Shown here: one piece after another, positions 1 to 43,362 of the stretch
Numbering within the stretch: the first letter of the stretch is position 1
How the letters are laid out: every line of letters begins with the position of its first letter
Virus record (IMG/VR): IMGVR_UViG_3300045253_000096
Coordinates: 1-43,362 of that record
Origin: a virus
DNA length: 43,362 nt
Reading direction: 5' to 3' (one strand)
Made by a program: the position numbers and the translations under genes
Notes under the pieces: generated by a model
Seen by the model: only the letters and a program-made list of their open reading frames with translations
What the model was told of the DNA's origin: nothing
Database searches by the model: none

Positions 1-47
1 TCGGCGGCGGCGTTGGACTGCCTCGCGGCTCTGGTCTTCTGGGTCAT
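1..47 (-). CDS. Partial duplicate: first codons of the 156-aa head gene
   Basis: This is the 5' end of the gene annotated whole at 42812-43282, repeated here because of the 127-bp terminal overlap. The ATG is at 47-45 and the reading frame runs off the left edge. It is not a second gene. Confidence 0.9.
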   Translation of the reverse strand, partial: MTQKTRAARQSNAAA

Positions 48-127
48 GTCCGTTACTCCCTTCCGCCCGACTAGGACTGATTGAACAGCTCGACACCTGC
101 GAGCTGAGGATTGGTGAGCGCCGTGCC
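1..127. repeat. Terminal direct repeat, left copy
   Basis: Bases 1-127 are identical to 43236-43362. The overlap cuts through the start of the 156-aa head gene and the end of the coat gene, so it is not an intergenic repeat. A 127-base exact overlap is what an assembler using that k-mer length leaves when it closes a circular or circularly permuted genome. The biological unit is therefore 43,235 bp. A genuine terminal redundancy of exactly this size cannot be excluded from sequence alone. Confidence 0.95.
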
Positions 128-1336
128 GAAGTCGATGTCGAAGCGGGCCTTGACGCTGAGATCGTTGATCTCGCCTTGGCGCGTGTAGGTGACCCCGATC
201 CCAAGCGCGGTTTGCGCCCGCATCGTGTTCCACCCGTCCTCTGGATCGACCACGAAGCTGCCCGGAAGCAGCAGCAGGGAGTCGCGCACGAAGAACGGGT
301 TGAGCGGCGCCGTGACGGTGTTCAGCCACGTCAGGGCGGCGCCGTTCGCAGGCGTGGCCGTGACGTTCTGATATTCCACCTCCGCACGGCTTGCGCCCTG
401 GGCCGAGATGATCGCCGGCGCCACGCGGATCGTGTTGGCCGCGGGCTTCGAGATGACCCGGAACGTCTGAAGCTGGCCAGTGTCCTGCTTCGAGATCATG
501 TGGACCGAGTTCACGCCCGAAATGGTGAACGCGTCGCCCGCCTTGATATTGGCATAGGTACCACCGGCCACGACCAGATCGCTGTAGCGGTTGTCGACAT
601 TGAGTTCGACGCCGAGACTGTCCGTCGTGGTGGCTTTGGGCACCCAATACTGGTTGGCGCCGCTCACCGTCACCGCACCGCCGGTAGCTGCCGTCAGGTT
701 GAGCGACTGGTCGTTCTTGTAGACGTCGAAGCCGGCGATTCCGGTGTTGATCCTCGCCTTCGAGTAAGCGGTGTTGTCGCGGCTGTTGTCGGTCGAGCGA
801 GCGGCGAGGTTGCCAGCCATGGCGTTCGCGACGCGGGGCGACAGGACCATCGCGCGATCAGACATGGGGGCGCCGATCTCGGTGAGGGCGGCGTCGGCAA
901 GCGAAACGTCGTCGTAGCCGGTCGGGGCAACGGTACGCTTGACCACGACCGAGCCCTGAAGCGCCACCGTCTGAAACAGCGCAAAGTTCACGTCGGAAGC
1001 GAGCTTCTGGCGCGCTGCCTTGCCCCACTGATTGAGGACGGTTTCGTTGCGCAGATTCTTGGCGGAGAGTTTGCGCGGATCCGACTTGTGGTAGCCGATG
1101 GAAACCTGGATCTCCGTCTCGGTCAGGTCGCCGAAGTTGCTGGTCTGGTCGAACCCATTGAAGGTCGAGCCGATCATCGGCGCCGGAATCCAGAACTGAT
1201 CGCGCGCCCGCTCCATCGCTTCGGCGCCTGGGACCGGATACTTTGTGGCCAGCTTGCCGATGATGAGGGCATCGTCGAAGCCCTCGACCATGTCATCGAA
1301 CATGACCTGCTCTTGCTTGGTGAAACCGTTCGCCAT
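71..1336 (-). CDS. Major capsid (coat) protein, P22 gp5-like
   Basis: This 421-aa protein forms the icosahedral shell. Its length is close to P22 coat (about 430 aa), and it sits directly downstream of a scaffold gene. The N-terminal half carries a P22-coat-style stretch, with WIPAPMIGSTFNGFDQ near residue 49 and an arginine/lysine-rich segment followed by a helix (ETVLNQWGKAARQKLASD). Residues about 215-345 resemble the inserted telokin-like I-domain of P22 coat, including AGDAFTISGV followed by a FRVISKPAANTIRVAP strand pair. The start ATG at 1336 has GAGGGG eight bases upstream. The stop lies in the terminal repeat region, so the last codons are duplicated at 43306-43362. Confidence 0.92.
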   Translation of the reverse strand: MANGFTKQEQVMFDDMVEGFDDALIIGKLATKYPVPGAEAMERARDQFWIPAPMIGSTFNGFDQTSNFGDLTETEIQVSIGYHKSDPRKLSAKNLRNETVLNQWGKAARQKLASDVNFALFQTVALQGSVVVKRTVAPTGYDDVSLADAALTEIGAPMSDRAMVLSPRVANAMAGNLAARSTDNSRDNTAYSKARINTGIAGFDVYKNDQSLNLTAATGGAVTVSGANQYWVPKATTTDSLGVELNVDNRYSDLVVAGGTYANIKAGDAFTISGVNSVHMISKQDTGQLQTFRVISKPAANTIRVAPAIISAQGASRAEVEYQNVTATPANGAALTWLNTVTAPLNPFFVRDSLLLLPGSFVVDPEDGWNTMRAQTALGIGVTYTRQGEINDLSVKARFDIDFGTALTNPQLAGVELFNQS

Positions 1337-1359
1337 CGTCTTAGCCCCTCAGGCTGAAG

Positions 1360-2199
1360 TTACTTGGTTCCTCGTTCTCTCAGCCGCGCCCGGTATTGGA
1401 TCAGCTTGGTCCGATCCCCGGTCTTCTCGGCCTCCTTCTCGAGGCGTTCGAGCGTCTTGTCCGACCCTTGCGTCACCCGGGCGTTGCCGCTCGCGATCTC
1501 TTCGGGTTCGGGGGCCGCTCTGCGCTTCGGTGCCATGATCAGTTTCCCTCGCATTTCGCCGATCGCTAGAAGCAGCTCGACGGGATCGGTGATGCTGGAG
1601 AGGTTAGCGAGCTTCTGAGGATACCGGTCCAGCGCCGCCACAAGGGCGGGATTCCCGGCTCGGATCAGAGCGTTCTTCGTGAGGTCGTCGACCTGCTCGA
1701 AGACGCGCTTCTCAGCATCCTCAATCCCCGGAATCTTCAGCTCGCCTCGCTTTGCTTGATAAGCGGCCGTGATCGTCCGGGTGTGCTCTTCCTGCTGCCG
1801 CTGGGCGGCTTCGAAGGTCTGCTTCTTCGTCTGCCAGGAACGCCAGTGGGAAATCCATCTGTCCTGATCGTACTCGAAGCGCTCCTGATCCTCTTCCCAT
1901 ACGGGCTCCGGACCCGGATCCTCCAGCAGGGGCGTCGGCGCTGTCTTTCTGAGGGCCGAGAGTTCGCGAGTGGCCTCGCGGTAGCGCTCTCGAAGCTCCC
2001 GAATGACCGAGCTTTCGCCTTCGTCACTCTCCGCTGAGGCCGGCGCCGCCTCGTCGCCGAAGGTGATTTCCAGTTCCTTGTCGGCCTCATCTCCGGCCTC
2101 GTTGGAACCTTGCCCCTCTGTCTCCCGCTCTTCGTCGGCCCCTTGGCCTTCGTCCTGCTGGTCTAGAAGAAGCTCGTCGTCCTCCGGCTCTACTGCCAT
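1360..2199 (-). CDS. Scaffolding protein, P22 gp8-like position
   Basis: This 279-aa protein would direct procapsid assembly and then leave the shell. The N-terminal 60 residues are extremely acidic and low in complexity (runs of D and E). The middle is charged and helical, with tryptophan-rich WISHWRSWQTKKQ near residue 115, and the C-terminus is basic (YRARLRERGTK). That polarity, with a basic coat-binding tail, is typical of scaffolds. It lies between the portal and coat genes as in P22. ATG 2199 is chosen because GGGGA stands five bases upstream. In-frame TTG 2223 and GTG 2220 exist but have no Shine-Dalgarno sequence. A late-promoter box lies 55 bases upstream. Confidence 0.85.
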   Translation of the reverse strand: MAVEPEDDELLLDQQDEGQGADEERETEGQGSNEAGDEADKELEITFGDEAAPASAESDEGESSVIRELRERYREATRELSALRKTAPTPLLEDPGPEPVWEEDQERFEYDQDRWISHWRSWQTKKQTFEAAQRQQEEHTRTITAAYQAKRGELKIPGIEDAEKRVFEQVDDLTKNALIRAGNPALVAALDRYPQKLANLSSITDPVELLLAIGEMRGKLIMAPKRRAAPEPEEIASGNARVTQGSDKTLERLEKEAEKTGDRTKLIQYRARLRERGTK

Positions 2200-2253
2200 G
2201 TGATCCCCATTCGCTCTCACCAATCGCGGCTTGGCGGGTGCCGATGGGGTCAG

Positions 2254-2292
2254 GTTTTACGGGGGACGCGCGCGTGGCGCTTTTGGTCCTTT
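2254..2292 (-). promoter_or_regulatory. Late promoter 1 (scaffold)
   Basis: Reading the minus strand, AAAGGACCAAAAGC (2292-2279) is followed after 19 bases by TAAAAC (2259-2254). The same 14-mer and the same spacing to a -10-like hexamer occur at three other late-gene starts. No TTGACA-like -35 lies 17 bp from the -10, so the box is probably bound by a phage activator or read by an unusual sigma factor. It drives scaffold, coat and the downstream head genes. Confidence 0.7.
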
Positions 2293-2583
2293 TCAGTCGT
2301 CGGAATCGAAGCCTTGTCCGATGACGGTGGCGAGCAGGCCACGACATGTGAATATGTCATTCCTCGGACCGAAGCCGTGAGTGTGCCAGTGGTACTTAGC
2401 AAGGGTTACGTCAGGCCCATCCGGGCGCTCTGAGGCATGGCCAAGTATCAAGATCGCCGTAGTGGCGGGCCACGACCCCGCATCGTGCCTTCCGGCCTCG
2501 ATATCGTCTGCGATCACGCGCAAGGTCGCTACGATATCTTCGCAAGGCGCCTTCGGGCGCAACTCGACAACCTTTAGGGTCAT
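2293..2583 (-). CDS. Small conserved phage protein of unknown function
   Basis: The protein is 96 aa. It starts inside the portal stop (ATGA overlap), so it is translationally coupled to portal. The pattern CEDIVATLRVIADDIEAG near residues 14-30 is a motif I associate with a widespread family of small phage proteins of unknown role. The protein is soluble with no membrane segment. It ends immediately at the promoter box for the scaffold transcript, so it is the last gene of the portal unit. Function is not assigned. Confidence 0.75.
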   Translation of the reverse strand: MTLKVVELRPKAPCEDIVATLRVIADDIEAGRHDAGSWPATTAILILGHASERPDGPDVTLAKYHWHTHGFGPRNDIFTCRGLLATVIGQGFDSDD

Positions 2584-4670
2584 CGCCCTATCTCCCGGCC
2601 CATCCGGATCCTCGGACGCGGCGCCGTGTCGTTGGCAGGCGCATGGACGGTCTGATGAGCCTTGGCCAAAGTCTCGGCGGTCTTGGCCCTCGAAAGCGCC
2701 GTATCGGCCACGGCCTTACCCGCCGCGGCATGATCGCGCTCGGCGGACGCCTCAAGAGCATGTGCCTGAGCTTCTGCGACGACCGTCGTCGGGTCGGGTT
2801 GCTGCTGCTGTTGAGCCGCGGCCTCCATCTCGGCCTTCTCTTCGTCCGTGGGTTCCTCAACGCCCATCGCCACCAACTTGCGGCGGGCGTACTTCTGGAA
2901 ATTGGACATCCCCTCCCCGTCCTGGTTCATCACGGCGGTCAGGAGGGCAACTTGCCCGAGCTCGGTATCTCCTACCTGCTGCGCCACGGCAGCCGTATTC
3001 AACGCCGACTTGACCGTCTTGTCCCGCCTCGTAGCGGTCGCCTCGGTCACATCGGCAATGACCTTGTAGCGCCCACTGGTGAAATCGTTGATCGTGCGGT
3101 GAGATCCCTGCTTGTCGGTGAAGGCCTGATGCAACTCGGCTTCCCCGTCGTCGCCCTCTTCCGACATGGTCTCGACCTTGCGGCCGGGCTCGGCGTAGAC
3201 CTCGCGCGCCATTTCAAGGTAGATTTCGCCCTCGCGCTGGACCGACTGGCGCATGTTGTCGAGATAGATCCCCGATTTGGCGTCCACCCGGGTCGCGGCG
3301 ATGTCCATCGCGCCCTCCGAGACGTTGGCCTTCACCTCATCCGCGTTCTCATCCTCGTCGGTGAGGTCGCCGGAGGCCATTTGAAGCAGCGCCGCGGTGA
3401 CAGGCGATACCTGCGGGGGCTCGATCTTGCCGATCGGCCCCATTGCGGCAATTGAGCCGTCCGGATTTCGAAGAACGTTCGCCAGAGCGTAGGGATGGCG
3501 TTTCGTCTCCTGCTCGGCCCACAGGGTTTGAAGGTTGGGCGGCAACTGCTCAGGGTCGAATATCGGCTTCTCTCGCGGCGCCAGCGCATCGGTCTCAGCA
3601 AGCTTAGACACCTTCGCGTTGTAGATGCGTTGCGAGTCCATCCGCTTCGAGACGTGGCCCCGGAAGCGCTCCTGATTGTCGACGTACCAGCGCTTTCCGT
3701 AGACGGGGACAATCGGGATGCAGCCACCGGCGATGAAGCCCTGGTCCTTCAGCACTTCGGCGCCGGTCATCAGGTACTTGTGGACCCGGCGGCGCTTCCG
3801 CCTGCGGGTGGCGAGCGTCCATCCCTGCGCCCTGAGATCGTCAATCTCCGCCGCTTCGATCTCTGACGACCAGAAGCGCTGCTCCTCGCCTGACAGGGCC
3901 TGAGTGAAGATCAGCAGCTTCTCGTCGCGATCCTCGACCTCGTAATATTCGCACTTGATGACGATATCCGGCGCGAACCAGCCATATTCGGACAGCGCAC
4001 TCTTCGGATCAGGCCAGTCAACCGCTTTGTCGGGCCACTCCTCCTCGAATGCGTCGCGCGTGTCGGCGGTGAGGACGAACGCAAAGCGAGCATCCGACTT
4101 ATCGTAGAGCTTGGAATTGCCGTCGAAGAAGACGCGCTGGTCGGCGTCGGCAATGAGTAGCCCGGGATTGATGCGCTGGGCGTCCGAATCCTTGTCGTAG
4201 GGATCGTCCCATTCGCTCCGGAGGCGATAGGCCCCGAACCCTCCGGCGGCAGCCTCCTCGAACGCGTTGTCGCGCGCCTGCTGGGCCTTGAAGCGGTAGC
4301 TGTCTGCCCGGTGCAGTCCATCCAGCGTATTGGCCGTCTCCGGATCGCTGTTGCCACCGGCCGGGCGGAAGTCGGGAACGATGCGGTTTTGCCGATAGTC
4401 GTTGACGATCTTCTCGACACCGCGGCTGAGCTTGTCGATCTCGACCTTGACGCTGTTCTCGAACTGGTCGCCCCAATCCCCCTCCCACATGGCGCCTGGA
4501 ATGGAGATGAAACGACGGGCGAGCAGGGCGTGAGCGCGAATCTCCTGTTGAGGCAGGACTGTGTCGTCAAACCGGCGTAGAGCCCGCTTGTGGACATCAT
4601 CGAGCCGCTTGCTGTCGCGGTCGGGGGCTTCGTCCAGCGCCTCCTCGTCAATGTCGGTAGATGCGGCCAT
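2580..4670 (-). CDS. Portal protein, P22 gp1-like
   Basis: The protein is 696 aa (P22 portal is about 725 aa). It forms the dodecameric channel at the capsid vertex through which DNA is packaged and ejected. P22-type portal signatures are visible: NRIVPDFRPAGGNSDPETAN near residue 95, then GGFGAYRLRSEWDDP near residue 143, and a clip/wing body rich in aromatic residues. The last 90 residues are Gln/Ala-rich and helical (QQQQQPDPTTVVAEAQA), like the helical barrel that extends into P22 heads. ATG 4670 follows GAGGGG by four bases. It is the first gene of the late block and has its own late promoter. Confidence 0.92.
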   Translation of the reverse strand: MAASTDIDEEALDEAPDRDSKRLDDVHKRALRRFDDTVLPQQEIRAHALLARRFISIPGAMWEGDWGDQFENSVKVEIDKLSRGVEKIVNDYRQNRIVPDFRPAGGNSDPETANTLDGLHRADSYRFKAQQARDNAFEEAAAGGFGAYRLRSEWDDPYDKDSDAQRINPGLLIADADQRVFFDGNSKLYDKSDARFAFVLTADTRDAFEEEWPDKAVDWPDPKSALSEYGWFAPDIVIKCEYYEVEDRDEKLLIFTQALSGEEQRFWSSEIEAAEIDDLRAQGWTLATRRRKRRRVHKYLMTGAEVLKDQGFIAGGCIPIVPVYGKRWYVDNQERFRGHVSKRMDSQRIYNAKVSKLAETDALAPREKPIFDPEQLPPNLQTLWAEQETKRHPYALANVLRNPDGSIAAMGPIGKIEPPQVSPVTAALLQMASGDLTDEDENADEVKANVSEGAMDIAATRVDAKSGIYLDNMRQSVQREGEIYLEMAREVYAEPGRKVETMSEEGDDGEAELHQAFTDKQGSHRTINDFTSGRYKVIADVTEATATRRDKTVKSALNTAAVAQQVGDTELGQVALLTAVMNQDGEGMSNFQKYARRKLVAMGVEEPTDEEKAEMEAAAQQQQQPDPTTVVAEAQAHALEASAERDHAAAGKAVADTALSRAKTAETLAKAHQTVHAPANDTAPRPRIRMGREIGR

Positions 4671-4693
4671 TGCGCCCCTCGGGATCGGGGCGG

Positions 4694-4732
4694 ATCATAC
4701 GGGGCTAGGGCTGGACGGGCTTTTGGTCCTTT
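4694..4732 (-). promoter_or_regulatory. Late promoter 2 (portal)
   Basis: On the minus strand, AAAGGACCAAAAGC (4732-4719), then 19 bases, then TATGAT (4699-4694), 24 bases before the portal ATG. It sits in the only real gap between the terminase and structural genes. This suggests that the late programme begins at portal and that terminase is made from the early transcript. Confidence 0.72.
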
Positions 4733-4738
4733 CGGGCT

Positions 4739-6082
4739 TCATCGCCCCCTATTGAACGCCGTCGCCAGCTTGGGAATGGACACTGGAGCAACCTCGGTCC
4801 TTGGCCTCACCAGCGCAGGAAACAGCTCCGCCAGTGCCCATATCGCGGCATCGGCGCGGTTGGGCGAGCCTCCACCCCCGTAGCCATAGATCGTGAATGA
4901 GGTCAGCTCGTCCTCGAGCTCGGGAAACCTGCCCACGTGCCGAACCTTGCCCTGTTCATAGAGGGCGGAGAACGGCTCTGCGCGAACCGCCTTCCCTCGC
5001 GAGGCTGTGACCTGCCGAAATGGAGTGCGCGGCCTGGCCGTCTGAATCGTCGCGTTCACCATAGCCCCGCCGTAATTGATCTCGCCAACGACGATGTCGG
5101 CCTGATGGCGATCGAAGGCCGTCGTCGCAATTCGCCCCCATGTTGCCGGGCCAGTCTTAACGGTGCAGTCCTCAAGGATGTAGGCGTTGCCATCCACCCC
5201 CAGCCCCGCGACGACTATTCCAATCGCGTCGTTGTCTGCATTGTCGACGTCACCCGAACCGGACGGGTCGACCGCAACCACTACCCTCACAAACTCGGGC
5301 ACGATACCATCCGTTACGCGCCAGGTCTCTATGATCTCGTCGTGGAACAATCCGCCGGGCGTCTCGTCGCCGAACTCGCCACTGAGGAAACGCTTGCGGA
5401 GTCGCGCCGACATGCTTTGCAGCGTCTCGATATAGTCCGACGCGACATTCTCGGTGTTGTCGACAGGGTTGATCTTGAACCAAGCGTATTCGTCCGGATT
5501 GGATAGAGGCTGTCTCGAATCCGGGTCCGTCTTTTGGATAAACAGCCGATAGGTCCAATGCCCTTTGCCCGGCGGGTTCTCGTCGTAGTAGATGCGTGGC
5601 TTCAGAGGCCCGCGGCCGGCGCCGTCGAAGACCTGTTCCACGCTCTGCGCCAGCCGGGTCAGCGCGAGGTTGCGACTCTCGTATGGAATCTGTGAGCACT
5701 CGTTCAAGTAAATGGTCGCGAACTCCATGCCTAGGATCTTCTCCGCCCTCTCTTTGTCGTCCAGTCCGCCGAACCAGAGCTGGGACCCGTTCGGAAAGGT
5801 GGCGAACCAGTCGGTCTTGTCGAGCTTGTAGGCGACCTGAGGGAAAGCCAAGTCCATCACCTTCGGGAACGTGTCTTGGATGACCGCAGCCTTTACCGAG
5901 TTGAACCGGTAGCGGAATATCACATGGCGCGAGGCGGGCGCCTTCAAGGCCCTCATGATGATGTTGCGGACGAGAAGGAACGTTTTCCCTGATCGCGAAC
6001 CACCGAATAGCATTATGTGCTTGGCATCGCCGGCTAGAACGGCTTGAGCCTCCTGCTGCTTCGCGGTCAGCCTGAACGTCAC
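4739..6082 (-). CDS. Terminase large subunit
   Basis: The 447-aa packaging ATPase and nuclease pumps DNA into the procapsid and cuts the concatemer. Walker A GGSRSGKT is at residues 27-34. A Walker B/catalytic segment ATIYLNECSQIP lies near residue 123. The C-terminal RNase H-like nuclease shows VVVAVDPSGSG near residue 269, DIVVGEINYGG near residue 331 and SPNRADAAIWAL near the end, supplying the metal-binding acidic residues. It overlaps the small subunit gene by four bases (ATGA). The gene order TerS-TerL-portal-scaffold-coat is that of P22, which packages by the headful mechanism. Confidence 0.95.
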   Translation of the reverse strand: MTFRLTAKQQEAQAVLAGDAKHIMLFGGSRSGKTFLLVRNIIMRALKAPASRHVIFRYRFNSVKAAVIQDTFPKVMDLAFPQVAYKLDKTDWFATFPNGSQLWFGGLDDKERAEKILGMEFATIYLNECSQIPYESRNLALTRLAQSVEQVFDGAGRGPLKPRIYYDENPPGKGHWTYRLFIQKTDPDSRQPLSNPDEYAWFKINPVDNTENVASDYIETLQSMSARLRKRFLSGEFGDETPGGLFHDEIIETWRVTDGIVPEFVRVVVAVDPSGSGDVDNADNDAIGIVVAGLGVDGNAYILEDCTVKTGPATWGRIATTAFDRHQADIVVGEINYGGAMVNATIQTARPRTPFRQVTASRGKAVRAEPFSALYEQGKVRHVGRFPELEDELTSFTIYGYGGGGSPNRADAAIWALAELFPALVRPRTEVAPVSIPKLATAFNRGR

Positions 6083-6456
6083 AGCTTATCGTCCAGATTC
6101 CCCATCGCCAGGTGGACATCCCCGGAGTGCGCAACATCCAATCGTTCGCCGTACCGTTTCGGCGCAAGCTTGGAGGCCACCCACTTTCGCGCGTCGACCC
6201 TTAGGCGCCCAAGCTGCGCGTCCTCAGCGCTATCGGCTATCTCGATAATCTCGTCAGCGTGGAAATCGGCCTGAGCCTCCCTTGCGCGCGCGTACTGCGC
6301 GGCAAAGCCCTCGCGGTCATCGACAGCCCATTCCCGCACGGTGCTCTCAGGAGGCATGTCCTCGTCTGCGCAAATGGCCCTTAGGCTCTCGCCAGAAGCG
6401 AGACGCGCACATATCCTAGCCGCCAGTTCCGGTGTGTAGACGGAATGCCTGCCCAT
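6079..6456 (-). CDS. Terminase small subunit
   Basis: The protein is 125 aa and recognises phage DNA for packaging. The N-terminal half is helix-turn-helix-like: YTPELAARICARLASGESLR followed by ICADEDMPPESTVREW, the step-and-select pattern of Sf6-type small terminases. Residues 58-98 form an oligomerisation-type helical region with DARKWVASKLAPKRYGERLD, typical of this family. ATG 6456 lies four bases after the upstream DNA-binding gene, and the end overlaps TerL. It has no late promoter of its own and seems to be the downstream end of the early/replication operon. Confidence 0.88.
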   Translation of the reverse strand: MGRHSVYTPELAARICARLASGESLRAICADEDMPPESTVREWAVDDREGFAAQYARAREAQADFHADEIIEIADSAEDAQLGRLRVDARKWVASKLAPKRYGERLDVAHSGDVHLAMGNLDDKL

Positions 6457-6460
6457 GCCC

Positions 6461-7333
6461 TCAGCCTACCTCTTCGCACTCGCGCGCGCTTTCGGTCTTG
6501 TTCCGAGGAAGCGGCCATTCCTGCACTGGCGCATTGTCCACGATCTTGCGGACTCCGCCCATTAGGTTGATCCGCTTCCACAAGGCGTACTCGCTGCGGG
6601 CGGTGATGGTGGATATTTCGGGCGGGCGCTTGCCCTCGCGAAGCATGGTGACGAGCTGAACCTCCTCCTCGGCAGTCCAGGGTTCCGTCACGCGCTCGTC
6701 GCGACCGTGAGCGCGATACAGGGCTGTCTCAAGCCATCCGCTCTCTCGGCGCGTCAGTTCCCGCTCTCGGCTTAGAGCGCTGGCGAGTTCGATGATGATC
6801 TCGGCGGACGACAGGCTCTCCTCCGAAGCCTCTTCCTCGCGCTCCGGGCGGATGTCGATGACGTCGCGCTTGCGCTCCTCAATCGCCGCGGAGCGAACAG
6901 TCATTACCTCCTTGCGAAGCTCGCGGGTAGACCAGTTCATCTGCTCTGCTCTGTCAAGCAAGGCGTCGGCCTCAACTGGAGATAATCCAGCGACTTCGAC
7001 GTGATGGCTGAAGCTGAGAACGTCCCGGCGCCGGGACGTTTCGAATGCGCAGGTTACGCTTGCGATGTTGCGGAGAGTCTGGAATTCGCGTCCGAATATC
7101 CCCTCAGCCGCCTTCTTGGCCCTCTCGCCGTAGCGATGAGTTCCGGCCGCCCACCAGTCGCCAATCCACCAGTTAACGACTTGGGATGAGGCGCAGAGCT
7201 TGCGGCCCATCGCCTCCCAGGCTTCGAAGCTCTGGCTGTCGGGAATCTCAAGTGCCAGATTCGGCCGTTCGCCGCCGGCAAGATCGATCTCATTTGCTTT
7301 GACTGCCGCTGCCACTCGCCTGCTCCTGTTCAT
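6461..7333 (-). CDS. DNA-binding protein with Myb/SANT-like C-terminus
   Basis: The protein is 290 aa. Residues 34-155 resemble a phage/actinobacterial DNA-binding family with a signature around FEAWEAMGRKL, NWWIGDWWAAG, RYGER and a later LSFSHHVEVAGLSP. I recognise the pattern but no assigned function. Residues about 220-270 look like a Myb/SANT helix bundle (EPWTAEEEVQLVTMLREGK, then SALWKR-like spacing). It overlaps the DnaT-like gene (GTGA/ATGA type junction at 7330-7333) and is followed immediately by terS. A role as initiator helper, partition-like or regulatory DNA-binding protein is inference. Confidence 0.72.
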   Translation of the reverse strand: MNRSRRVAAAVKANEIDLAGGERPNLALEIPDSQSFEAWEAMGRKLCASSQVVNWWIGDWWAAGTHRYGERAKKAAEGIFGREFQTLRNIASVTCAFETSRRRDVLSFSHHVEVAGLSPVEADALLDRAEQMNWSTRELRKEVMTVRSAAIEERKRDVIDIRPEREEEASEESLSSAEIIIELASALSRERELTRRESGWLETALYRAHGRDERVTEPWTAEEEVQLVTMLREGKRPPEISTITARSEYALWKRINLMGGVRKIVDNAPVQEWPLPRNKTESARECEEVG

Positions 7334-8085
7334 TGGGTGATCCTGATTCCGTTCGCAGCTTTGGCTACGAGGTTGCCGATCGGCTGAGGTGGGCCTGTCG
7401 AGCAGCGCTGAAGCTCGGCAAGCTGGCGCTTGAGGTCGGCAGCACGGTCTGGATCTCCGTTGTCCTCAGCGTAGGCGATGGCAGAGCGAAGCTGCGTCGA
7501 GTTCATCGTGGCCTTGCTCGCCCTGCCGACGACCGAGGGCTCAGCGAATTTGGCCTGTCGCATCACCTTGCCGTTCACGGCGACGATGCGGTTCGCCCAG
7601 GCTCGGTTCCAGTCGGATTTGCGAGCGGCCTTGCCGGTCTCGGCCAGCCAGTAATTCCGGAACGCCTCAGCCTCGGCTCGGTAAGCTGCAGCGGGCCATT
7701 TCTCAGCGAGAGCTCGGGCTTCCGGCGACAGTTCGGCGATGGTGGGCGGTTCCCAATCGATCGGAATCTTGAATCCGCGTTCGACACGGCCCTTGGGGGC
7801 TGTTGAGGCGTCAGCCTCAACTGGGGGATCGGGGGGGTTAGATATATTCTCATTGGGGGGGGTGGCGTTACCGGCGTTAGTAACACTCGGTAACGCGTTA
7901 CGTGCGTTATCCGGCGTTACCTTGCGTTTCGCTTTGAACTTGCGCTGGCGAGCGGCATTGGCCTCGCGCTTCGCCTGGACGCGCGCATCCTCGCTGGCGA
8001 CGTCCGCCTTCACCGCGGCCACGATCATCTCTGCCGTGGCTCCGGCGGCGAGAAGGGCATCAAGGACCTCTGCCTTGAGGCTCAT
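7330..8085 (-). CDS. Replication protein, DnaT-like domain
   Basis: The protein is 251 aa. Residues about 105-175 carry the pattern FKIPIDWEPP..., a spaced WP, then FRNYWLAETGKAARKSDW and RAWANRI. This matches the DnaT-type single-stranded DNA/primosome domain found in phage replication proteins. An Ala-rich charged N-terminal helix region is joined by a Pro/Asn-rich linker (residues 55-95). The DNA encoding that linker holds clustered 9-bp repeats and an AT-rich tract, like the origin inside lambda O. No phage helicase or polymerase is present, so host replisome recruitment is inferred. The assignment as replication initiator is likely, not proven. Confidence 0.68.
   Translation of the reverse strand: MSLKAEVLDALLAAGATAEMIVAAVKADVASEDARVQAKREANAARQRKFKAKRKVTPDNARNALPSVTNAGNATPPNENISNPPDPPVEADASTAPKGRVERGFKIPIDWEPPTIAELSPEARALAEKWPAAAYRAEAEAFRNYWLAETGKAARKSDWNRAWANRIVAVNGKVMRQAKFAEPSVVGRASKATMNSTQLRSAIAYAEDNGDPDRAADLKRQLAELQRCSTGPPQPIGNLVAKAANGIRITQ
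7803..7921. other. Candidate replication origin (iterons, palindrome, AT-rich tract)
   Basis: GGCGTTACC occurs at 7864-7872 and 7913-7921. Variants sit at 7873 (GGCGTTAG), 7904 (GCGTTATCC), 7895 (GCGTTACG) and, inverted, 7889 (GGTAACGC), forming the palindrome GTAACGCGTTAC at 7890-7901. Next to them is an AT-rich tract (TTAGATATATTCTCATT, 7838-7854) between G-runs, and a perfect palindrome with 7-bp arms, TTGAGGC-GTCA-GCCTCAA, at 7803-7820. All lie inside a replication gene. The 9-bp period is also three codons (NAx repeats), so a protein-repeat origin is the alternative. Confidence 0.5.
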
Positions 8086-8432
8086 AACTCCTCCTCGCCG
8101 CGCTCTTCTAGGAGGCGGAGAATCGTGTCCGAAACAGGCTGGAAAAAGAACCTTTCTCCACTAGTCCTGTGTTCGCGACAGGCATCGTGAAGCGCTTTCT
8201 CCATACGGCGACAGCCGGCACAGAAAGTGACAATTTTAAGGTGGCGATGATTTCCGGTTTGAAGGGCCGCCATACAAAGGCGCGGATCCGATCTTGAGAA
8301 GCCGATCTTGATAAAGGAGGGCTTCGATTCGGTCTGAACTATATATAGGTAGCCCTCGCACGGGCCGTAGCGGGTCCGGAGCCCTTCCCACCCGATCGCA
8401 AGCACTTGCGCAATGAGCTGTTCCTCGGTCAC
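8082..8432 (-). CDS. GIY-YIG (MUG113/T5orf172-like) protein
   Basis: The protein is 116 aa. It shows the compact GIY-YIG pattern: GYLYIVQTES near residue 26, FIKIGFS near residue 39, a basic RLCMAALQTGN segment, MEKALHDACREHR with the helix glutamate, and GERFFFQP in place of the usual GEWF. Proteins of this type are nicking endonucleases or DNA-binding modules; activity here is unproven. The start is GTG 8432, overlapping the upstream stop (GTGA). A second, different member lies at 25817-26338. Confidence 0.72.
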   Translation of the reverse strand: MTEEQLIAQVLAIGWEGLRTRYGPCEGYLYIVQTESKPSFIKIGFSRSDPRLCMAALQTGNHRHLKIVTFCAGCRRMEKALHDACREHRTSGERFFFQPVSDTILRLLEERGEEEL

Positions 8433-8860
8433 GCCGCCCTCTCCATCCTATGAGGACAGACAGCCGATCGGCAGTAATCGAGGTGAGGAACGTCTTCGTA
8501 TCCCTGGATCATGGGGGCGCATCCGCCACCGTCTCCATCGGGCCAGCGACGTCCAGTGCGGCCCATGACGTAGGCACGGTAGCGAACAGCCTCGAAGCGA
8601 AGTAGGCGGGCCGTCGGCGGATCGGTTGCCTCACAAGCCGCTGCGGCCTCATCGCGGGACTTGGCGTACCCCCACCATGGGCTCTCACCGTACAGAGCAT
8701 CGTAATCGATCCTGACGCCGTAGTCGGCTGGATTGCGGCCATACCTCGCGCAAAGGGCGACGAGGAGCCGACCAGCGCTCCGACGTTCGGCGGCATCGGC
8801 GCTCCTCATCCGGGCGGCGATGTTCTGGAGCATGGCGTTGATGTCGCGGGTCTTGCTCAC
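8429..8860 (-). CDS. Conserved phage protein, unknown function
   Basis: The protein is 143 aa. I use GTG 8860 because GGAGGGAGG stands just before it and it overlaps the VRR-NUC stop as GTGA. An in-frame ATG at 8872 has no ribosome site. The N-terminus is helical (INAMLQNIAARMRSADAAERR), and the C-terminus has spaced cysteines and histidines (HLDYCRSAVCPHR) that could bind metal. It lies between two nuclease-like genes in the early operon. No family assigned. Confidence 0.68.
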   Translation of the reverse strand: MSKTRDINAMLQNIAARMRSADAAERRSAGRLLVALCARYGRNPADYGVRIDYDALYGESPWWGYAKSRDEAAAACEATDPPTARLLRFEAVRYRAYVMGRTGRRWPDGDGGGCAPMIQGYEDVPHLDYCRSAVCPHRMERAA

Positions 8861-9246
8861 GCCTCCCTCCATTCACGGAGGTTGGTCGGAGCATCCTTCT
8901 CCCGAAGGAAGGCGAAGGCTTCGGATGGAGAGGTGACGACGGCAGGAGTCCAGCCCATCTCCCCAAGCTCGGTGTGCATCGCTTCTTGAGCCGGGGAAAG
9001 TCGGCCGCCGGGCCGCTTCACCTCGATCAAGGCATGTCCGTGGTTCCAGTAGGCGGCGAGATCTGGGGCGCCCGGCTTCAGCCCGTCCCCGAGCAGCATG
9101 TCCATTGTGCGCTTGCGGGCCTGCTCGTTGTCCCCGAGGTAGGCGCCGTTGGGAATGTGCCAGACGCGCACTCGCGGAAAGGCGATGCCCATCATCTGGA
9201 GGATGGCGCGCTGTACCTGGCGCTCGGTTGGGAGGGAGAGGTTCAT
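8857..9246 (-). CDS. VRR-NUC domain nuclease
   Basis: The 129-aa protein is a stand-alone VRR-NUC fold. The catalytic core is visible as KPGAPDLAAYW followed by ALIEVKRPGGRLSPAQ, giving the D...E-x-K triad of the PD-(D/E)xK class. The N-terminal part, with IPNGAYLGD, is the usual entry helix/loop. Phage VRR-NUC proteins cut structured DNA such as Holliday junctions or help replication and recombination. ATG 9246 follows GGAGGGG and overlaps the upstream stop (ATGA). A longer in-frame ORF to 9558 is open by chance. Confidence 0.88.
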   Translation of the reverse strand: MNLSLPTERQVQRAILQMMGIAFPRVRVWHIPNGAYLGDNEQARKRTMDMLLGDGLKPGAPDLAAYWNHGHALIEVKRPGGRLSPAQEAMHTELGEMGWTPAVVTSPSEAFAFLREKDAPTNLREWREA

Positions 9247-9803
9247 ATCCCCTCCATCGAAGTTACGCCGCCGAGCGTGACGTCGGAATGGCGACGGGTG
9301 AATGCAGGCGTTTCGATCAGCGCAGCGCCCTGCTTGAGCCGGTGCATCTGCCATTCGAACGGAGTAACTTTGGCGAGGATGATCGCCCTGGCCTTCGCTG
9401 TGGTCCTGCGGCGCTTGAGCTGGCGATACTCTTCGCGGTATTGCTCGGGGCACCACGCGAGGTAATGAGCGGAAAGCTTGGCTGCAATTCTCTTTCGCGG
9501 TTCCGAACCAGAGGGGGTCGCCGCAACGCCAAGCCCCGATTTTCCGAGCCGGCGGCAATTCTCGCGCACACGCTCCGCGAAGGCCGGATCCTCAGCCATC
9601 ATTCGACGCCGGACCCGAGATATCGCCGCGCCGATCTTCGCCCTTACCCGGGGATTGGCGCACGTTCGTATCGATGAAGCCTTGCGCCGCTCGTTGACCT
9701 CCGGATCGGACAAGGTGTGGCGAAGGGCGCAGGGACGACAGCGGCCAGTCTTGCCTTGCGTGCTTATCGGCTTCGAGCAGTCCGAGCAGGTGCGGCTGAT
9801 CAT
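9243..9803 (-). CDS. Zinc-finger protein, unknown function
   Basis: The protein is 186 aa. The N-terminus has CSDC near residue 6 and CRPC near residue 22, forming a likely zinc ribbon. A basic helical middle follows (RVRAKIGAAISRVRRRMM), then an Arg/Lys-rich segment (YRQLKRRRTTAKARA) that suggests nucleic acid binding. The start ATG 9803 overlaps the stop of the 38-aa gene. No specific family is recognised. DNA or RNA binding in early gene control or replication is inference. Confidence 0.65.
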   Translation of the reverse strand: MISRTCSDCSKPISTQGKTGRCRPCALRHTLSDPEVNERRKASSIRTCANPRVRAKIGAAISRVRRRMMAEDPAFAERVRENCRRLGKSGLGVAATPSGSEPRKRIAAKLSAHYLAWCPEQYREEYRQLKRRRTTAKARAIILAKVTPFEWQMHRLKQGAALIETPAFTRRHSDVTLGGVTSMEGI

Positions 9804-9916
9804 TTAAGCCGCCTCCTCGCCAGATAGCGATCCTGGGCTTCCAGCTTGCGAAGCATCTCTTCTTCGGCGTTATTGGCGCGAGGTAGAGTGCGTGAGGAGG
9901 GGATGGGAGGATTCAT
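9800..9916 (-). CDS. Small protein of 38 aa, coupled on both sides
   Basis: A short ORF begins MNPPIPSSRTLPRANNAEEE and ends in the basic helix RYLARRRLK. Its ATG overlaps the upstream stop (ATGA at 9916-9913). Its TGA overlaps the next gene's ATG (ATGA at 9803-9800). It exactly fills what would otherwise be the only gap in this part of the operon, which is the best evidence that it is real. Function unknown. Confidence 0.6.
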   Translation of the reverse strand: MNPPIPSSRTLPRANNAEEEMLRKLEAQDRYLARRRLK

Positions 9917-10344
9917 GATCCGGCCTTGGGTTGGGCCGTTGCGGGTTGGGCGATTGCGCTTCGCGCACCACCGCTTTCGTCCGCTTCGCGGATCGAGCCC
10001 GTTCCGGTCTCGACCAAAGGCTTCAATCGGCTATCGCGGGTGACTAGCTCCGGAAGTTGCACCGGGCGACAAGCGCGCACCTGCTGTGTAAAGCGCTCGT
10101 CCGCGGCGTCGATCTTGCGAAAGCGGTCAGCATTGACGCCGCGAAAGGCCGGATGGCGCGCGATGTCGACATCGCCCTCTAGGTGAAGCGCGAAGAGGGT
10201 TCGGCCGGTCGGGATATTCCGGCCCCAGCTAGTCGCGAGGACTCGGTAGGACCTCCCCCTCCGGTAACACAGCGCCACCCCACAACACTTGCAGGGCGAT
10301 TCGTCTACACAGACCACCACATCGCCGGGAGCAATGCCGCTCAC
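9913..10344 (-). CDS. Conserved phage protein, unknown function
   Basis: The protein is 143 aa. GTG 10344 overlaps the HNH stop and has GGGGAGA upstream. The first 70 residues look like a small beta-barrel (GDVVVCVDESP, RGRSYRV, TLFALHLEG), ending in a RFRKIDAAD-type segment. This is a pattern seen in many small phage proteins near early genes, without assigned role. A CKCC motif at residues 18-21 could bind metal. The C-terminal 40 residues are Ala/Gly/Gln-rich and probably disordered. Confidence 0.68.
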   Translation of the reverse strand: MSGIAPGDVVVCVDESPCKCCGVALCYRRGRSYRVLATSWGRNIPTGRTLFALHLEGDVDIARHPAFRGVNADRFRKIDAADERFTQQVRACRPVQLPELVTRDSRLKPLVETGTGSIREADESGGARSAIAQPATAQPKAGS

Positions 10345-10712
10345 GCCGCCATCTCCCCTTCGATCTGGAAGAGGTCAGCGGCAGCCCGAGCAGCGCGCGC
10401 CCGAGCGGCAATGCCGGCCCGGCGCATGGGCGCGTCGTACCGATTGTGACACCGCTGGCACATGGCCTTGAGGTTGTCATCGCCGCAGTTCTCCGGAACG
10501 TGATCCAGGTGCGCGACGGTGAGAACAACCTTGCTTCCGGTCAGAGGATGGGGCTTGCCGTTTTCGGCGTGGCAACCCTTCTCCTGACACTCTTCCGATC
10601 CGCATTCCCCGCTACACTCGCACATGTTCTCGGCGCGCTCGAAACGGATGCGCGCGCTAATCGCCTTCCATTCCTTCGGATATCGGGCGCGGTTCTCGGG
10701 ACGGATAGGCAT
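10341..10712 (-). CDS. HNH endonuclease
   Basis: The protein is 123 aa. A Cys-rich segment (CECSGECGSEECQEKGC, residues 31-47) precedes the HNH core TVAHLDHVPENCGDDNLKAM and CQRCHNRYD, giving the two CxxC/Cx-type zinc ligands and the catalytic His pair. Such stand-alone HNH proteins nick DNA in replication, packaging or recombination. It sits in the early operon, six genes upstream of the DnaT-like gene and some distance from the terminase. ATG 10712 overlaps the upstream TAA. Confidence 0.85.
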   Translation of the reverse strand: MPIRPENRARYPKEWKAISARIRFERAENMCECSGECGSEECQEKGCHAENGKPHPLTGSKVVLTVAHLDHVPENCGDDNLKAMCQRCHNRYDAPMRRAGIAARARAARAAADLFQIEGEMAA

Positions 10713-11158
10713 TAGGACACCTCCATCAGCGCCCGGATGCGAGCGATGATGCGCTCGGCGGCGATCAGGTCGTCCTCAGGAATCGCCCTCGCTTCATGGG
10801 GGGTGATCTCGACGCCGCCGGGGCTATCGGGATGCTCGACGGCGGCGATGTGATGGAGGAGAACCGCGACCTTCAAAGTCCCCGGTTCGCCTGTACAGAC
10901 GGCGCTCGCGGGAACGGCTTTCAGACCATATTCCCTCAGGACGAAGTTGATCGCAGCATCGTCTTCTGCTAGAAGATTGAAGATGCGATGAGGATGCGGG
11001 TGAAGCGATGTTCCCGCGATGATCTTGCCGAGTTGCTTGGTTCCAAGTCCAAGCTTTAAGGCTAGACCATCCCGCCGCCATTTGCGCTCCAGCCTGTTCC
11101 AGTCGGCCATTAGCGCGCCGTGGAACTCCTCTTCCGTCAAGGGCGTCACTTTTGGCAC
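10712..11158 (-). CDS. Putative helix-turn-helix regulator
   Basis: The protein is 148 aa. Residues about 15-65 look like a helix-turn-helix domain (LALKLGLGTKQLGKIIAGTS followed by HRIFNLLAEDDAA). The C-terminal part is helical and acidic. The position, in the early operon downstream of cro, fits a CII-type or other phage regulator, and it is one candidate for the activator of the AAAGGACCAAAAGC promoters. That link is speculation. GTG 11158 has AAGGA six bases upstream. Confidence 0.58.
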   Translation of the reverse strand: MPKVTPLTEEEFHGALMADWNRLERKWRRDGLALKLGLGTKQLGKIIAGTSLHPHPHRIFNLLAEDDAAINFVLREYGLKAVPASAVCTGEPGTLKVAVLLHHIAAVEHPDSPGGVEITPHEARAIPEDDLIAAERIIARIRALMEVS

Positions 11159-11322
11159 GACAGTTCCTTTGCGTCTGAATTAGTCGTCGCGATATGAAAG
11201 GAGTTGCTGAGGATCGGCGCAGGAAAGCAGTCGCCATTGGCTCGCTGGTGCGCCCGATCCTGGAACGAGTTCGCCCGCCCGAACCGAGCGATGAATCTGG
11301 AAAGGATGGAGGGGAGAGGCAT
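11146..11322 (-). CDS. Small protein of 58 aa, possible
   Basis: The ORF starts four bases after the MT-A70 stop (MPLPSILSRFIARFGRANS...) and overlaps the next gene's start by 13 bases. Codon use is GC-rich at third positions like its neighbours. It fills a 167-base gap in an otherwise gapless operon. The Shine-Dalgarno sequence is distant (GAGG about 11 bases upstream), so this call is tentative. Function unknown. Confidence 0.42.
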   Translation of the reverse strand: MPLPSILSRFIARFGRANSFQDRAHQRANGDCFPAPILSNSFHIATTNSDAKELSCQK

Positions 11323-11325
11323 GGG

Positions 11326-11892
11326 TTAGGCCGCCTCTGCGAATTTGAGGGTTTCGTTTCCCCACGCTGTCCAACCTTCGCGGGGCGCGCGTGCGAACAG
11401 CTCGAGATAAGGCCCGCCGACCAAGGCTTCGATCCGCTCGTACTGCTCGTCGGGCTTCCGGCTGTGCTCGCGGATCTGCGCGTCGATTATCTCGCGAACG
11501 CCCTTGCTCAGCCGCTTCGGAGATCCGCGGGTGAAGAGAAGACAGATTTCCGTCTGCTTGCGGGTCCAGTAGCCCATCGAGATTCGGGCGCGGCTGCCGT
11601 CCTTCGTCAGCTTGCGCCAAGTGAAGGCGCGGGTCTTGAACTTGAAGCCCCAGGCCTTGCCGAGCTGGATCGCCTCCTCGATGTGCGAGTCGACCGTCCA
11701 CATGAGCAGGACGCAATCCTTGTTCGCGACGTCTCGGACGCGAATCTCAGCGAGCGTTTCGGCCGGCCGCGTGGTATAGTGGTCATTGGCAGTGCGGTGC
11801 GGAGTCGCGTGCTTTCCGCTCCACGTCTTGAACGCCCATGGCGGGTCGGCGAGGATGCAGCCGAATGGCCCGGCGGGAAGCGGCTCGAACAT
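11326..11892 (-). CDS. MT-A70 family adenine methyltransferase
   Basis: The protein is 188 aa. ILADPPWAFKTW at residues 13-24 contains the DPPW catalytic motif that makes N6-methyladenine in DNA. KDCVLLMWTVDSH (58-70) and GFKFKTRAFTWRK (82-94) are the following strands of the Rossmann methyltransferase core, and GYWTRKQTEICLLFTRG is the family's later motif. Phage MT-A70 enzymes typically protect against host restriction or mark phage DNA. ATG 11892 follows a G-rich site (GAGGGGG) and lies one base past the stop of the 48-aa gene. Confidence 0.92.
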   Translation of the reverse strand: MFEPLPAGPFGCILADPPWAFKTWSGKHATPHRTANDHYTTRPAETLAEIRVRDVANKDCVLLMWTVDSHIEEAIQLGKAWGFKFKTRAFTWRKLTKDGSRARISMGYWTRKQTEICLLFTRGSPKRLSKGVREIIDAQIREHSRKPDEQYERIEALVGGPYLELFARAPREGWTAWGNETLKFAEAA

Positions 11893-12039
11893 CTACCCCC
11901 TCCCCTGCCTTGCCGGGGCGAAGAAGCGACGGACGCCATCCGAAATGAAGACGAAGCGCTGACCATCGATCTCGACCCTGCAAAGCTCGTCGACGTGAAC
12001 TGGGCTGGTGCCGGCAATCCGGCGCCGGGTTTCGGTCAT
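11893..12039 (-). CDS. Small protein of 48 aa
   Basis: The ORF begins MTETRRRIAG and reads CRVEIDGQRFVFISDGVRRFF toward its end in shorter pieces, as a compact beta-hairpin-like protein. GGGAGA stands about seven bases before ATG 12039, and the stop abuts the MT-A70 ATG, so co-translation is likely. The size is below common ORF cut-offs. Function unknown. Confidence 0.62.
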   Translation of the reverse strand: MTETRRRIAGTSPVHVDELCRVEIDGQRFVFISDGVRRFFAPARQGRG

Positions 12040-12101
12040 CGATCTTCTCCCGGCGCCGGTGCTACGTGGGCGGTGCTGAATCGACCACGAAGGGAATGGA
12101 T

Positions 12102-12341
12102 ATGGCTATCACGGAAGGCCCAGGCGGAACGCCGGCCGACCTCGCCGCAACCGTCTGGGATCTGGCTGGAGGCTTTGCGATCCTCGCCCGCATCGGAGCT
12201 CAGGGCGCCACAAGGAACCAGTCGATCGACCTGCTCAAGGTTACCGATCGCTTGCATCGGCGCGCCCTCCTTCTGGATCGGGAGGAGGTTGCCGATCATC
12301 TTGCCGAAGCGATGGAGCGGCTTCGCCTTTCAGCGGAGTGA
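12102..12341 (+). CDS. Small helical protein, plus strand inside the early block
   Basis: The protein is 79 aa. ATG 12102 has AAGGGA six bases upstream. The protein is predicted to be mostly helical (DLAATVWDLAGGFAILAR, then EEVADHLAEAMERLRLS), and codon third positions are GC-rich. It lies opposite to the surrounding early operon, and its last 101 bases overlap the end of the minus-strand gene 12241-12444 tail to tail. Both reading frames look coding. Function unknown. Confidence 0.5.
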   Translation: MAITEGPGGTPADLAATVWDLAGGFAILARIGAQGATRNQSIDLLKVTDRLHRRALLLDREEVADHLAEAMERLRLSAE

Positions 12342-12444
12342 GCTCATCGATCCGGGCGCGAAGGGCGATGCAGGCCTCCTCGAGCGCGAGACGGGCCGAG
12401 CGGATTTGCGGGATGTTCAGGCTGGGGGTGCGGGTCTCGGTCAT
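12241..12444 (-). CDS. Small coiled-coil-like protein
   Basis: The protein is 67 aa. The first 42 residues form a convincing helix (IRSARLALEEACIALRARID). The remainder is Pro/Arg-rich and lies in the part that overlaps the plus-strand gene, so it may be read-through into sequence constrained on the other strand. The start MTETR resembles that of the 48-aa gene 12039-11893. Shine-Dalgarno is weak (AGGG). Function unknown. Confidence 0.48.
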   Translation of the reverse strand: MTETRTPSLNIPQIRSARLALEEACIALRARIDELTPLKGEAAPSLRQDDRQPPPDPEGGRADASDR

Positions 12445-12584
12445 GCGGCGAGCCCTGCGAAAACCGTGGAATTGATCAAGGTTAGTTGCAGAACCTCGGA
12501 TTTGTGTGCATGTTCGCCAAATGTCCGATTCGGACGCGTGCCGCGTAAGGGCGCGGATGGTTCTCCGTGGTGGGGAGAAACCGA

Positions 12585-12788
12585 GTGCCGAAGAGTTTTG
12601 CCGTGCATCTCGACGGGCCGCCCACAATTCAAATCAGAAAGGGCGTCGTCAAGGTCATTGACCATACCTCCGGAGCGAGGATCGAGCGCGCCATGGCGGT
12701 TGCCGATCTCGAAGAATATGTCAGGCGCGGCAAGCGAGCGCTGGAGCGTTTCGCTACCGGGGATCGGGACATTACAGAGAGCGGCTGA
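12585..12788 (+). CDS. Small protein, convergent with cro
   Basis: The protein is 67 aa. GTG 12585 has GGGGAG seven bases upstream. The protein reads as a small beta sheet (FAVHLDGPPTIQIRKG, VVKVIDH) followed by an amphipathic helix (VADLEEYVRRGKRALERF). Its stop lies five bases from the stop of the cro-like gene on the other strand. The opposite frame gives no protein-like sequence. Its place beside the immunity genes, in the lysogenic direction, suggests a prophage-expressed or moron gene; this is inference. Confidence 0.62.
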   Translation: MPKSFAVHLDGPPTIQIRKGVVKVIDHTSGARIERAMAVADLEEYVRRGKRALERFATGDRDITESG

Positions 12789-12793
12789 GGCCA

Positions 12794-13003
12794 TTACGCG
12801 GCTTCGCGCGGGCGTTCCGCTATGAGTGCCGAGAGGGCGTCGTTCAGGGTGCGAAGCGTCGTGAGATTGGCGCCGTTCCTGTCGTTTTTCCATCGCGACG
12901 GCGTCGACTGCGCGACCCCGGCTTTTGAGCAGATGTCCGACATGGGGATTTTCGCCGCGTCCGCTCGCGCGAATAGGGCTTCGACGGGATCGAGATGGTC
13001 CAT
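12794..13003 (-). CDS. Cro-like HTH repressor
   Basis: The 69-aa protein is a single helix-turn-helix domain of the XRE/Cro type: ALFARADAAKIPMSDICSKA then GVAQSTPSRWKNDRNG for the recognition helix, and LTTLRTLNDALSALIAE as the last helix. It is divergent from the CI-type gene across a 95-base region with three operators, the classic lambda-type switch. ATG 13003 is used; an in-frame GTG at 13012 is the alternative. It heads the minus-strand early operon. Confidence 0.82.
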   Translation of the reverse strand: MDHLDPVEALFARADAAKIPMSDICSKAGVAQSTPSRWKNDRNGANLTTLRTLNDALSALIAERPREAA

Positions 13004-13014
13004 GCCCGCCACAT

Positions 13015-13087
13015 TAGCATAATTGCTAGAGCGTGCAAGCCATGGATTTGCAATCTTGCTACGGGACGAGTTTTAGCGTTCCTGCTA
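13015..13087. promoter_or_regulatory. Three-operator switch region between cro and cI
   Basis: There are three copies of a dyad with half-sites around a 4-base centre: TAGCA-taat-TGCTA at 13015-13028, TTGCA-atct-TGCTA at 13048-13061 and TAGCG-ttcc-TGCTA at 13074-13087. The same motif appears twice upstream of the plus-strand operon. A plausible cI promoter is TTGCAA (13048-13053), 17 bases, TTTTAG (13071-13076). It would be overlapped by the second and third operators. The first operator overlaps the cro start region and the likely rightward-type promoter. Confidence 0.78.
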
Positions 13088-13098
13088 ACATCCTCGAT

Positions 13099-13743
13099 AT
13101 GGGGGACGTAGAATCTGACAAGGAGCTGATCGAAGCTTTGTGCCGCTGGGCGGGTAAATCGGCCTCCGATCTGGCTAAGGGCGCAGGACTCACGCCGTCG
13201 ACTCTCACACGGCCCCTGAACCAGCCCGTAAAGCACCGTCTCAGCACCCCTACCTTGCTGAAGCTTCGGACACGCTATCCCGGATTTCCCGGATGGGGGC
13301 AGCATCCGGATTTGCCGACGCCTCCGGACCTCATCTCCTACGTGCCGATTGACATCTTGCCGACCTATGCGGGGATGGGTGGCGGCGGCACGGGCGAAGG
13401 CGAAGTCGAGCGGGCACTTGTCCCCCGCTATCTGATCGAAGATGTGTTCCGCGGCCGACCTTCTGACTTCGTCGTGGTCCGCACGCGTGGTGACAGCATG
13501 GAGCCCGACTTCTACCAGGATGACGAGCTGCTGTGCGATCGGCGCGACATCAGCCCGGTCCAGCCGGGGCCATTCGCCTTGTGGGATGCGGAAGACGAAG
13601 CCTACGTCATTAAGAACGTGGAGAAGGTTGCGGGCGGGCGAATCCGCATATTTGCGTCCAATCCCAAATACACTCCCTCAGAGGTGGATCGCGAAGAGAC
13701 GAAGATCATAGGGAGGCCGGTATGGTTCGCGCGGCGGCTCTGA
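13099..13743 (+). CDS. CI-type repressor with S24 peptidase domain
   Basis: The protein is 214 aa. N-terminal HTH: ELIEALCRWAGKSASDLAKG and GLTPSTLTRPLNQP (residues about 8-45). Linker YAGMGGGGTGEGE contains an Ala-Gly that could be the self-cleavage site. The C-terminal S24/LexA-type domain has the serine in RGDSMEPDF and the lysine in EAYVIKNVEK. It should hold the lysogenic state by binding the TWGCR-N4-TGCTA operators and be inactivated by RecA-stimulated cleavage. ATG 13099 is favoured over upstream frames because it begins the HTH and lies just past the predicted promoter. Confidence 0.92.
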   Translation: MGDVESDKELIEALCRWAGKSASDLAKGAGLTPSTLTRPLNQPVKHRLSTPTLLKLRTRYPGFPGWGQHPDLPTPPDLISYVPIDILPTYAGMGGGGTGEGEVERALVPRYLIEDVFRGRPSDFVVVRTRGDSMEPDFYQDDELLCDRRDISPVQPGPFALWDAEDEAYVIKNVEKVAGGRIRIFASNPKYTPSEVDREETKIIGRPVWFARRL

Positions 13744-14147
13744 TGCTCTTGCTTGCAACTTCGGAGCCCCAGCCCGCACCTCGAGGGCCTTGGGACCATT
13801 ATACACAAGCAGACGACCGGTGGTTATTCCTGACGCGCGACTCAAATGGCACCGTCTGGGAGCTGGATACGCAGCGTTCCGATTTTTCTTCTGAATCTCC
13901 CACGGTTTGGATTCGCTTCGACCACTCCAAAAATCCGACGGTGGCCTATCGAAGCAGCATCGCCAAGGTGCAAATCGACTGCAAAAACCTCAAGTCGCGC
14001 ATTGTGACGCTCACGAACTACCGGGCCAACAACACCTCCGTAAGCGGGTACGCCAGCGGGGTATACGAGGACATAATTCCCGGCTCGGTAATGGAGGATG
14101 CAGCAAGCTTCCTCTGCGCTGTCGCAACGGCACCCCCTGCACGATAA
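13722..14147 (+). CDS. Exported protein resembling surface-adhesin E, cI-linked
   Basis: The protein is 141 aa. ATG 13722 lies inside the end of the repressor gene, with GGGAGG upstream, so it is expressed from the lysogenic promoter. A short hydrophobic N-terminus (AAALMLLLATSE) suggests export. The body VWIRFDHSKNPTVAYRSS, then a Cys (QIDCKNL), and EDIIPGSVMEDAASFLCAV with a second Cys fit the surface-adhesin-E-like domain in which the two cysteines pair. A lysogenic conversion role, such as altering the cell surface or excluding other phages, is inference. Confidence 0.7.
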   Translation: MVRAAALMLLLATSEPQPAPRGPWDHYTQADDRWLFLTRDSNGTVWELDTQRSDFSSESPTVWIRFDHSKNPTVAYRSSIAKVQIDCKNLKSRIVTLTNYRANNTSVSGYASGVYEDIIPGSVMEDAASFLCAVATAPPAR

Positions 14148-14149
14148 AT

Positions 14150-14196
14150 TTGCACGATTGCTAATTTAGGGGTTGCATAGCGTAGCAATCCTGCTA
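14150..14196. promoter_or_regulatory. Two-operator region before the plus-strand operon
   Basis: TTGCA-cgat-TGCTA lies at 14150-14163 and TAGCA-atcc-TGCTA at 14183-14196. They are 33 bp apart, the same as the first two operators of the cro-cI region. A promoter such as TTGCAT (14173-14178) with TAAACC (14195-14200) would be covered by the second site. This is the expected left-promoter equivalent for the recombination/accessory operon, repressed by CI (inference). Confidence 0.72.
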
Positions 14197-14232
14197 AACC
14201 GGCTCCATCGGATACACAGATGGAGCCGAACG

Positions 14233-14409
14233 ATGGCCGATCTCAAGATTGTACCGCTCGCCGAACTGAATGGCGAGGGCAACGGATGGGATCAGGTCCC
14301 ACCCGATCGCGCCGAAGTGTTCGTGGTAGAAGACGACGCCGGCAACCAGATCGAGGGCTTTGTCGAGCTTGCCGCTGCCGAGCGCTTCATCACCGCCGAA
14401 ACAGCCTGA
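14233..14409 (+). CDS. Small acidic protein, first gene of the plus-strand operon
   Basis: The protein is 58 aa. ATG 14233 follows GGAG by seven bases. The sequence (WDQVPPDRAEVFVVEDDAGN, QIEGFVELAAAERFI) looks like a small beta-rich fold. As the first gene after the operator-controlled promoter it would be made early on induction or infection, the usual place for antiterminators or host-takeover proteins, but nothing in the sequence names its function. Confidence 0.65.
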   Translation: MADLKIVPLAELNGEGNGWDQVPPDRAEVFVVEDDAGNQIEGFVELAAAERFITAETA

Positions 14410-14485
14410 TCTCCCCAGTCCGTGCCGCTTTCCCCCGGCTGCACGGAGAGGATGAGACTTTCAGACGAGATGAGGAACTGAGACG

Positions 14486-14725
14486 ATGGCACGCAAAGGG
14501 CAGACAGGCTCTACCGCCGGGCGCAAGGCCGAGTGGATCACCTCGCCCAGCACGGGTCAAAGGTTGAAGGTCATGTTCGGCCAGCGGTGGCTGTGCGTGC
14601 AGCCAGGCAAGGGCGTTCACGGCGGAGCGCATATCACCGCCTGGGTTACCCAGGACGATGCGACCTATCACCGCGATCGCGTTGGTGGCGACGCTTATGT
14701 CGAGGAAGCGCAGGCCTCGTCATGA
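14486..14725 (+). CDS. Small basic protein, unknown function
   Basis: The protein is 79 aa. ATG 14486 is preceded by GAGGAA. The body holds SPSTGQRLKVMFGQRWLCVQ and GAHITAWVTQDDATYHRD, with one Cys and several aromatic residues, and looks like a compact beta fold. Its stop overlaps the next start (ATGA). No family recognised. Confidence 0.62.
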   Translation: MARKGQTGSTAGRKAEWITSPSTGQRLKVMFGQRWLCVQPGKGVHGGAHITAWVTQDDATYHRDRVGGDAYVEEAQASS

Positions 14726-14979
14726 CCCCCACTATCGCAGACATCCTGGATACCGGGGATGGGGCGATTCCTGCTTCGCAGGACCGTTCTGCCGCCCTTC
14801 GGGCTGAGCCTCCTGCGGAGTCTCAGGCAGAGCCCGCTGCCACTATCGCGGAGCGTCCGGACGACGTGCGCCACATGCTAGGCGCCGTCGCATTCGAGGA
14901 GCATGAGGCGTGCGGCGGCACTGGCTGCGAAGCATGCGCGGGCGAGGGCGTGTTGCCCGTCTGGACTTACGATGAGTAA
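14722..14979 (+). CDS. Small protein with DnaJ-type zinc motif and embedded hairpin repeat
   Basis: The protein is 85 aa. ATG 14722 overlaps the upstream stop. Residues about 14-48 are encoded by mini-hairpin element A (14763-14854), giving a low-complexity Ala/Glu/Pro stretch. The functional-looking part is at the C-terminus, CGGTGCEACAGEG, a CxxTGCxxCxGxG zinc-finger half like those in DnaJ and many small phage proteins. The repeat therefore acts as a translated spacer. Confidence 0.62.
   Translation: MTPTIADILDTGDGAIPASQDRSAALRAEPPAESQAEPAATIAERPDDVRHMLGAVAFEEHEACGGTGCEACAGEGVLPVWTYDE
14763..14854 (+). repeat. Mini-hairpin element A
   Basis: Three short stems, CCTGC-TTC-GCAGG, GCCC-TTC-GGGC and CTCC-TGC-GGAG, are joined by linkers GGCGATT, ACCGTTC, TGAGCC, TCTCAGGCA and ending ACTATCGCGGAGC. 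The linkers match element B, but the stems differ on both arms. It lies inside a coding sequence. Confidence 0.75.
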
Positions 14980-15220
14980 GCGCCCGCGCCTCACTGAGCT
15001 TCAGCGCGGATGGCTAATGGAAATAGCCGACTGCGAATACGGGCTGTTTCCTCGCATGCACATTCCTGCTGGCGAGGGAGGTGGCATTAACGGCCTCCTC
15101 AAGAAGGGGCTGATTGAGTGGCACAAAAGAACCTTTCTGAAAGTAACGCCGCTGGGCGCCGAAGTCGTCGCCGCATTGCGCGAAGCCGCTTCCAAAGCGC
15201 GTGAGCAGGGGGCGGTATGA
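14972..15220 (+). CDS. Small winged-helix-like protein
   Basis: The protein is 82 aa, starting at ATG 14972, which overlaps the upstream stop. The pattern LTELQRGWLMEIADCEYG, INGLLKKGLIEWHK and LKVTPLGAEVVAAL is that of a short helix-helix-wing domain in which a stretch 'G(L/K)I...T.LG' closes the wing. This is common in phage proteins of unknown role, often described as transcription-regulator-like. DNA binding is plausible but unproven. Confidence 0.65.
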   Translation: MSKRPRLTELQRGWLMEIADCEYGLFPRMHIPAGEGGGINGLLKKGLIEWHKRTFLKVTPLGAEVVAALREAASKAREQGAV

Positions 15221-15564
15221 TGGCGGGGAACTGGACACCGGGACCGTGGAGCGTCGTGTGTGGCGAAGGCGAAAGCCCTCATTATCGGATGATCAGCGCA
15301 AACGCTCTTCGCGCAGGCGACGCTCTCAACGACGGAATCTATGTAGCGAGGGTTCAGGGGCCGGACAACCTCGCCAACGCTCACCTGATCGCCTCTGCTC
15401 CCGAGCTTTATGAAGCGCTGGCGGAAATTCTGCCGCTGGCCCGTGAAGCGATGCGCCTTGGGATCGATGACCCATCCGTTCCCAGCAGCATCACTGGCCG
15501 CCTCGGATGCAGCTATGAGCGCGCGGACGCCATCCTCGCCAAAGCCCGCGGTGAACGGTCATGA
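15217..15564 (+). CDS. Conserved phage protein (TPGPW family), unknown function
   Basis: The protein is 115 aa. NWTPGPWSVV at the start and NLANAHLIASAPELYEALAE near residue 51 are the two hallmark segments of a very common small phage protein family without known function. ATG 15217 overlaps the upstream stop. The C-terminal 40 residues are helical. Confidence 0.75.
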   Translation: MMAGNWTPGPWSVVCGEGESPHYRMISANALRAGDALNDGIYVARVQGPDNLANAHLIASAPELYEALAEILPLAREAMRLGIDDPSVPSSITGRLGCSYERADAILAKARGERS

Positions 15565-15857
15565 CCAATAACCCGACCCCTCCTGGCTCATCCGATGGGT
15601 GGGCGCCAACAGAGCAAGAAGCCCTGGCCGAAATCGAGCGGCGCGCGCGCTTGGGAAAAGACGTGATCCGCGAGCTGCAGGCGGCGATGGACGATCACTA
15701 CAAAGTCATCCGCGAATATCTGGGCCAAGAGCGCGGGCCGGGCTTTGCTCACCGCGTGAACAGCATGCTGCTTCGGGCCAGCGGTCATTTCTTCCAGATC
15801 AATGAGCGCGTCGCTGAAATCAGCGCCCGCGCGAAAGGCGACAGCCATGACCGCTAA
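15561..15857 (+). CDS. Small helical protein, unknown function
   Basis: The protein is 98 aa and starts in an ATGA overlap. After a Pro-rich N-terminus it is continuous helix: EQEALAEIERRARLGKDVI, ELQAAMDDHYKVIREYL, HRVNSMLLRASGHFFQINER. It looks like a small coiled-coil protein. No family recognised. Confidence 0.65.
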   Translation: MTNNPTPPGSSDGWAPTEQEALAEIERRARLGKDVIRELQAAMDDHYKVIREYLGQERGPGFAHRVNSMLLRASGHFFQINERVAEISARAKGDSHDR

Positions 15858-16440
15858 CTCATCCGAACTGCTCGTACTGGCGGGCTGCGATATTCGCGAG
15901 ATCGGCGAAGGATATGCAGTAACTGCCGCGGGAGATGTTTGGTCGTCTCGAAAGGGCGCCTGGGTTAGGCTAAAACCATATCTGAACAATGGATATCGGA
16001 GGCTCAGTGTTAAGCGGGGCGGTCAGCTTAAAACTGTAAAAGTGGCCCGCCTAGTTTGCGAGGCCTTCCATGGCCCAAAGCCTTTCGCACAAGCTGTCGT
16101 CCGTCACTTGGACGGGTCAAGCGTAAATGATCGTCCCGGCAACCTAGCGTGGGGCTCCTATAGCGAAAACGCGCTGGATGCGGTGCGTCATGGAACGAGC
16201 ACCGCTGTGGCCAACGGGCGCAAGGGAGCGCTGAAGCTTCGGGGCTCAGTGTCACACTTCGCTCGGCTGAGCTGGGATAAAGTGCGCGAGATTCGACGCC
16301 GCCGCTCTCTGGGTGAGCAGTTGAAGAGGCTCGCCGACGAGTTCGGTGTCAGCGAGGACTGCATCTCACGCGCCTGTCTTGGGCGCACTTGGATCGAGCC
16401 GGACATGGTCATCACGACCGGGATGCGGATCGATGGATAA
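15847..16440 (+). CDS. HNH homing-type endonuclease
   Basis: The protein is 197 aa. A NUMOD4-like beta region (YAVTAAGDVWSS, YLNNGYRRLSVKRGG) is followed by the HNH core VCEAFHGPKP, VVRHLDGSSVNDRPGNLAWG and SYSENALDAVRHG. The C-terminal 50 residues form a helix-turn-helix (DKVREIRRRRSLGEQ, KRLADEFGVSEDCISRA) for DNA binding. This is the layout of free-standing phage homing endonucleases. Its reading frame overlaps both neighbours, so it appears well settled in the operon. Confidence 0.88.
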   Translation: MTANSSELLVLAGCDIREIGEGYAVTAAGDVWSSRKGAWVRLKPYLNNGYRRLSVKRGGQLKTVKVARLVCEAFHGPKPFAQAVVRHLDGSSVNDRPGNLAWGSYSENALDAVRHGTSTAVANGRKGALKLRGSVSHFARLSWDKVREIRRRRSLGEQLKRLADEFGVSEDCISRACLGRTWIEPDMVITTGMRIDG

Positions 16441-16789
16441 GCAAGCGCTCATCGATCTCGCTGCGAGGTCCGAGGCGGCGACGGGGCCGGATCGTGAGCT
16501 TGATCTTGCGGTCTGGCGGGCGATTGACCCGAACGCCTCTGATCTAGACGCAAAAGGCAAAGTCCTCCTGCCGTGGCTGTGGTGCGTCACCTCCTCTGTC
16601 GACGCGGCGATGACGCTGGTCCCCGACAGGTGCCAATTCGGCGCAGGTCGCGACAACCTTGTCGAAGGGCCGCCGGGATGGGCGTGGGTTTCCGACAGCG
16701 AGGACTTTGAAGTCGTCCGCGCCGCCACCCCCACCCTCGCTCTCACCGCTGCTTGCCTTCGCGCTCTCGCATCAGGGGGAGGGGTATGA
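16433..16789 (+). CDS. Conserved phage protein, unknown function
   Basis: The protein is 118 aa. The N-terminal helix (KQALIDLAARSEAATGPDRE) leads to LDLAVWRAIDP, then VTSSVDAAMTLVPDRCQF and ALTAACLRALASG. This resembles a broad family of phage proteins in which a 'S.D.A..LVP' motif is followed by a family-member helix. Role unknown. It overlaps both neighbours. Confidence 0.72.
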   Translation: MDKQALIDLAARSEAATGPDRELDLAVWRAIDPNASDLDAKGKVLLPWLWCVTSSVDAAMTLVPDRCQFGAGRDNLVEGPPGWAWVSDSEDFEVVRAATPTLALTAACLRALASGGGV

Positions 16790-16989
16790 GCGTCGTACAC
16801 CTCTTCGCCACGGCCGAGCATTTGGGCGACATGGCCGCGTGCGGTGCCTGGGACCCGCCCCACATGTCCGGAAGCGTGGACGATGTGACCTGCGGCTCTT
16901 GCAAGCGCTCCCGCATCTATCGCGGCGTCAAGGAAGGCAGGTGGACGCGCCCCGCCGTGCTCCAAAATTACCGGAAGGGCCAGCCATGA
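16786..16989 (+). CDS. Small zinc-ribbon-like protein
   Basis: The protein is 67 aa and starts in an ATGA overlap. HLFATAEHLGDMAACGAW and DDVTCGSCKRSRIYRGV place Cys residues at about 24, 41 and 44 with nearby His, suggesting metal binding. No function assigned. Confidence 0.6.
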   Translation: MSVVHLFATAEHLGDMAACGAWDPPHMSGSVDDVTCGSCKRSRIYRGVKEGRWTRPAVLQNYRKGQP

Positions 16990-17234
16990 CCCAAGCATCC
17001 GAATGGAGGCCGATCGAGGAGGCGCCGAAGGACGGAACGCATGTAGTCGTCTTCGCCGCGCTTCGTCGCGATGGAACCAAAAGACGGAGTCGTAGAGGCT
17101 GCGCGGCCAGCGTTGCGCACTACGAGCAAGGATGGGGGTGGCTGTCCACGCCTAGCGACTATCAGCTTCACCCCACCCACTTCATGCCCCTCCCCGAGCC
17201 TCCCAAGGTCAGTCAGCCGGAGATCGAATCATGA
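16986..17234 (+). CDS. DUF551-like small phage protein
   Basis: The protein is 82 aa. SEWRPIEEAPKDGTHVVVFA at the start, WGWLSTPSDYQLHPTHFMPL and PEPP at the end are the recognisable pattern of the DUF551 family of phage and prophage proteins. Function unknown. It starts in an ATGA overlap. Confidence 0.78.
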   Translation: MTQASEWRPIEEAPKDGTHVVVFAALRRDGTKRRSRRGCAASVAHYEQGWGWLSTPSDYQLHPTHFMPLPEPPKVSQPEIES

Positions 17235-17554
17235 GTTGGAGAGACAGCAACGGCCGGATCGTGGCCGCCAGAAGTGTCGGGCCTGTGGTCCTTCCCGCAT
17301 CCGCGGAACTGGCGAAGCTGGACGAGCTCATCAACGCGGCTCTGCGGGCGAGGCAGGAAGCGTCACGCGAGAACCTTCGCTTCAGTCACGCCGGCAAGGC
17401 CCTGGTCAACGCCGCTTACGATCTCTTCCAGACCGACGATCTCTACACGCTTGGCGAGGACATGGCGAGGGATCTGGAGCCTGAGATCGAAGAGTCGGGA
17501 GCTACCCTGATCGGCAGGCAGATTGCCGACGAGAGAATGGGGCAGAAGCTGTGA
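17231..17554 (+). CDS. Small helical protein, unknown function
   Basis: The protein is 107 aa. ATG 17231 overlaps the upstream stop. Beyond residue 20 it is nearly all helix (AELAKLDELINAALRARQEA, KALVNAAYDLFQTDDLY, GEDMARDLEPEIEE). No motif recognised. Confidence 0.65.
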   Translation: MSWRDSNGRIVAARSVGPVVLPASAELAKLDELINAALRARQEASRENLRFSHAGKALVNAAYDLFQTDDLYTLGEDMARDLEPEIEESGATLIGRQIADERMGQKL

Positions 17555-17808
17555 CCGGAATGATGTATATCCCTTCATTACCGCAGGCACCCTTAGAGGT
17601 GACGATCAAACAGCCCGGGGGAGCTGGGGCGGTGGAATCCCCCACTTCCATTTTGGGCGATTGCCTTCGGCACCGTTCGGGCGTCGCTGCGCGACTGAGC
17701 CGCTTCGCGTCTCAGGCAAAGCCGCTCCTCACTATCGCGGAGCACGCGCTGACGCTCGCGATCATCCTCGCCTGTCTCGCCCTTCCCGCCATTTTTGCAG
17801 GAGCTTGA
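17551..17808 (+). CDS. Small membrane protein with embedded hairpin repeat
   Basis: The protein is 85 aa. GTG 17551 overlaps the upstream stop. Residues about 36-64 are encoded by mini-hairpin element B. The C-terminus is one hydrophobic segment (LTLAIILACLALPAIFAG) that should span the inner membrane. Because the repeat forms the middle of the protein, the sequence either evolved around the insertion or is only a translated leader for the next gene, whose GTG begins one base after the stop. Function unknown. Confidence 0.52.
   Translation: MTGMMYIPSLPQAPLEVTIKQPGGAGAVESPTSILGDCLRHRSGVAARLSRFASQAKPLLTIAEHALTLAIILACLALPAIFAGA
17656..17743 (+). repeat. Mini-hairpin element B
   Basis: GCC-TTC-GGC, GTCGC-TGC-GCGAC and CGC-TTC-GCG stems are set between the same linkers as element A (GGCGATT, ACCGTTC, TGAGCC, TCTCAGGCA, ACTATCGCGGAGC). 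Each stem differs from A on both arms while pairing is kept. Confidence 0.75.
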
Positions 17809-17809
17809 C

Positions 17810-18637
17810 GTGGACCCGACAGCACTCTCCTATTGGTTTCCGAGGGTCGAAGCGGCGCGGCTGCCGGTCCCCCGCACGCACATTCTGCCGATGCCTGAGG
17901 CCGTTCAGCAGACGATTTTTGCGCACCTTTGGGGCGAGGAGGCAGATGGGGCGAGCGTAGAGGCGTTCGCGCGCCAACTGGCGGATACGGCGGCCGATTT
18001 GGGCGCGCCCTTTTTCCTCCGCACGGACCATACGTCAGATAAACACGATTGGAAGCGCGCCTGCTACGTCGCTGACCCGTCTGAAGTTGCGGCGCATGTC
18101 TATGCCATTGCCGAGTTTTCCGAATGCGCGGGCTTTCCCGGCCTGCCTTGGTCGACTTGGGTTGCGCGCGAGATGCTGCCGACGATTCCGGTCGGAATCT
18201 GTCCTCGATACGGCGACATGCCGGTCTGCAAAGAGTTCAGGTTCTTCGTTGATGGCGGCACCGTCGAATGCTTTCACCCGTACTGGCCTCGTCACGCCCT
18301 CGAAAGCGGTGGATGCCATCTAACGGACGCCGAGTATGACGCGCTCTGCAATCCAGATGACATTGAGGCCCTTCGCAATCTTGCATCGCTCGCCGGTCGC
18401 GCGGTGGGCGGAAGGTGGTCTGTTGACCTCTTAGAAACCGAGCGCGGCTGGTTCGTCACCGATATGGCTGAGGCCGACAAGTCCTTTCATTGGGAAGGAT
18501 GCGCCGCGTCATGCGATGAGCGCCCGCAGGGCGAAGACTCGCGCAGCGAGGCTGAGGGCCAACGGCCCGCCAGCGCGGTCGGCGAAGCCGAGACGCCCAA
18601 AACCTCACCGGAGGACACCCCCAATGCAACAGCATGA
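17810..18637 (+). CDS. ATP-grasp domain protein
   Basis: The protein is 275 aa. Key segments match phage-borne ATP-grasp proteins: PFFLRTDHTSDKHDWKRACY (nucleotide-binding strand and loop), CAGFPGLPWSTWVAREMLP, MPVCKEFRFFVDGGTVECFH, and GGRWSVDLLET plus GWFVTDMAEADKSFHWEGC, which supply the metal- and ATP-contacting acidic residues. Such enzymes join a carboxylate to an amine; the substrate is unknown here. GTG 17810 has AGGAG six bases before it. The last 37 residues are encoded by mini-hairpin element G and are probably not part of the fold. Confidence 0.72.
   Translation: MDPTALSYWFPRVEAARLPVPRTHILPMPEAVQQTIFAHLWGEEADGASVEAFARQLADTAADLGAPFFLRTDHTSDKHDWKRACYVADPSEVAAHVYAIAEFSECAGFPGLPWSTWVAREMLPTIPVGICPRYGDMPVCKEFRFFVDGGTVECFHPYWPRHALESGGCHLTDAEYDALCNPDDIEALRNLASLAGRAVGGRWSVDLLETERGWFVTDMAEADKSFHWEGCAASCDERPQGEDSRSEAEGQRPASAVGEAETPKTSPEDTPNATA
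18520..18598 (-). repeat. Mini-hairpin element G
   Basis: Read on the plus strand the stems are CCC-GCA-GGG, CTCGC-GCA-GCGAG and CGGC-GAA-GCCG, the reverse orientation of elements A-E. It is homologous to element F. It encodes the C-terminal tail of the ATP-grasp protein. Confidence 0.72.
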
Positions 18638-18818
18638 CCCTTCGGTAATGCGGTTAGCAGGCGAGCTCGCTGAGAAGCTTGGCGGAGAGCCGTGGATACG
18701 GCCGGTCGAGCAGCCACAAATTATTGATGCGCCCGTCGCTCGCCCTGGTCGGGCCGATGTCTGGCCTCCGGAAGTGCTTGAGGAAATCCGACGCGTCTAC
18801 TCGGGAGAGGACAGGTGA
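18624..18818 (+). CDS. Small protein, unknown function
   Basis: The protein is 64 aa. ATG 18624 overlaps the ATP-grasp end, with GGAGG about nine bases upstream. The middle (VEQPQIIDAPVARPGRADVW) ends in a helix with the pattern PPEVLEEIRRVYSGED, which looks like a DNA- or protein-binding tail. No family recognised. Confidence 0.6.
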   Translation: MQQHDPSVMRLAGELAEKLGGEPWIRPVEQPQIIDAPVARPGRADVWPPEVLEEIRRVYSGEDR

Positions 18819-19003
18819 ACGCCCAAACCCAAATCGCCCGCGATTACAGCCGCGCCCAAACCAATGCCGAGTGCCGTCGGGACGCAGCCCTTCGCGATAT
18901 CCGCGAGAAGTACGCTCGGCTGTTGCGAAGGCTCACGGCTCGGCAGGCGATGGAGGAATCGCGGGTCCAGCGAGACTTCGTGTCAGGGAAGCTCGGCCGA
19001 TGA
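18815..19003 (+). CDS. Small coiled-coil protein
   Basis: The protein is 62 aa. GTG 18815 overlaps the upstream stop. It is an almost uninterrupted charged helix (AECRRDAALRDIREKYARLL). It directly precedes the Gp157/Rad52 pair and may act with them, but there is no direct evidence. Confidence 0.6.
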   Translation: MNAQTQIARDYSRAQTNAECRRDAALRDIREKYARLLRRLTARQAMEESRVQRDFVSGKLGR

Positions 19004-19500
19004 GCGCTCCTCGTATCGACCTCACCAAGATCCAGGTCTCGGCCGTGCGCGACATGCTGCACGACCTGCTCGCCGACGACGAGCGGGCATACCTGGACAC
19101 GCTCGAAGGCGAAACGGACCTCTACGAGCTTTGTCGCCTGCTCCTGAACCGGATCGAGGAAGATGAAGGCGTCCAGACCGTTCTCACTGAGCAGATCGCC
19201 GATCGCACGGCCCGCAAGCAGCGCGCCTGCGAGCGCGCGAAGCACAACCGCGAGGCGATCAAGGCCCTGCTCGAATGCGCGGGCGTCGACAAGCTCACCC
19301 TCGCCGAAGCCACCCTTTCAATCCGCGACGTTTCCCCGAAGCCCATCGTCACGGATGAAGCCGCCGTTCCGGATGAATTTTGCAGGTTCACCCGGAAGCC
19401 GGACATGACCGCCATCAAAGCCGGGTTGGAATCCGGCGCGGTCATTTCCGGCGTGTCCCTCGACAACGGCGGCAACTCTCTCACGATCCGTAGGAAATAG
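19000..19500 (+). CDS. Gp157 family protein
   Basis: The protein is 166 aa. The pattern is a long helical N-terminal half (QVSAVRDMLHDLLADDERAY, KQRACERAKHNREAIKALLE) and then the family's beta tail VDKLTLAEATLSIRDVSPKP, PDEFCRFTRKPDMTAIKAGL and GVSLDNGGNSLTIRRK. Gp157 proteins accompany phage recombination genes and have been linked to resistance of lactic bacteria to phage. Here it directly precedes a Rad52-like annealase, two bases apart. Confidence 0.85.
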   Translation: MSAPRIDLTKIQVSAVRDMLHDLLADDERAYLDTLEGETDLYELCRLLLNRIEEDEGVQTVLTEQIADRTARKQRACERAKHNREAIKALLECAGVDKLTLAEATLSIRDVSPKPIVTDEAAVPDEFCRFTRKPDMTAIKAGLESGAVISGVSLDNGGNSLTIRRK

Positions 19501-19502
19501 CC

Positions 19503-20165
19503 ATGGTCGACTTTGCCCTCCTCGCCGCGCCCTTCCCCGAGGAAATGGTCCAGTGGCGCGCTCAATCGGTCACGAAGGACGGCACCAAGGCGATGGCGCT
19601 CGCGTACATCGATGCTCGGGCCGTCGAGGATCGACTAGACTTGGCCTGTGGTCCAGCCAACTGGCAGGACAGTTACGTCGAGACCCCGCGCGGCAGGATT
19701 ATATGCACGCTCGGCATCCGCTGTGGCGATGAGTGGATATATAAGTCTGACGGTGCTGGAAATACCGATGTTGAGGGCGACAAGGGCGCTCTCTCGGATG
19801 CGCTAAAGCGGGCCGCCGTCAAATGGGGGATCGGACGCTACCTCTATGACATGCCCACCCCTTGGGTTCCGTGCGAGAGCTACAAGAAGGGCGACAAATT
19901 TCAGTGGAAAGACTGGAAGGAAAGCCCTTGGAAGCTTGTTCGGAACGCTTCGTTTCGGCCTGCGGCTGATGAGACCGCCGCCCTTCCGCCAGCCATCCAA
20001 ACGATGCTGGACGAGATCGAAGCCTGCGACACGCAAGCCCTTCTTCAGCGCTGGTGGAAGGACAACAACGAGAAGATTCCAGACGCGCATTACGGCCGCG
20101 TGCTGAACGCTGTGAACGCTCGTCGCGAGCAGATCACGACGATGGATATGGCGAGGGCGGCATGA
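19503..20165 (+). CDS. Rad52/22-like single-strand annealing protein
   Basis: The protein is 220 aa. Recognisable segments: AMALAYIDARAVEDRLDLAC, GPANWQDSYVETPRGRIICT, GDEWIYKSDGAGNTDVEGDK, ALSDALKRAAVKWGIGRYLY. These are the Rad52/Rad22 family's conserved core, including the K-G-A-xS-DALKRAAV segment that binds DNA. It anneals complementary strands for phage recombination, probably with NinB and the HNH nuclease downstream. No partner exonuclease of the Exo type is seen. Confidence 0.9.
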   Translation: MVDFALLAAPFPEEMVQWRAQSVTKDGTKAMALAYIDARAVEDRLDLACGPANWQDSYVETPRGRIICTLGIRCGDEWIYKSDGAGNTDVEGDKGALSDALKRAAVKWGIGRYLYDMPTPWVPCESYKKGDKFQWKDWKESPWKLVRNASFRPAADETAALPPAIQTMLDEIEACDTQALLQRWWKDNNEKIPDAHYGRVLNAVNARREQITTMDMARAA

Positions 20166-20359
20166 TCACGCTCGACACCCTCTACCAGAACCCCGCCCTG
20201 CGCAAAGGCGCGGGATGGCGAGGCGCCGTCACCCACTGTCGCAAGGCGCATGCCTACACGCCCCAGAACACCATCCGGGACGAGAAAGGCTGCCGGACCT
20301 GTCGCGCCTGCCAGAACGCGCGCATAAAAGCATGGCGGGACGCAAGGAGGGCAAGCTGA
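20162..20359 (+). CDS. Small zinc-finger protein
   Basis: The protein is 65 aa and starts in an ATGA overlap. THCRKAHAYTPQNTIRDEKG followed by CRTCRACQNARIKAWRD is the C..H...YT..N......CR.C pattern that often precedes HNH domains. Here it stands alone as a probable zinc-binding DNA-binding module. It ends in TGATG with the next gene, an HNH protein, so the two may work as one split enzyme (inference). Confidence 0.68.
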   Translation: MITLDTLYQNPALRKGAGWRGAVTHCRKAHAYTPQNTIRDEKGCRTCRACQNARIKAWRDARRAS

Positions 20360-20703
20360 TGCTCCCCCAGCGCCGACATAAGAACAGCGAGCGCGTGAAG
20401 GAGTCTCGCACCTGCCCTGCTCATCTCAAATGGGTTCGAGGCTTCGCGTGCAGCTTCTGCGGCCACATGGGGACGGATCGCAACCCGATAGAGGCGGCGC
20501 ACGTCCGCGTCGGCACGCTCGGCGGGGTCGCCCTGAAACCATCGGATCGATGGGCGGTGAGCTTGTGCGCCGAATGCCACCAGCGGCAGCACAGGGTGGG
20601 CGAGATCAGCTTTTGGCAGCCGCTCGGGATCAATCCGAAGATTCTCGCTGAAGAGTTCGCGCAAAAGAGCCCGCATTGGTCGAAGCTGAGAGACATGACG
20701 TGA
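20359..20703 (+). CDS. HNH nuclease, DUF968/Ref-like
   Basis: The protein is 114 aa. ATG 20359 is used because AAGGAGG lies eight bases upstream and it overlaps the previous stop. CSFCGHMGTDRNPIEAAHVR gives the first Cys pair and catalytic His. AVSLCAECHQRQHRVGE gives the second Cys pair and His. This layout is that of phage DUF968-type recombination nucleases related to the RecA-dependent nuclease Ref. It sits between Rad52-like and NinB genes, which supports a recombination role. Confidence 0.82.
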   Translation: MLPQRRHKNSERVKESRTCPAHLKWVRGFACSFCGHMGTDRNPIEAAHVRVGTLGGVALKPSDRWAVSLCAECHQRQHRVGEISFWQPLGINPKILAEEFAQKSPHWSKLRDMT

Positions 20704-21098
20704 GCGCCGGCCAGACCATCATCCTCGACGGCCCTCGCTCGCGCCAGGAGGCGAAGCGGCTGGTCGACCTTGCCCCGCTCGGCGCCGTCCTGAACGTCCG
20801 CGAGGCCAAGCGCACGCTGGAGCAGAACGACAAGCTCTGGGCGATGCTGTCCGATGTCTCTCGGGCCATGCCAGGCGGCCGGCGGCTCACCGCGGACGTG
20901 TGGAAGGCCGTCTTCATGAACGCCTGCGGCCATGCTGTGCAGTTCGAGACGGGGCTGTCGGGAGAGCCCTTCCCCATCGGCTTCAGATCCTCGCGGCTGA
21001 GCAAGTCTCAGATGAGCGAGCTGATCGAGTTCATCCTCGCTTGGGGGACTGAGAACGGCGTGCAGTGGTCGAATGAGCGCGAAGGGATAGCAGCATGA
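20700..21098 (+). CDS. ninB: NinB recombination protein
   Basis: The protein is 132 aa, typical of NinB. LEQNDKLWAMLSDVSRAM and TADVWKAVFMNACGHAVQ are core segments, and the C-terminal SSRLSKSQMSELIEFILAWG is highly characteristic. NinB (lambda Orf) binds single-stranded DNA and helps phage recombination in place of host RecFOR. GTG 20700 overlaps the HNH stop. Confidence 0.9.
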   Translation: MSAGQTIILDGPRSRQEAKRLVDLAPLGAVLNVREAKRTLEQNDKLWAMLSDVSRAMPGGRRLTADVWKAVFMNACGHAVQFETGLSGEPFPIGFRSSRLSKSQMSELIEFILAWGTENGVQWSNEREGIAA

Positions 21099-21358
21099 AG
21101 ACCGAATACGGAATCCCTGTTCCTCGGGGTGTGCCGAAGGATTGGCGGGCAGAGAGGATTGATCGCGTCGGTGCTGGAGCGTGTCTGCGCGGATACTCGG
21201 CGCCTGATAATTGGGGTGAGCCGACTGCGTGTGTCGCGTGGCGAGACCGTTTCGAGCGCCGCCGTCTGATCGTCGGCCATTTCGCCAACGGTCGCTCCAC
21301 CACTGTTCGTATCGATGCGAACGGGAATTGGAAGACTAGTTTTGGAGAGGTGGAATGA
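21095..21358 (+). CDS. Small protein, unknown function
   Basis: The protein is 87 aa and starts in an ATGA overlap with ninB. It is beta-rich (CLRGYSAPDNWGEPTACVAW, RRLIVGHFANG, TTVRIDANGNWKTSFGEVE). No motif recognised. Confidence 0.62.
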   Translation: MKTEYGIPVPRGVPKDWRAERIDRVGAGACLRGYSAPDNWGEPTACVAWRDRFERRRLIVGHFANGRSTTVRIDANGNWKTSFGEVE

Positions 21359-21546
21359 ACCGAACAGTGAGATATTCATACGCACTCAGCCGAAATGAGG
21401 TCATTGCGGCTATCGTCGCAGCGATCGGCTTACCCCCTGGCACGGTTCCTGAAAACTTCACGATAAAGGGCGAAGCCTTAGCCGAGCCCCAGCCGATTCT
21501 ATGGATGACCGTCACCGAAGAGGGCGATCGGGAGTTGGGCGTGTGA
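21355..21546 (+). CDS. Small protein, unknown function
   Basis: The protein is 63 aa, starting at ATG 21355 in an ATGA overlap. The pattern is a helix (LSRNEVIAAIVAAIGLPPGT), then a beta hairpin (ENFTIKGEALAE, PILWMTVTEEGD). It recalls small phage proteins that bind nucleotides or RNA, but there is no firm match. Confidence 0.58.
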   Translation: MNRTVRYSYALSRNEVIAAIVAAIGLPPGTVPENFTIKGEALAEPQPILWMTVTEEGDRELGV

Positions 21547-22280
21547 CCCGCGCCAGCGATCAGCACCCGCAGGGCGAAAACTCGCGAAGCGAGGTTGAGG
21601 GCGAAGCCTGCGAGCGCGGTGACGCCGAAGGCGGCAGGCGCCCAGACTCCCCTTCTATCTCGTCACCCCCTGTCGAACAGGCGCGGGTGTGTACCGTTCC
21701 GGTCGATCCGACTGACGACATGATCGAAGCCGGAGAGGCGCAGCTAGAGCGGTGTGACGAGGACATGCACAACTATGTCTCAGGCGTCACTACGGACTGG
21801 GATTATGGCATGGAGGCTGAGGCCGTCTTCCGTGCGATGCTCGCTGCTCGCCCCGCATCCCCACCCCCTATCCCAGATGAGCGAATGAGGAAGGCGCTGG
21901 AGCGACTGGAGCTTCTGCTGACCGATCCGGCTCGTGGCTATTGCGAGAACATCGCTCGGGCTCGCGATTTCATCGCCCAGACCCTCTCCGCCTCTCCCGC
22001 CCCTGCAAGCGCTACCGATTACGCTTACCACTGCGACGATCCTGCCTGCGAATATCAGGGCCGCCGTCATCCGGCACCGTACTGCATGCCGAAGTCCGCC
22101 CCTGTATCCGATAAGCTGGAAGGGGAAGGGCTGGATCGTCTGATCGACATGATCATCAGCGCCTACCACACGACCAGGTTGTGCGACGTTCCGGCCGCAA
22201 CGCACATTCGCACTAAGCTGGGTGACCGGCTGCTATCTGCAATTCGCGCCTCTCTCTCCAGTGATGAGGGGGCGAGATGA
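21543..22280 (+). CDS. Hypothetical protein with hairpin repeat in its N-terminus
   Basis: The protein is 245 aa. GTG 21543 overlaps the upstream stop. Residues about 8-34 are encoded by mini-hairpin element F. The rest holds VPVDPTDDMIEAGEAQLERC, AEAVFRAMLAARPASPPP and RMRKALERLELLLTDPARGY. Another stretch has three Cys residues and one His (CDDPACEYQGRRHPAPYC) and resembles a small zinc site, and the end is helical. The 'DDMIEAG...VFRAMLAARP' segment is common in phage proteins and looks like a repeated helper module rather than an enzyme. Function unknown. Confidence 0.6.
   Translation: MTRASDQHPQGENSRSEVEGEACERGDAEGGRRPDSPSISSPPVEQARVCTVPVDPTDDMIEAGEAQLERCDEDMHNYVSGVTTDWDYGMEAEAVFRAMLAARPASPPPIPDERMRKALERLELLLTDPARGYCENIARARDFIAQTLSASPAPASATDYAYHCDDPACEYQGRRHPAPYCMPKSAPVSDKLEGEGLDRLIDMIISAYHTTRLCDVPAATHIRTKLGDRLLSAIRASLSSDEGAR
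21565..21642 (-). repeat. Mini-hairpin element F
   Basis: Stems CCC-GCA-GGG, CTCGC-GAA-GCGAG, GGC-GAA-GCC and GCC-GAA-GGC, homologous to element G with linkers kept. It encodes part of the N-terminus of gene 21543-22280. Confidence 0.72.
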
Positions 22281-22693
22281 GCGGGAACGAGGTTGGGCGC
22301 GTGCCTTCGGCACCGGGCTCTCGCGAGCCGAGCCCTGAAGGTCTCGGCCCTTCGGGCTTCGATCCCTCGCGCGTTCATGCGGCACCAAGCTTAACAAGAG
22401 AGGGCGACGACGCGCTCGTCGTTTTACTGCTCTACCACCTTCATTCTCACCTGCCCGAAGAGCAGCGACCAATGGCGATGTGCGACCTGTCCGACGAACA
22501 GGCCGAACGCGGTCGCGCCGCCGTTATTGCCCTAAAGACGGCGATCGTGTCGGAGATTTCGGAATCCTTCCGCGCTCTCCGCGATAGCGATGGAAGCCCG
22601 GAGGGGCGAGACGCGAAGCGGCTCGACGGCGAAGCCGCGACAGCGCGGGCCGAAGGCATCGCCCAACCTCAACCCGAGGACAATTCCCAATGA
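22277..22693 (+). CDS. Hypothetical protein bracketed by two hairpin repeats
   Basis: The protein is 138 aa and starts in an ATGA overlap. Its N-terminal 33 residues come from mini-hairpin element C and its C-terminal 27 residues from element H in the opposite orientation. Only the middle (DDALVVLLLYHLHSHLPEE, LSDEQAERGRAAVIALKTAI) looks like a folded helical protein. It is the clearest case here of repeats forming both ends of one reading frame. Function unknown. Confidence 0.55.
   Translation: MSGNEVGRVPSAPGSREPSPEGLGPSGFDPSRVHAAPSLTREGDDALVVLLLYHLHSHLPEEQRPMAMCDLSDEQAERGRAAVIALKTAIVSEISESFRALRDSDGSPEGRDAKRLDGEAATARAEGIAQPQPEDNSQ
22301..22373 (+). repeat. Mini-hairpin element C
   Basis: GTGCC-TTC-GGCAC, GGCTC-TCGC-GAGCC and GCCC-TTC-GGGC with linkers resembling elements D and E (GAGCC, TCTCGG, TTCGATCC). 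Direct orientation, inside the N-terminal coding sequence of gene 22277-22693. Confidence 0.7.
22594..22668 (-). repeat. Mini-hairpin element H
   Basis: Contains CGC-GAA-GCG, CGGC-GAA-GCCG and GCC-GAA-GGC, then ATCGCCC. The last part is the reverse complement of the start of element B (GGGCGAT, GCC-TTC-GGC), which ties the two orientations together as one family. Confidence 0.7.
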
Positions 22694-24090
22694 CCGATGA
22701 GCCCAAAGCGCTGGTGAGCAAATACGACCGCGACGAAATCGCTCGCGTGCTTTTCCAGCAACGACAAACCGATCACGATTGGGAGGATAGCCAAGACGCT
22801 GATCCCGACAGCGATGCCGGCACGCTTCGCTCGATTTGCTTTGACGACGCCGACGCGGTGATCGCCGCCCTACTGGCGGATCAAGCCCTGAGCACCCACT
22901 CCACTCCATCCCAACCAGTAGGCGAGCGAGCGGGGTTGGTCGAGCACTTGCGGCCAGAAGTCTTAGCGTTCGCCCGTCTGATGGAGCGGGAGCTTCGGGC
23001 CAACGATCACAAACCAGGCTGGAAGAATGATCGGATCGGCCAACTCGCTCCCCGGGTGGTTCAGGAGGCGGACGAACTCCTGAGGGCGGTCCGGCGCCTA
23101 GAGGAACGCTGGGGCGAACATCTCTGTGGCGGTCCAGACCGTGGATCAGTCCGTATGTCCGACGCTGACATGCGACAGTCAGTCGTGGAGGAAGCGGCGG
23201 ACGTTGCCAACATGGCCATGATGGTCGCTGACGTTCTTGGCGCACTCCCCGCCCTCGCCACCCCTGTCTCCGCTCCAGTAGGCGAGGGCCGACATTCCTT
23301 CAAAGTTGGAGATCGGCCAGATACGATCGCCGCCTGTCATGCGATGTTGTCAGCAGTCGAATTTCTGTATCGAGACGCCCAGCAACAATATGCCACGCTA
23401 AAGCTGCTCACGACCCCGACGACCGCTCCAGTAGGCGAGCCTGCCAAGCTGCTGGAGAACTTGCGCAGCTTCGAGGCGGCGATTCGGTCGGAGGTTGCTG
23501 CCGACCGCGAGGAGGGACACAATGCCGCCGCCGACATGCGCGAGCGACGGGCTGACGAACTCGCGGCGACTATCGCTTACATCGAAGCCCTCAGCGCTCC
23601 AGTAGGCGAGGAGGCGGTAGAGCGGGAACTTCGCGAGAAGGCGAGGGGTCCGGTTCCAGACGATGTTCCTGAGCCGATGCGCGAGCGCTACGTCGAAATG
23701 CAACTTCGGCACACCGAAGACGAAATCCGCATGTGTCGTGAGCACTTCGGAGGTGACTGGCTAAAGCGCGTTGCTGGGCTGCTTCATATGGCCGGGGTGA
23801 TGGCTCCGCCAGAGGGCTCCTACCATCACATGTGTCTCGTCAATTCGCGCGCCTTGGGTGTCCTCGCCTCTATCTCATCCACGAATGGGCTGAGGGAAGC
23901 GCTCTCCACCATTCTGTCGATCATCGCGGAAATGGTAGAGATAGCCGTCGCGGATGAAGACAGCGAGATCGCCGAGGAATGGCCTATCGACAATCGCGCG
24001 CAGGTCGACCGCTGGCAGTCGCAAATCGCCGCAAGCCTCGCCGCCCTCTCACCATTCAATGGACTGACGGAGGGGTCCGGCGATGCTTAG
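22690..24090 (+). CDS. MazG-like modular protein with APVGE linkers
   Basis: The protein is 466 aa. Residues about 86-185 look like a phage MazG-type nucleotide pyrophosphohydrolase: HLRPEVLAFARLMERELRAN, VVQEADELLRAVRRLEERW and VVEEAADVANMAMMVADVLG, with the helix acidic residues that bind Mg. The other segments are helical modules without clear family. Four modules are separated by the linker (A/Q)PVGE, each encoded by the same 12 bases, CCAGTAGGCGAG. The enzyme would hydrolyse (d)NTPs to alter the nucleotide pool during infection. Assignment rests on one module. Confidence 0.62.
   Translation: MTDEPKALVSKYDRDEIARVLFQQRQTDHDWEDSQDADPDSDAGTLRSICFDDADAVIAALLADQALSTHSTPSQPVGERAGLVEHLRPEVLAFARLMERELRANDHKPGWKNDRIGQLAPRVVQEADELLRAVRRLEERWGEHLCGGPDRGSVRMSDADMRQSVVEEAADVANMAMMVADVLGALPALATPVSAPVGEGRHSFKVGDRPDTIAACHAMLSAVEFLYRDAQQQYATLKLLTTPTTAPVGEPAKLLENLRSFEAAIRSEVAADREEGHNAAADMRERRADELAATIAYIEALSAPVGEEAVERELREKARGPVPDDVPEPMRERYVEMQLRHTEDEIRMCREHFGGDWLKRVAGLLHMAGVMAPPEGSYHHMCLVNSRALGVLASISSTNGLREALSTILSIIAEMVEIAVADEDSEIAEEWPIDNRAQVDRWQSQIAASLAALSPFNGLTEGSGDA
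22915..23610 (+). repeat. Four in-frame copies of CCAGTAGGCGAG
   Basis: The copies are at 22915-22926, 23275-23286, 23428-23439 and 23599-23610. The last three extend to the shared CTCCAGTAGGCGAG. All encode PVGE and mark module borders in the MazG-like gene. Identity at DNA level, including synonymous positions, suggests recent duplication or recombination at these points. Confidence 0.85.
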
Positions 24091-24184
24091 GACGGCCTTC
24101 GGCAACCTGCTCTCGCCCTACGGGCCGAGCCGCTGCGCGTCTCGTCGCTACGCGCTTCGATCAGGCGTAGGGCGCGCGTTGTGA
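24083..24184 (+). CDS. 33-codon ORF made of a hairpin repeat, bridging two genes
   Basis: ATG 24083 overlaps the end of the MazG-like gene, and the TGA overlaps the GTG of the excisionase-like gene. The ORF (MLRTAFGNLLSPYGPSRC at its start, then Arg-rich) is almost entirely mini-hairpin element D. Its likely role is to keep ribosomes moving across the element so that the next gene is translated. A functional peptide is less likely. Confidence 0.42.
   Translation: MLRTAFGNLLSPYGPSRCASRRYALRSGVGRAL
24095..24170 (+). repeat. Mini-hairpin element D
   Basis: GCC-TTC-GGC, CCC-TAC-GGG, CGC-TGC-GCG and CGC-TAC-GCG stems. The linkers GCTCTCG, CCGAGCC, TCTCGTCG and TCGATC are shared with element E, which has different stems and loops at the same places. 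Confidence 0.75.
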
Positions 24185-24576
24185 CTCAGCGCCTTCTCAC
24201 CGCCTCCCAGGTAACGGAGGAGTTCAACCTTCCGTCCGAGAGCGTTGTGCGAACAATGCGCCTCAGGGGCCTCAAGCACGTTCCCCTTGGCCGCGCCATC
24301 CTCTACGATGAGGCCGACGTCGCCGCCTTCATCGAATCCCAGAAGGTTCAGCTATGCCCCGACCAAATAGCGGCCCCCGCCTCAAGTGGATCCCCAAGCG
24401 GCAGAGCTGGTACATCGTCTGGTACGAGGCCGGGCGGGAAAGGCTCAAGTCTGCCGGCACGACGGACCGCGGACAAGCTGAAGAGGCTCTTGCGGGAGTC
24501 ATTGGAGAGCGGCAGCGCCGAACCCGAGGAGCCGGGCCGCGTGATCCAGGGGAGGTTTCAGTCGCGGAAGTCCTAG
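24181..24576 (+). CDS. Excisionase-like HTH protein overlapping integrase
   Basis: The protein is 131 aa. Residues 1-56 are a MerR/excisionase-type winged helix: LLTASQVTEEFNLPSESVVR, LKHVPLGRAILYDEADVAAF. This module directs excision or, in other settings, DNA-binding control. Residues 59-131 are read from the same DNA as the start of the integrase in another frame (223-base overlap) and are low-complexity (Ser/Gly/Arg-rich), so the functional part is likely the first 60 residues. GTG 24181 overlaps the small ORF stop. Confidence 0.72.
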   Translation: MTQRLLTASQVTEEFNLPSESVVRTMRLRGLKHVPLGRAILYDEADVAAFIESQKVQLCPDQIAAPASSGSPSGRAGTSSGTRPGGKGSSLPARRTADKLKRLLRESLESGSAEPEEPGRVIQGRFQSRKS

Positions 24577-25451
24577 ACCTCTACGGCTCCGAGCACGCCC
24601 CGACGAGAGCCGATCCCGCGCGCATCGGCTACGCGATCGACGCGCTGCTGTCCTTCTGGGACGGCAAGACGGTTGCTGAGATCAGCAAGACGACATGCCG
24701 GAAATACGTCGTTCACCGCCAGCGGGCGCCGGGAACGGTGCGACGCGAGCTCGGAACGCTCACCGCAGCACTCAACTTCGCCGTTCACGAAAAGCTGCTC
24801 GAGCGGGCGCCGCACGTAGAATTACCCGAGAAGCCGGAAGGCAAAGAGCGGTGGCTGACCCGTATCGAGGCCGCCAAGCTGCTCAACGCCTCAAGGACGG
24901 GCCGCAGCGACGTTCGCCTCTACCTGCCGTTGTTCGTCCTGCTCGGGCTCTACACGGGAGCGAGGAAGCAAGCGATCCTGACCCTTCGCTGGCCCCAGGT
25001 CGACCTTGAGCGCGGCCGAATCGACTTCCGCCGGGGGACCAGGCGCACGAACAAGGGGCGGGCGCATATCCCGATCCCGGCCCGGCTGCTCACCTTCCTC
25101 AAGCTCGCTTATCGGCGCCGGATGTCCGATGTCGGGTTCGTGCTTCACGACAAGGGGCGGCCGATCAAGGACATCGGCGGGGGCTGGGACGGAAGGCCGA
25201 GCGCCGACCCGAAACAGCTACGCGGACAGGGCAGCTTCGGCACGGCCTGCAAGAAGGCGGGGTTGATCGATGTCACTCCGCACACCCTAAGGCATACGCG
25301 CGGGACGTGGCTGGCTCAGGCGGGCGTGGATCTGTGGGAGATCGCGGGCTGGCTCGGGCAGTCCTACGCGACGACGGTCGAGCTCTACGCCCATCATCAT
25401 CCGGATCATATGGAAGAAGCGAAGCGAGCGACGGATAGGAGGAATGCGTGA
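24354..25451 (+). CDS. int: Tyrosine recombinase integrase
   Basis: The protein is 365 aa. The N-terminal arm-binding domain is at about 8-52 (KWIPKRQSWYIVWYEAGRER), the core-binding SAM-like domain at 68-155 and the catalytic domain at 165-355. The active-site set is visible: R204 in LYTGARKQ, K234 in TNKGRAHI, H310 and R313 in TPHTLRHTRG, and nucleophile Y345 in TVELYAHHHP. The usual second His of the LGHS motif is replaced by Gln (LGQS). It should integrate the phage at the tRNA-Arg(CCG) gene whose 3' half is at 25731-25781, 280 bases downstream. Confidence 0.95.
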   Translation: MPRPNSGPRLKWIPKRQSWYIVWYEAGRERLKSAGTTDRGQAEEALAGVIGERQRRTRGAGPRDPGEVSVAEVLDLYGSEHAPTRADPARIGYAIDALLSFWDGKTVAEISKTTCRKYVVHRQRAPGTVRRELGTLTAALNFAVHEKLLERAPHVELPEKPEGKERWLTRIEAAKLLNASRTGRSDVRLYLPLFVLLGLYTGARKQAILTLRWPQVDLERGRIDFRRGTRRTNKGRAHIPIPARLLTFLKLAYRRRMSDVGFVLHDKGRPIKDIGGGWDGRPSADPKQLRGQGSFGTACKKAGLIDVTPHTLRHTRGTWLAQAGVDLWEIAGWLGQSYATTVELYAHHHPDHMEEAKRATDRRNA

Positions 25452-25717
25452 GCGAGGGCACTGCCAAACCGACCTTAAGCGACCTAGACGGCGTGACAGG
25501 CATCGGCGCGTCTTACGATCGCGAAGAAGACCAGTGGGACCTCTACACGATGCCCGGCGTCAAGCCGCTTGGGGTGGTCGTTAAGGGATACAATCGCCGC
25601 ATGCTCGACTGGATTGTAGACTCTCTGCGAACTGCCTTGGCGGAAGCGAACGAATCCGGCCCAAACGACCGTAACTCGGACGGAGACTCGGACAGCCGCG
25701 AGGGGGCGATTGGCTAA
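25448..25717 (+). CDS. Small protein between int and attP
   Basis: The protein is 89 aa. GTG 25448 overlaps the integrase stop. The first 65 residues (LDGVTGIGASYDREEDQWDL, LGVVVKGYNRRMLDWIVDSL) look folded; the tail is Asp/Ser-rich. Its stop lies 13 bases before the attachment core, so in a prophage it is the last phage gene at the integrase end. Function unknown; a recombination accessory role is possible. Confidence 0.6.
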   Translation: MSEGTAKPTLSDLDGVTGIGASYDREEDQWDLYTMPGVKPLGVVVKGYNRRMLDWIVDSLRTALAEANESGPNDRNSDGDSDSREGAIG

Positions 25718-25730
25718 GTGATTGAGAAAA

Positions 25731-25781
25731 TGGCGCACCCAAGAGGATTCGAACCTCTGGCCTCTGCCTTCGGAGGGCAGC
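25731..25781 (-). other. attP core: 3' half of tRNA-Arg(CCG)
   Basis: Read on the minus strand from 25780 to 25731, the bases give an anticodon stem-loop (CTGCC-CTCCGAA-GGCAG, anticodon CCG), variable region, T-arm (AGAGG-TTCGAAT-CCTCT), the 3' acceptor strand TGGGTGC, discriminator G and the encoded CCA. The 5' half (D-arm and acceptor 5' strand) is absent: the sequence beyond 25781 does not continue as tRNA. Phages carry such fragments so that integration rebuilds the host tRNA. On integration the intact tRNA end would lie on the int side. Confidence 0.92.
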
Positions 25782-25816
25782 CCGAGACGCTTTCTAAGAG
25801 AGCGAAACGTCTGATT

Positions 25817-26338
25817 TCAGCGGCTTTCGACGCGGAACGCAGCGGGAAAATGCGTAGGAGACTCGAACGGGTCCGAGTTATCGGGCCTAAGGGCGTTGAT
25901 CCGGTCGATTTCGGCCAGCAGTTCCGGTGTCCGCTCGAACCACTCGCCATGCAGCCGGGACGCCCCAAAGTGGACGGTATGGTACATCCATTCGGCCGTT
26001 CGATCGCCGATTCCAACTGCCAGGATGCGCAGCGGAATGGGGCTGCCGCACTGGAGCGCTGCGAGGCGCTTAGCAGGATCTGTCGAAAGCCCGATCTTGA
26101 TGGCTCCGATGTCGCCCCCGATGAAATAAATGCAACTCGGGGCCTCGAAGCGCTTCTTCACGGCAATGCCGGGAAGGTCTTCCGCCATGAAACGGCGATA
26201 CGCCGCTTCGGCCTTCACCGGGTCATTCGTTCCCGTCGATCGCGTCCCCTGCGTTCCGTCGCCGCGAGTCCAGTGGATGTAATAGGCGTCCCGCTTTTTC
26301 AGGAACTTGAGGTAGGGACCTTTGGCTTTGCGCGGCAT
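25817..26338 (-). CDS. Integrase-type N-terminal domain fused to GIY-YIG domain
   Basis: The protein is 173 aa. Residues 1-50 (GPYLKFLKKRDAYYIHWTRG, then TRSTGTNDPVKAEAAYRRFM) resemble the arm-binding domain of this phage's own integrase. Residues 60-140 are a MUG113-type GIY-YIG domain: CIYFIGGDIGAIKIGLSTDP, KRLAALQCGSPIPLRILAVG, AEWMYHTVHF and GEWFERT. It ends 36 bases from attP, facing the integrase. ATG 26338 is chosen; GTG 26389 is in frame. A -35/-10 pair (TTGCGT, 16 bases, TACTGT) ends six bases before the ATG, so the mRNA may be leaderless. Confidence 0.75.
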   Translation of the reverse strand: MPRKAKGPYLKFLKKRDAYYIHWTRGDGTQGTRSTGTNDPVKAEAAYRRFMAEDLPGIAVKKRFEAPSCIYFIGGDIGAIKIGLSTDPAKRLAALQCGSPIPLRILAVGIGDRTAEWMYHTVHFGASRLHGEWFERTPELLAEIDRINALRPDNSDPFESPTHFPAAFRVESR

Positions 26339-26489
26339 TTGTCCACAGTAACGCGGCGTAGCTCGGACGCAAGCGCTTTCACCCCTCACCCCTTGGGACA
26401 GTATGGAGAGTGTTTATGCCGTTGGATTCGGGCGATTTCGGCTGCGCCGAACCGTCGCTACCCATGAACGGAGCCAATCTTCGTTGTCT

Positions 26490-26519
26490 CCGCCCTTACG
26501 GGCGGGTATCGACTATCGC
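26490..26519 (+). repeat. Mini-hairpin element K, short
   Basis: CCGCCC-TTAC-GGGCGG is followed by GACTATCGC directly before ATG 26520, resembling the end linker (ACTATCGCGGAG) of elements A and B. It is the shortest and least certain member. Confidence 0.5.
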
Positions 26520-26990
26520 ATGGAGGGCGCGTTGAAGCTTGACCACCCCGAAGCGGAGCAGTTCGCGCGCATTATCTGGCAGGCGACCATGGCCGCTTGG
26601 GATCTCTGCCTCGGGGGACACGACTGGCCCGCGAAGAAAGAGATGCGGGAGCGAATGAAGTTTCCACGGCCGGGCGACATGGTCGTTGAAGCTAGCGCTG
26701 GCCTGCGCAAGCTCGACTGCGCGATGGCCGTTGGCTGGCTTGTCAGAGAGGCTCGGGAGCCCATCGAAGTCGATGAATGGAACGTGGAAGAAGACGGACC
26801 AATACCGCTGGAAAAGGTGGTCTACATAACAGCCATAGACGGGCGAGATGCGCGCTGGGTGGACTGTGAGTTTTTCCAAGTGCCGACCTACCCAGGCTGG
26901 TGGGATTCAGAGCGGTGGCAAAAGGCGTTGGCGGAAAAGCGCCGCGATAGCGGCAGCGACCCGAAGGGCGAAAACGCCGAAGGCGGTTGA
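26520..26990 (+). CDS. Conserved phage protein, unknown function
   Basis: The protein is 156 aa from ATG 26520. A longer frame from ATG 26403 (195 aa) is open, but its extra codons are less GC-rich at third positions and pass through element K. The body holds EAEQFARIIWQATMAAWDLC, FPRPGDMVVEASAGLRKLDC and the C-terminal FQVPTYPGWWDSERWQ. The 'W......P.PGDMVVE' pattern is one I associate with phage proteins of unknown role. The C-terminal tail reads into element J. Divergent from the GIY-YIG gene. Confidence 0.62.
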   Translation: MEGALKLDHPEAEQFARIIWQATMAAWDLCLGGHDWPAKKEMRERMKFPRPGDMVVEASAGLRKLDCAMAVGWLVREAREPIEVDEWNVEEDGPIPLEKVVYITAIDGRDARWVDCEFFQVPTYPGWWDSERWQKALAEKRRDSGSDPKGENAEGG

Positions 26991-27036
26991 GTGCGAAGCA
27001 TCGCAGAGCGGCCCCCGAAGAGGGGCATCGCCCAAC
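26944..27036 (-). repeat. Mini-hairpin element J
   Basis: Contains GCC-GAA-GGC, GCGAAGC-type and CCCC-GAAG-GGGG stems and ends GGGGCATCGCCCAACC, the same end as elements H and I. It covers the last codons of the upstream gene and part of the intergenic space. Confidence 0.65.
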
Positions 27037-27084
27037 CCCTAGCCCCTAGAGAACCATCCCACACAACACTATAGGGGGAGAGAT

Positions 27085-27240
27085 ATGGAACACCCTGAAG
27101 ATTTGATCGTCCAGAATCTGCTGAAGGATTTGCAAGAGCGTAAGGGCTTCCGTCAGGTCTATGACGAGATGACCCGCGGCGTTCGGCTCGAGATGACCCG
27201 AGAATGGCTGAGGATCGTTCGCGAGGTGCTGGCCAACTGA
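27085..27240 (+). CDS. Small helical protein, last plus-strand gene
   Basis: The protein is 51 aa. ATG 27085 has a strong GGGGGAG site. The protein is all helix (DLIVQNLLKDLQERKGFRQV, EMTREWLRIVREVLAN). ACTATAG about 10-15 bases upstream could be its own -10 element. It may be a small regulator; no family assigned. A weak hairpin (GGTGAG/CTCACC, 27256-27283) follows and might terminate transcription. Confidence 0.68.
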   Translation: MEHPEDLIVQNLLKDLQERKGFRQVYDEMTRGVRLEMTREWLRIVREVLAN

Positions 27241-27634
27241 CCTAGCCGCTAAGGGGGTGAGGCTGCGGGCCGGGTTTCTCACCTGGCATTTTGCCGCGCC
27301 GCCGAAGCGGCCGACGTCAGCGGATCTGGCCTAGACCGACTGTCGTGTTCTCCACGCCGCCGCAGCCTCGTTGCGCTCGACTGATCTGGCGGCCGACAAG
27401 TCAGCGAAATGACCAGCCCCAGCGCAATCCCCTCGCTATCAGGAAAAGACTGGATCAGCAAGCGGGGATATGGTAGCGCAGGGGATGGTTGCGGCGGCGT
27501 GGATGGACACGCTAAGCCACGAAATGTAACCGCGCAGTCGTGCAGCACGGCGCGGGGCAATGCTCAGGAAGGCCGACTGCACGATCTAGGCCTACAATGT
27601 GCACAGCCGGTATCAAGCCCGGCCCGCAACCGAC
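27241..27634. other. Convergent intergenic region, no gene found
   Basis: There are 394 bases between the last plus-strand gene and the last gene of the minus-strand late operon. Open frames here (for example 27409-27645 plus, 27279-27560 minus) have no protein-like content or ribosome site. It contains a perfect 8-bp inverted repeat, TCGTGCAG (27538-27545) and CTGCACGA (27577-27584), and an imperfect hairpin ATCCCC/GGGGAT around 27427-27468. These may be terminators for the two facing operons or a structured RNA. Neither has a U-tract. Confidence 0.5.
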
Positions 27635-27901
27635 CTACCCCCTGAACTTCCCCGCTTCCTGAGCCCGTCCGAACGCAGCCCCCATCGCCTCGAAATCGCT
27701 CGCAAGGCTGTCACTGATCTGCTGCTTCATCGGCACCAGCACAGCCGGCGTATTGGGACCGTGGGCCTCGATAAGCTGTTCGGCGATGGTCAGCGCCTTC
27801 CCGACTAGGGGATTGCCCTTGCCGGCGCCCTGAGCGAGCTTCAGACCCTCGCGAAGGAACGGTATCAGATATCCGGCGGAGATGGGAGGAAGGCCGCTCA
27901 T
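27635..27901 (-). CDS. Small helical protein, end of late operon
   Basis: The protein is 88 aa and starts in an ATGA overlap with the lipoprotein gene. It has a Gly/Pro-rich N-terminus, then helices (LVGKALTIAEQLIEAHGPNT, DFEAMGAAFGRAQEAGKF). Possibly a virion-associated or lysis-linked accessory protein. No family recognised. Confidence 0.62.
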   Translation of the reverse strand: MSGLPPISAGYLIPFLREGLKLAQGAGKGNPLVGKALTIAEQLIEAHGPNTPAVLVPMKQQISDSLASDFEAMGAAFGRAQEAGKFRG

Positions 27902-28377
27902 TGACTGGCTCCTTTGTGACGATTGAGGATAGAGGTGAGCTGGGCGATGAGGCCGTCAGCCTTGACGATCTGGTCGTTGTAGACGAGGCCGTTGCGGTCC
28001 TCGTAGGCCGACTTCGCCTTGCCGAGATGGTATTGGATCTGGCAGCCGAGCGCGAGAGCCGCGCCGCCGTCATCCGCGGGGCCGATCTGGGCAAGCTCGG
28101 CCACGACCATCGGGCAGAACTGCGGATGCGCCGTGTCGGGGCTGGTCGAGGTCGGAAGGCGCCCGGAGTTGAAATACTCCGTCATGCGATCGGCTTCGGC
28201 CGTGGCGAGGCGAACGCGGGTCTGGAGCTTGTCCTGGTCCATCGGGACGACCGCGGCCTGCTGCTGCACCGCATGACCAGAGACAGCCAGGCTTCCGACC
28301 GTCGCTATTCCAGTCGCGATCTCTGTAGCTCCGCATCCCGCCAGCAACAGGGGGGTGAGGTATAGGAGGGGTTTCAT
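27898..28377 (-). CDS. Phage lipoprotein
   Basis: The protein is 159 aa. The N-terminus MKPLLYLTPLLLAGCGATE is a signal peptide with lipobox LLAGC, so Cys 15 should be lipidated. The mature part is helical with two further Cys residues (HPQFCPMVVAELAQIG, ALALGCQIQYHLGKAKSAY). ATG 28377 has AAGGAG seven bases upstream. It lies downstream of the lysis genes in the same direction. It could be a spanin-like outer-membrane component or an exclusion lipoprotein; the sequence does not decide. Confidence 0.72.
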   Translation of the reverse strand: MKPLLYLTPLLLAGCGATEIATGIATVGSLAVSGHAVQQQAAVVPMDQDKLQTRVRLATAEADRMTEYFNSGRLPTSTSPDTAHPQFCPMVVAELAQIGPADDGGAALALGCQIQYHLGKAKSAYEDRNGLVYNDQIVKADGLIAQLTSILNRHKGASQ

Positions 28378-28410
28378 GGTTGGACTCCTTGGTGAGTTTG
28401 GGCGCGATTC

Positions 28411-28478
28411 CCGGCTCTCGCCCTGCGGGCCGAACCCCTTCGGGTTTCGTCGCTTCGCGCCTCGATCCGGCGCGCGGG
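28411..28478 (+). repeat. Mini-hairpin element E
   Basis: CCC-TGC-GGG, CCC-TTC-GGG and CGC-TTC-GCG stems with the linkers of element D (GCTCTCG, CCGAACC, TTTCGTCG, CTCGATC). This copy lies between two late genes and is not translated. Confidence 0.75.
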
Positions 28479-28482
28479 ATGC

Positions 28483-28746
28483 TTAATCCGCATCGACCAG
28501 CCTCTTGACGGACAGCACGCAGCGCGTCGGGATGTGGATCACGCCGGAAACCTGGACCGTCGCCTTCTCATCGATTCCGCCCATGTTCGGCGCCAACGCC
28601 TTGACCTTCTTGCCGTCTTTGATGAGCCAGCCGACCGAGGCGATGCGAACAGGCGAACCAGCTTTCCAGTCGGCCAGCGCTTCCCATCCGGACGACGGCT
28701 GAACGCTGTCCTCCCATTCGATCAGGACGAGAGGACACTTGCTCAT
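28483..28746 (-). CDS. Small conserved phage protein
   Basis: The protein is 87 aa. LVLIEWEDSVQPSSGWEALA at the start and VQVSGVIHIPTRCVLSVKRL at the end form a small beta-rich fold. The 'IEWEDS.QP...W' beginning recurs in small phage proteins of unknown function. ATG 28746 follows AGAGGGGA. Its stop is close to element E. Confidence 0.65.
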   Translation of the reverse strand: MSKCPLVLIEWEDSVQPSSGWEALADWKAGSPVRIASVGWLIKDGKKVKALAPNMGGIDEKATVQVSGVIHIPTRCVLSVKRLVDAD

Positions 28747-28880
28747 TGCAAGAATCCCCTCTCCTGTGTTACCGGTGCCGCTATGCGCAGCCTCCGATTA
28801 TCGCGCCCAAGAAGGACACTGTGGCAAGCTTGACGGCTTCCCGCCTCGCCCTCTCTTGACCTCGATAATCGGTGAACATC

Positions 28881-29375
28881 ATGGCCAGTCGCGCCCATCG
28901 CTGGAAAGGCGATGACACTCCCCTTACCGGCGTTCATGGCGGCTCCGCTGCCGCCGCACGCGCCGCCGTCAAAGAGTCCAAGCGCCTCCTCGACGAGCGC
29001 GCTCGGGCCGCTGTGCGCGAGGTTATCGCGCGCAATCAGGCCGCTTACGAGAGCGCTCCACGCAAGGATCGCCTCCGTCCGCGTGCGAGCTCCCGCCCCC
29101 GCTCTCCGCGATCTTGGCTGACCGACCTTATGCTGGCCCAGAACGGCCTGTGTTTCTACTGCGGACGCCGAATGCTCACTGGCCCGCTTCCCGATGAAGC
29201 GCTGTTCCGTCGCGCCACTATCGACCACTACGTTCCGCTGGCGCGTGGCGGCCTGAACGTGCGCGACAACGTCGTCGGCGCCTGTAACGAGTGCAACAAT
29301 CGAAAGGGCGCGCTGATGCCGGATGAGTTCGCCGCGATAGCGATGCCACTCCGCGAAGAACGCGTCAGCGGCTGA
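28881..29375 (+). CDS. HNH endonuclease on the plus strand
   Basis: The protein is 164 aa. It has a basic helical N-terminal half (AARAAVKESKRLLDERARAA). The HNH core is CFYCGRRMLTGPLPDE, RRATIDHYVPLARGG and NVVGACNECNNRKG, with two Cys pairs and the catalytic DHY. It stands opposite to the lysis region, between two minus-strand late genes. GATAAT at 28864-28869 is a possible -10, so it likely has its own promoter and came in as a mobile gene. ATG 28881 is used; GTG 28872 is the alternative. Element I follows its stop. Confidence 0.82.
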   Translation: MASRAHRWKGDDTPLTGVHGGSAAAARAAVKESKRLLDERARAAVREVIARNQAAYESAPRKDRLRPRASSRPRSPRSWLTDLMLAQNGLCFYCGRRMLTGPLPDEALFRRATIDHYVPLARGGLNVRDNVVGACNECNNRKGALMPDEFAAIAMPLREERVSG

Positions 29376-29423
29376 GGCCGAAGGCTGGCAGCGCGGGCCG
29401 GAGCGCAGCGAAGGCATCGCCCT
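29371..29423 (-). repeat. Mini-hairpin element I
   Basis: GCC-GAA-GGC, CAGCGCGGGCC and CGAAGGCATCGCCC, the latter shared with elements H and J. It lies at the 3' end of the plus-strand HNH gene and might mark the edge of that insertion. Confidence 0.65.
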
Positions 29424-29742
29424 AATCACAACTCGGCCCTTCTTCCGTCCAGTCATTCACTCCGTTAGGGCATAGAAGACGCTCTGCGATGGCGAGACGT
29501 TCAGCGATGGTCATTGCAGAAAGTCGGTCGTCGGGGCCGCAATTCTCGCCACGTTCGAAGGCAAGCCGCACCTTCGCCGCCTCGATCCCCTGTTCCGCGA
29601 TTTCTTCCCGATACAGGGCTAGCCCCGGATCATCGTCGGGAATGTAGGCGACAGGTCCCCGGCACAGCAGCGCTTGCTCTTGGTCGGGCGTGAGCGTCAC
29701 GGTCACCGGCTGGGCGGCGAGGAGAAGGGCCAGGGCGATCAT
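29422..29742 (-). CDS. Small exported protein after endolysin
   Basis: The protein is 106 aa. ATG 29742 overlaps the endolysin stop, with AGGAGG eight bases upstream. The N-terminus MIALALLLAAQPVTVTL is a short signal-like segment. The mature part is acidic and helical (LALYREEIAEQGIEAAKVRL, TIAERLAIAERLLC) with four Cys residues. Its place directly after the endolysin is where Rz spanin genes usually lie, but it lacks the long coiled coil of Rz. A lysis accessory role is inference. Confidence 0.62.
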   Translation of the reverse strand: MIALALLLAAQPVTVTLTPDQEQALLCRGPVAYIPDDDPGLALYREEIAEQGIEAAKVRLAFERGENCGPDDRLSAMTIAERLAIAERLLCPNGVNDWTEEGPSCD

Positions 29743-30209
29743 GATGGATTCCTCCTGTAGAGGGCCGCTTCCGCTGCACGGCGGCGAACGAGGCCGGGCA
29801 GAACCTTGCCGGCGGCCTTGGTCCACTTCCCGAACTCGGCCGCGGCGCCCTCATAGTCGCGCGCCTTGTGCTTCTTCAGGAGGGTGGAACTGGCGAGGTT
29901 GCCCGCTCCAAGGTTGTACGCGAAGCTGACCATCGCATCGAACTGGTTCTGGGTCGTAAGCGCGCCGGCGAGAAGCCTGTCGACCTTGGCCGCGAATTGC
30001 TCGAGGTGCGCGGCAAAGCGGTCGTCGCATTGCTGCTTCGTCCAGATCGTGCCTTTCTTGACGTCCGGCCCCGTCGTTCCCCAGCCTATGGTCCAGGGGT
30101 CTCCACCGGTGCCGGGATCCGGATAGGCGTCATATCGTCCGTCCGGTCGCTTCTTTGCGCATCCCTCGAATTCCTGGACGAGCTCGCTGCAGGCGGGAGA
30201 GGGTTTCAT
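29739..30209 (-). CDS. Endolysin, GH24 lysozyme
   Basis: The 156-aa enzyme cuts the MurNAc-GlcNAc bond of peptidoglycan at lysis. The catalytic glutamate is E15 in QEFEGC. The following Asp/Thr region is DPGTGGDPWTIGWGTTGPDV, as in T4/P22-type lysozymes. FDAMVSFAYNLGAGNLASST and WTKAAGKVLPGLVRRRAAEA are the family's C-terminal helices. ATG 30209 overlaps the upstream stop and has GAGGA before it. No signal peptide, so it depends on the holin-like proteins for access to the wall. Confidence 0.92.
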   Translation of the reverse strand: MKPSPACSELVQEFEGCAKKRPDGRYDAYPDPGTGGDPWTIGWGTTGPDVKKGTIWTKQQCDDRFAAHLEQFAAKVDRLLAGALTTQNQFDAMVSFAYNLGAGNLASSTLLKKHKARDYEGAAAEFGKWTKAAGKVLPGLVRRRAAEAALYRRNPS

Positions 30210-30514
30210 GGCGAGATCCTCAAATGGGATCGAGCCTGCCGAACCGCGGCGGCGTTGAGATGGCGGTGGCGAAGCATCCGGCCGATGAAGTAGATGGCGC
30301 ATCCGCCCCGAAGCAGCGTGGCCGACCAATCTTCGAAGGGAGTCGGCGCGAAAGAGATGATCGGGCCGACCGTCATCAGGCTTCCCGCCCCGACCAGCGC
30401 CATGCCGACACGCTCCATCGGCGTGAACTTGTCCGGCCAGCGGCACAGCTTGAACGCGACGATCACCGCCACGATCAGGCTCGCGACGACGTTTAGAACT
30501 GCCCAGATGGTCAT
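30206..30514 (-). CDS. Holin-like membrane protein 1
   Basis: The protein is 102 aa. It has three predicted membrane segments: WAVLNVVASLIVAVIVAF, VGMALVGAGSLMTVGPII and a shorter TLLRGGCAIYFIGRM, with a basic C-terminus (RHRHLNAAAVRQARS). ATG 30514 overlaps the upstream stop and has GGGGAG eight bases before it. Lying directly before the endolysin, it is a strong holin candidate. Family name not certain. Confidence 0.7.
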   Translation of the reverse strand: MTIWAVLNVVASLIVAVIVAFKLCRWPDKFTPMERVGMALVGAGSLMTVGPIISFAPTPFEDWSATLLRGGCAIYFIGRMLRHRHLNAAAVRQARSHLRISP

Positions 30515-30837
30515 GATCTCGACTCCCCATTGCTGGCGCCGAAGACCCTGCCGAACCACTTGACCGCCATCGGGATGAGAATGTTCGACCCTGTCGCCAT
30601 CAAATAGAGGACGCCGCCAAAGACGCGGATGTCCATGGGTCCGTCACCAAAGATGATCTTCGCCACCCACGGGCCGACGAAGATCGCGAAAGAGGCGCCG
30701 ACCGTCAGGGCAAGCGCGATCTCGCTTCGCGTCATGTTCTTAAACGGTCGAGCGGAAAGCGCCGTCAGCGCGCCGGCCAAGCTCGCCAGCAACCCCCACA
30801 GGTAAAGGGTCCAGGGATTCGCGTTAGGCATCGTCAT
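30511..30837 (-). CDS. Holin-like membrane protein 2
   Basis: The protein is 108 aa with three predicted membrane segments: WTLYLWGLLASLAGALTAL, IALALTVGASFAIFVGPW and GGVLYLMATGSNILIPM, ending in a polar tail. It precedes the other holin-like gene with an ATGA overlap. Paired small membrane genes before an endolysin are often holin and antiholin; which is which cannot be told. Confidence 0.65.
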   Translation of the reverse strand: MTMPNANPWTLYLWGLLASLAGALTALSARPFKNMTRSEIALALTVGASFAIFVGPWVAKIIFGDGPMDIRVFGGVLYLMATGSNILIPMAVKWFGRVFGASNGESRS

Positions 30838-30888
30838 TGGTCATGGCCCGCTCCCCACGAAAGGCCCGCCCCACGGGCCAAAAATTCC

Positions 30889-32913
30889 CTACGCATCGAT
30901 CGCCCCGAATGGCTTCCACGTCCCCGGCGTCCCCGCCGTAACGCAGACCCAGCCGACCTTTCCCGCCGCGGAAGGCGCGTTGTTGAAGACGATCTCACCT
31001 CTTGCATGGGCTCCGGTCGTCGGTGCGGCGCTCGCCGTCGTGTAGAGGCGGGAATCCGCAGCCACGCCGAGCCCAAGATATTGGCAGCGCATCCGGAAGG
31101 GCTTGTTGACCCCGGTGCCGAACTGTTCGGTCGTGCTGAGGCCGGTGATCGTGTAGGGCGAATTGGCGGGATCCGCAGCATATTCGAGGATAAAATCGTT
31201 GCCGTTATACTGGAAGGTCCAGCCCTGCGGCCCTTTCACCGAGTCGCCATAGGCCCACAGGACGCCGCTGCCCTGTGGGCCGCCGAGCCGCGACCATTGC
31301 GTCGATGTCGCGTCCTTGCGCTGATAGCCTACGGTTTGGTTGGAGAGCAGAACGCCTTGGTCCATCTGGAGCCAGGCGCCGCCGCCCTCCACCGCTGAGA
31401 GCTGGCCGCCGATCGCCAGGGCCGGGTCGACTAGGTAAGGCGGCGCCTGACCGGTTTCGGCATAGCAGCCGACAAAGACCGTGTCGCCGGCGTTGCTCGT
31501 TGATATGTAGCAGCCGCCCATGGCGTAGACGGTACCGCTGGCCCAGGCGGGCGCGGCCGTGCTCGGCGTTCCGCGTACCCCCATCACATATTCGTCGGGC
31601 ATGCGCTTCCAGACGGCGGCGTTGGTGCCGGGCGTCGTCGTCGGCGCCAGCGTCTCGTCCACGACGTAATATTGATCGCCGCCATGATTGACGATGGCGG
31701 GATGGGGCCGACCAAGACCGGCACCGCGATAGACGCCGTTCTCCGCGGTGTGGCAGCCGATGAAGATGTTGCCGAGGAAGCCGTAATTGGCGACGCCGTA
31801 TTTGTCGTTGTACGAGCAGTCGGTTCCTGTCACGGTCACGACATTGGCGTCGCCGCCCTCGATCCGGATGCCGTCGCCCAGATTGCCCTCGAAATGGCCG
31901 CCGGTCACCCGTGAGCAATTGGCGTTGCCGTAGGTCGCCGGTACGGCGATATTGCCGTCGCCGGCGATGTAGAGACCGTGGCCGCCGAAATTGCGCGCGC
32001 TGGTGTTCTCGAGGATGCAGCGGCTTTTGGCGTAGATGCCGTGACTCCCGTCGTAAGTGACGCCGTTTTTCGCCCCGTACAGATCGAGGTTGCGGAGTAT
32101 CGTTCCGCCAGCCTGCCCGCCGAAGGCGACGATAGTGTCCCCATTGTCCGTCTGCGGGTGGTTGATGATGATCCCGTGGACGCCGGCCGCGAAATGGAGC
32201 GAGGTCGACTGGCCGGCGCCGGCCATGCCGTTCGAGCCACCGCACAGGATCACTTGCTTCTTGAGATTGATCGCTCCAGAGAAACGATAGACGCCGGGCG
32301 GAAACCAGATCGTCGGCCCGCCGGGCAGATTGTGCTCATTCCCAGCCGAGACCATCGCCACCGCCGCATTGACCGCTGCGACGAAGTCCGTCGTGCCGGG
32401 GACGGTGTTGCCTTGCAGGTGCAGGATATTGATCCAGGGACCATCCGTCGCGAGCCGGAACCCTCGCCCGTTGAGCGTGATCTTCGCGGAAAGAGGATGC
32501 GCGGCGACATAGGCCGAATCGACCGCAGCGTCATACACATAGTCGGCGCCATTGGAGGCGCGGATTCTGTCCGTGCCGACAGGGATGTTCATTGCAGACA
32601 GGCCGGCGAAGGTGCCGACCGCCATGACGTTGGCGCCGGGATCGCCCTTGAACTGCTCCGCCGGTTCCCCGACGATGACGCCCTGCTGCTCGAAAATTAC
32701 GCGGTCGCCGCGGAGAAACTTGAGCGTGTAGAGCCCGTCATCCGCATAGAAATCAAAATTGCCGTAGGCGTCTGTCGTCAGCGGATTGGCGATCGCCTCT
32801 CCGTCTCCATCCTCCAAGGCCGCCAGCTCACCCGTGTAGGTATAGACGTACACCGTCACCTCAGCGAGAAGCTGTCCGTTCGAGTCCTTTAGCTGGTCGA
32901 TATAGCGGCTCAC
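30889..32913 (-). CDS. Tailspike with beta-helix (pectate-lyase-like) domain
   Basis: The protein is 674 aa. Residues 1-90 form a small adaptor-like domain (LAEVTVYVYTYTGELAAL, GLYTLKFLRGDRVIFEQQG), and a collagen-like stub precedes residue 100. From about 180 there are repeated turns typical of a right-handed beta-helix, with WFPPGVYRFSGAINLKKQVI as the usual entry of pectate-lyase-like spikes and later GIYAKSRCILENTSARNFGG coils. The last 60 residues look like a trimer-closing tail. It should bind and probably degrade a host surface polysaccharide. GTG 32913 overlaps the upstream stop. Confidence 0.85.
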   Translation of the reverse strand: MSRYIDQLKDSNGQLLAEVTVYVYTYTGELAALEDGDGEAIANPLTTDAYGNFDFYADDGLYTLKFLRGDRVIFEQQGVIVGEPAEQFKGDPGANVMAVGTFAGLSAMNIPVGTDRIRASNGADYVYDAAVDSAYVAAHPLSAKITLNGRGFRLATDGPWINILHLQGNTVPGTTDFVAAVNAAVAMVSAGNEHNLPGGPTIWFPPGVYRFSGAINLKKQVILCGGSNGMAGAGQSTSLHFAAGVHGIIINHPQTDNGDTIVAFGGQAGGTILRNLDLYGAKNGVTYDGSHGIYAKSRCILENTSARNFGGHGLYIAGDGNIAVPATYGNANCSRVTGGHFEGNLGDGIRIEGGDANVVTVTGTDCSYNDKYGVANYGFLGNIFIGCHTAENGVYRGAGLGRPHPAIVNHGGDQYYVVDETLAPTTTPGTNAAVWKRMPDEYVMGVRGTPSTAAPAWASGTVYAMGGCYISTSNAGDTVFVGCYAETGQAPPYLVDPALAIGGQLSAVEGGGAWLQMDQGVLLSNQTVGYQRKDATSTQWSRLGGPQGSGVLWAYGDSVKGPQGWTFQYNGNDFILEYAADPANSPYTITGLSTTEQFGTGVNKPFRMRCQYLGLGVAADSRLYTTASAAPTTGAHARGEIVFNNAPSAAGKVGWVCVTAGTPGTWKPFGAIDA

Positions 32914-33395
32914 GGGAGCGGCCCTCCTCCCCCTGTCGCGTTGAAGCCGATATTGGAGACGATCGCCTCGACCTCGTCCGTCGTTGCGCTGATCCCGGCG
33001 GCGTCCGTGACAGTGCAGACGAAAGTCGCCTCGAAACTCTCCCCGGGGCCACAGGGGCCGCCGACGAAGGTCGTAGAGGCCTGCGTCGGGCTGGTAATGC
33101 TCCAGGTGCCCCCAGCGCTCCCCGTGATGGACCAGGCGAAAGAATAGGGAGCCGTCCCCCCGGTCGGCTGAGCCTCCACGCTCTGCGTCTGGATCGATAC
33201 ATCGAGGCTGCTGTTGACTGCCCCCGCGACAGATTCGCGCGAAAGGGCTGCGGAGATCGATCCGAAGAAAGAGCGTAAAACTGAACTGGCGTCTCGAATC
33301 CTCCCAAGATTGATCGGGCGCAGCACGCCTCCTGCGTCCCGTGCGGTGATGCCAGCGAGCGCTTTCGTGGCCGCGAGAGTGCGGATTGCGGTCAT
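32910..33395 (-). CDS. Ig-like domain tail protein
   Basis: The protein is 161 aa. The second half is an Ig/PKD-like beta sandwich (VEAQPTGGTAPYSFAWSITG, SFEATFVCTVTDAAGISATT). The N-terminal 45 residues are helical and basic. It lies between the spike adaptor and the beta-helix spike genes, all ATGA/GTGA-coupled, so it is probably part of the adsorption apparatus or its assembly. Its exact place in the virion is unknown. Confidence 0.65.
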   Translation of the reverse strand: MTAIRTLAATKALAGITARDAGGVLRPINLGRIRDASSVLRSFFGSISAALSRESVAGAVNSSLDVSIQTQSVEAQPTGGTAPYSFAWSITGSAGGTWSITSPTQASTTFVGGPCGPGESFEATFVCTVTDAAGISATTDEVEAIVSNIGFNATGGGGPLP

Positions 33396-34003
33396 GGCGT
33401 ATAGGTGAGCCAGATATCGCCCGGCTGCGATGTCGGATCAGGGTCGCCGGCAGAGGTGATGAAGATACGTCCCCCGGTCATACCGCTATTGGCGAAGTAG
33501 GGATGGACCCCGGCACCGGAGCGCAGGATGTTTCCGGTTACTGTGCCCCCGGTCGTCGGGATGCCAGGAGAAATGTCGACCGCCTCCCGTAGCGCCGCTT
33601 GGTTGGCGAGGGTCAGGAGAGCTCGCCCGTATGCCGTAGTCGCGAGAGCCGCGATGGCCGTCAGGTCCTCGTCCAGAGGCTGATAATCCGAGCCAATCGA
33701 AGCGCCCCCCGCATCGGCCGCGGAGAGGATGTTGTCGATCAGGCTGCCATCGGAATCGAGAACTCGATAGCTCCAATCCTCCGCGTCGAAATAAACGAAG
33801 GCTGGCGTCTCGCCGTTGACGATGAGCCCCCCCAGCGTGCGCAGCGGCTGGGGGGCTATCTGCGTGCCATCCGCGTCCCAATAGACGGGAATCGGGCTAT
33901 CCTGAGGGTCCTGCCCAGCCTCACCGATGTAGATCCGCCCCCCGGTGAGAAGGCCTCCTCGAGCGTCGACATATACGGGTCGGGGATTGGTTAGTCGCTG
34001 CAC
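33392..34003 (-). CDS. Tailspike adaptor with P22-type head-binding domain
   Basis: The protein is 203 aa. Residues 1-95 match the P22 tailspike head-binding domain pattern: NPRPVYVDARGGLLTGGRIY, IGEAGQDPQDSPIPVYWDAD, PLRTLGGLIVNGETPAFVYF and WSYRVLDSDGSLI. In P22 this fold anchors the spike to the portal ring. Here it is not fused to a beta-helix but followed by about 100 residues of fibre-like sequence. It therefore looks like a separate base to which another receptor-binding protein attaches. GTG 34003 has AAGGG upstream and a late promoter 22 bases further up. Confidence 0.82.
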   Translation of the reverse strand: MQRLTNPRPVYVDARGGLLTGGRIYIGEAGQDPQDSPIPVYWDADGTQIAPQPLRTLGGLIVNGETPAFVYFDAEDWSYRVLDSDGSLIDNILSAADAGGASIGSDYQPLDEDLTAIAALATTAYGRALLTLANQAALREAVDISPGIPTTGGTVTGNILRSGAGVHPYFANSGMTGGRIFITSAGDPDPTSQPGDIWLTYTP

Positions 34004-34024
34004 CGGGCGCCCTTTCGAGCGCCG

Positions 34025-34063
34025 ATACTAGTGGAGGGGGCAAAGAGGGGCTTTTGGTCCTTT
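34025..34063 (-). promoter_or_regulatory. Late promoter 3 (tailspike and lysis unit)
   Basis: On the minus strand, AAAGGACCAAAAGC (34063-34050), 19 bases, TAGTAT (34030-34025), 22 bases before the adaptor start codon. It is identical in box and spacing to the other three sites. It reads into the adaptor, Ig-like, spike, holin and endolysin genes. Confidence 0.72.
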
Positions 34064-34086
34064 GCGGAAGCGGCTATTGGGAAGGG

Positions 34087-34512
34087 GTGAAGGCCGAAGA
34101 ACGCCAGCTTCTCATTCTCCAGAAGGCCCATGAGAAGCGTACCGACTTAGCAGGGATGAGGGGCGTTGATCTCTCATGCCTCTATTGCGTACACGGCCCC
34201 CAGGATTCCGCGGTCGGCATCTGCGGGCATCCGATACACCTGGAGCCAACGGTCGGCGATGTCGTTGCTGGGGCCTTCTCCGCCGCATCGACCACTACAA
34301 CCACCGTCGCGCGCTCTAACGATGGCCTGTGCGGACCCGAGGCCCAGCTATTCGAAGCCCGACCAGCTCATTCCCGTGCCTGGCGAGCGCTTCGCCCCCA
34401 TCTTCCATTGCCCATTGGCTTTGAGCGGCATTGGTACTTCCACTTCTGGCTCATTTTGGGGAGCGTTTCACTTCTAGTGACATTGGCCTTGATCATTGAG
34501 GGCAAGTGGTAG
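34087..34512 (+). CDS. Plus-strand membrane protein (moron), immI-like position
   Basis: The protein is 141 aa from GTG 34087; TTG 34054 and ATG 34156 are alternative starts. The N-terminal half has a probable zinc site (DLSCLYCVHGPQDSAVGICG), then NDGLCGPEAQLFEARP. The C-terminus is one membrane segment (WYFHFWLILGSVSLLVTLAL). It is transcribed against the late operon, fits between the last ejection gene and the tailspike adaptor, and its stop abuts the ejection gene's stop. P22 carries its immI/sieA region at this same place, so superinfection exclusion in the lysogen is a reasonable guess. Confidence 0.62.
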   Translation: MKAEERQLLILQKAHEKRTDLAGMRGVDLSCLYCVHGPQDSAVGICGHPIHLEPTVGDVVAGAFSAASTTTTTVARSNDGLCGPEAQLFEARPAHSRAWRALRPHLPLPIGFERHWYFHFWLILGSVSLLVTLALIIEGKW

Positions 34513-37335
34513 CTATTGGAAGGCGGAGTCTATTTTCTCACGAATATCTAATAGATAATCCGCGATGGCAGGATTGCTGCGAGCAAGGCGGGTAAGATAG
34601 TCTTTCTGGCTTTTGAGGGCTTTTGCTGAGGGGTTCGCGCCCGACCTTTCAGCCGCCGCAACCATCCTCGTGTAACCCGTCGCCCAGCGAACGAACTCGG
34701 GCTTGGTCCAGAGCTTGGCCATGCCGTAATTGGCTGCCCCGGTCGCGCCGAATCCGATTAGCGAAAGGGCGGCCGTAACCGGATGCGCCAGCGCGCTGCC
34801 CACCTGAGCGGCGAGTGCGCCAACGGCGCCCGCGCCGATAAAGCCTGGAGCCGTGTTCGACGTGTTGCGGAGAGCGTTGGTATTCGCCAGTCGCTGAGAT
34901 ACTTCCACGAAGCCATCAAGAGCCCTCCGAAGATCCCTTCGGCCTCGATCCCCAAAGAGAAGATTGCGGGCAGGCTCGGACATGTCGGCGTACCAGTTGA
35001 CGAACGTCTGGGGGCTGAAACCGCGCCCCTCGCTGTTCGCGGGCTGTCCACCCAACCGAACCAGCGACGATGCGAACTCATCCCACTCGCCACCTTTCAT
35101 CAGCGAGGCCCGAATCTGGGATAGCTGCCTCAGGTTCGAGCTTCCGCGACCGCTGCGCGCAATCTTCGCCAGTGTGGCAGCGGCGGCCTCAGGATTGGCC
35201 TTGCTGTCATCGCCCAGCAGCGCCACCAGCGCCCCTTCGATGCGCTCCTGACCATTTTGATAGAGCGTGTTGGCGCGCTCGAAAGCGTTAACAGCCCTAG
35301 GGCCTTGCGCAACTGCGGTGGCGCGCATGTCTTCGCTCATCGCCCCGTACAGCGCCCGCAGCTCGTCCTTCGTGGGACTGTCGCTGAACCTCTGCTCTCC
35401 GATCTCGTAGCCGATGCGCGAACGCAGCGCCTTGAGGTCGTTCCAGGAAAGGCCGCCCTTGGCCAAGGCCTCGCGATAATCCTGAAGCCTCGAATTACGA
35501 AAGACTTCCGCCAGCTTTGGATTGCTCGGGAAGATGGAAGTGAGCCTGTTTAGGGTAGCGCGTGTGGAGTCCACAACTGCGGGCGCCGCAGGGGGTATGG
35601 GGATAGCCTCATATGCCTTTGTCGACACCTCATCGAAACGGCTTATCCACCTATTGGCACCTTCTTGAAGCGCCTGGCCGCCCGCAAAGGGCGTCCTCGC
35701 CTGTCCGTACCGACCCGCAACGTCCTCGACCGCATTTTCGACCTGTGCGCCGACCTCGCGACGGGCATCATTCATTCTTCCCGCGCTTGGCGGAAGGACA
35801 TCGAGTCCCTTCTCTACGATCGCCCCACCTCGATCAGACGCCGAGCCCAGCGGCAGATCAATTCCGTAGCCGCGGGCCGCATCGACGCGCTCCGCGGGCC
35901 GGACGGACTCTAAGGGCTCATTGAGGCGCCCGCTAAGGGGATCCACGAGCGGCGGCTTCTCGGATGCCTGTGCCGCCAGTCCGGAAGGCATGACCTTGCC
36001 CGCGAGATAGCCACCCGCCGCTCCGAGCAAGCCCTCGACTAACGCGCCGCTGGCTTTGTCGAGCGCGTCTCCATCGGTTGTTACCGCGCCATGGGCGGCC
36101 CCATAACCCGCACTCTCGGCGGCCATCCGTCGCGCCATGGCCGCCTTAGCCATTCCGGCCGCCTCTTCTGCGGTGCGCCCCGCCGCTAGCGCCTCCGTTG
36201 CGGCTACGCGCCCGACCCCCACCACCGTCGTAGGAATCAGGAAAGCGCCCGCGATATCCCCGACCAATTGAGCGGTCGGATGGTGTTGACTGTCATATCC
36301 GCTGATAGCGTCTTGGCGGGCAAGGTTTTCCCCCTTAGAGTCGGCGCCGAAAAGCGTGTCCATACCGGCCGCGATCTTGTCGGCGCCCCCCAGGGTCAAC
36401 AGATTTGCCGTGCTACGAACGCCCGCATCGACCGTCTCGAGCAGGCCTCCGCTGCCCCGAGCTTCCGAGATGTCGGGAGGCCTGTCCGTTTGGCCTGCCG
36501 CGATCCTAGCGCGATACTGCTCGTCGGTTTCGCCGCGACGGCGCTCGTCGCTGACCGTCACCTCAAGCGGACCACCCCCGTCCGGATTGCCTCCGTCCAT
36601 GATGGTCCGCTTGGCTTCTTCGCGTCGGCGATCGATTTCCGGTCCCAGGGCAAGGGGGATATGGATGCGCGGATCTTCGCCCAATTGCTGGAAATATGTG
36701 CGGTACTGGTTTGCTACGTCGTTATACGCCTCTGCCCTCGCGATATACATTTGCTGGGCCGTCCTCACCATCTCGTCCCGCTGTTCGGGATTGAGCCGGC
36801 CGCCCGTCGTCAGCTGATTGTAGTAGTTTCGCACCCGATCAGGGACGCCGGCCGCGTTCTGGGCATTAGCGAACTCGCCCTCCCGAACGGCAGAGGCCGG
36901 ATCGAGAGACTTCATGAAGGTGAAAATCAGCCCCATGTCTGTCTGCGCATTTCCGGTCTGGCCGAGCCGCAGGATTTGCTTGAACGTGTTGCGCGAGTCG
37001 AAGAACGACCGAATATCCGGCCGTCCATAGAACTCCTGCCGCAAGCTCTGGACTTGATTGAAGTGCTGGTTATCGCGTCCAGATTGAGCGTTGAGAACTT
37101 GTTCTTCTTTCGCCCGCCTGTCTAGCGGGGCATCTTCCAGTTGCTGGCGGCGCTGTTCGACCGAGAGAACGTCGCCTTCCGCTTGGGCGCCGGTTTGAGC
37201 CGGAGGCCTCTTCGGATTGCCATAGATAGTCCCTGGGGGATCACCTGCCGCAGGCGCAGCTACCGAGGCACCTGGCGGAGGCATCGCTGTCGCGGCTGGC
37301 GCGATGATCGGATCGTTCTCCCACGGCGCCGGCAT
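34513..37335 (-). CDS. Large ejection protein (P22 gp16 position)
   Basis: The protein is 940 aa. It has a Pro/Ala-rich N-terminus, then long helices (DIRSFFDSRNTFKQILRLGQ and following). A hydrophobic Gly/Ala-rich region lies at about 340-460 (TAQLVGDIAGAFLIPTTVVG, GALVEGLLGAAGGYLAGKVM), and a second near 850-890, which could insert in membranes. This is the make-up of internal virion proteins that leave the capsid ahead of the DNA and form a trans-envelope channel. It is the third gene in a row of ejection-type proteins, as in P22 7-20-16. TGATG overlap with the upstream gene. Confidence 0.75.
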   Translation of the reverse strand: MPAPWENDPIIAPAATAMPPPGASVAAPAAGDPPGTIYGNPKRPPAQTGAQAEGDVLSVEQRRQQLEDAPLDRRAKEEQVLNAQSGRDNQHFNQVQSLRQEFYGRPDIRSFFDSRNTFKQILRLGQTGNAQTDMGLIFTFMKSLDPASAVREGEFANAQNAAGVPDRVRNYYNQLTTGGRLNPEQRDEMVRTAQQMYIARAEAYNDVANQYRTYFQQLGEDPRIHIPLALGPEIDRRREEAKRTIMDGGNPDGGGPLEVTVSDERRRGETDEQYRARIAAGQTDRPPDISEARGSGGLLETVDAGVRSTANLLTLGGADKIAAGMDTLFGADSKGENLARQDAISGYDSQHHPTAQLVGDIAGAFLIPTTVVGVGRVAATEALAAGRTAEEAAGMAKAAMARRMAAESAGYGAAHGAVTTDGDALDKASGALVEGLLGAAGGYLAGKVMPSGLAAQASEKPPLVDPLSGRLNEPLESVRPAERVDAARGYGIDLPLGSASDRGGAIVEKGLDVLPPSAGRMNDARREVGAQVENAVEDVAGRYGQARTPFAGGQALQEGANRWISRFDEVSTKAYEAIPIPPAAPAVVDSTRATLNRLTSIFPSNPKLAEVFRNSRLQDYREALAKGGLSWNDLKALRSRIGYEIGEQRFSDSPTKDELRALYGAMSEDMRATAVAQGPRAVNAFERANTLYQNGQERIEGALVALLGDDSKANPEAAAATLAKIARSGRGSSNLRQLSQIRASLMKGGEWDEFASSLVRLGGQPANSEGRGFSPQTFVNWYADMSEPARNLLFGDRGRRDLRRALDGFVEVSQRLANTNALRNTSNTAPGFIGAGAVGALAAQVGSALAHPVTAALSLIGFGATGAANYGMAKLWTKPEFVRWATGYTRMVAAAERSGANPSAKALKSQKDYLTRLARSNPAIADYLLDIREKIDSAFQ

Positions 37336-38522
37336 CAGCTTTTCACCCTGAGATGTCCGTCTGGATCGTAGAATTGCGCACCCTTCGGCAAACGACCGTA
37401 TTGCTGGGCGGAGCGCACCCTGGGAATACCCGCCTGCCCCGAAGGTCCGGCCGCGACCACGATATGACTATGGTCGCCCTCGTCACGTGTGTCGGGATGG
37501 AGCGTATATCCGGCTGCCTGATATTCACGCACTATCTCAGCATGGCTCACACCGGTGCGCCTAGCGATGTCAATCGCCCTGCCCCCGTTGCGCGCGAGAT
37601 GGAAACTGTTCCTCGCGCCGCCGACTTCGGCATTGTGGCGCGGGCTTCGAACCGTGCTCGTGACCGTTCCAAAGCGAGACCCAAAATTCGCCGCTTGCGT
37701 GCGGTTAAAGGCCCCCAACTGCGGACGTCGCGACACCGGAGGCGACATCGGAGGTGGAACTGGAGCCGAGACGGGCGGCGCAACCGGCGCGGGAGATGTG
37801 ACTTGAGCGACCGGGCCGCCGGGCGATACGGGTATGACCTTCCCGCCCTCTGTAACAGGAATCCATTTCGTCGGATCCATTTTGCCGGCGAGCCAGCGAT
37901 CGGCCGCGTCCTTTCCGGCCGTGCGGACCATGAACTCATAATCCTGCTGGAGCTCGGGCGGCGCCTCTGGCTTCAGGCCAAGAGCGCCATAGGCGGAAGC
38001 GAAATGCTCAGAGCCCATGGTCATCGCGAGGTGCATTCCGATCATGTCGGTAACGCGTTGCCGCTTGGCTGGATCGCCGCTCTGGATGTCAGTTAGCGCC
38101 TCAACATCCTCCGGACTTTCGTGCCCTGCCTCCCTATCGGCCTTCACTCTGTCAGCAAGCGTGCGCTCGACCAAATCCCAACGTCCGTTGCGCGCCGCAA
38201 CGTACATTTCACCCATGCGCGTCTGGTCGGCCTTATTCTGAGGCTCCTGGCTCATGGCGAAGGCGGTCTTTATCCCCGCCGCGTGCTTCGGAAACCGGGC
38301 CGCCAGTGCCGCCCACGCTTGGGGTGATGGATTTTGAGAGAGAGCTTCGAATGCCTGCTGGAACGACTGTTGCTCCGCGACCTCTTGCTGTTTATCCGCG
38401 GCCTGTGCCGTGTCCAGGCTCGCCTGAGCGGAGCCTAGGCGCATCTTAAGATCGCGCTCGAGCAAATCCGGAACGAGTGCCTGGCCGCCCGCCAGAATGC
38501 GGGATTGGTCCATATAGTCCAT
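37335..38522 (-). CDS. Ejection protein with M15-type peptidase domain (P22 gp20 position)
   Basis: The protein is 395 aa. The N-terminal 220 residues are helical and Gln/Ala-rich, like ejection proteins. A Pro-rich hinge follows (residues about 240-265). The C-terminal domain resembles an M15-type D-Ala-D-Ala peptidase: TVRSPRHNAEVGGARNSFHL, then GGRAIDIARR and GDHSHIVVAA, giving His, Asp and His metal ligands. It would open peptide crosslinks in the wall during DNA entry. TAATG overlap with the upstream gene. Confidence 0.78.
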   Translation of the reverse strand: MDYMDQSRILAGGQALVPDLLERDLKMRLGSAQASLDTAQAADKQQEVAEQQSFQQAFEALSQNPSPQAWAALAARFPKHAAGIKTAFAMSQEPQNKADQTRMGEMYVAARNGRWDLVERTLADRVKADREAGHESPEDVEALTDIQSGDPAKRQRVTDMIGMHLAMTMGSEHFASAYGALGLKPEAPPELQQDYEFMVRTAGKDAADRWLAGKMDPTKWIPVTEGGKVIPVSPGGPVAQVTSPAPVAPPVSAPVPPPMSPPVSRRPQLGAFNRTQAANFGSRFGTVTSTVRSPRHNAEVGGARNSFHLARNGGRAIDIARRTGVSHAEIVREYQAAGYTLHPDTRDEGDHSHIVVAAGPSGQAGIPRVRSAQQYGRLPKGAQFYDPDGHLRVKS

Positions 38523-39202
38523 TAGAAGCCCGTTCCTGCGCCCAGGCCAGCCATAACGTTACTTCCGCCACCCGGAATGCCGCCAATGCCTCCCAAGGCC
38601 GCCTGAACCGCCTGATCGAGAAAACCGCCGATATTGTTCCACATCCCGGCATTGATCCCGCCGCGCGTGAGGAGGCCGCCCGCCCTGGCGCTACCCTGAT
38701 CTCCGAAGAGCGACGCGACGGTATTCGCCTTGTTCGCCCCAAACGCGCCGACGCTGCCGGCCGCCTCCTGCCCCATATTCGCGACTCCGCCGAGCGTCTG
38801 GAGTTGCTGGATGATCGTCTTGGCGAGAGTATCCGACCCGAAATCGGCCAAACTGCGCTCAGTATTGCCCCCTCTCAATCCGCCCGTGGCGCTGGCGTTC
38901 GAAAGCACGGCCTCCTCACCGCTTCGGAACAATGACTGATAGAGCGGGCTCGCCTTCAGCTGCTCGATCGCCGTGGCCCATTTGTCGTTTCCGTTGACCC
39001 CCGCCAGGTCGCCCAGCGGTTGCACGGCGGCAGTGCCGGTCTGAAGGAAGGGCGAGAAGTCGGCGCGCGTCTGGTCGTACTGGCGAGACTCCTCCCCGAT
39101 CGCCTTGTCGAGATAAGCGAGCATCGCCTGCTCGGCCTTGTGGCTCGCCTTCTTTTGCGCGCCAGCACCGAGGAAGCTTCCGACTAGTGAGAATAGGCCC
39201 AT
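38522..39202 (-). CDS. Ejection / DNA transfer protein (P22 gp7 position)
   Basis: The protein is 226 aa. MGLFSLVGSFLGAGAQKKAS is a hydrophobic N-terminal start typical of podophage internal proteins. It is followed by helical QAMLAYLDKAIGEESRQYDQ and DFSPFLQTGTAAVQPLGDLA, a segment widely seen in DNA transfer proteins. The last 40 residues are Gly-rich. ATG 39202 has AAAGGG upstream and its own late promoter, so it begins the ejection unit. Confidence 0.78.
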   Translation of the reverse strand: MGLFSLVGSFLGAGAQKKASHKAEQAMLAYLDKAIGEESRQYDQTRADFSPFLQTGTAAVQPLGDLAGVNGNDKWATAIEQLKASPLYQSLFRSGEEAVLSNASATGGLRGGNTERSLADFGSDTLAKTIIQQLQTLGGVANMGQEAAGSVGAFGANKANTVASLFGDQGSARAGGLLTRGGINAGMWNNIGGFLDQAVQAALGGIGGIPGGGSNVMAGLGAGTGF

Positions 39203-39222
39203 GCGTCGCCCTTTTGGAGCGC

Positions 39223-39261
39223 ATCCTATCTATCGCGTGCCGAAGGGGCTTTTGGTCCTTT
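39223..39261 (-). promoter_or_regulatory. Late promoter 4 (ejection unit)
   Basis: On the minus strand, AAAGGACCAAAAGC (39261-39248), 19 bases, TAGGAT (39228-39223), 21 bases before the ATG of the first ejection gene. It starts right after the stop of the fibre/needle gene. Confidence 0.72.
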
Positions 39262-39266
39262 GCGGC

Positions 39267-40928
39267 TCAGGCGACCTCGTAGCAGCCCGACAGGTTGATC
39301 GTGCTCGTATTAGTGAAATTGGCCTCGGTCATGTTGACGCTGTCGGTACCGGTGAAATTTTGGAGGGCGACCGTAGCGGCATTGACGGTAACGCGAGCGG
39401 AAGGCGCGTTCAACGCACTGACCGCGAACAAGGCGACCGAGACCGGGGCGGAAATCGACGCCGCCGAAGTAAAGGGAAGCCCTGCCACTCGAGCAACGCC
39501 CGTGGAGCTCCCCTTCGCCGTCAGGACAATGTTGACTCGGAAATAGACCAGCCGTCCGATCTTCGTGTAGCTTCCCGTCTGGAAGGCGTAGGTCATCCCC
39601 ACGCTGGCATTGGCGAAGGTGAGGCTGGGCGTGAACGTCCCTTCCTTGTAATCGTCCAGCGTATTCGCGTCGGCCGATGGGACTTGCGTCGCAGGAAAGG
39701 CCAGCCCGCCGCCGATCAGGCTGGGGTTGGCCGAGAAGGTCTGCTGAGCCGACCACGTATTGGCGCCGTCCAAGAGCGGGACCGTATTCCCTGAGGATCC
39801 TGTATTCTTCTGTGCGGCGGTTCCCAGCCCGGACACGTCGGCATAGGCGATCGCGAGTAGAGTCTTCGCCTGAGCGGCGGTCAAGGCCTCAGCGAAACCT
39901 GTCCCCGCTGTCACTCGGCCGAGAAAGCGCGACGTCGGCACCGCGTCGATGTTTGAATAATCGGGCTGGATCGTGATCGCCGAAGCGCCGGTTACCCGGC
40001 CTTTTCCGTCCAACGAAAGCTGAGCGCTGGTCTTGATCCCGCCGTAGGTGCCCGTGTTGCTGTTGACCGTGGCGAGAGTGGCGGTGACAGAAAAATTCGC
40101 CGAGCCGTCGAACGAGCCCGACCAGGAAACATCCCCCGTGGCCGCAACAGTTCGCGCCGTGGTCAGCTTAGAGGCGGAGAGGACGACCTTGGCGGAGTCG
40201 GTGATGTTATCGACGTTGGCCAACCCCACGACGGTCTTGTCGAGCGTCTGCCAGCTTTTATCCCCGCGCCAATATTGCGCGGTCGTGCCGGCGGAAATCG
40301 CACCTTCGGCGCCAAGGTTCGTTCTGGCCGCAGGCGCGGAAGAAGCGCCAGTCCCGCCATTAGTTATCGCGAGGTCGGCCCCGGACCAGTCGGCGTCATT
40401 GATCGACGCCTTATAAGCGAGCGAAGCCAGTCCAAGAGTAGCGCCCCAGGCCGCAGCGCTCGAATCGTCCAGCAGGGTGCGTGAGAAAGGGGTGACGACG
40501 CTGGGATCGAAATTGACTGCCGCTCCCGAACTCGAAACGACGATATCGCCATAGTCGCCATCGGGCATCAGCGAGGGATCGGCGGCGCCGAGATAGCGAG
40601 TGTCGGCCAGGTCGCGGGTCAAGAGGCTCAGCCGGTCTTCGGCATCGATCGGACGGACCGAGAATATCCCGGGCGATATCTGCTCTATGGCTCCGGGGTC
40701 GACGGGGAGCTCAGTTATCGCCGTCAGATTGTCGCTGGCCGCCTGCTTGTCCGAAAGCTGATCGAGCGCGCCGGCAACTCCTCCCGCTGCCGCTTCCGCC
40801 GTTTCCTTGGCGGCGGTCAGGCGTTCCACCTCAGCCGCCGCTTCGGTGAAGAAGTCCTCCATCGCCGCGACGAGTCGAGGTTGCCCCGGAAACGCCCTCA
40901 GCAGCACATCGCGGGGGATGCGGCTCAT
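39267..40928 (-). CDS. Fibre-like tail protein in needle (gp26) position
   Basis: The protein is 553 aa. The N-terminus (RIPRDVLLRAFPGQPRLVAA, then EAAAEVERLTAAKETAEAAA) is a coiled-coil-type stalk base. Residues 150-400 contain fibre-shaft segments typical of phage tail fibres (ITNGGTGASSAPAARTNLGA, GLANVDNITDSAKVVLSASK). The C-terminal 150 residues form a beta-rich tip (TYAFQTGSYTKIGRLVYFRV). It follows the gp10-like gene, where P22 encodes its tail needle, but is more than twice as long as gp26. ATG 40928 overlaps the upstream stop; the frame open to 41036 is not used. Confidence 0.72.
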   Translation of the reverse strand: MSRIPRDVLLRAFPGQPRLVAAMEDFFTEAAAEVERLTAAKETAEAAAGGVAGALDQLSDKQAASDNLTAITELPVDPGAIEQISPGIFSVRPIDAEDRLSLLTRDLADTRYLGAADPSLMPDGDYGDIVVSSSGAAVNFDPSVVTPFSRTLLDDSSAAAWGATLGLASLAYKASINDADWSGADLAITNGGTGASSAPAARTNLGAEGAISAGTTAQYWRGDKSWQTLDKTVVGLANVDNITDSAKVVLSASKLTTARTVAATGDVSWSGSFDGSANFSVTATLATVNSNTGTYGGIKTSAQLSLDGKGRVTGASAITIQPDYSNIDAVPTSRFLGRVTAGTGFAEALTAAQAKTLLAIAYADVSGLGTAAQKNTGSSGNTVPLLDGANTWSAQQTFSANPSLIGGGLAFPATQVPSADANTLDDYKEGTFTPSLTFANASVGMTYAFQTGSYTKIGRLVYFRVNIVLTAKGSSTGVARVAGLPFTSAASISAPVSVALFAVSALNAPSARVTVNAATVALQNFTGTDSVNMTEANFTNTSTINLSGCYEVA

Positions 40929-42304
40929 GCTCGCAGCGGCCTGACATCCGCCTCGATAGCGGCAAAGCCTGGAAGTCCCCCGTAGCCGCGGAACCTGAGG
41001 CCGAGATAGTTGCTGAACCGCCTGTGCGGGCGCCACTGAAGCCGTTTCCGCCGCTCTCCGGCCTCGACCCTGATCCCATGCTCGGGATCAAAGCTTATGC
41101 CGTCCTTCGTCATCGAGAGGAACTGATGACTGTCACCCCCTCTTCCGGGCAATCCGACGAGCTCGATGGAATGGACCAGTCCGCCCTTCCCCTGGTTATA
41201 GATGAGGCCTGCGTCGAAGCCCCAATGGAAGGTCTCGCCGAAATGCGCGTCCGATTCCTCGCTGAGCACGGCGAGGGCAGCGCTGCCTACGTCCCCAACG
41301 ATCATCTTGCCATAGGCAAGGACGGCGTTGCGCGGGCGATAGGGGCTGCCAAGGCCGGACTGGAGGCGATGCCACACAGGCTCCTGAACGGCGGCGGAGG
41401 CCTTCAGGAGATAGGTCCAGCTTTCGTTCGGTAGGTGAACGATAAGCCTCTGCTCATCCCTGTAGACGCGCCGCTCGACCTCGATCGAGGCAGGATCCTC
41501 AAGTGCGGCCAGAGCGTCATCGACCGCTCGCGTGCTGATCTTCGCGGCTGAACCGTCTCCAGCAATATAGACGCCCAAAGCCTCATCTCGAGCCGAACCC
41601 ACGAAGGCGAAGCTTCCTGCGAACAAGGTTTTGGCAGTCGGCCCGACGCAGCCATGGGGGATCGTCCCGCCGCGAACAGGCTGGAACGGGAACCCGTTGC
41701 CGCCGACATTCTGGAAAATTTGAAACGTGTAGCGCCCGGCGACGAACACTTCGTCGGTCTGCTTAACCTTTATGAGGCCCGTCACAGGGTCGGGATCGAC
41801 CTCCGCCGAGCCATATTTGAGCGGGTTGACGGAAGTCGGGTCGGAAAGCTCGGTGACAACGATGCTAGTCCCGTCCGTCGTCATGAAATAGCCGTCGATC
41901 CAGAGATGGTCCCGCACAGACCCCAGGTCGGGATCGGTCACCTCGGTGAGGGTTGAGCCGTTCCAGTAGAACAGCCGGGCTCCGCTGCGAATGGCGAGCC
42001 GGTCGAAGCTGTAGTCGAACCCGCATGATCCGGCTTCACCAACGTCGCCCAGTGTTATGACCGAGCCGTCGCCGTTGACCCTGACGAGACTCGTCCCCAT
42101 GACGCGATAGAGGATGTCGTTCCAGAGGATGCCACCTCGGTCTATTCCAGGCCCGGCCCCGAACGGTGTCGTTCCGGAGGCAAGGCGAAGCTGGCCTTTC
42201 GAGATTTTGCTGTCGATCGGCACAGGTTCGAGGTTGACGGGATAGGAAGTCGAGAATTCCCCCGACTCGCTTGCCGCGATCCCGCTGAGAAGCGGCACTT
42301 GCAT
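40925..42304 (-). CDS. Tail hub / DNA stabilisation protein, P22 gp10-like
   Basis: The protein is 459 aa (P22 gp10 is 472 aa). It is built of repeated beta segments like a propeller: ILWNDILYRVMGTSLVRVNG, RLAIRSGARLFYWNGSTLTE, HLWIDGYFMTTDGTSIVVTE and DEVFVAGRYTFQIFQNVGG. Together with gp4 it closes the portal channel after packaging and holds the spikes. ATG 42304 is chosen because it follows the gp4 stop directly (TGAGATG) and begins MQVPLLSGIA, like gp10. Order gp4-gp10 as in P22. Confidence 0.85.
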   Translation of the reverse strand: MQVPLLSGIAASESGEFSTSYPVNLEPVPIDSKISKGQLRLASGTTPFGAGPGIDRGGILWNDILYRVMGTSLVRVNGDGSVITLGDVGEAGSCGFDYSFDRLAIRSGARLFYWNGSTLTEVTDPDLGSVRDHLWIDGYFMTTDGTSIVVTELSDPTSVNPLKYGSAEVDPDPVTGLIKVKQTDEVFVAGRYTFQIFQNVGGNGFPFQPVRGGTIPHGCVGPTAKTLFAGSFAFVGSARDEALGVYIAGDGSAAKISTRAVDDALAALEDPASIEVERRVYRDEQRLIVHLPNESWTYLLKASAAVQEPVWHRLQSGLGSPYRPRNAVLAYGKMIVGDVGSAALAVLSEESDAHFGETFHWGFDAGLIYNQGKGGLVHSIELVGLPGRGGDSHQFLSMTKDGISFDPEHGIRVEAGERRKRLQWRPHRRFSNYLGLRFRGYGGLPGFAAIEADVRPLRA

Positions 42305-42305
42305 C

Positions 42306-42743
42306 TCAAGACTCGTGGATGAAGGCGGAGCGGCGCCGATTGCCAGCACCCGAGACGGACGAGATGATCTTTGAGCCCGTAATCGTTGCGGTTTCCGAGG
42401 AGAGCAGCGCCATCGATCGTGTGAGCGCGGCTCGGCTCTCCGGCGGCAGAGACGCGCCCATGTTTGGGGCGAACCGCAAGGCGAGCTGAAGCGCGATGAC
42501 CTGATTGTATTTGGCCGGGACGCCCGTAAGGTCGTCGGGCTCGCCCGCGCCGCTTATGGGCTGGATATACCCGATCTGGTCGAACGGCCATTCCGCCATC
42601 ATCGCATTCAGCTTCCGGAGGGCTGACGACACCTCCTCTGGCGTGCGGTCGAACTCGTAGCCCGCCGAGCCGCACTCCTCGAACATCATCTCTATGATGT
42701 CGCGCTTCCTGATTCCGCTGTCGGTTACCGAGATGACGGCCAT
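42306..42743 (-). CDS. Head-to-tail adaptor, P22 gp4-like
   Basis: The protein is 145 aa (P22 gp4 is 166 aa). The pattern IRKRDIIEMMFEECGSAGYE, TPEEVSSALRKLNAMMAEWP, and PAKYNQVIALQLALRFAPNM is that of the gp4 family, which binds the portal ring and starts tail assembly. Some P22-type gp4 proteins also have muramidase activity; that is not claimed here. ATG 42743 has AGGAG six bases upstream. Confidence 0.88.
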   Translation of the reverse strand: MAVISVTDSGIRKRDIIEMMFEECGSAGYEFDRTPEEVSSALRKLNAMMAEWPFDQIGYIQPISGAGEPDDLTGVPAKYNQVIALQLALRFAPNMGASLPPESRAALTRSMALLSSETATITGSKIISSVSGAGNRRRSAFIHES

Positions 42744-42756
42744 TCGTCGCTCCTAC

Positions 42757-42791
42757 GAAAAGGGCCGCCCGCACCTCCGGCGAACGGCCCT
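42757..42791 (-). terminator. Possible partial terminator between head gene and gp4
   Basis: On the minus strand, AGGGCCG (42791-42785) and CGGCCCT (42767-42761) can pair around a 17-base loop, followed by TTTT in TTTTCGTAGG. The U-tract is short and the gp4 ribosome site follows at once, so it may lower rather than stop transcription into the tail genes. Confidence 0.4.
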
Positions 42792-42811
42792 CCTCACTGC
42801 CCCCGCCTCGC

Positions 42812-43282
42812 TTAGAGTTCGCTGATCGGGCGAACGTCGTTGGTGTAGCCGGGTCCTGCGTTGGTGACCTCGCCGGGATGGTCGACCTTGAGCCGCTTCA
42901 TCATCGCTCGGACATAGGGTGTGCGGTTGCGGCCGGCGCGCTCGAGCGACAGCAGGCCCGCCACCTTCTCCTCCGGCACCGGGCCGCCGTTCTCGATACG
43001 CTGCGCGAAGTCGTCGGCGCCGAGGTCGAGCAGGCCGGCATACTGCATGATGTCGTCCATGCCGGTGAACTGGCGCGCGTCGGTCGTGGAGACGAGGTTG
43101 CCATCGGTCAGGAAGCGATGCTGCTCCTTCGCAACTTCCTTCAGGTCCTCTTTTGCCCCTTCCTTGCGAGCCGCGTCCACCTCTGCGGCGGAGAGCGGAG
43201 CGGCACCGGTGGCTTCCGCGACCCTCTTTTCGGTCTCGGCGGCGGCGTTGGACTGCCTCGCGGCTCTGGTCTTCTGGGTCAT
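42812..43282 (-). CDS. Head-region protein between coat and gp4
   Basis: The protein is 156 aa. The N-terminal 55 residues are a charged helix (TEKRVAEATGAAPLSAAEVD, KEDLKEVAKEQHRFLTDGN). The C-terminal part (DDIMQYAGLLDLGADDFAQR, AGLLSLERAGRNRTPYVRAM) looks folded. It has no counterpart in P22 at this place. Candidates are a head decoration or completion protein. ATG 43282 follows AAGGGAG by eight bases. Its first codons are repeated at 1-47 through the terminal overlap. Confidence 0.68.
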   Translation of the reverse strand: MTQKTRAARQSNAAAETEKRVAEATGAAPLSAAEVDAARKEGAKEDLKEVAKEQHRFLTDGNLVSTTDARQFTGMDDIMQYAGLLDLGADDFAQRIENGGPVPEEKVAGLLSLERAGRNRTPYVRAMMKRLKVDHPGEVTNAGPGYTNDVRPISEL

Positions 43283-43362
43283 GTCCGTTACTCCCTTCCG
43301 CCCGACTAGGACTGATTGAACAGCTCGACACCTGCGAGCTGAGGATTGGTGAGCGCCGTGCC
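43236..43362. repeat. Terminal direct repeat, right copy
   Basis: This is the exact copy of bases 1-127, closing the genome. It contains the start of the 156-aa head gene and, from 43306, the last codons of the coat gene (minus strand). Confidence 0.95.
43306..43362 (-). CDS. Partial duplicate: last codons of the coat gene
   Basis: This is the 3' end of the coat gene annotated at 71-1336, repeated because of the terminal overlap. It is not a separate gene. Confidence 0.9.
   Translation of the reverse strand, partial: GTALTNPQLAGVELFNQS

Follow-up and report, generated by a model that had tools for sequence, protein, structure and literature searches.

A recurrent 14-nucleotide box at late gene junctions of a P22-like phage and its relatives: evidence for activator-dependent late promoters and a candidate activator gene beside terS

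Why one 14-nucleotide sequence should stand in four identical copies upstream of late genes in a single virus genome, and what reads it, are the questions addressed here. The DNA analysed (the window, 43,362 nucleotides) is a single IMG/VR virus record, IMGVR_UViG_3300045253_000096, labelled G000 in our comparisons. An exact terminal repeat of 127 nt (1–127 equal to 43236–43362) indicates a closed circle of 43235 bases. The virus is a temperate P22-like phage, whose minus strand carries the genes for head, portal, scaffold, terminase, head closure and ejection. The genes referred to below are as follows.

71–1336, minus strand, major head protein (phrog_283)
1360–2223, minus strand, scaffold (phrog_648)
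2580–4670, minus strand, portal (phrog_156)
4739–6082, minus strand, large terminase subunit (phrog_979)
6079–6456, minus strand, small terminase subunit, terS (phrog_1482)
13033–13743, plus strand, S24-type repressor
24354–25451, plus strand, integrase of the tyrosine type
33392–34003, minus strand, head-binding/tailspike adaptor-like protein (Pfam Head_binding, E 0.0015, under the curated cut-off)
38522–39202, minus strand, gp7-like DNA ejection protein (phrog_598)

By portal, the nearest named phage is Sphingopyxis phage VSN-002 (56%); megablast of the window's first 20 kb against the phage collection gave no match. A tRNA-Arg (CCG) gene at 25731–25803 (minus strand), directly after the integrase, is a possible attachment-site tRNA. 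The VSN-002 gene annotated 'telomere resolvase' (L001, 14717–15835) is similar to the window's tyrosine integrase (23%, E 2e-8), and its product may simply be an integrase of the ordinary kind. An MT-A70-type DNA methyltransferase gene lies at 11326–11892 (minus strand), and the 509 nt between the gp16-like and adaptor-like genes (34004–34512) hold no clear gene, an antisense frame there having weak similarity to G008.

The sequence AAAGGACCAAAAGC is found exactly four times, on the minus strand, at the coordinates given in the preliminary description, and each copy is followed at N19 by the -10-like hexamer reported there. The genes that follow are those named in the preliminary description, for scaffold, portal, the adaptor-like protein and the ejection protein, and each copy lies 46–56 nt upstream of its gene. 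They occupy sizeable gaps in the late region, if not the only ones as had been claimed, a 68-nt gap before 42306–42743 and a 51-nt gap before the holin gene being unboxed. A fifth, degenerate site was recognised before terS.

2279–2292, minus strand, box AAAGGACCAAAAGC before scaffold, exact copy; orthologous copy in L004/L016
2254–2259, minus strand, -10-like hexamer TAAAAC of the scaffold site, N19 from the box
4719–4732, minus strand, box AAAGGACCAAAAGC before portal, exact copy; 14/14 in L002
4694–4699, minus strand, -10-like hexamer TATGAT of the portal site, N19 from the box; identical in L002
6488–6501, minus strand, degenerate box ACAAGACCGAAAGC before terS, inside the 3' end of the gene for protein X (see below)
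6463–6468, minus strand, -10-like hexamer TAGGCT of the terS site, 6 nt before the terS ATG
34050–34063, minus strand, box before the head-binding/adaptor-like gene, exact copy
34025–34030, minus strand, -10-like hexamer TAGTAT of the adaptor site, N19 from the box
39248–39261, minus strand, box before the gp7-like ejection gene, exact copy; 14/14 in L004
39223–39228, minus strand, -10-like hexamer TAGGAT of the ejection site, N19 from the box; identical in L004

The four-fold exact repeat is beyond chance: across 100 dinucleotide-shuffled versions, the most frequent 14-mer stood at two copies in 99 and at three in one, and four were never reached. The scaffold hexamer, TAAAAC, is the weakest among the window's sites and reads TAAAAA in the nearest relative, L004. 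The terS site has the layout ACAAGACCGAAAGC-N19-TAGGCT-N6-ATG. Its box has three mismatches, which by mismatch count alone is at chance level; we accept it because it is conserved 14/14 in L002, within a 25-bp island of 96% identity amid otherwise non-aligning DNA. The terS junction is boxed in further relatives as well. A possible direct repeat in the box, AAAnG-N3-AAAnG, was noticed by eye.

Scanning viral contigs with box-N19-TAnnnT returned L002, L004 and L005, which have the window's box at the same junctions, and one further match, the AT-rich L003, which holds a single copy and was taken as chance. The check proposed in the preliminary description, on the 14-mer in close relatives, thus came out in its favour, the 14-mer being kept at the same junctions where the portals are ~87% identical. 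When the window is compared with its nearest relatives, all 56 of 56 box positions are identical, as against 50/76 in the spacer and 46/120 in the 30 nt upstream.

A portal search gave 34 loci, at most of which the portal junction is boxed with different letters; searching viral contigs with the adaptor yielded a single locus. Taken together, some 20 related P22-like phages carry a box, N19–20 and TAnnnT at the same junctions. The letters of the box vary from phage to phage and its copies inside one phage agree; in the more distant relatives these junctions carry another box, with N19–20 to the TA-hexamer as before. The recurring boxed junctions are those of terS, portal, scaffold, coat, gp4-like, gp7-like and adaptor genes, the last being boxed also in G005, G006, G008, G011 and G017. 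The boxes read as follows.

G005: AAAGGTTCAAAAGC
G006: AAAAGTCCAAAAGC
G011, G017, L019–L024, L030, L032 and L033: AAATGTTCAAACGC and close forms
G007, G009, L025 and L026: AAAGSMYTAATSGC, with N20
G008: TAAGGTTCAANYGC
VSN-002: GTAATTTGCCCAAATGAA, with N18
G190: GCGTAAAGCCGTCAAATGGC

The boxes were also sought without a prior motif, in 185-nt segments at late gene starts. A strict exact-9-mer rule missed the boxes of G007 and VSN-002 and returned tandem-repeat noise in G009, and a mismatch-tolerant finder was therefore adopted. It found a shared 14-mer in nine genomes (G000, G005, G006, G007, G008, G009, G011, G017 and G190), with scores of 36–42 against shuffle means of 32–34 (sd 0.7–0.9, maxima 35–36). 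No shared 14-mer was found by it in G010, G012, Sf6 (four gene starts testable only), L071, L072 or L073, where scores of 29–33 fell within the shuffles, nor in G151 and VSN-002. A targeted search of VSN-002 gave two exact box copies and one near copy.

The geometry of the sites was analysed in a set of 70 distinct box–hexamer pairs, selected for TA alone. The spacing is 19 in 54 sites, 20 in 13 and 18 in three, and 58 of the 70 hexamers have T as their last base though selection asked for TA only. In 22 sites the first ATG follows the hexamer at exactly 6 nt, and in 10 more at 7–8 nt; none of the 70 has it at 0–5 or 11–19 nt. Binomial figures for this spacing treat the sites as independent, and they are related; when the sites are collapsed by hand, 19 still have the ATG at exactly 6 nt. 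This spacing to ATG codons independently supports assignment of the putative -10 element to the hexamer. Transcription starting 7 nt after the hexamer would, where the ATG follows at 6 nt, begin on the A of the ATG and yield a leaderless mRNA. Within the window this geometry is seen at terS only; at the other four sites a leader is predicted. Transcripts of the leaderless kind are frequent in Caulobacter, where 375 have been mapped (PMC4117421).

From the same predicted start, the box would cover about -45 to -32. There is thus a conserved site at the -35 position, at a fixed distance from the -10, with the box end 19–20 nt from the hexamer in 67 of the 70 sites. The preliminary description had noted that nothing like TTGACA stands at this position, and we agree: where a sigma-70-type -35 would be expected, at 16–18 nt, AAGCCC or AAGCGC is found, and a promoter scan was empty at the boxes. 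On the strength of the layout shared across phages and of the hexamer–ATG geometry, the sites are very probably promoters in which the box replaces the -35, and we are confident, judging from sequence, that a late promoter regulon exists.

A different function might be read into the places where the window's DNA homology to its relatives breaks off. Block ends fall near boxes (2299 and 39264), and at terS there is the 25-bp island (6485–6509); the boxes could be mainly linkers at which modules are exchanged, maintained through recombination and not through transcription. That proposal would leave the fixed N19 to the TA-hexamer and the 6-nt ATG spacing unexplained, and we consider it very improbable. 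With two boxes near block ends and an island at a third, the boxes may serve as borders of module exchange in a secondary role, beside their probable role as promoter elements.

If the boxes are promoter elements, their reader could belong to the phage or to its host. The -10-like hexamers fit the host polymerase, and the box might be imagined to be recognised by an alternative sigma factor or an activator of the host; the layout, however, stays constant while the box letters change between phages, and in two Sphingomonadales lysogens the motif is absent from the rest of the chromosome. In these lysogens, G284 (3.7 Mb, with a VSN-002-like prophage) and G190 (2.9 Mb), a search tolerating up to 1 or 3 mismatches placed the box motif inside the prophage only. 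This confinement disfavours a host reader, which we regard as highly improbable. The G284 prophage, at ~208–220 kb of G284:C1 (L080, L081), shares with VSN-002 both the portal junction and the sequence of X. A phage-encoded activator, as the preliminary description proposed, is the best reading of the prophage-confined box and the shared junctions, and that the reader is phage-encoded seems to us likely with little reservation; a candidate gene is described below.

Two candidates for such a reader were rejected. A GafA-type regulator (PF20057/DUF6456) has no match in the window and one sub-threshold match in G006. A PrtN-like regulator had been hinted at by the VSN-002 annotation; the corresponding frame of the window, 24181–24576, is HTH_17/excisionase-like and adjoins the integrase, and it was set aside for that family resemblance and since it is not common to all box phages.

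A third candidate, which we call X, is encoded directly upstream of terS in the box phages for which there is enough sequence.

6461–7333, minus strand, candidate activator X, 290 aa, assigned by profile and synteny
6818–7333, minus strand, 172-aa N-terminal domain of the window's X

The X proteins share a conserved segment, SRxRxLTxxESxxLExAxRR, followed by an HTH of the form W..EED...L...IA..LgRSe.A..rR...LR; in the window's protein this helical segment and HTH make up residues ~173–290. Residues 1–172 are a separate domain, fused to X in this phage only among the relatives. The domain is mobile, occurring in other phages (L091–L095), sometimes near terS, and elsewhere it has other partners, such as an MT-A70-like methyltransferase stretch in L093. 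The X gene of VSN-002 (L001, 1954–2286, minus strand) is unannotated in the public record.

In an all-versus-all comparison of the nine box phages, X was the only plausible non-structural family present in at least seven of the nine genomes, the other shared families being frames that overlap structural genes in other frames or strands. X was not detected in G010, G012, L071, L072 or the examined 22 kb of Sf6, and L073 gave a single weak, non-significant match. X together with a repeated box, as opposed to neither, divides nine genomes from six (Fisher p 0.002, uncorrected for kinship among genomes that are phylogenetically non-independent). G151 carries X, yet no repeated box was found in it. 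With a portal ~56% identical and neither X nor boxes, G010 (L060–L062) is a useful natural control.

Comparison with known families gives thin support to X as an HTH protein. The window's X has no Pfam family match. X proteins as a group hit 22 Pfam families, Mor/C not among them, and show weak matches to HTH families. A GcrA domain is matched by one of 15 X proteins (E 0.021) and PHROG 323, 'transcriptional regulator, D5-like', by nine of 15 (best E 3e-8), the window's X matching neither. By sequence, the PDB matches are Myb-type and other HTH proteins.

Does X change when the box changes? In one group the divergence that goes with a box change centres on the HTH: L025, G007 and G009, whose boxes differ, have X HTHs 60–63% identical between flanks of 81% and 86–96% identity. 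In L021 and L022, which have a box in common, the HTHs are 89% identical and the flanks 69% and 57%. The window and L002 have identical boxes, yet their X proteins share 11 of 40 HTH residues (~27%), and across the set box distance follows portal distance better than X distance; the partial Mantel correlation of box with X given portal is not significant (r 0.17, p 0.10). The last correlation and the poorly matching HTHs of the window and L002 favour a phage factor other than X, for instance a regulator unconserved in sequence, as the reader, with X acting otherwise near terS. Set against it are the HTH-focused divergence that accompanies the box change in the one group and the standing of X as sole plausible non-structural family common to most box phages and undetected in relatives that lack boxes. 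We think another factor rather unlikely, if well worth keeping in mind. As its X is fused to the 172-aa domain, which has other partners elsewhere, the window's HTH may be a substitute for an earlier one or may play its part in another way. On present evidence X, the HTH protein beside terS, is probably the box reader, a view held with some reserve.

The mechanism that we propose is as follows. About five late promoters, those of terS, portal, scaffold, the ejection gene and the adaptor, would each consist of a box as upstream element and a sigma-70-type -10, with no -35. A phage-encoded DNA-binding activator would occupy the box, substitute for the -35 contact and recruit host RNA polymerase, so that packaging, head, ejection and tail modules would be turned on together. 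The activator would most likely be protein X, the product of the gene immediately upstream of terS. Binding of X to the box, activation in preference to antitermination, and the timing are steps that we infer. For the whole statement, about five boxed late promoters switched on by a phage activator that is most likely X, we estimate a probability of about 0.7, a compromise between the gradings of its parts, which are judgements.

The boxes might instead be places where polymerase takes up an antitermination factor of the Q or GafZ kind, and be antitermination sites as much as activator sites. Lambdoid late operons, P22-like ones included, are opened by Q antitermination (PMC2629481), and GafZ of the Caulobacter GTA acts as an antiterminator from a binding site between -35 and -10 (PMC11150451). 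Telling weakly against such a role are the presence of several sites per genome in place of one late promoter, a late region that is not enriched in terminator-like sites, and the failure to find the GafA-type domain PF20057 in the window. No Q family match was obtained among the subset of window ORFs scanned, in a genome with five boxed sites. We judge antitermination improbable as the function of the boxes and retain the activator.

A broader suggestion, for which we would give even odds, is that X represents a new late-activator family, combining a short conserved helical segment with a fast-evolving HTH and replacing -35 recognition at many late promoters. Its specificity would drift together with all the sites of a phage, giving each lineage a private late-promoter code, and many of the late mRNAs would be leaderless. 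The late genes of P22-like phages are the textbook case of an antiterminated late operon, and a large group of relatives appears instead to use distributed activator-dependent promoters. Some 20 natural versions of one regulator–site system make a joint change of specificity directly testable. If the reading is true, the system would supply promoter/activator pairs, insulated from each other, for use in sphingomonads, and an unannotated gene of Sphingopyxis phage VSN-002 would gain a function.

Among known systems, P22 and lambda-type phages resemble the window in the kind of genes they have for head, portal, scaffold and ejection; their late operon is Q-antiterminated (PMC2629481), whereas the window has about five probable boxed promoters. 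Sf6 shows no shared upstream box at the four gene starts testable. The Caulobacter GTA, like the window, is an alphaproteobacterial phage-like cluster with dedicated activators. There GafY contacts the sigma factor RpoD (PMC11150451), and its element at -123 to -113 and the GafZ palindrome between -35 and -10 serve one promoter (PMC11150451); the GafA-type PF20057 has no counterpart in the window. The 'D5-like' name of PHROG 323 comes from annotation and does not by itself make X a late activator. The Mor-dependent middle (and C-dependent late) promoters of phage Mu resemble the arrangement proposed here in combining a phage activator, a recognisable -10 and a site in place of the -35; the Mor site is a 16-bp element with its centre at -43.5 (PMC4390567). 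The X proteins, which have no Mor family match, are likened to Mor by mode of action. That site is dyad-symmetric whereas the box is asymmetric, and, unlike the arrangement in Mu, one box here serves several late promoters in each phage.

Follow-up and report, generated by a model that had tools for sequence, protein, structure and literature searches.

The 43,362-nt phage sequence analysed here (the window) contains groups of short hairpins dispersed among its genes, which raises the question whether they form one family, whether their structure matters as DNA or as RNA, and what such elements do at the ends of genes.

One family of folded elements in the window

A single covariance model (CM), whose structure was set by hand, recovered all ten elements of the initial annotation (E 1e-20 to 7.5e-4) and two extra copies, 9940-10043 and 26422-26525, bringing the total to 12 (Table 1). 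Seven of the 12, among them A, B, C, D, H and J, lie outside the seed of the model; other weak window matches with E values of 0.02-0.9 were left out of the count. The proposal of one dispersed family holds, as the elements have a single architecture of about 85 bp once oriented: an outer stem P1, hairpin 1, a long-range helix P2, hairpins 2-4 and a helix P3, with conserved linkers. Since all elements share this one architecture, the earlier grouping of F/G and H/I/J as reversed was partly wrong: F, H and J do lie on the minus strand, together with C and D, but G and I belong with A, B and E on the plus strand. The restriction to the accessory part of the genome was not exact either, since copy 9940 overlaps a gene on the structural side, whose product reads through the copy at its C-terminus (translation ..VETGTGSIREADESGG..). 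Location at gene ends and in-frame translation of several copies were seen in the window translations, as had been claimed.

Copy 9940 and its collinear counterpart in the related phage G003 are 93% identical over 92 bp; the differences include 2 compensatory pair changes in hairpin 1. Element A, a variant with the linkers CCGTTCTGC..GCCACTA, matches phage G001 at 92%; in G003 the homology ends inside this element and is followed by different sequence. Element E matches at 96% a copy in G001 that adjoins a different gene. No Rfam family matched any element, at gathering score or up to an E value of 1, no paper describing the ~85-bp folded element was found in the literature, and an INPHARED megablast gave no relative of the 14-30 kb region of the window.

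Table 1. Element copies and associated genes in the window
Feature	Position	Strand	Remarks
Copy 9940, not listed initially	9940..10043	+	CM E 1e-15; overlaps 3' end of minus-strand ORF 9913-10344
Element A	14754..14855	+	CM E 1.5e-7; in N-terminal coding region
Element B	17647..17744	+	CM E 1.5e-8; left end of ATP-grasp cassette; untranslated in that frame
ATP-grasp R2K_3-like cassette gene	17795..18637	+	PF14243 E 3.6e-5, just under curated cut-off; C-terminus reads through element C
Element C	18500..18606	-	CM E 1.7e-6; right end of ATP-grasp cassette
Rad52/22-type single-strand annealing protein of phage	19503..20165	+	PF04098 E 3.1e-15
Element D	21544..21651	-	CM E 1.8e-6; translated near N-terminus of ORF 21501-22280
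Cassette ORF through elements E and F	22277..22693	+	N-tag GRVPSAPGSREPSPEGLGPSGFDPSR, C-tag RDSDGSPEGRDAKRLDGEAATARAE
Element E	22287..22378	+	CM E 9.8e-21; left end of 22277..22693 cassette
Element F	22575..22672	-	CM E 1.9e-20; right end of 22277..22693 cassette
Element G	24082..24174	+	CM E 3.8e-17; directly past stop of ORF 22690-24090
Cassette ORF	26403..26990	+	Starts in element 26422, terminates in element H
Copy 26422, not listed initially	26422..26525	+	CM E 6.8e-7
Element H	26938..27041	-	CM E 3.5e-5
Element I	28392..28481	+	CM E 6.3e-19; between two minus-strand genes, downstream one starting 28377
Element J	29328..29430	-	CM E 7.5e-4; 3' end of HNH gene 28872-29375 (PF01844)

Covariation and Watson-Crick pairing

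Selection for structure, as suggested initially, is supported by the covarying pairs. The covariation score was 0.358, compared with 0.124 +/- 0.008 after shuffling (500 shuffles, none of which reached 0.358); sliding the 3' partners gave no more than 0.082. Both sides change in at least one sequence for 20 of the 25 model pairs, and the long-range helices P2 and P3 covary by single base pairs (e.g. one P2 pair with C:G 95, G:C 21, T:A 17). Because the arms differ in length, RNAalifold run on a MAFFT alignment failed to detect P1, hairpin 1 and hairpin 2. When single copies were folded as DNA by minimum energy, the fold supported by covariation was not obtained, which counts against the explanation we prefer below.

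The structure of the element is a DNA-level one. Pairing is strictly Watson-Crick: the 2,694 pair cells contain 10 G-U and 10 A-C combinations, so that the excess of G-U over A-C expected of a structured RNA is absent, whereas tRNA stems from the same loci, taken as control, contain 39 G-U of 431 (9%). This indicates folded DNA rather than RNA.

The initial annotation had leaned towards an RNA reading with very stable UUCG hairpins; an element of this kind would be a structured mRNA end, a terminator or a processing signal. The high GC content of the hairpins, their UUCG-like loops and their place at gene ends would suit such a role, as would the many copies within transcripts, but we regard it as very unlikely given the pair counts, the lack of an Rfam match, the fact that the element lies in either direction with respect to genes, and its antisense position to genes on microvirus ssDNA. 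It is also highly improbable that the arms are kept palindromic in the absence of selection, by template switching in replication or by gene conversion between copies, although a copying mechanism of this kind had been offered before and would account for perfect arms and for double changes that compensate each other in hairpin 1 and leave the remainder nearly unchanged. In P2 and P3, single pairs covary over up to about 80 nt, and the P2 pairs are beyond what local template switching could regenerate, as other hairpins lie between the partners. Furthermore, mismatches and linkers are conserved from alphaproteobacteria to enterobacteria.

Gene cassettes in phages and leading regions of conjugative plasmids

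Adjacent phage copies less than 1 kb apart (n=91 pairs) were arranged +- in 61 cases, -+ in 20, ++ in 5 and -- in 5, a bias towards inverted (P 6e-15) and convergent (P 6e-6) orientation. A single ORF covers at least 95% of the span in 66% of the convergent pairs; the corresponding shares are 36% for random windows and 23% for divergent pairs. Convergent pairs in phages surround single-gene cassettes; they mostly bracket one small gene, and their ends are often translated as terminal tags. The cargo seen includes HNH proteins, DNA methyltransferases, a dCMP deaminase and DUF1643. The same element ends occur around unrelated genes, e.g. both tags of the 22277..22693 cassette are also found on unrelated proteins in G001, L227 and L228. 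Conversely, the same gene is seen with and without ends, and among homologues one gene carries elements in different frames, or none. Two homologues of the ATP-grasp gene (L260, L261) are bracketed by convergent elements, a third (L262) is without elements, and this cassette was found in three neighbourhoods that are not shared. With respect to a target-site duplication, the comparison with versus without element (L261/L262) was diverged and a near-identical empty site was not found; the integrase-based relatives G001 and G003 were too diverged to give a clean empty site. The portal protein was not shared. Annealing proteins accompany the element in several carriers (Rad52 in the window phage, ERF in the Sphingopyxis phage VSN-002, Erf in a prophage), and the Rad52/22-type protein of the window may possibly drive exchange between elements.

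Carriers of the element are temperate phages, prophages, leading regions of conjugative plasmids and two microviruses. Scanning 257 Gb of genomes with a sequence pattern gave only 75 stretches. Strong matches occurred in 22 of 201 Sphingomonadaceae genomes, and both clusters examined lie in prophages; weak genome matches outside prophages (E 1e-5 to 1e-9) were left out. The element is not a sphingomonad chromosomal repeat, and the host origin considered initially was not borne out. The initial annotation had missed that pairs converge around genes and that conjugative plasmids and microviruses carry copies.

In conjugative plasmids, the element is placed on one strand at the 5' edge of leading-region promoter blocks. 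For about 20 of 20 plasmid copies, the leading genes that follow are encoded on the same strand as the element (among them F 2/2, R46 3/3, Salmonella 3/3, Winslowiella 3/3, Massilia 5/5), and the 5' edge of the element is the starting point of every duplicated block in F, R46 and Massilia. We infer the strand logic for the T-strand from gene direction; both microviruses have the opposite version on their genome strand, and this is also the one that the T-strand would be expected to carry. An enteric-type sequence scan of viral contigs gave 9 stretches on contigs of 9-44 kb and therefore no additional microviruses.

The single-strand promoter Frpo/ssi of F-like plasmids was reportedly described by Masai and Arai in 1997, with a mapped Frpo of 328 nt. 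In the 20 kb of F searched there are exactly two copies of the element, upstream of ssb and of the 64032 gene, with an AT-rich inverted repeat downstream of the element. Frpo2 and Frpo1, single-strand promoter regions of the Frpo/ssi type known from F-like plasmids (PMC9849209; PMC11541004), lie upstream of the same genes (PMC9849209), and each Frpo block has the element at its 5' edge. Like Frpo/ssi, the element lies in the leading region on a fixed strand and appears to be a signal of folded single-strand DNA. Unlike Frpo/ssi, it lies about 400-550 bp from the gene and has no -35/-10 boxes (the consensus is GC-rich, without TTGACA/TATAAT), and dsDNA phages commonly carry it in inverted pairs, outside leading regions. 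ColIb-P9, included as positive control for its known single-strand promoters/ssi sites (PMC7736820), has no element; such sites therefore do not depend on it.

R46 carries three copies in its leading region, of the same linker variant as elements A and B; two of them begin a 655-bp duplicated block. They sit where the CUP (conserved upstream) repeats of IncN plasmids lie (Delver and Belogurov 1997, cited in PMC3490853). CUP denotes a whole upstream regulatory repeat, and a folded unit of about 85 bp was not found described as a separate family.

A proposed folded signal at module edges and its alternatives

Our preferred explanation, to which we give somewhat less than an even chance, is that the element is a folded ssDNA signal marking the edges of exchangeable gene modules. 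When single-stranded, it would fold into one conserved multi-branched structure, which a widely conserved host single-strand DNA protein might recognise. The recognised site would most likely prime complementary-strand synthesis in an ssi/sso-like manner, and an inverted pair would allow either cassette strand to be converted to duplex from its 3' side. Phage annealing proteins (Rad52/Erf) could then spread cassettes by annealing at common ends, the peptide tags from translated ends being probably a tolerated by-product. Against this explanation count the absence of the element from ColIb-P9, its lack of -35/-10 boxes, the lack of an obligatory single-stranded genome stage in dsDNA phages and the occurrence of phage copies on both strands; the ssDNA phages in its support are two microviruses only. 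It is conceivable, if on balance doubtful, that phages, conjugative elements and ssDNA viruses share a previously undescribed module-boundary system consisting of the folded element and a conserved host reader. If so, the element would bracket or head accessory and early-entry modules exchangeable between phages and plasmids, linking phage mosaicism, i.e. the swap of small accessory genes, with the entry of conjugative plasmids, F factor included. The copies in F are open to a direct deletion test by existing methods, and the cassettes offer a way to collect small accessory genes of phages.

Alternatively, the element might be a folded-ssDNA recombination site similar to integron attC, at which a recombinase or annealing protein joins elements and moves the gene, the plasmid copies being remnants or parts of this process. 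Such a site would account for arms that vary while the structure and the unpaired bases are conserved, for unrelated cargo inside the same ends of one-ORF cassettes, for the scattered ATP-grasp cassette and for the homology break within element A in G003. As in attC, structure is conserved, arm sequence varies and one-gene cassettes are flanked, and recognition as a folded single strand would be common to both. We nevertheless consider this unlikely, since each cassette has two inverted sites rather than one, there is no IntI or other dedicated recombinase recognised apart from the phage integrase, and fixed orientation and block-edge position in plasmids would remain unexplained. The fold of the element also differs, being a branched one of four hairpins, and by inspection attC core sites (GTTRRRY / RYYYAAC) are absent from the consensus of 56 elements.

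Rather improbable, too, is a selfish dispersed repeat, like Rickettsia palindromic elements (RPE), REPINs or MITEs, which inserts near gene ends, is tolerated in frame and whose structure serves its own mobility only, via a single-strand intermediate. The sharp borders of the element, at which pairwise homology ends, would fit, as would in-frame terminal insertions and genes carrying elements in different frames or none. RPE, too, are repeated palindromes that are translated in frame as parts of unrelated proteins, but by description they are set apart by a different fold; the element lies at gene termini, in pairs, and in phages and plasmids. With REP/REPIN sequences and their RAYT transposases it shares the dispersed, folded and often inverted-paired arrangement, but it brackets a gene, no RAYT was seen and the GTAG motif at the hairpin foot is absent from the consensus by inspection. 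Nor was any transposase found that would move such a repeat, and strict strand and position in plasmids as well as the predominance of convergent pairs argue against it. Moreover, orthologous element copies are 93% conserved, compared with 70-85% for the flanking genes.

Architecture and covariation of the repeat

The ten stretches assigned to one dispersed family in the initial annotation have, once oriented alike, a common consensus, and a covariance model detects 12 copies in the window. In an alignment of 56 diverse copies (A1), the 5' half consists of GGGCGnn (outer stem P1), hairpin 1, nnGCtX (5' strand of the long-range helix P2), TCG, hairpin 2 and CGAGcC (P3 5'), followed in the 3' half by hairpin 3, GtCTCG (P3 3'), hairpin 4, cTTC, X'AtCnn (P2 3') and nnCGC (P1 3'). 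Each of the helices P2 and P3 has one conserved C.T mismatch, at A1 columns 56/126 and 82/101, respectively. The covariation claimed for the stems held up statistically, with double changes in 20 of 25 pairs. The true pairing scores 0.358, whereas shuffling gives 0.124 +/- 0.008 and sliding the partners no more than 0.082. Single pairs of the long-range helices covary, too, e.g. X:X' of P2 (C:G 95, G:C 21, T:A 17). DNA energy folding of single copies did not reproduce the consensus fold.

In the well-aligned pairs of 136 non-redundant copies, 2,643 cells are Watson-Crick, 10 G-U, 10 A-C and 31 other. Twenty tRNAs from the same loci show 392 Watson-Crick and 39 G-U cells, of which only the G-U share is meaningful for comparison as ARAGORN scores its own pairs. 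The nearly exclusive Watson-Crick pairing, with G-U no commoner than A-C, compared to the G-U pairs of tRNAs therefore argues for selection at the level of DNA pairing.

The model matched 240 copies across 88 phage-type and plasmid loci. No element was detected at E <= 0.01 in the 45 kb of ColIb-P9 searched, the best match in the integrase-related phage G002 had an E-value of only 0.12, and no Rfam family matches the element. Among the listed IMG/VR matches to a pattern of three linkers (GAGCC..GTCTCG..TTCGATC), about two thirds are full elements with variable, self-complementary arms. As the phage seeds were fetched with this pattern, the conservation of their linkers is in part a product of the selection; this does not apply to the copies of F, R46, the microvirus L269 and most of those in the window, which were obtained independently of the pattern.

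In the related phage G003, homology to the window breaks off within element A and different sequence follows. The window copy at 9940 has a collinear counterpart in G003 with 93% identity (flanking matches 70-85%), the differences including two compensatory changes in hairpin 1. A tRNA-Arg(CCG) adjoins the integrase gene of the window; the segment containing it shows 85% identity to G003, is partly present in G006 and is thus probably the attachment site.

Conjugative plasmids

The R46 copies, of the same variant as window elements A and B, lie within the ardA/ccg leading region, the location of the CUP repeats, and their blocks may correspond to the published CUPs. Blast with the consensus or a Salmonella copy matched hundreds to thousands of plasmids; most matches to the latter span exactly the element. 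A 559-bp homology between the two F blocks and a 655-bp homology in R46 start with the element, as does each 586-667-bp intergenic block (88-95% identical) repeated in a Massilia sp. WG5 plasmid. The latter are candidate single-strand promoter blocks outside enterobacteria. In all of about 20 plasmid copies examined, the direction is that of the downstream leading genes. The F copies precede ssb and the gene at 64032 by about 460-560 bp, where Frpo2 and Frpo1, respectively, have been placed (PMC9849209). Its absence from ColIb-P9 shows that single-strand promoters can do without the element. The element could serve to locate promoter-sized leading-region blocks where Frpo similarity fails.

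Coordinates of element copies and associated features
Feature	Molecule	Position	Remark
Element copies	F	58083-58178; 63471-63566	
Repeated blocks starting with the element	Massilia sp. WG5 plasmid (L221)	15840; 27457; 30994	from each position to ~650 bp downstream
Element at the head of promoter-sized intergenic stretches that precede leading-region genes	NZ_CP150372 (L223)	9678; 12236	
Same	NZ_CP134153 (L220)	14483; 17048	
HNH endonuclease genes	Window, accessory region	15802-16440; 28872-29375	latter ends at element J
ATP-grasp gene	Window	17795-18637	
E/F cassette ORF	Window	22277-22693 (+)	
tRNA-Arg(CCG)	Window	25731-25803 (-)	
Putative attachment segment	Window	25731-25848	

Bracketed cassettes in phages and the proposed role

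Neighbouring copies less than 1 kb apart in the 88 loci are mostly convergent (+- 61, -+ 20, ++ 5, -- 5), an excess that is gone beyond 1.5 kb. A single ORF commonly reads through both members of a convergent pair: this is the case for 66% of such pairs, compared to 36% for random windows and 23% for divergent pairs. The N-terminal tags encoded by the elements fall mainly into two reading frames (..GSREPSP..GFDPSR or ..VSAVPASIPSA), and the C-terminal tags into two as well (..RDSDGSPEG.. or ..IEARRAETGTGSVHESAV..). The same tags occur in the window cassette between elements E and F and in cassettes of G001, L227 and L228, whose sequences between the tags have no recognisable similarity. Pfam matches identify HNH, dCMP deaminase, DUF1643, Dam and N6/N4 methylases among the cargo. 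In L260 and L261 the ATP-grasp gene is flanked by convergent elements, in L262 by none, and its neighbours differ between loci except for one weak match. Of four copies in Sphingopyxis phage VSN-002 (MZ127829), two form a convergent pair at the ends of the annotated gene_19. The window accessory region also contains two HNH endonuclease genes.

In two Microviridae the element is intergenic and antisense to the genes. In these and in plasmids, with the T-strand inferred from gene direction and PMC11541004, the actual single strand would bear the reverse-complement version, 3' of the genes templated by that strand. In a phage cassette, each strand has this version at its own 3' side, where a priming signal for its copying would need to be. 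Because of this position we prefer a putative ssi-like (priming) role. The main rivals are that the element is a selfish repeat or a site acting like attC. Exchange of cassettes via annealing by Rad52/Erf proteins is plausible.

The literature on Frpo, CUP and leading regions, searched without the founding papers of 1997, does not describe the element as a separate unit, nor were phage cassettes of the bracketed form found described. The plasmid side may in part have been seen in those papers; the family shared by phages, plasmids and microviruses and the bracketed cassettes appear to be new.

A strict pattern run on 257 Gb of genomes yielded 75 stretches, mostly in Bradyrhizobium and relatives, some on plasmids near metallopeptidase and toprim genes. 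Strong matches occur in 22 of 201 Sphingomonadaceae genomes; both clusters looked at contain phage integrases, accompanied by an Erf-like annealing protein in one cluster and by a repressor of phage type in the other. The Bradyrhizobium copies (L129-L203) are followed, some 100-200 bp downstream, by a longer run of different, conserved GC-rich hairpins (CGCTATCACTGCCCCG..GGGTGCC, ..GCTATGCTCACGCTC..), which may represent a second folded-DNA family.

Follow-up and report, generated by a model that had tools for sequence, protein, structure and literature searches.

The temperate phage whose complete circular genome makes up the window (the whole 43,362-base stretch of DNA analysed here, a virus record) carries beside its attachment site a gene for a chimeric protein of 173 amino acids (25817..26338, minus strand), in which an integrase-type N-terminal domain is joined to a MUG113 GIY-YIG domain. 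Both domain homologies, the predicted fold, the place of the gene at attP, the recurrence of such genes by integrases and the match in type between N-terminus and neighbouring integrase are computed results. With moderate confidence, we propose from their combination that the chimera is an att-arm-directed GIY-YIG nuclease, acting against, or homing into, elements that share the phage's attachment specificity.

The phage genome and its int-attP region

The two ends of the record share 127 identical bases, a terminal overlap from which we conclude that the genome is complete and circular, at ~43.2 kb; head, portal and terminase genes are present. The phage encodes a tyrosine integrase of 365 amino acids (24354..25451, plus strand; Phage_integrase E 3e-17, phrog_1 E 2e-53), the N-terminal domain of which (24354..24512, plus strand) is the counterpart of the chimera N-terminus in the sequence alignment. 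Directly upstream of int is a gene for an excisionase-like HTH_17 protein (24181..24576, plus strand; HTH_17 and phrog_66 matches), a conventional candidate for the directionality factor. Downstream of int follow a small ORF (25448..25717, plus strand), the attP core and, on the minus strand and thus convergent with int, the chimera gene.

The attP core (25731..25781, minus strand) is a 51-bp 3' part of tRNA-Arg(CCG) and matches tRNA-Arg(CCG) genes in several Sphingomonadales genomes at 100% identity. The tRNA that ARAGORN predicts here is longer (25731-25803), and its 5' half is probably not tRNA because the host match ends at 25781. The chimera gene ends 35 bases from the core, in agreement with the preliminary description, which had placed the two side by side. 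The octamer ACTCGGAC has exactly three exact copies in the window, all of them around attP and within 205 bp of each other: two lie on the int side as direct copies 12 bp apart (25674..25681 and 25686..25693, both plus strand), in the 3' end of the small ORF, and one is inverted and lies inside the 3' end of the chimera gene (25871..25878, minus strand). An octamer present three times, clustered and nowhere else, was found in 1.45% of 2000 random windows, and the strings RCTCGGAC and CTCGGAC showed no enrichment across the window overall. We take the ACTCGGAC octamers to be candidate arm-type sites, with a motif that is short and only moderately unusual.

Both int-side copies of the octamer are kept in a provirus whose integrase is 87% identical (L005), and over 118 bp the core and adjoining arm from the opposite end of this provirus (L241) share 85% identity with window positions 25731-25848. 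The chimera gene was absent when the whole of this L005/L241 record was searched. The attP arm on the chimera side (25782..25848), which in the window encodes the C-terminal tail of the protein, is accordingly kept in a relative without the gene, and the last ~10 codons of the chimera gene are attP-arm DNA that the gene-less relative also possesses. Conservation of the arm in L241 implies that the chimera gene sits against a pre-existing attP arm, and the window and L005/L241 provide a single case of a presence/absence difference at this spot.

Domain composition of the chimera

The chimera ORF, which opens with an ATG at 26338, stops at 25817-25819 and has coding-like third-position GC, is genuine. 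Residues 1-53 align with residues 1-52 of the phage's own integrase at 40% identity (21/53; BLASTP E 7e-8), the homology beginning at the first methionine. Local scores of this N-terminus against the integrase family range from 91 to 116, above those of all shuffled versions of the same N-terminus (at most 54), which upholds the resemblance to the arm-binding domain of the phage's own integrase first remarked in the preliminary description. An AF2 model of the full chimera (mean pLDDT 83), built with an input alignment of integrase N-termini and GIY-YIG relatives, predicts a beta-beta-beta-alpha unit at the N-terminus (E9-13, E18-24, E30-34, H40-53), and the N-terminus modelled alone adopts the same fold. 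The nearest solved structure to the N-terminus model is the AP2 DNA-binding domain 6sy0 (Z 6.2); arm-binding domains are among the other neighbours, namely lambda Int residues 14-60 (1z1b; Z 4.6, 47 aligned) and the arm-type binding domain of HAI7 integrase (3ju0; Z 4.3, rmsd 2.4, 50 aligned), at low Z-scores within a range (4-6) where unrelated folds score too. A Foldseek search of the PDB returned no match at E <= 0.001 for either the full-chimera or the N-terminus model. The predicted fold does resemble that of arm-binding domains, and it backs such an assignment without proving it, the main evidence being sequence homology to the integrase. On BLASTP, AF2 and structural neighbours together, we read codons 1-53 (26180..26338, minus strand) as a probable arm-binding-type (AP2-like) integrase domain, which may read arm-type sites.

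In a tree the chimera N-terminus falls inside the tRNA-Arg integrase family, with a resolution too weak to date the split. Against this N-terminus the integrases L008, L269 and L004 outscore the phage's own, and the genome integrases L270-L273 and L275, all of which adjoin the same tRNA-Arg core as the window, have N-termini 43-57% identical to it in the matched stretch, compared with 40% for the own integrase. A recent duplication of the window integrase's N-terminus was considered as the origin of the domain and is unsupported, the chimera N-terminus not being sister to the own integrase in the weakly resolved tree.

Pfam, the subclade alignment and AF2 place a GIY-YIG (MUG113/T5orf172) domain at codons 69-150 (25889..26134, minus strand). 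Residues 81-144 match Pfam MUG113 (PF13455) at 33.4 bits against a cut-off of 22.3, so the remainder of the protein is of the MUG113 type, as had been described. The conserved active-site residues are present (Y71, K81-I82-G83, R91, E116, H120 and G131-E132-W133-F134), and every residue invariant across the subclade alignment is found in the window chimera. AF2 predicts a GIY-YIG fold at residues 69-149 with high pLDDT; this half of the protein resembles the solved structures of Slx1 (6sei; Z 5.0 over 99 residues) and 1ywl (Z 4.9), and matches viral GIY-YIG models at E down to 4.5e-12. PADLOC left the window chimera unmatched; of its homologues, three have weak PDC-S57 matches across the GIY-YIG domain.

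Close relatives of the chimera often lie beside integrases

A scan with the GIY-YIG half yielded 116 viral relatives, 80 of which were kept, and a second scan with the subclade alignment added more; the 26 best by subclade profile (score >= 100) form the close subclade. A tyrosine integrase lies within 1.5 kb of 20 of these 26 genes, compared with 14 of 105 lower-scoring GIY-YIG genes, and both counts are lower bounds because the integrase profile is narrow. For L027 and L045 the chimera is at one contig end and the integrase at the opposite end. tRNA T-arm motifs, as att cores, are found between int and the chimera gene or beside the chimera gene in the window (WIN), L025, L029-L032, L035, L036 and L038, and the same placement recurs in L051, L070, L123, L124 and L230. 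Close homologues are therefore not mostly away from att sites; they sit by integrases, many of them beside a tRNA-half att core, and integrase-linked chimeras recur beyond the window more broadly than the preliminary description, which had called for the arrangement to be sought elsewhere, supposed.

An exception is a Sphingobium gene (G009, at G009:C4:10513) beside a tRNA-Val, with no P0002-like integrase within the 60 kb examined; the GIY-YIG gene at G404:C1:40069 likewise has none within the 80 kb examined. Among viral contigs and genome contigs, scans with the full protein for close relatives gave no match. In phage and plasmid records only the GIY-YIG half is matched, and the loci inspected there do not adjoin integrases; a search of 385 Alphaproteobacteria genomes produced one weak further case, with an internal stop. 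Six phages with integrases 60-88% identical, searched as complete records, do not have the chimera, and no subclade member was found at E<=1e-12 in genomes with the same integrase family (G050, G082, G205, G226, G266 and G288).

The N-termini of the subclade differ from one member to another, and Pfam and PHROGs detected nothing in most of them. A comparison with every integrase in the set clearly shows an integrase-type N-terminus in six integrase-linked proteins. These N-termini are of four unrelated types, and in five proteins the type is that of the neighbouring integrase: the window protein (21/52 identical), L025 (23/51), L037 (25/43, of a DRHGKxRxRFRR type), L230 from a Sphingomonadales genome (35/67) and L139 (31/63, another type). 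The sixth, L026, has an N-terminus of the L025/L032/L240 type, unlike that of its own integrase. Permutation of the 36 linked pairs gave p = 2e-5 for five own-matches and p = 5e-5 for the summed score. The N-termini of the other 30 linked proteins are without detectable integrase similarity.

At five loci (L025 3890, L032 3725, L030 3756, L031 3698 and L230 10533) the first possible chimera start overlaps the int stop as ATGA, which suggests that the two genes are translationally coupled while the phage is not integrated. L025 and L032 have the att core within the 3' end of int; in L030 (3740-3860) and L031 (3690-3760) a tRNA-half att core lies inside the 5' end of the chimera's first possible frame, and in L051 (3660-3790) and L070 (3640-3720) it is possibly inside the chimera 5' end, start codons at these loci being first possible starts with later GTG/TTG starts available. 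With the core so placed, integration would part the chimera from int and, where the core falls within the chimera frame, sever the gene from its own 5' end; the full int-chimera unit would hence exist only in the circular form. In the window the convergent orientation of the two genes means that this coupling does not apply.

Comparison with known systems

Among described systems the one closest to the window chimera is Odn (origin-directed nuclease), which phage ICP1 encodes. Odn combines a T5orf172 GIY-YIG domain with the DNA-binding domain found in the replication initiator of a satellite, and it cuts the origin of that satellite (PMC8263062, PMC10448857). Related nucleases of phages carry different RepA_N domains that mirror the RepA_N domains of the satellites (PMC8263062, PMC10448857). 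Odn and the chimera are alike in that a T5orf172/MUG113 GIY-YIG domain is joined to a borrowed DNA-binding domain, whose source is a protein on which mobile elements depend, and in that the variety of the borrowed domains mirrors the variety of the partner proteins. The borrowed domain is RepA_N in Odn and an integrase N-terminus in the chimera, which we accordingly do not class as an Odn; unlike Odn, moreover, the chimera gene lies at its carrier's own attP, its N-terminus fits the carrier's own integrase family, and cleavage is for the chimera a prediction. With freestanding T5orf172/MUG113 homing endonucleases the chimera shares the nuclease family and a patchy presence, whereas it differs from them in being linked to an integrase and an att core and in that no zinc-finger repeats were detected in it. 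Its N-terminus shares a predicted beta-beta-beta-alpha arrangement with the arm-type domain of tyrosine integrases (lambda Int 1z1b, HAI7 3ju0), but is attached to a nuclease domain instead of a recombinase catalytic domain. Like excisionases and other recombination directionality factors, the chimera is a small protein encoded beside int and att; unlike them, it has no winged-helix or HTH domain, is missing from close relatives and is accompanied by a separate excisionase candidate. The targeting of competitors would in our analysis fit the Odn precedent better than a role as directionality factor.

Proposed function and alternative explanations

Phages and islands commonly compete for a single tRNA attachment site. 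In many Sphingomonadales genomes the tRNA-Arg core is present in at least two copies, spaced by a few to 70 kb, which is the pattern that a stack of elements at the site should produce, so that rivals for it are probably common here as well. By the logic of Odn, an integrase arm-binding domain should lead the GIY-YIG domain to att arms. We infer DNA binding, cleavage, target and benefit along these lines: the N-terminal domain, of the same family as the N-terminus of integrases that use tRNA-Arg(CCG), would read arm-type sites, and the GIY-YIG domain would nick or cut DNA near them. The likely target would be the attP (or attL/attR) of phages or islands that share arm and attachment specificity, and the carrier might benefit by keeping the attachment site, by homing, in which the nuclease gene would be copied together with its att/int flank into relatives that have been cut, or by both. 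Several observations weigh against such a nuclease. Because the N-terminus fits the phage's own integrase family, self-cleavage must be avoided; the phage's own attP might conceivably be spared because the N-terminus has diverged from the own integrase or because bound Int shields the site. The 30 of 36 linked N-termini without detectable integrase similarity, the L026 N-terminus of another integrase's type, the structural Z-scores of 4-6 and the shortness of the arm-site motif also count against it.

The match between N-terminus type and neighbouring integrase could also be produced by a modulator of the phage's own recombination, which would bind the own arm sites and compete with or remodel the integrase complex, for example by blocking re-integration after excision, with the nuclease secondary or lost. 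The ATGA overlaps (L025, L030, L031, L032, L230) are also in favour of a modulator, with co-expression only from the circular form where the core separates the genes (L025, L032, L030, L031); in the window, however, where the gene converges on int, coupling to int is inapplicable. A normal excisionase candidate is present, the gene is missing in the six phages with related integrases as are subclade members (E<=1e-12) in genomes of the same integrase family, and a conserved nuclease site would be unnecessary for the role. We consider a modulator less likely than the att-directed nuclease. An obligatory excision or directionality factor is likewise unlikely, to judge from the relatives without the gene and from the excisionase-like gene upstream of int.

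We think it improbable that the protein is simply a freestanding homing endonuclease that came to lie near attP, with a generic AP2-like N-terminus and a target unrelated to arm sites. Phage homing endonucleases often contain AP2 domains and T5orf172/MUG113 is a known homing family (PMC10448857), and the presence/absence difference between the window and L005 points the same way; a generic domain, though, does not predict the neighbour-specific integrase similarity of five N-termini in six, and the neighbours reported for T5orf172 genes are those for terminase, ribonucleotide reductase and capsid (PMC10448857), not integrases. That four unrelated integrase N-termini have independently been fused to the same kind of nuclease argues, together with the 20/26 linkage in one subclade and the conserved active-site residues, against an accessory passenger near attP whose integrase similarity is a functionless relic of partial integrase duplication. 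In favour of a passenger, cargo is usual at the end of a prophage, and for G404:C1:40069 and G009:C4:10513 the tens of kb examined contain no P0002-like integrase. We rate a passenger as quite improbable.

If the chimeras do cut att arms, integrase domains would have been reused as nuclease guides, as Odn reused an initiator domain, and a route to target prediction would lead from the type of the N-terminus to the matching integrase and its arm sites. We put forward more tentatively, as a possibility that extends beyond the window, a family of att-site-directed nucleases that repeatedly captures arm-reading domains of integrases and in which, for several members, integration separates the nuclease from the int transcript, so that it would be made only from the circular genome, while fighting others for the same site. 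Such a separable nuclease family, if real, would be the integration counterpart of Odn. The literature searched contained no dedicated weapon aimed at att DNA, and in open-licence papers on GIY-YIG with attP or integrase the fusion is undescribed.

Further observations at the tRNA-Arg(CCG) site and in the phage genome

The tRNA-Arg(CCG) gene appears to be a hot spot of element integration, with two or more core copies lying tens of kb apart in one genome, for instance at G065:C1:632904 and 664905 and at G071:C6:1596917 and 1630190. Two loci whose integrases are 60-61% identical (L006 6190-6233 and L007 6185-6233) have a core-int orientation opposite to that at window 25731-25781. The same tRNA-Arg(CCG) core as in the window is found at L030 3766-3816 with an unrelated integrase N-terminus, and a GIY-YIG gene is there too.

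The window phage encodes a second MUG113/T5orf172 GIY-YIG protein, of 116 amino acids (8082-8432, minus strand), which is without an integrase-type N-terminus and whose gene sits in the gene run upstream of the terminase. A further ORF (28872-29375, plus strand) shows, on a reading by eye, an HNH-nuclease-like pattern (CxxC ... DHxxPLxxGG ... N ... CxxCN) and may be a third nuclease of the phage.
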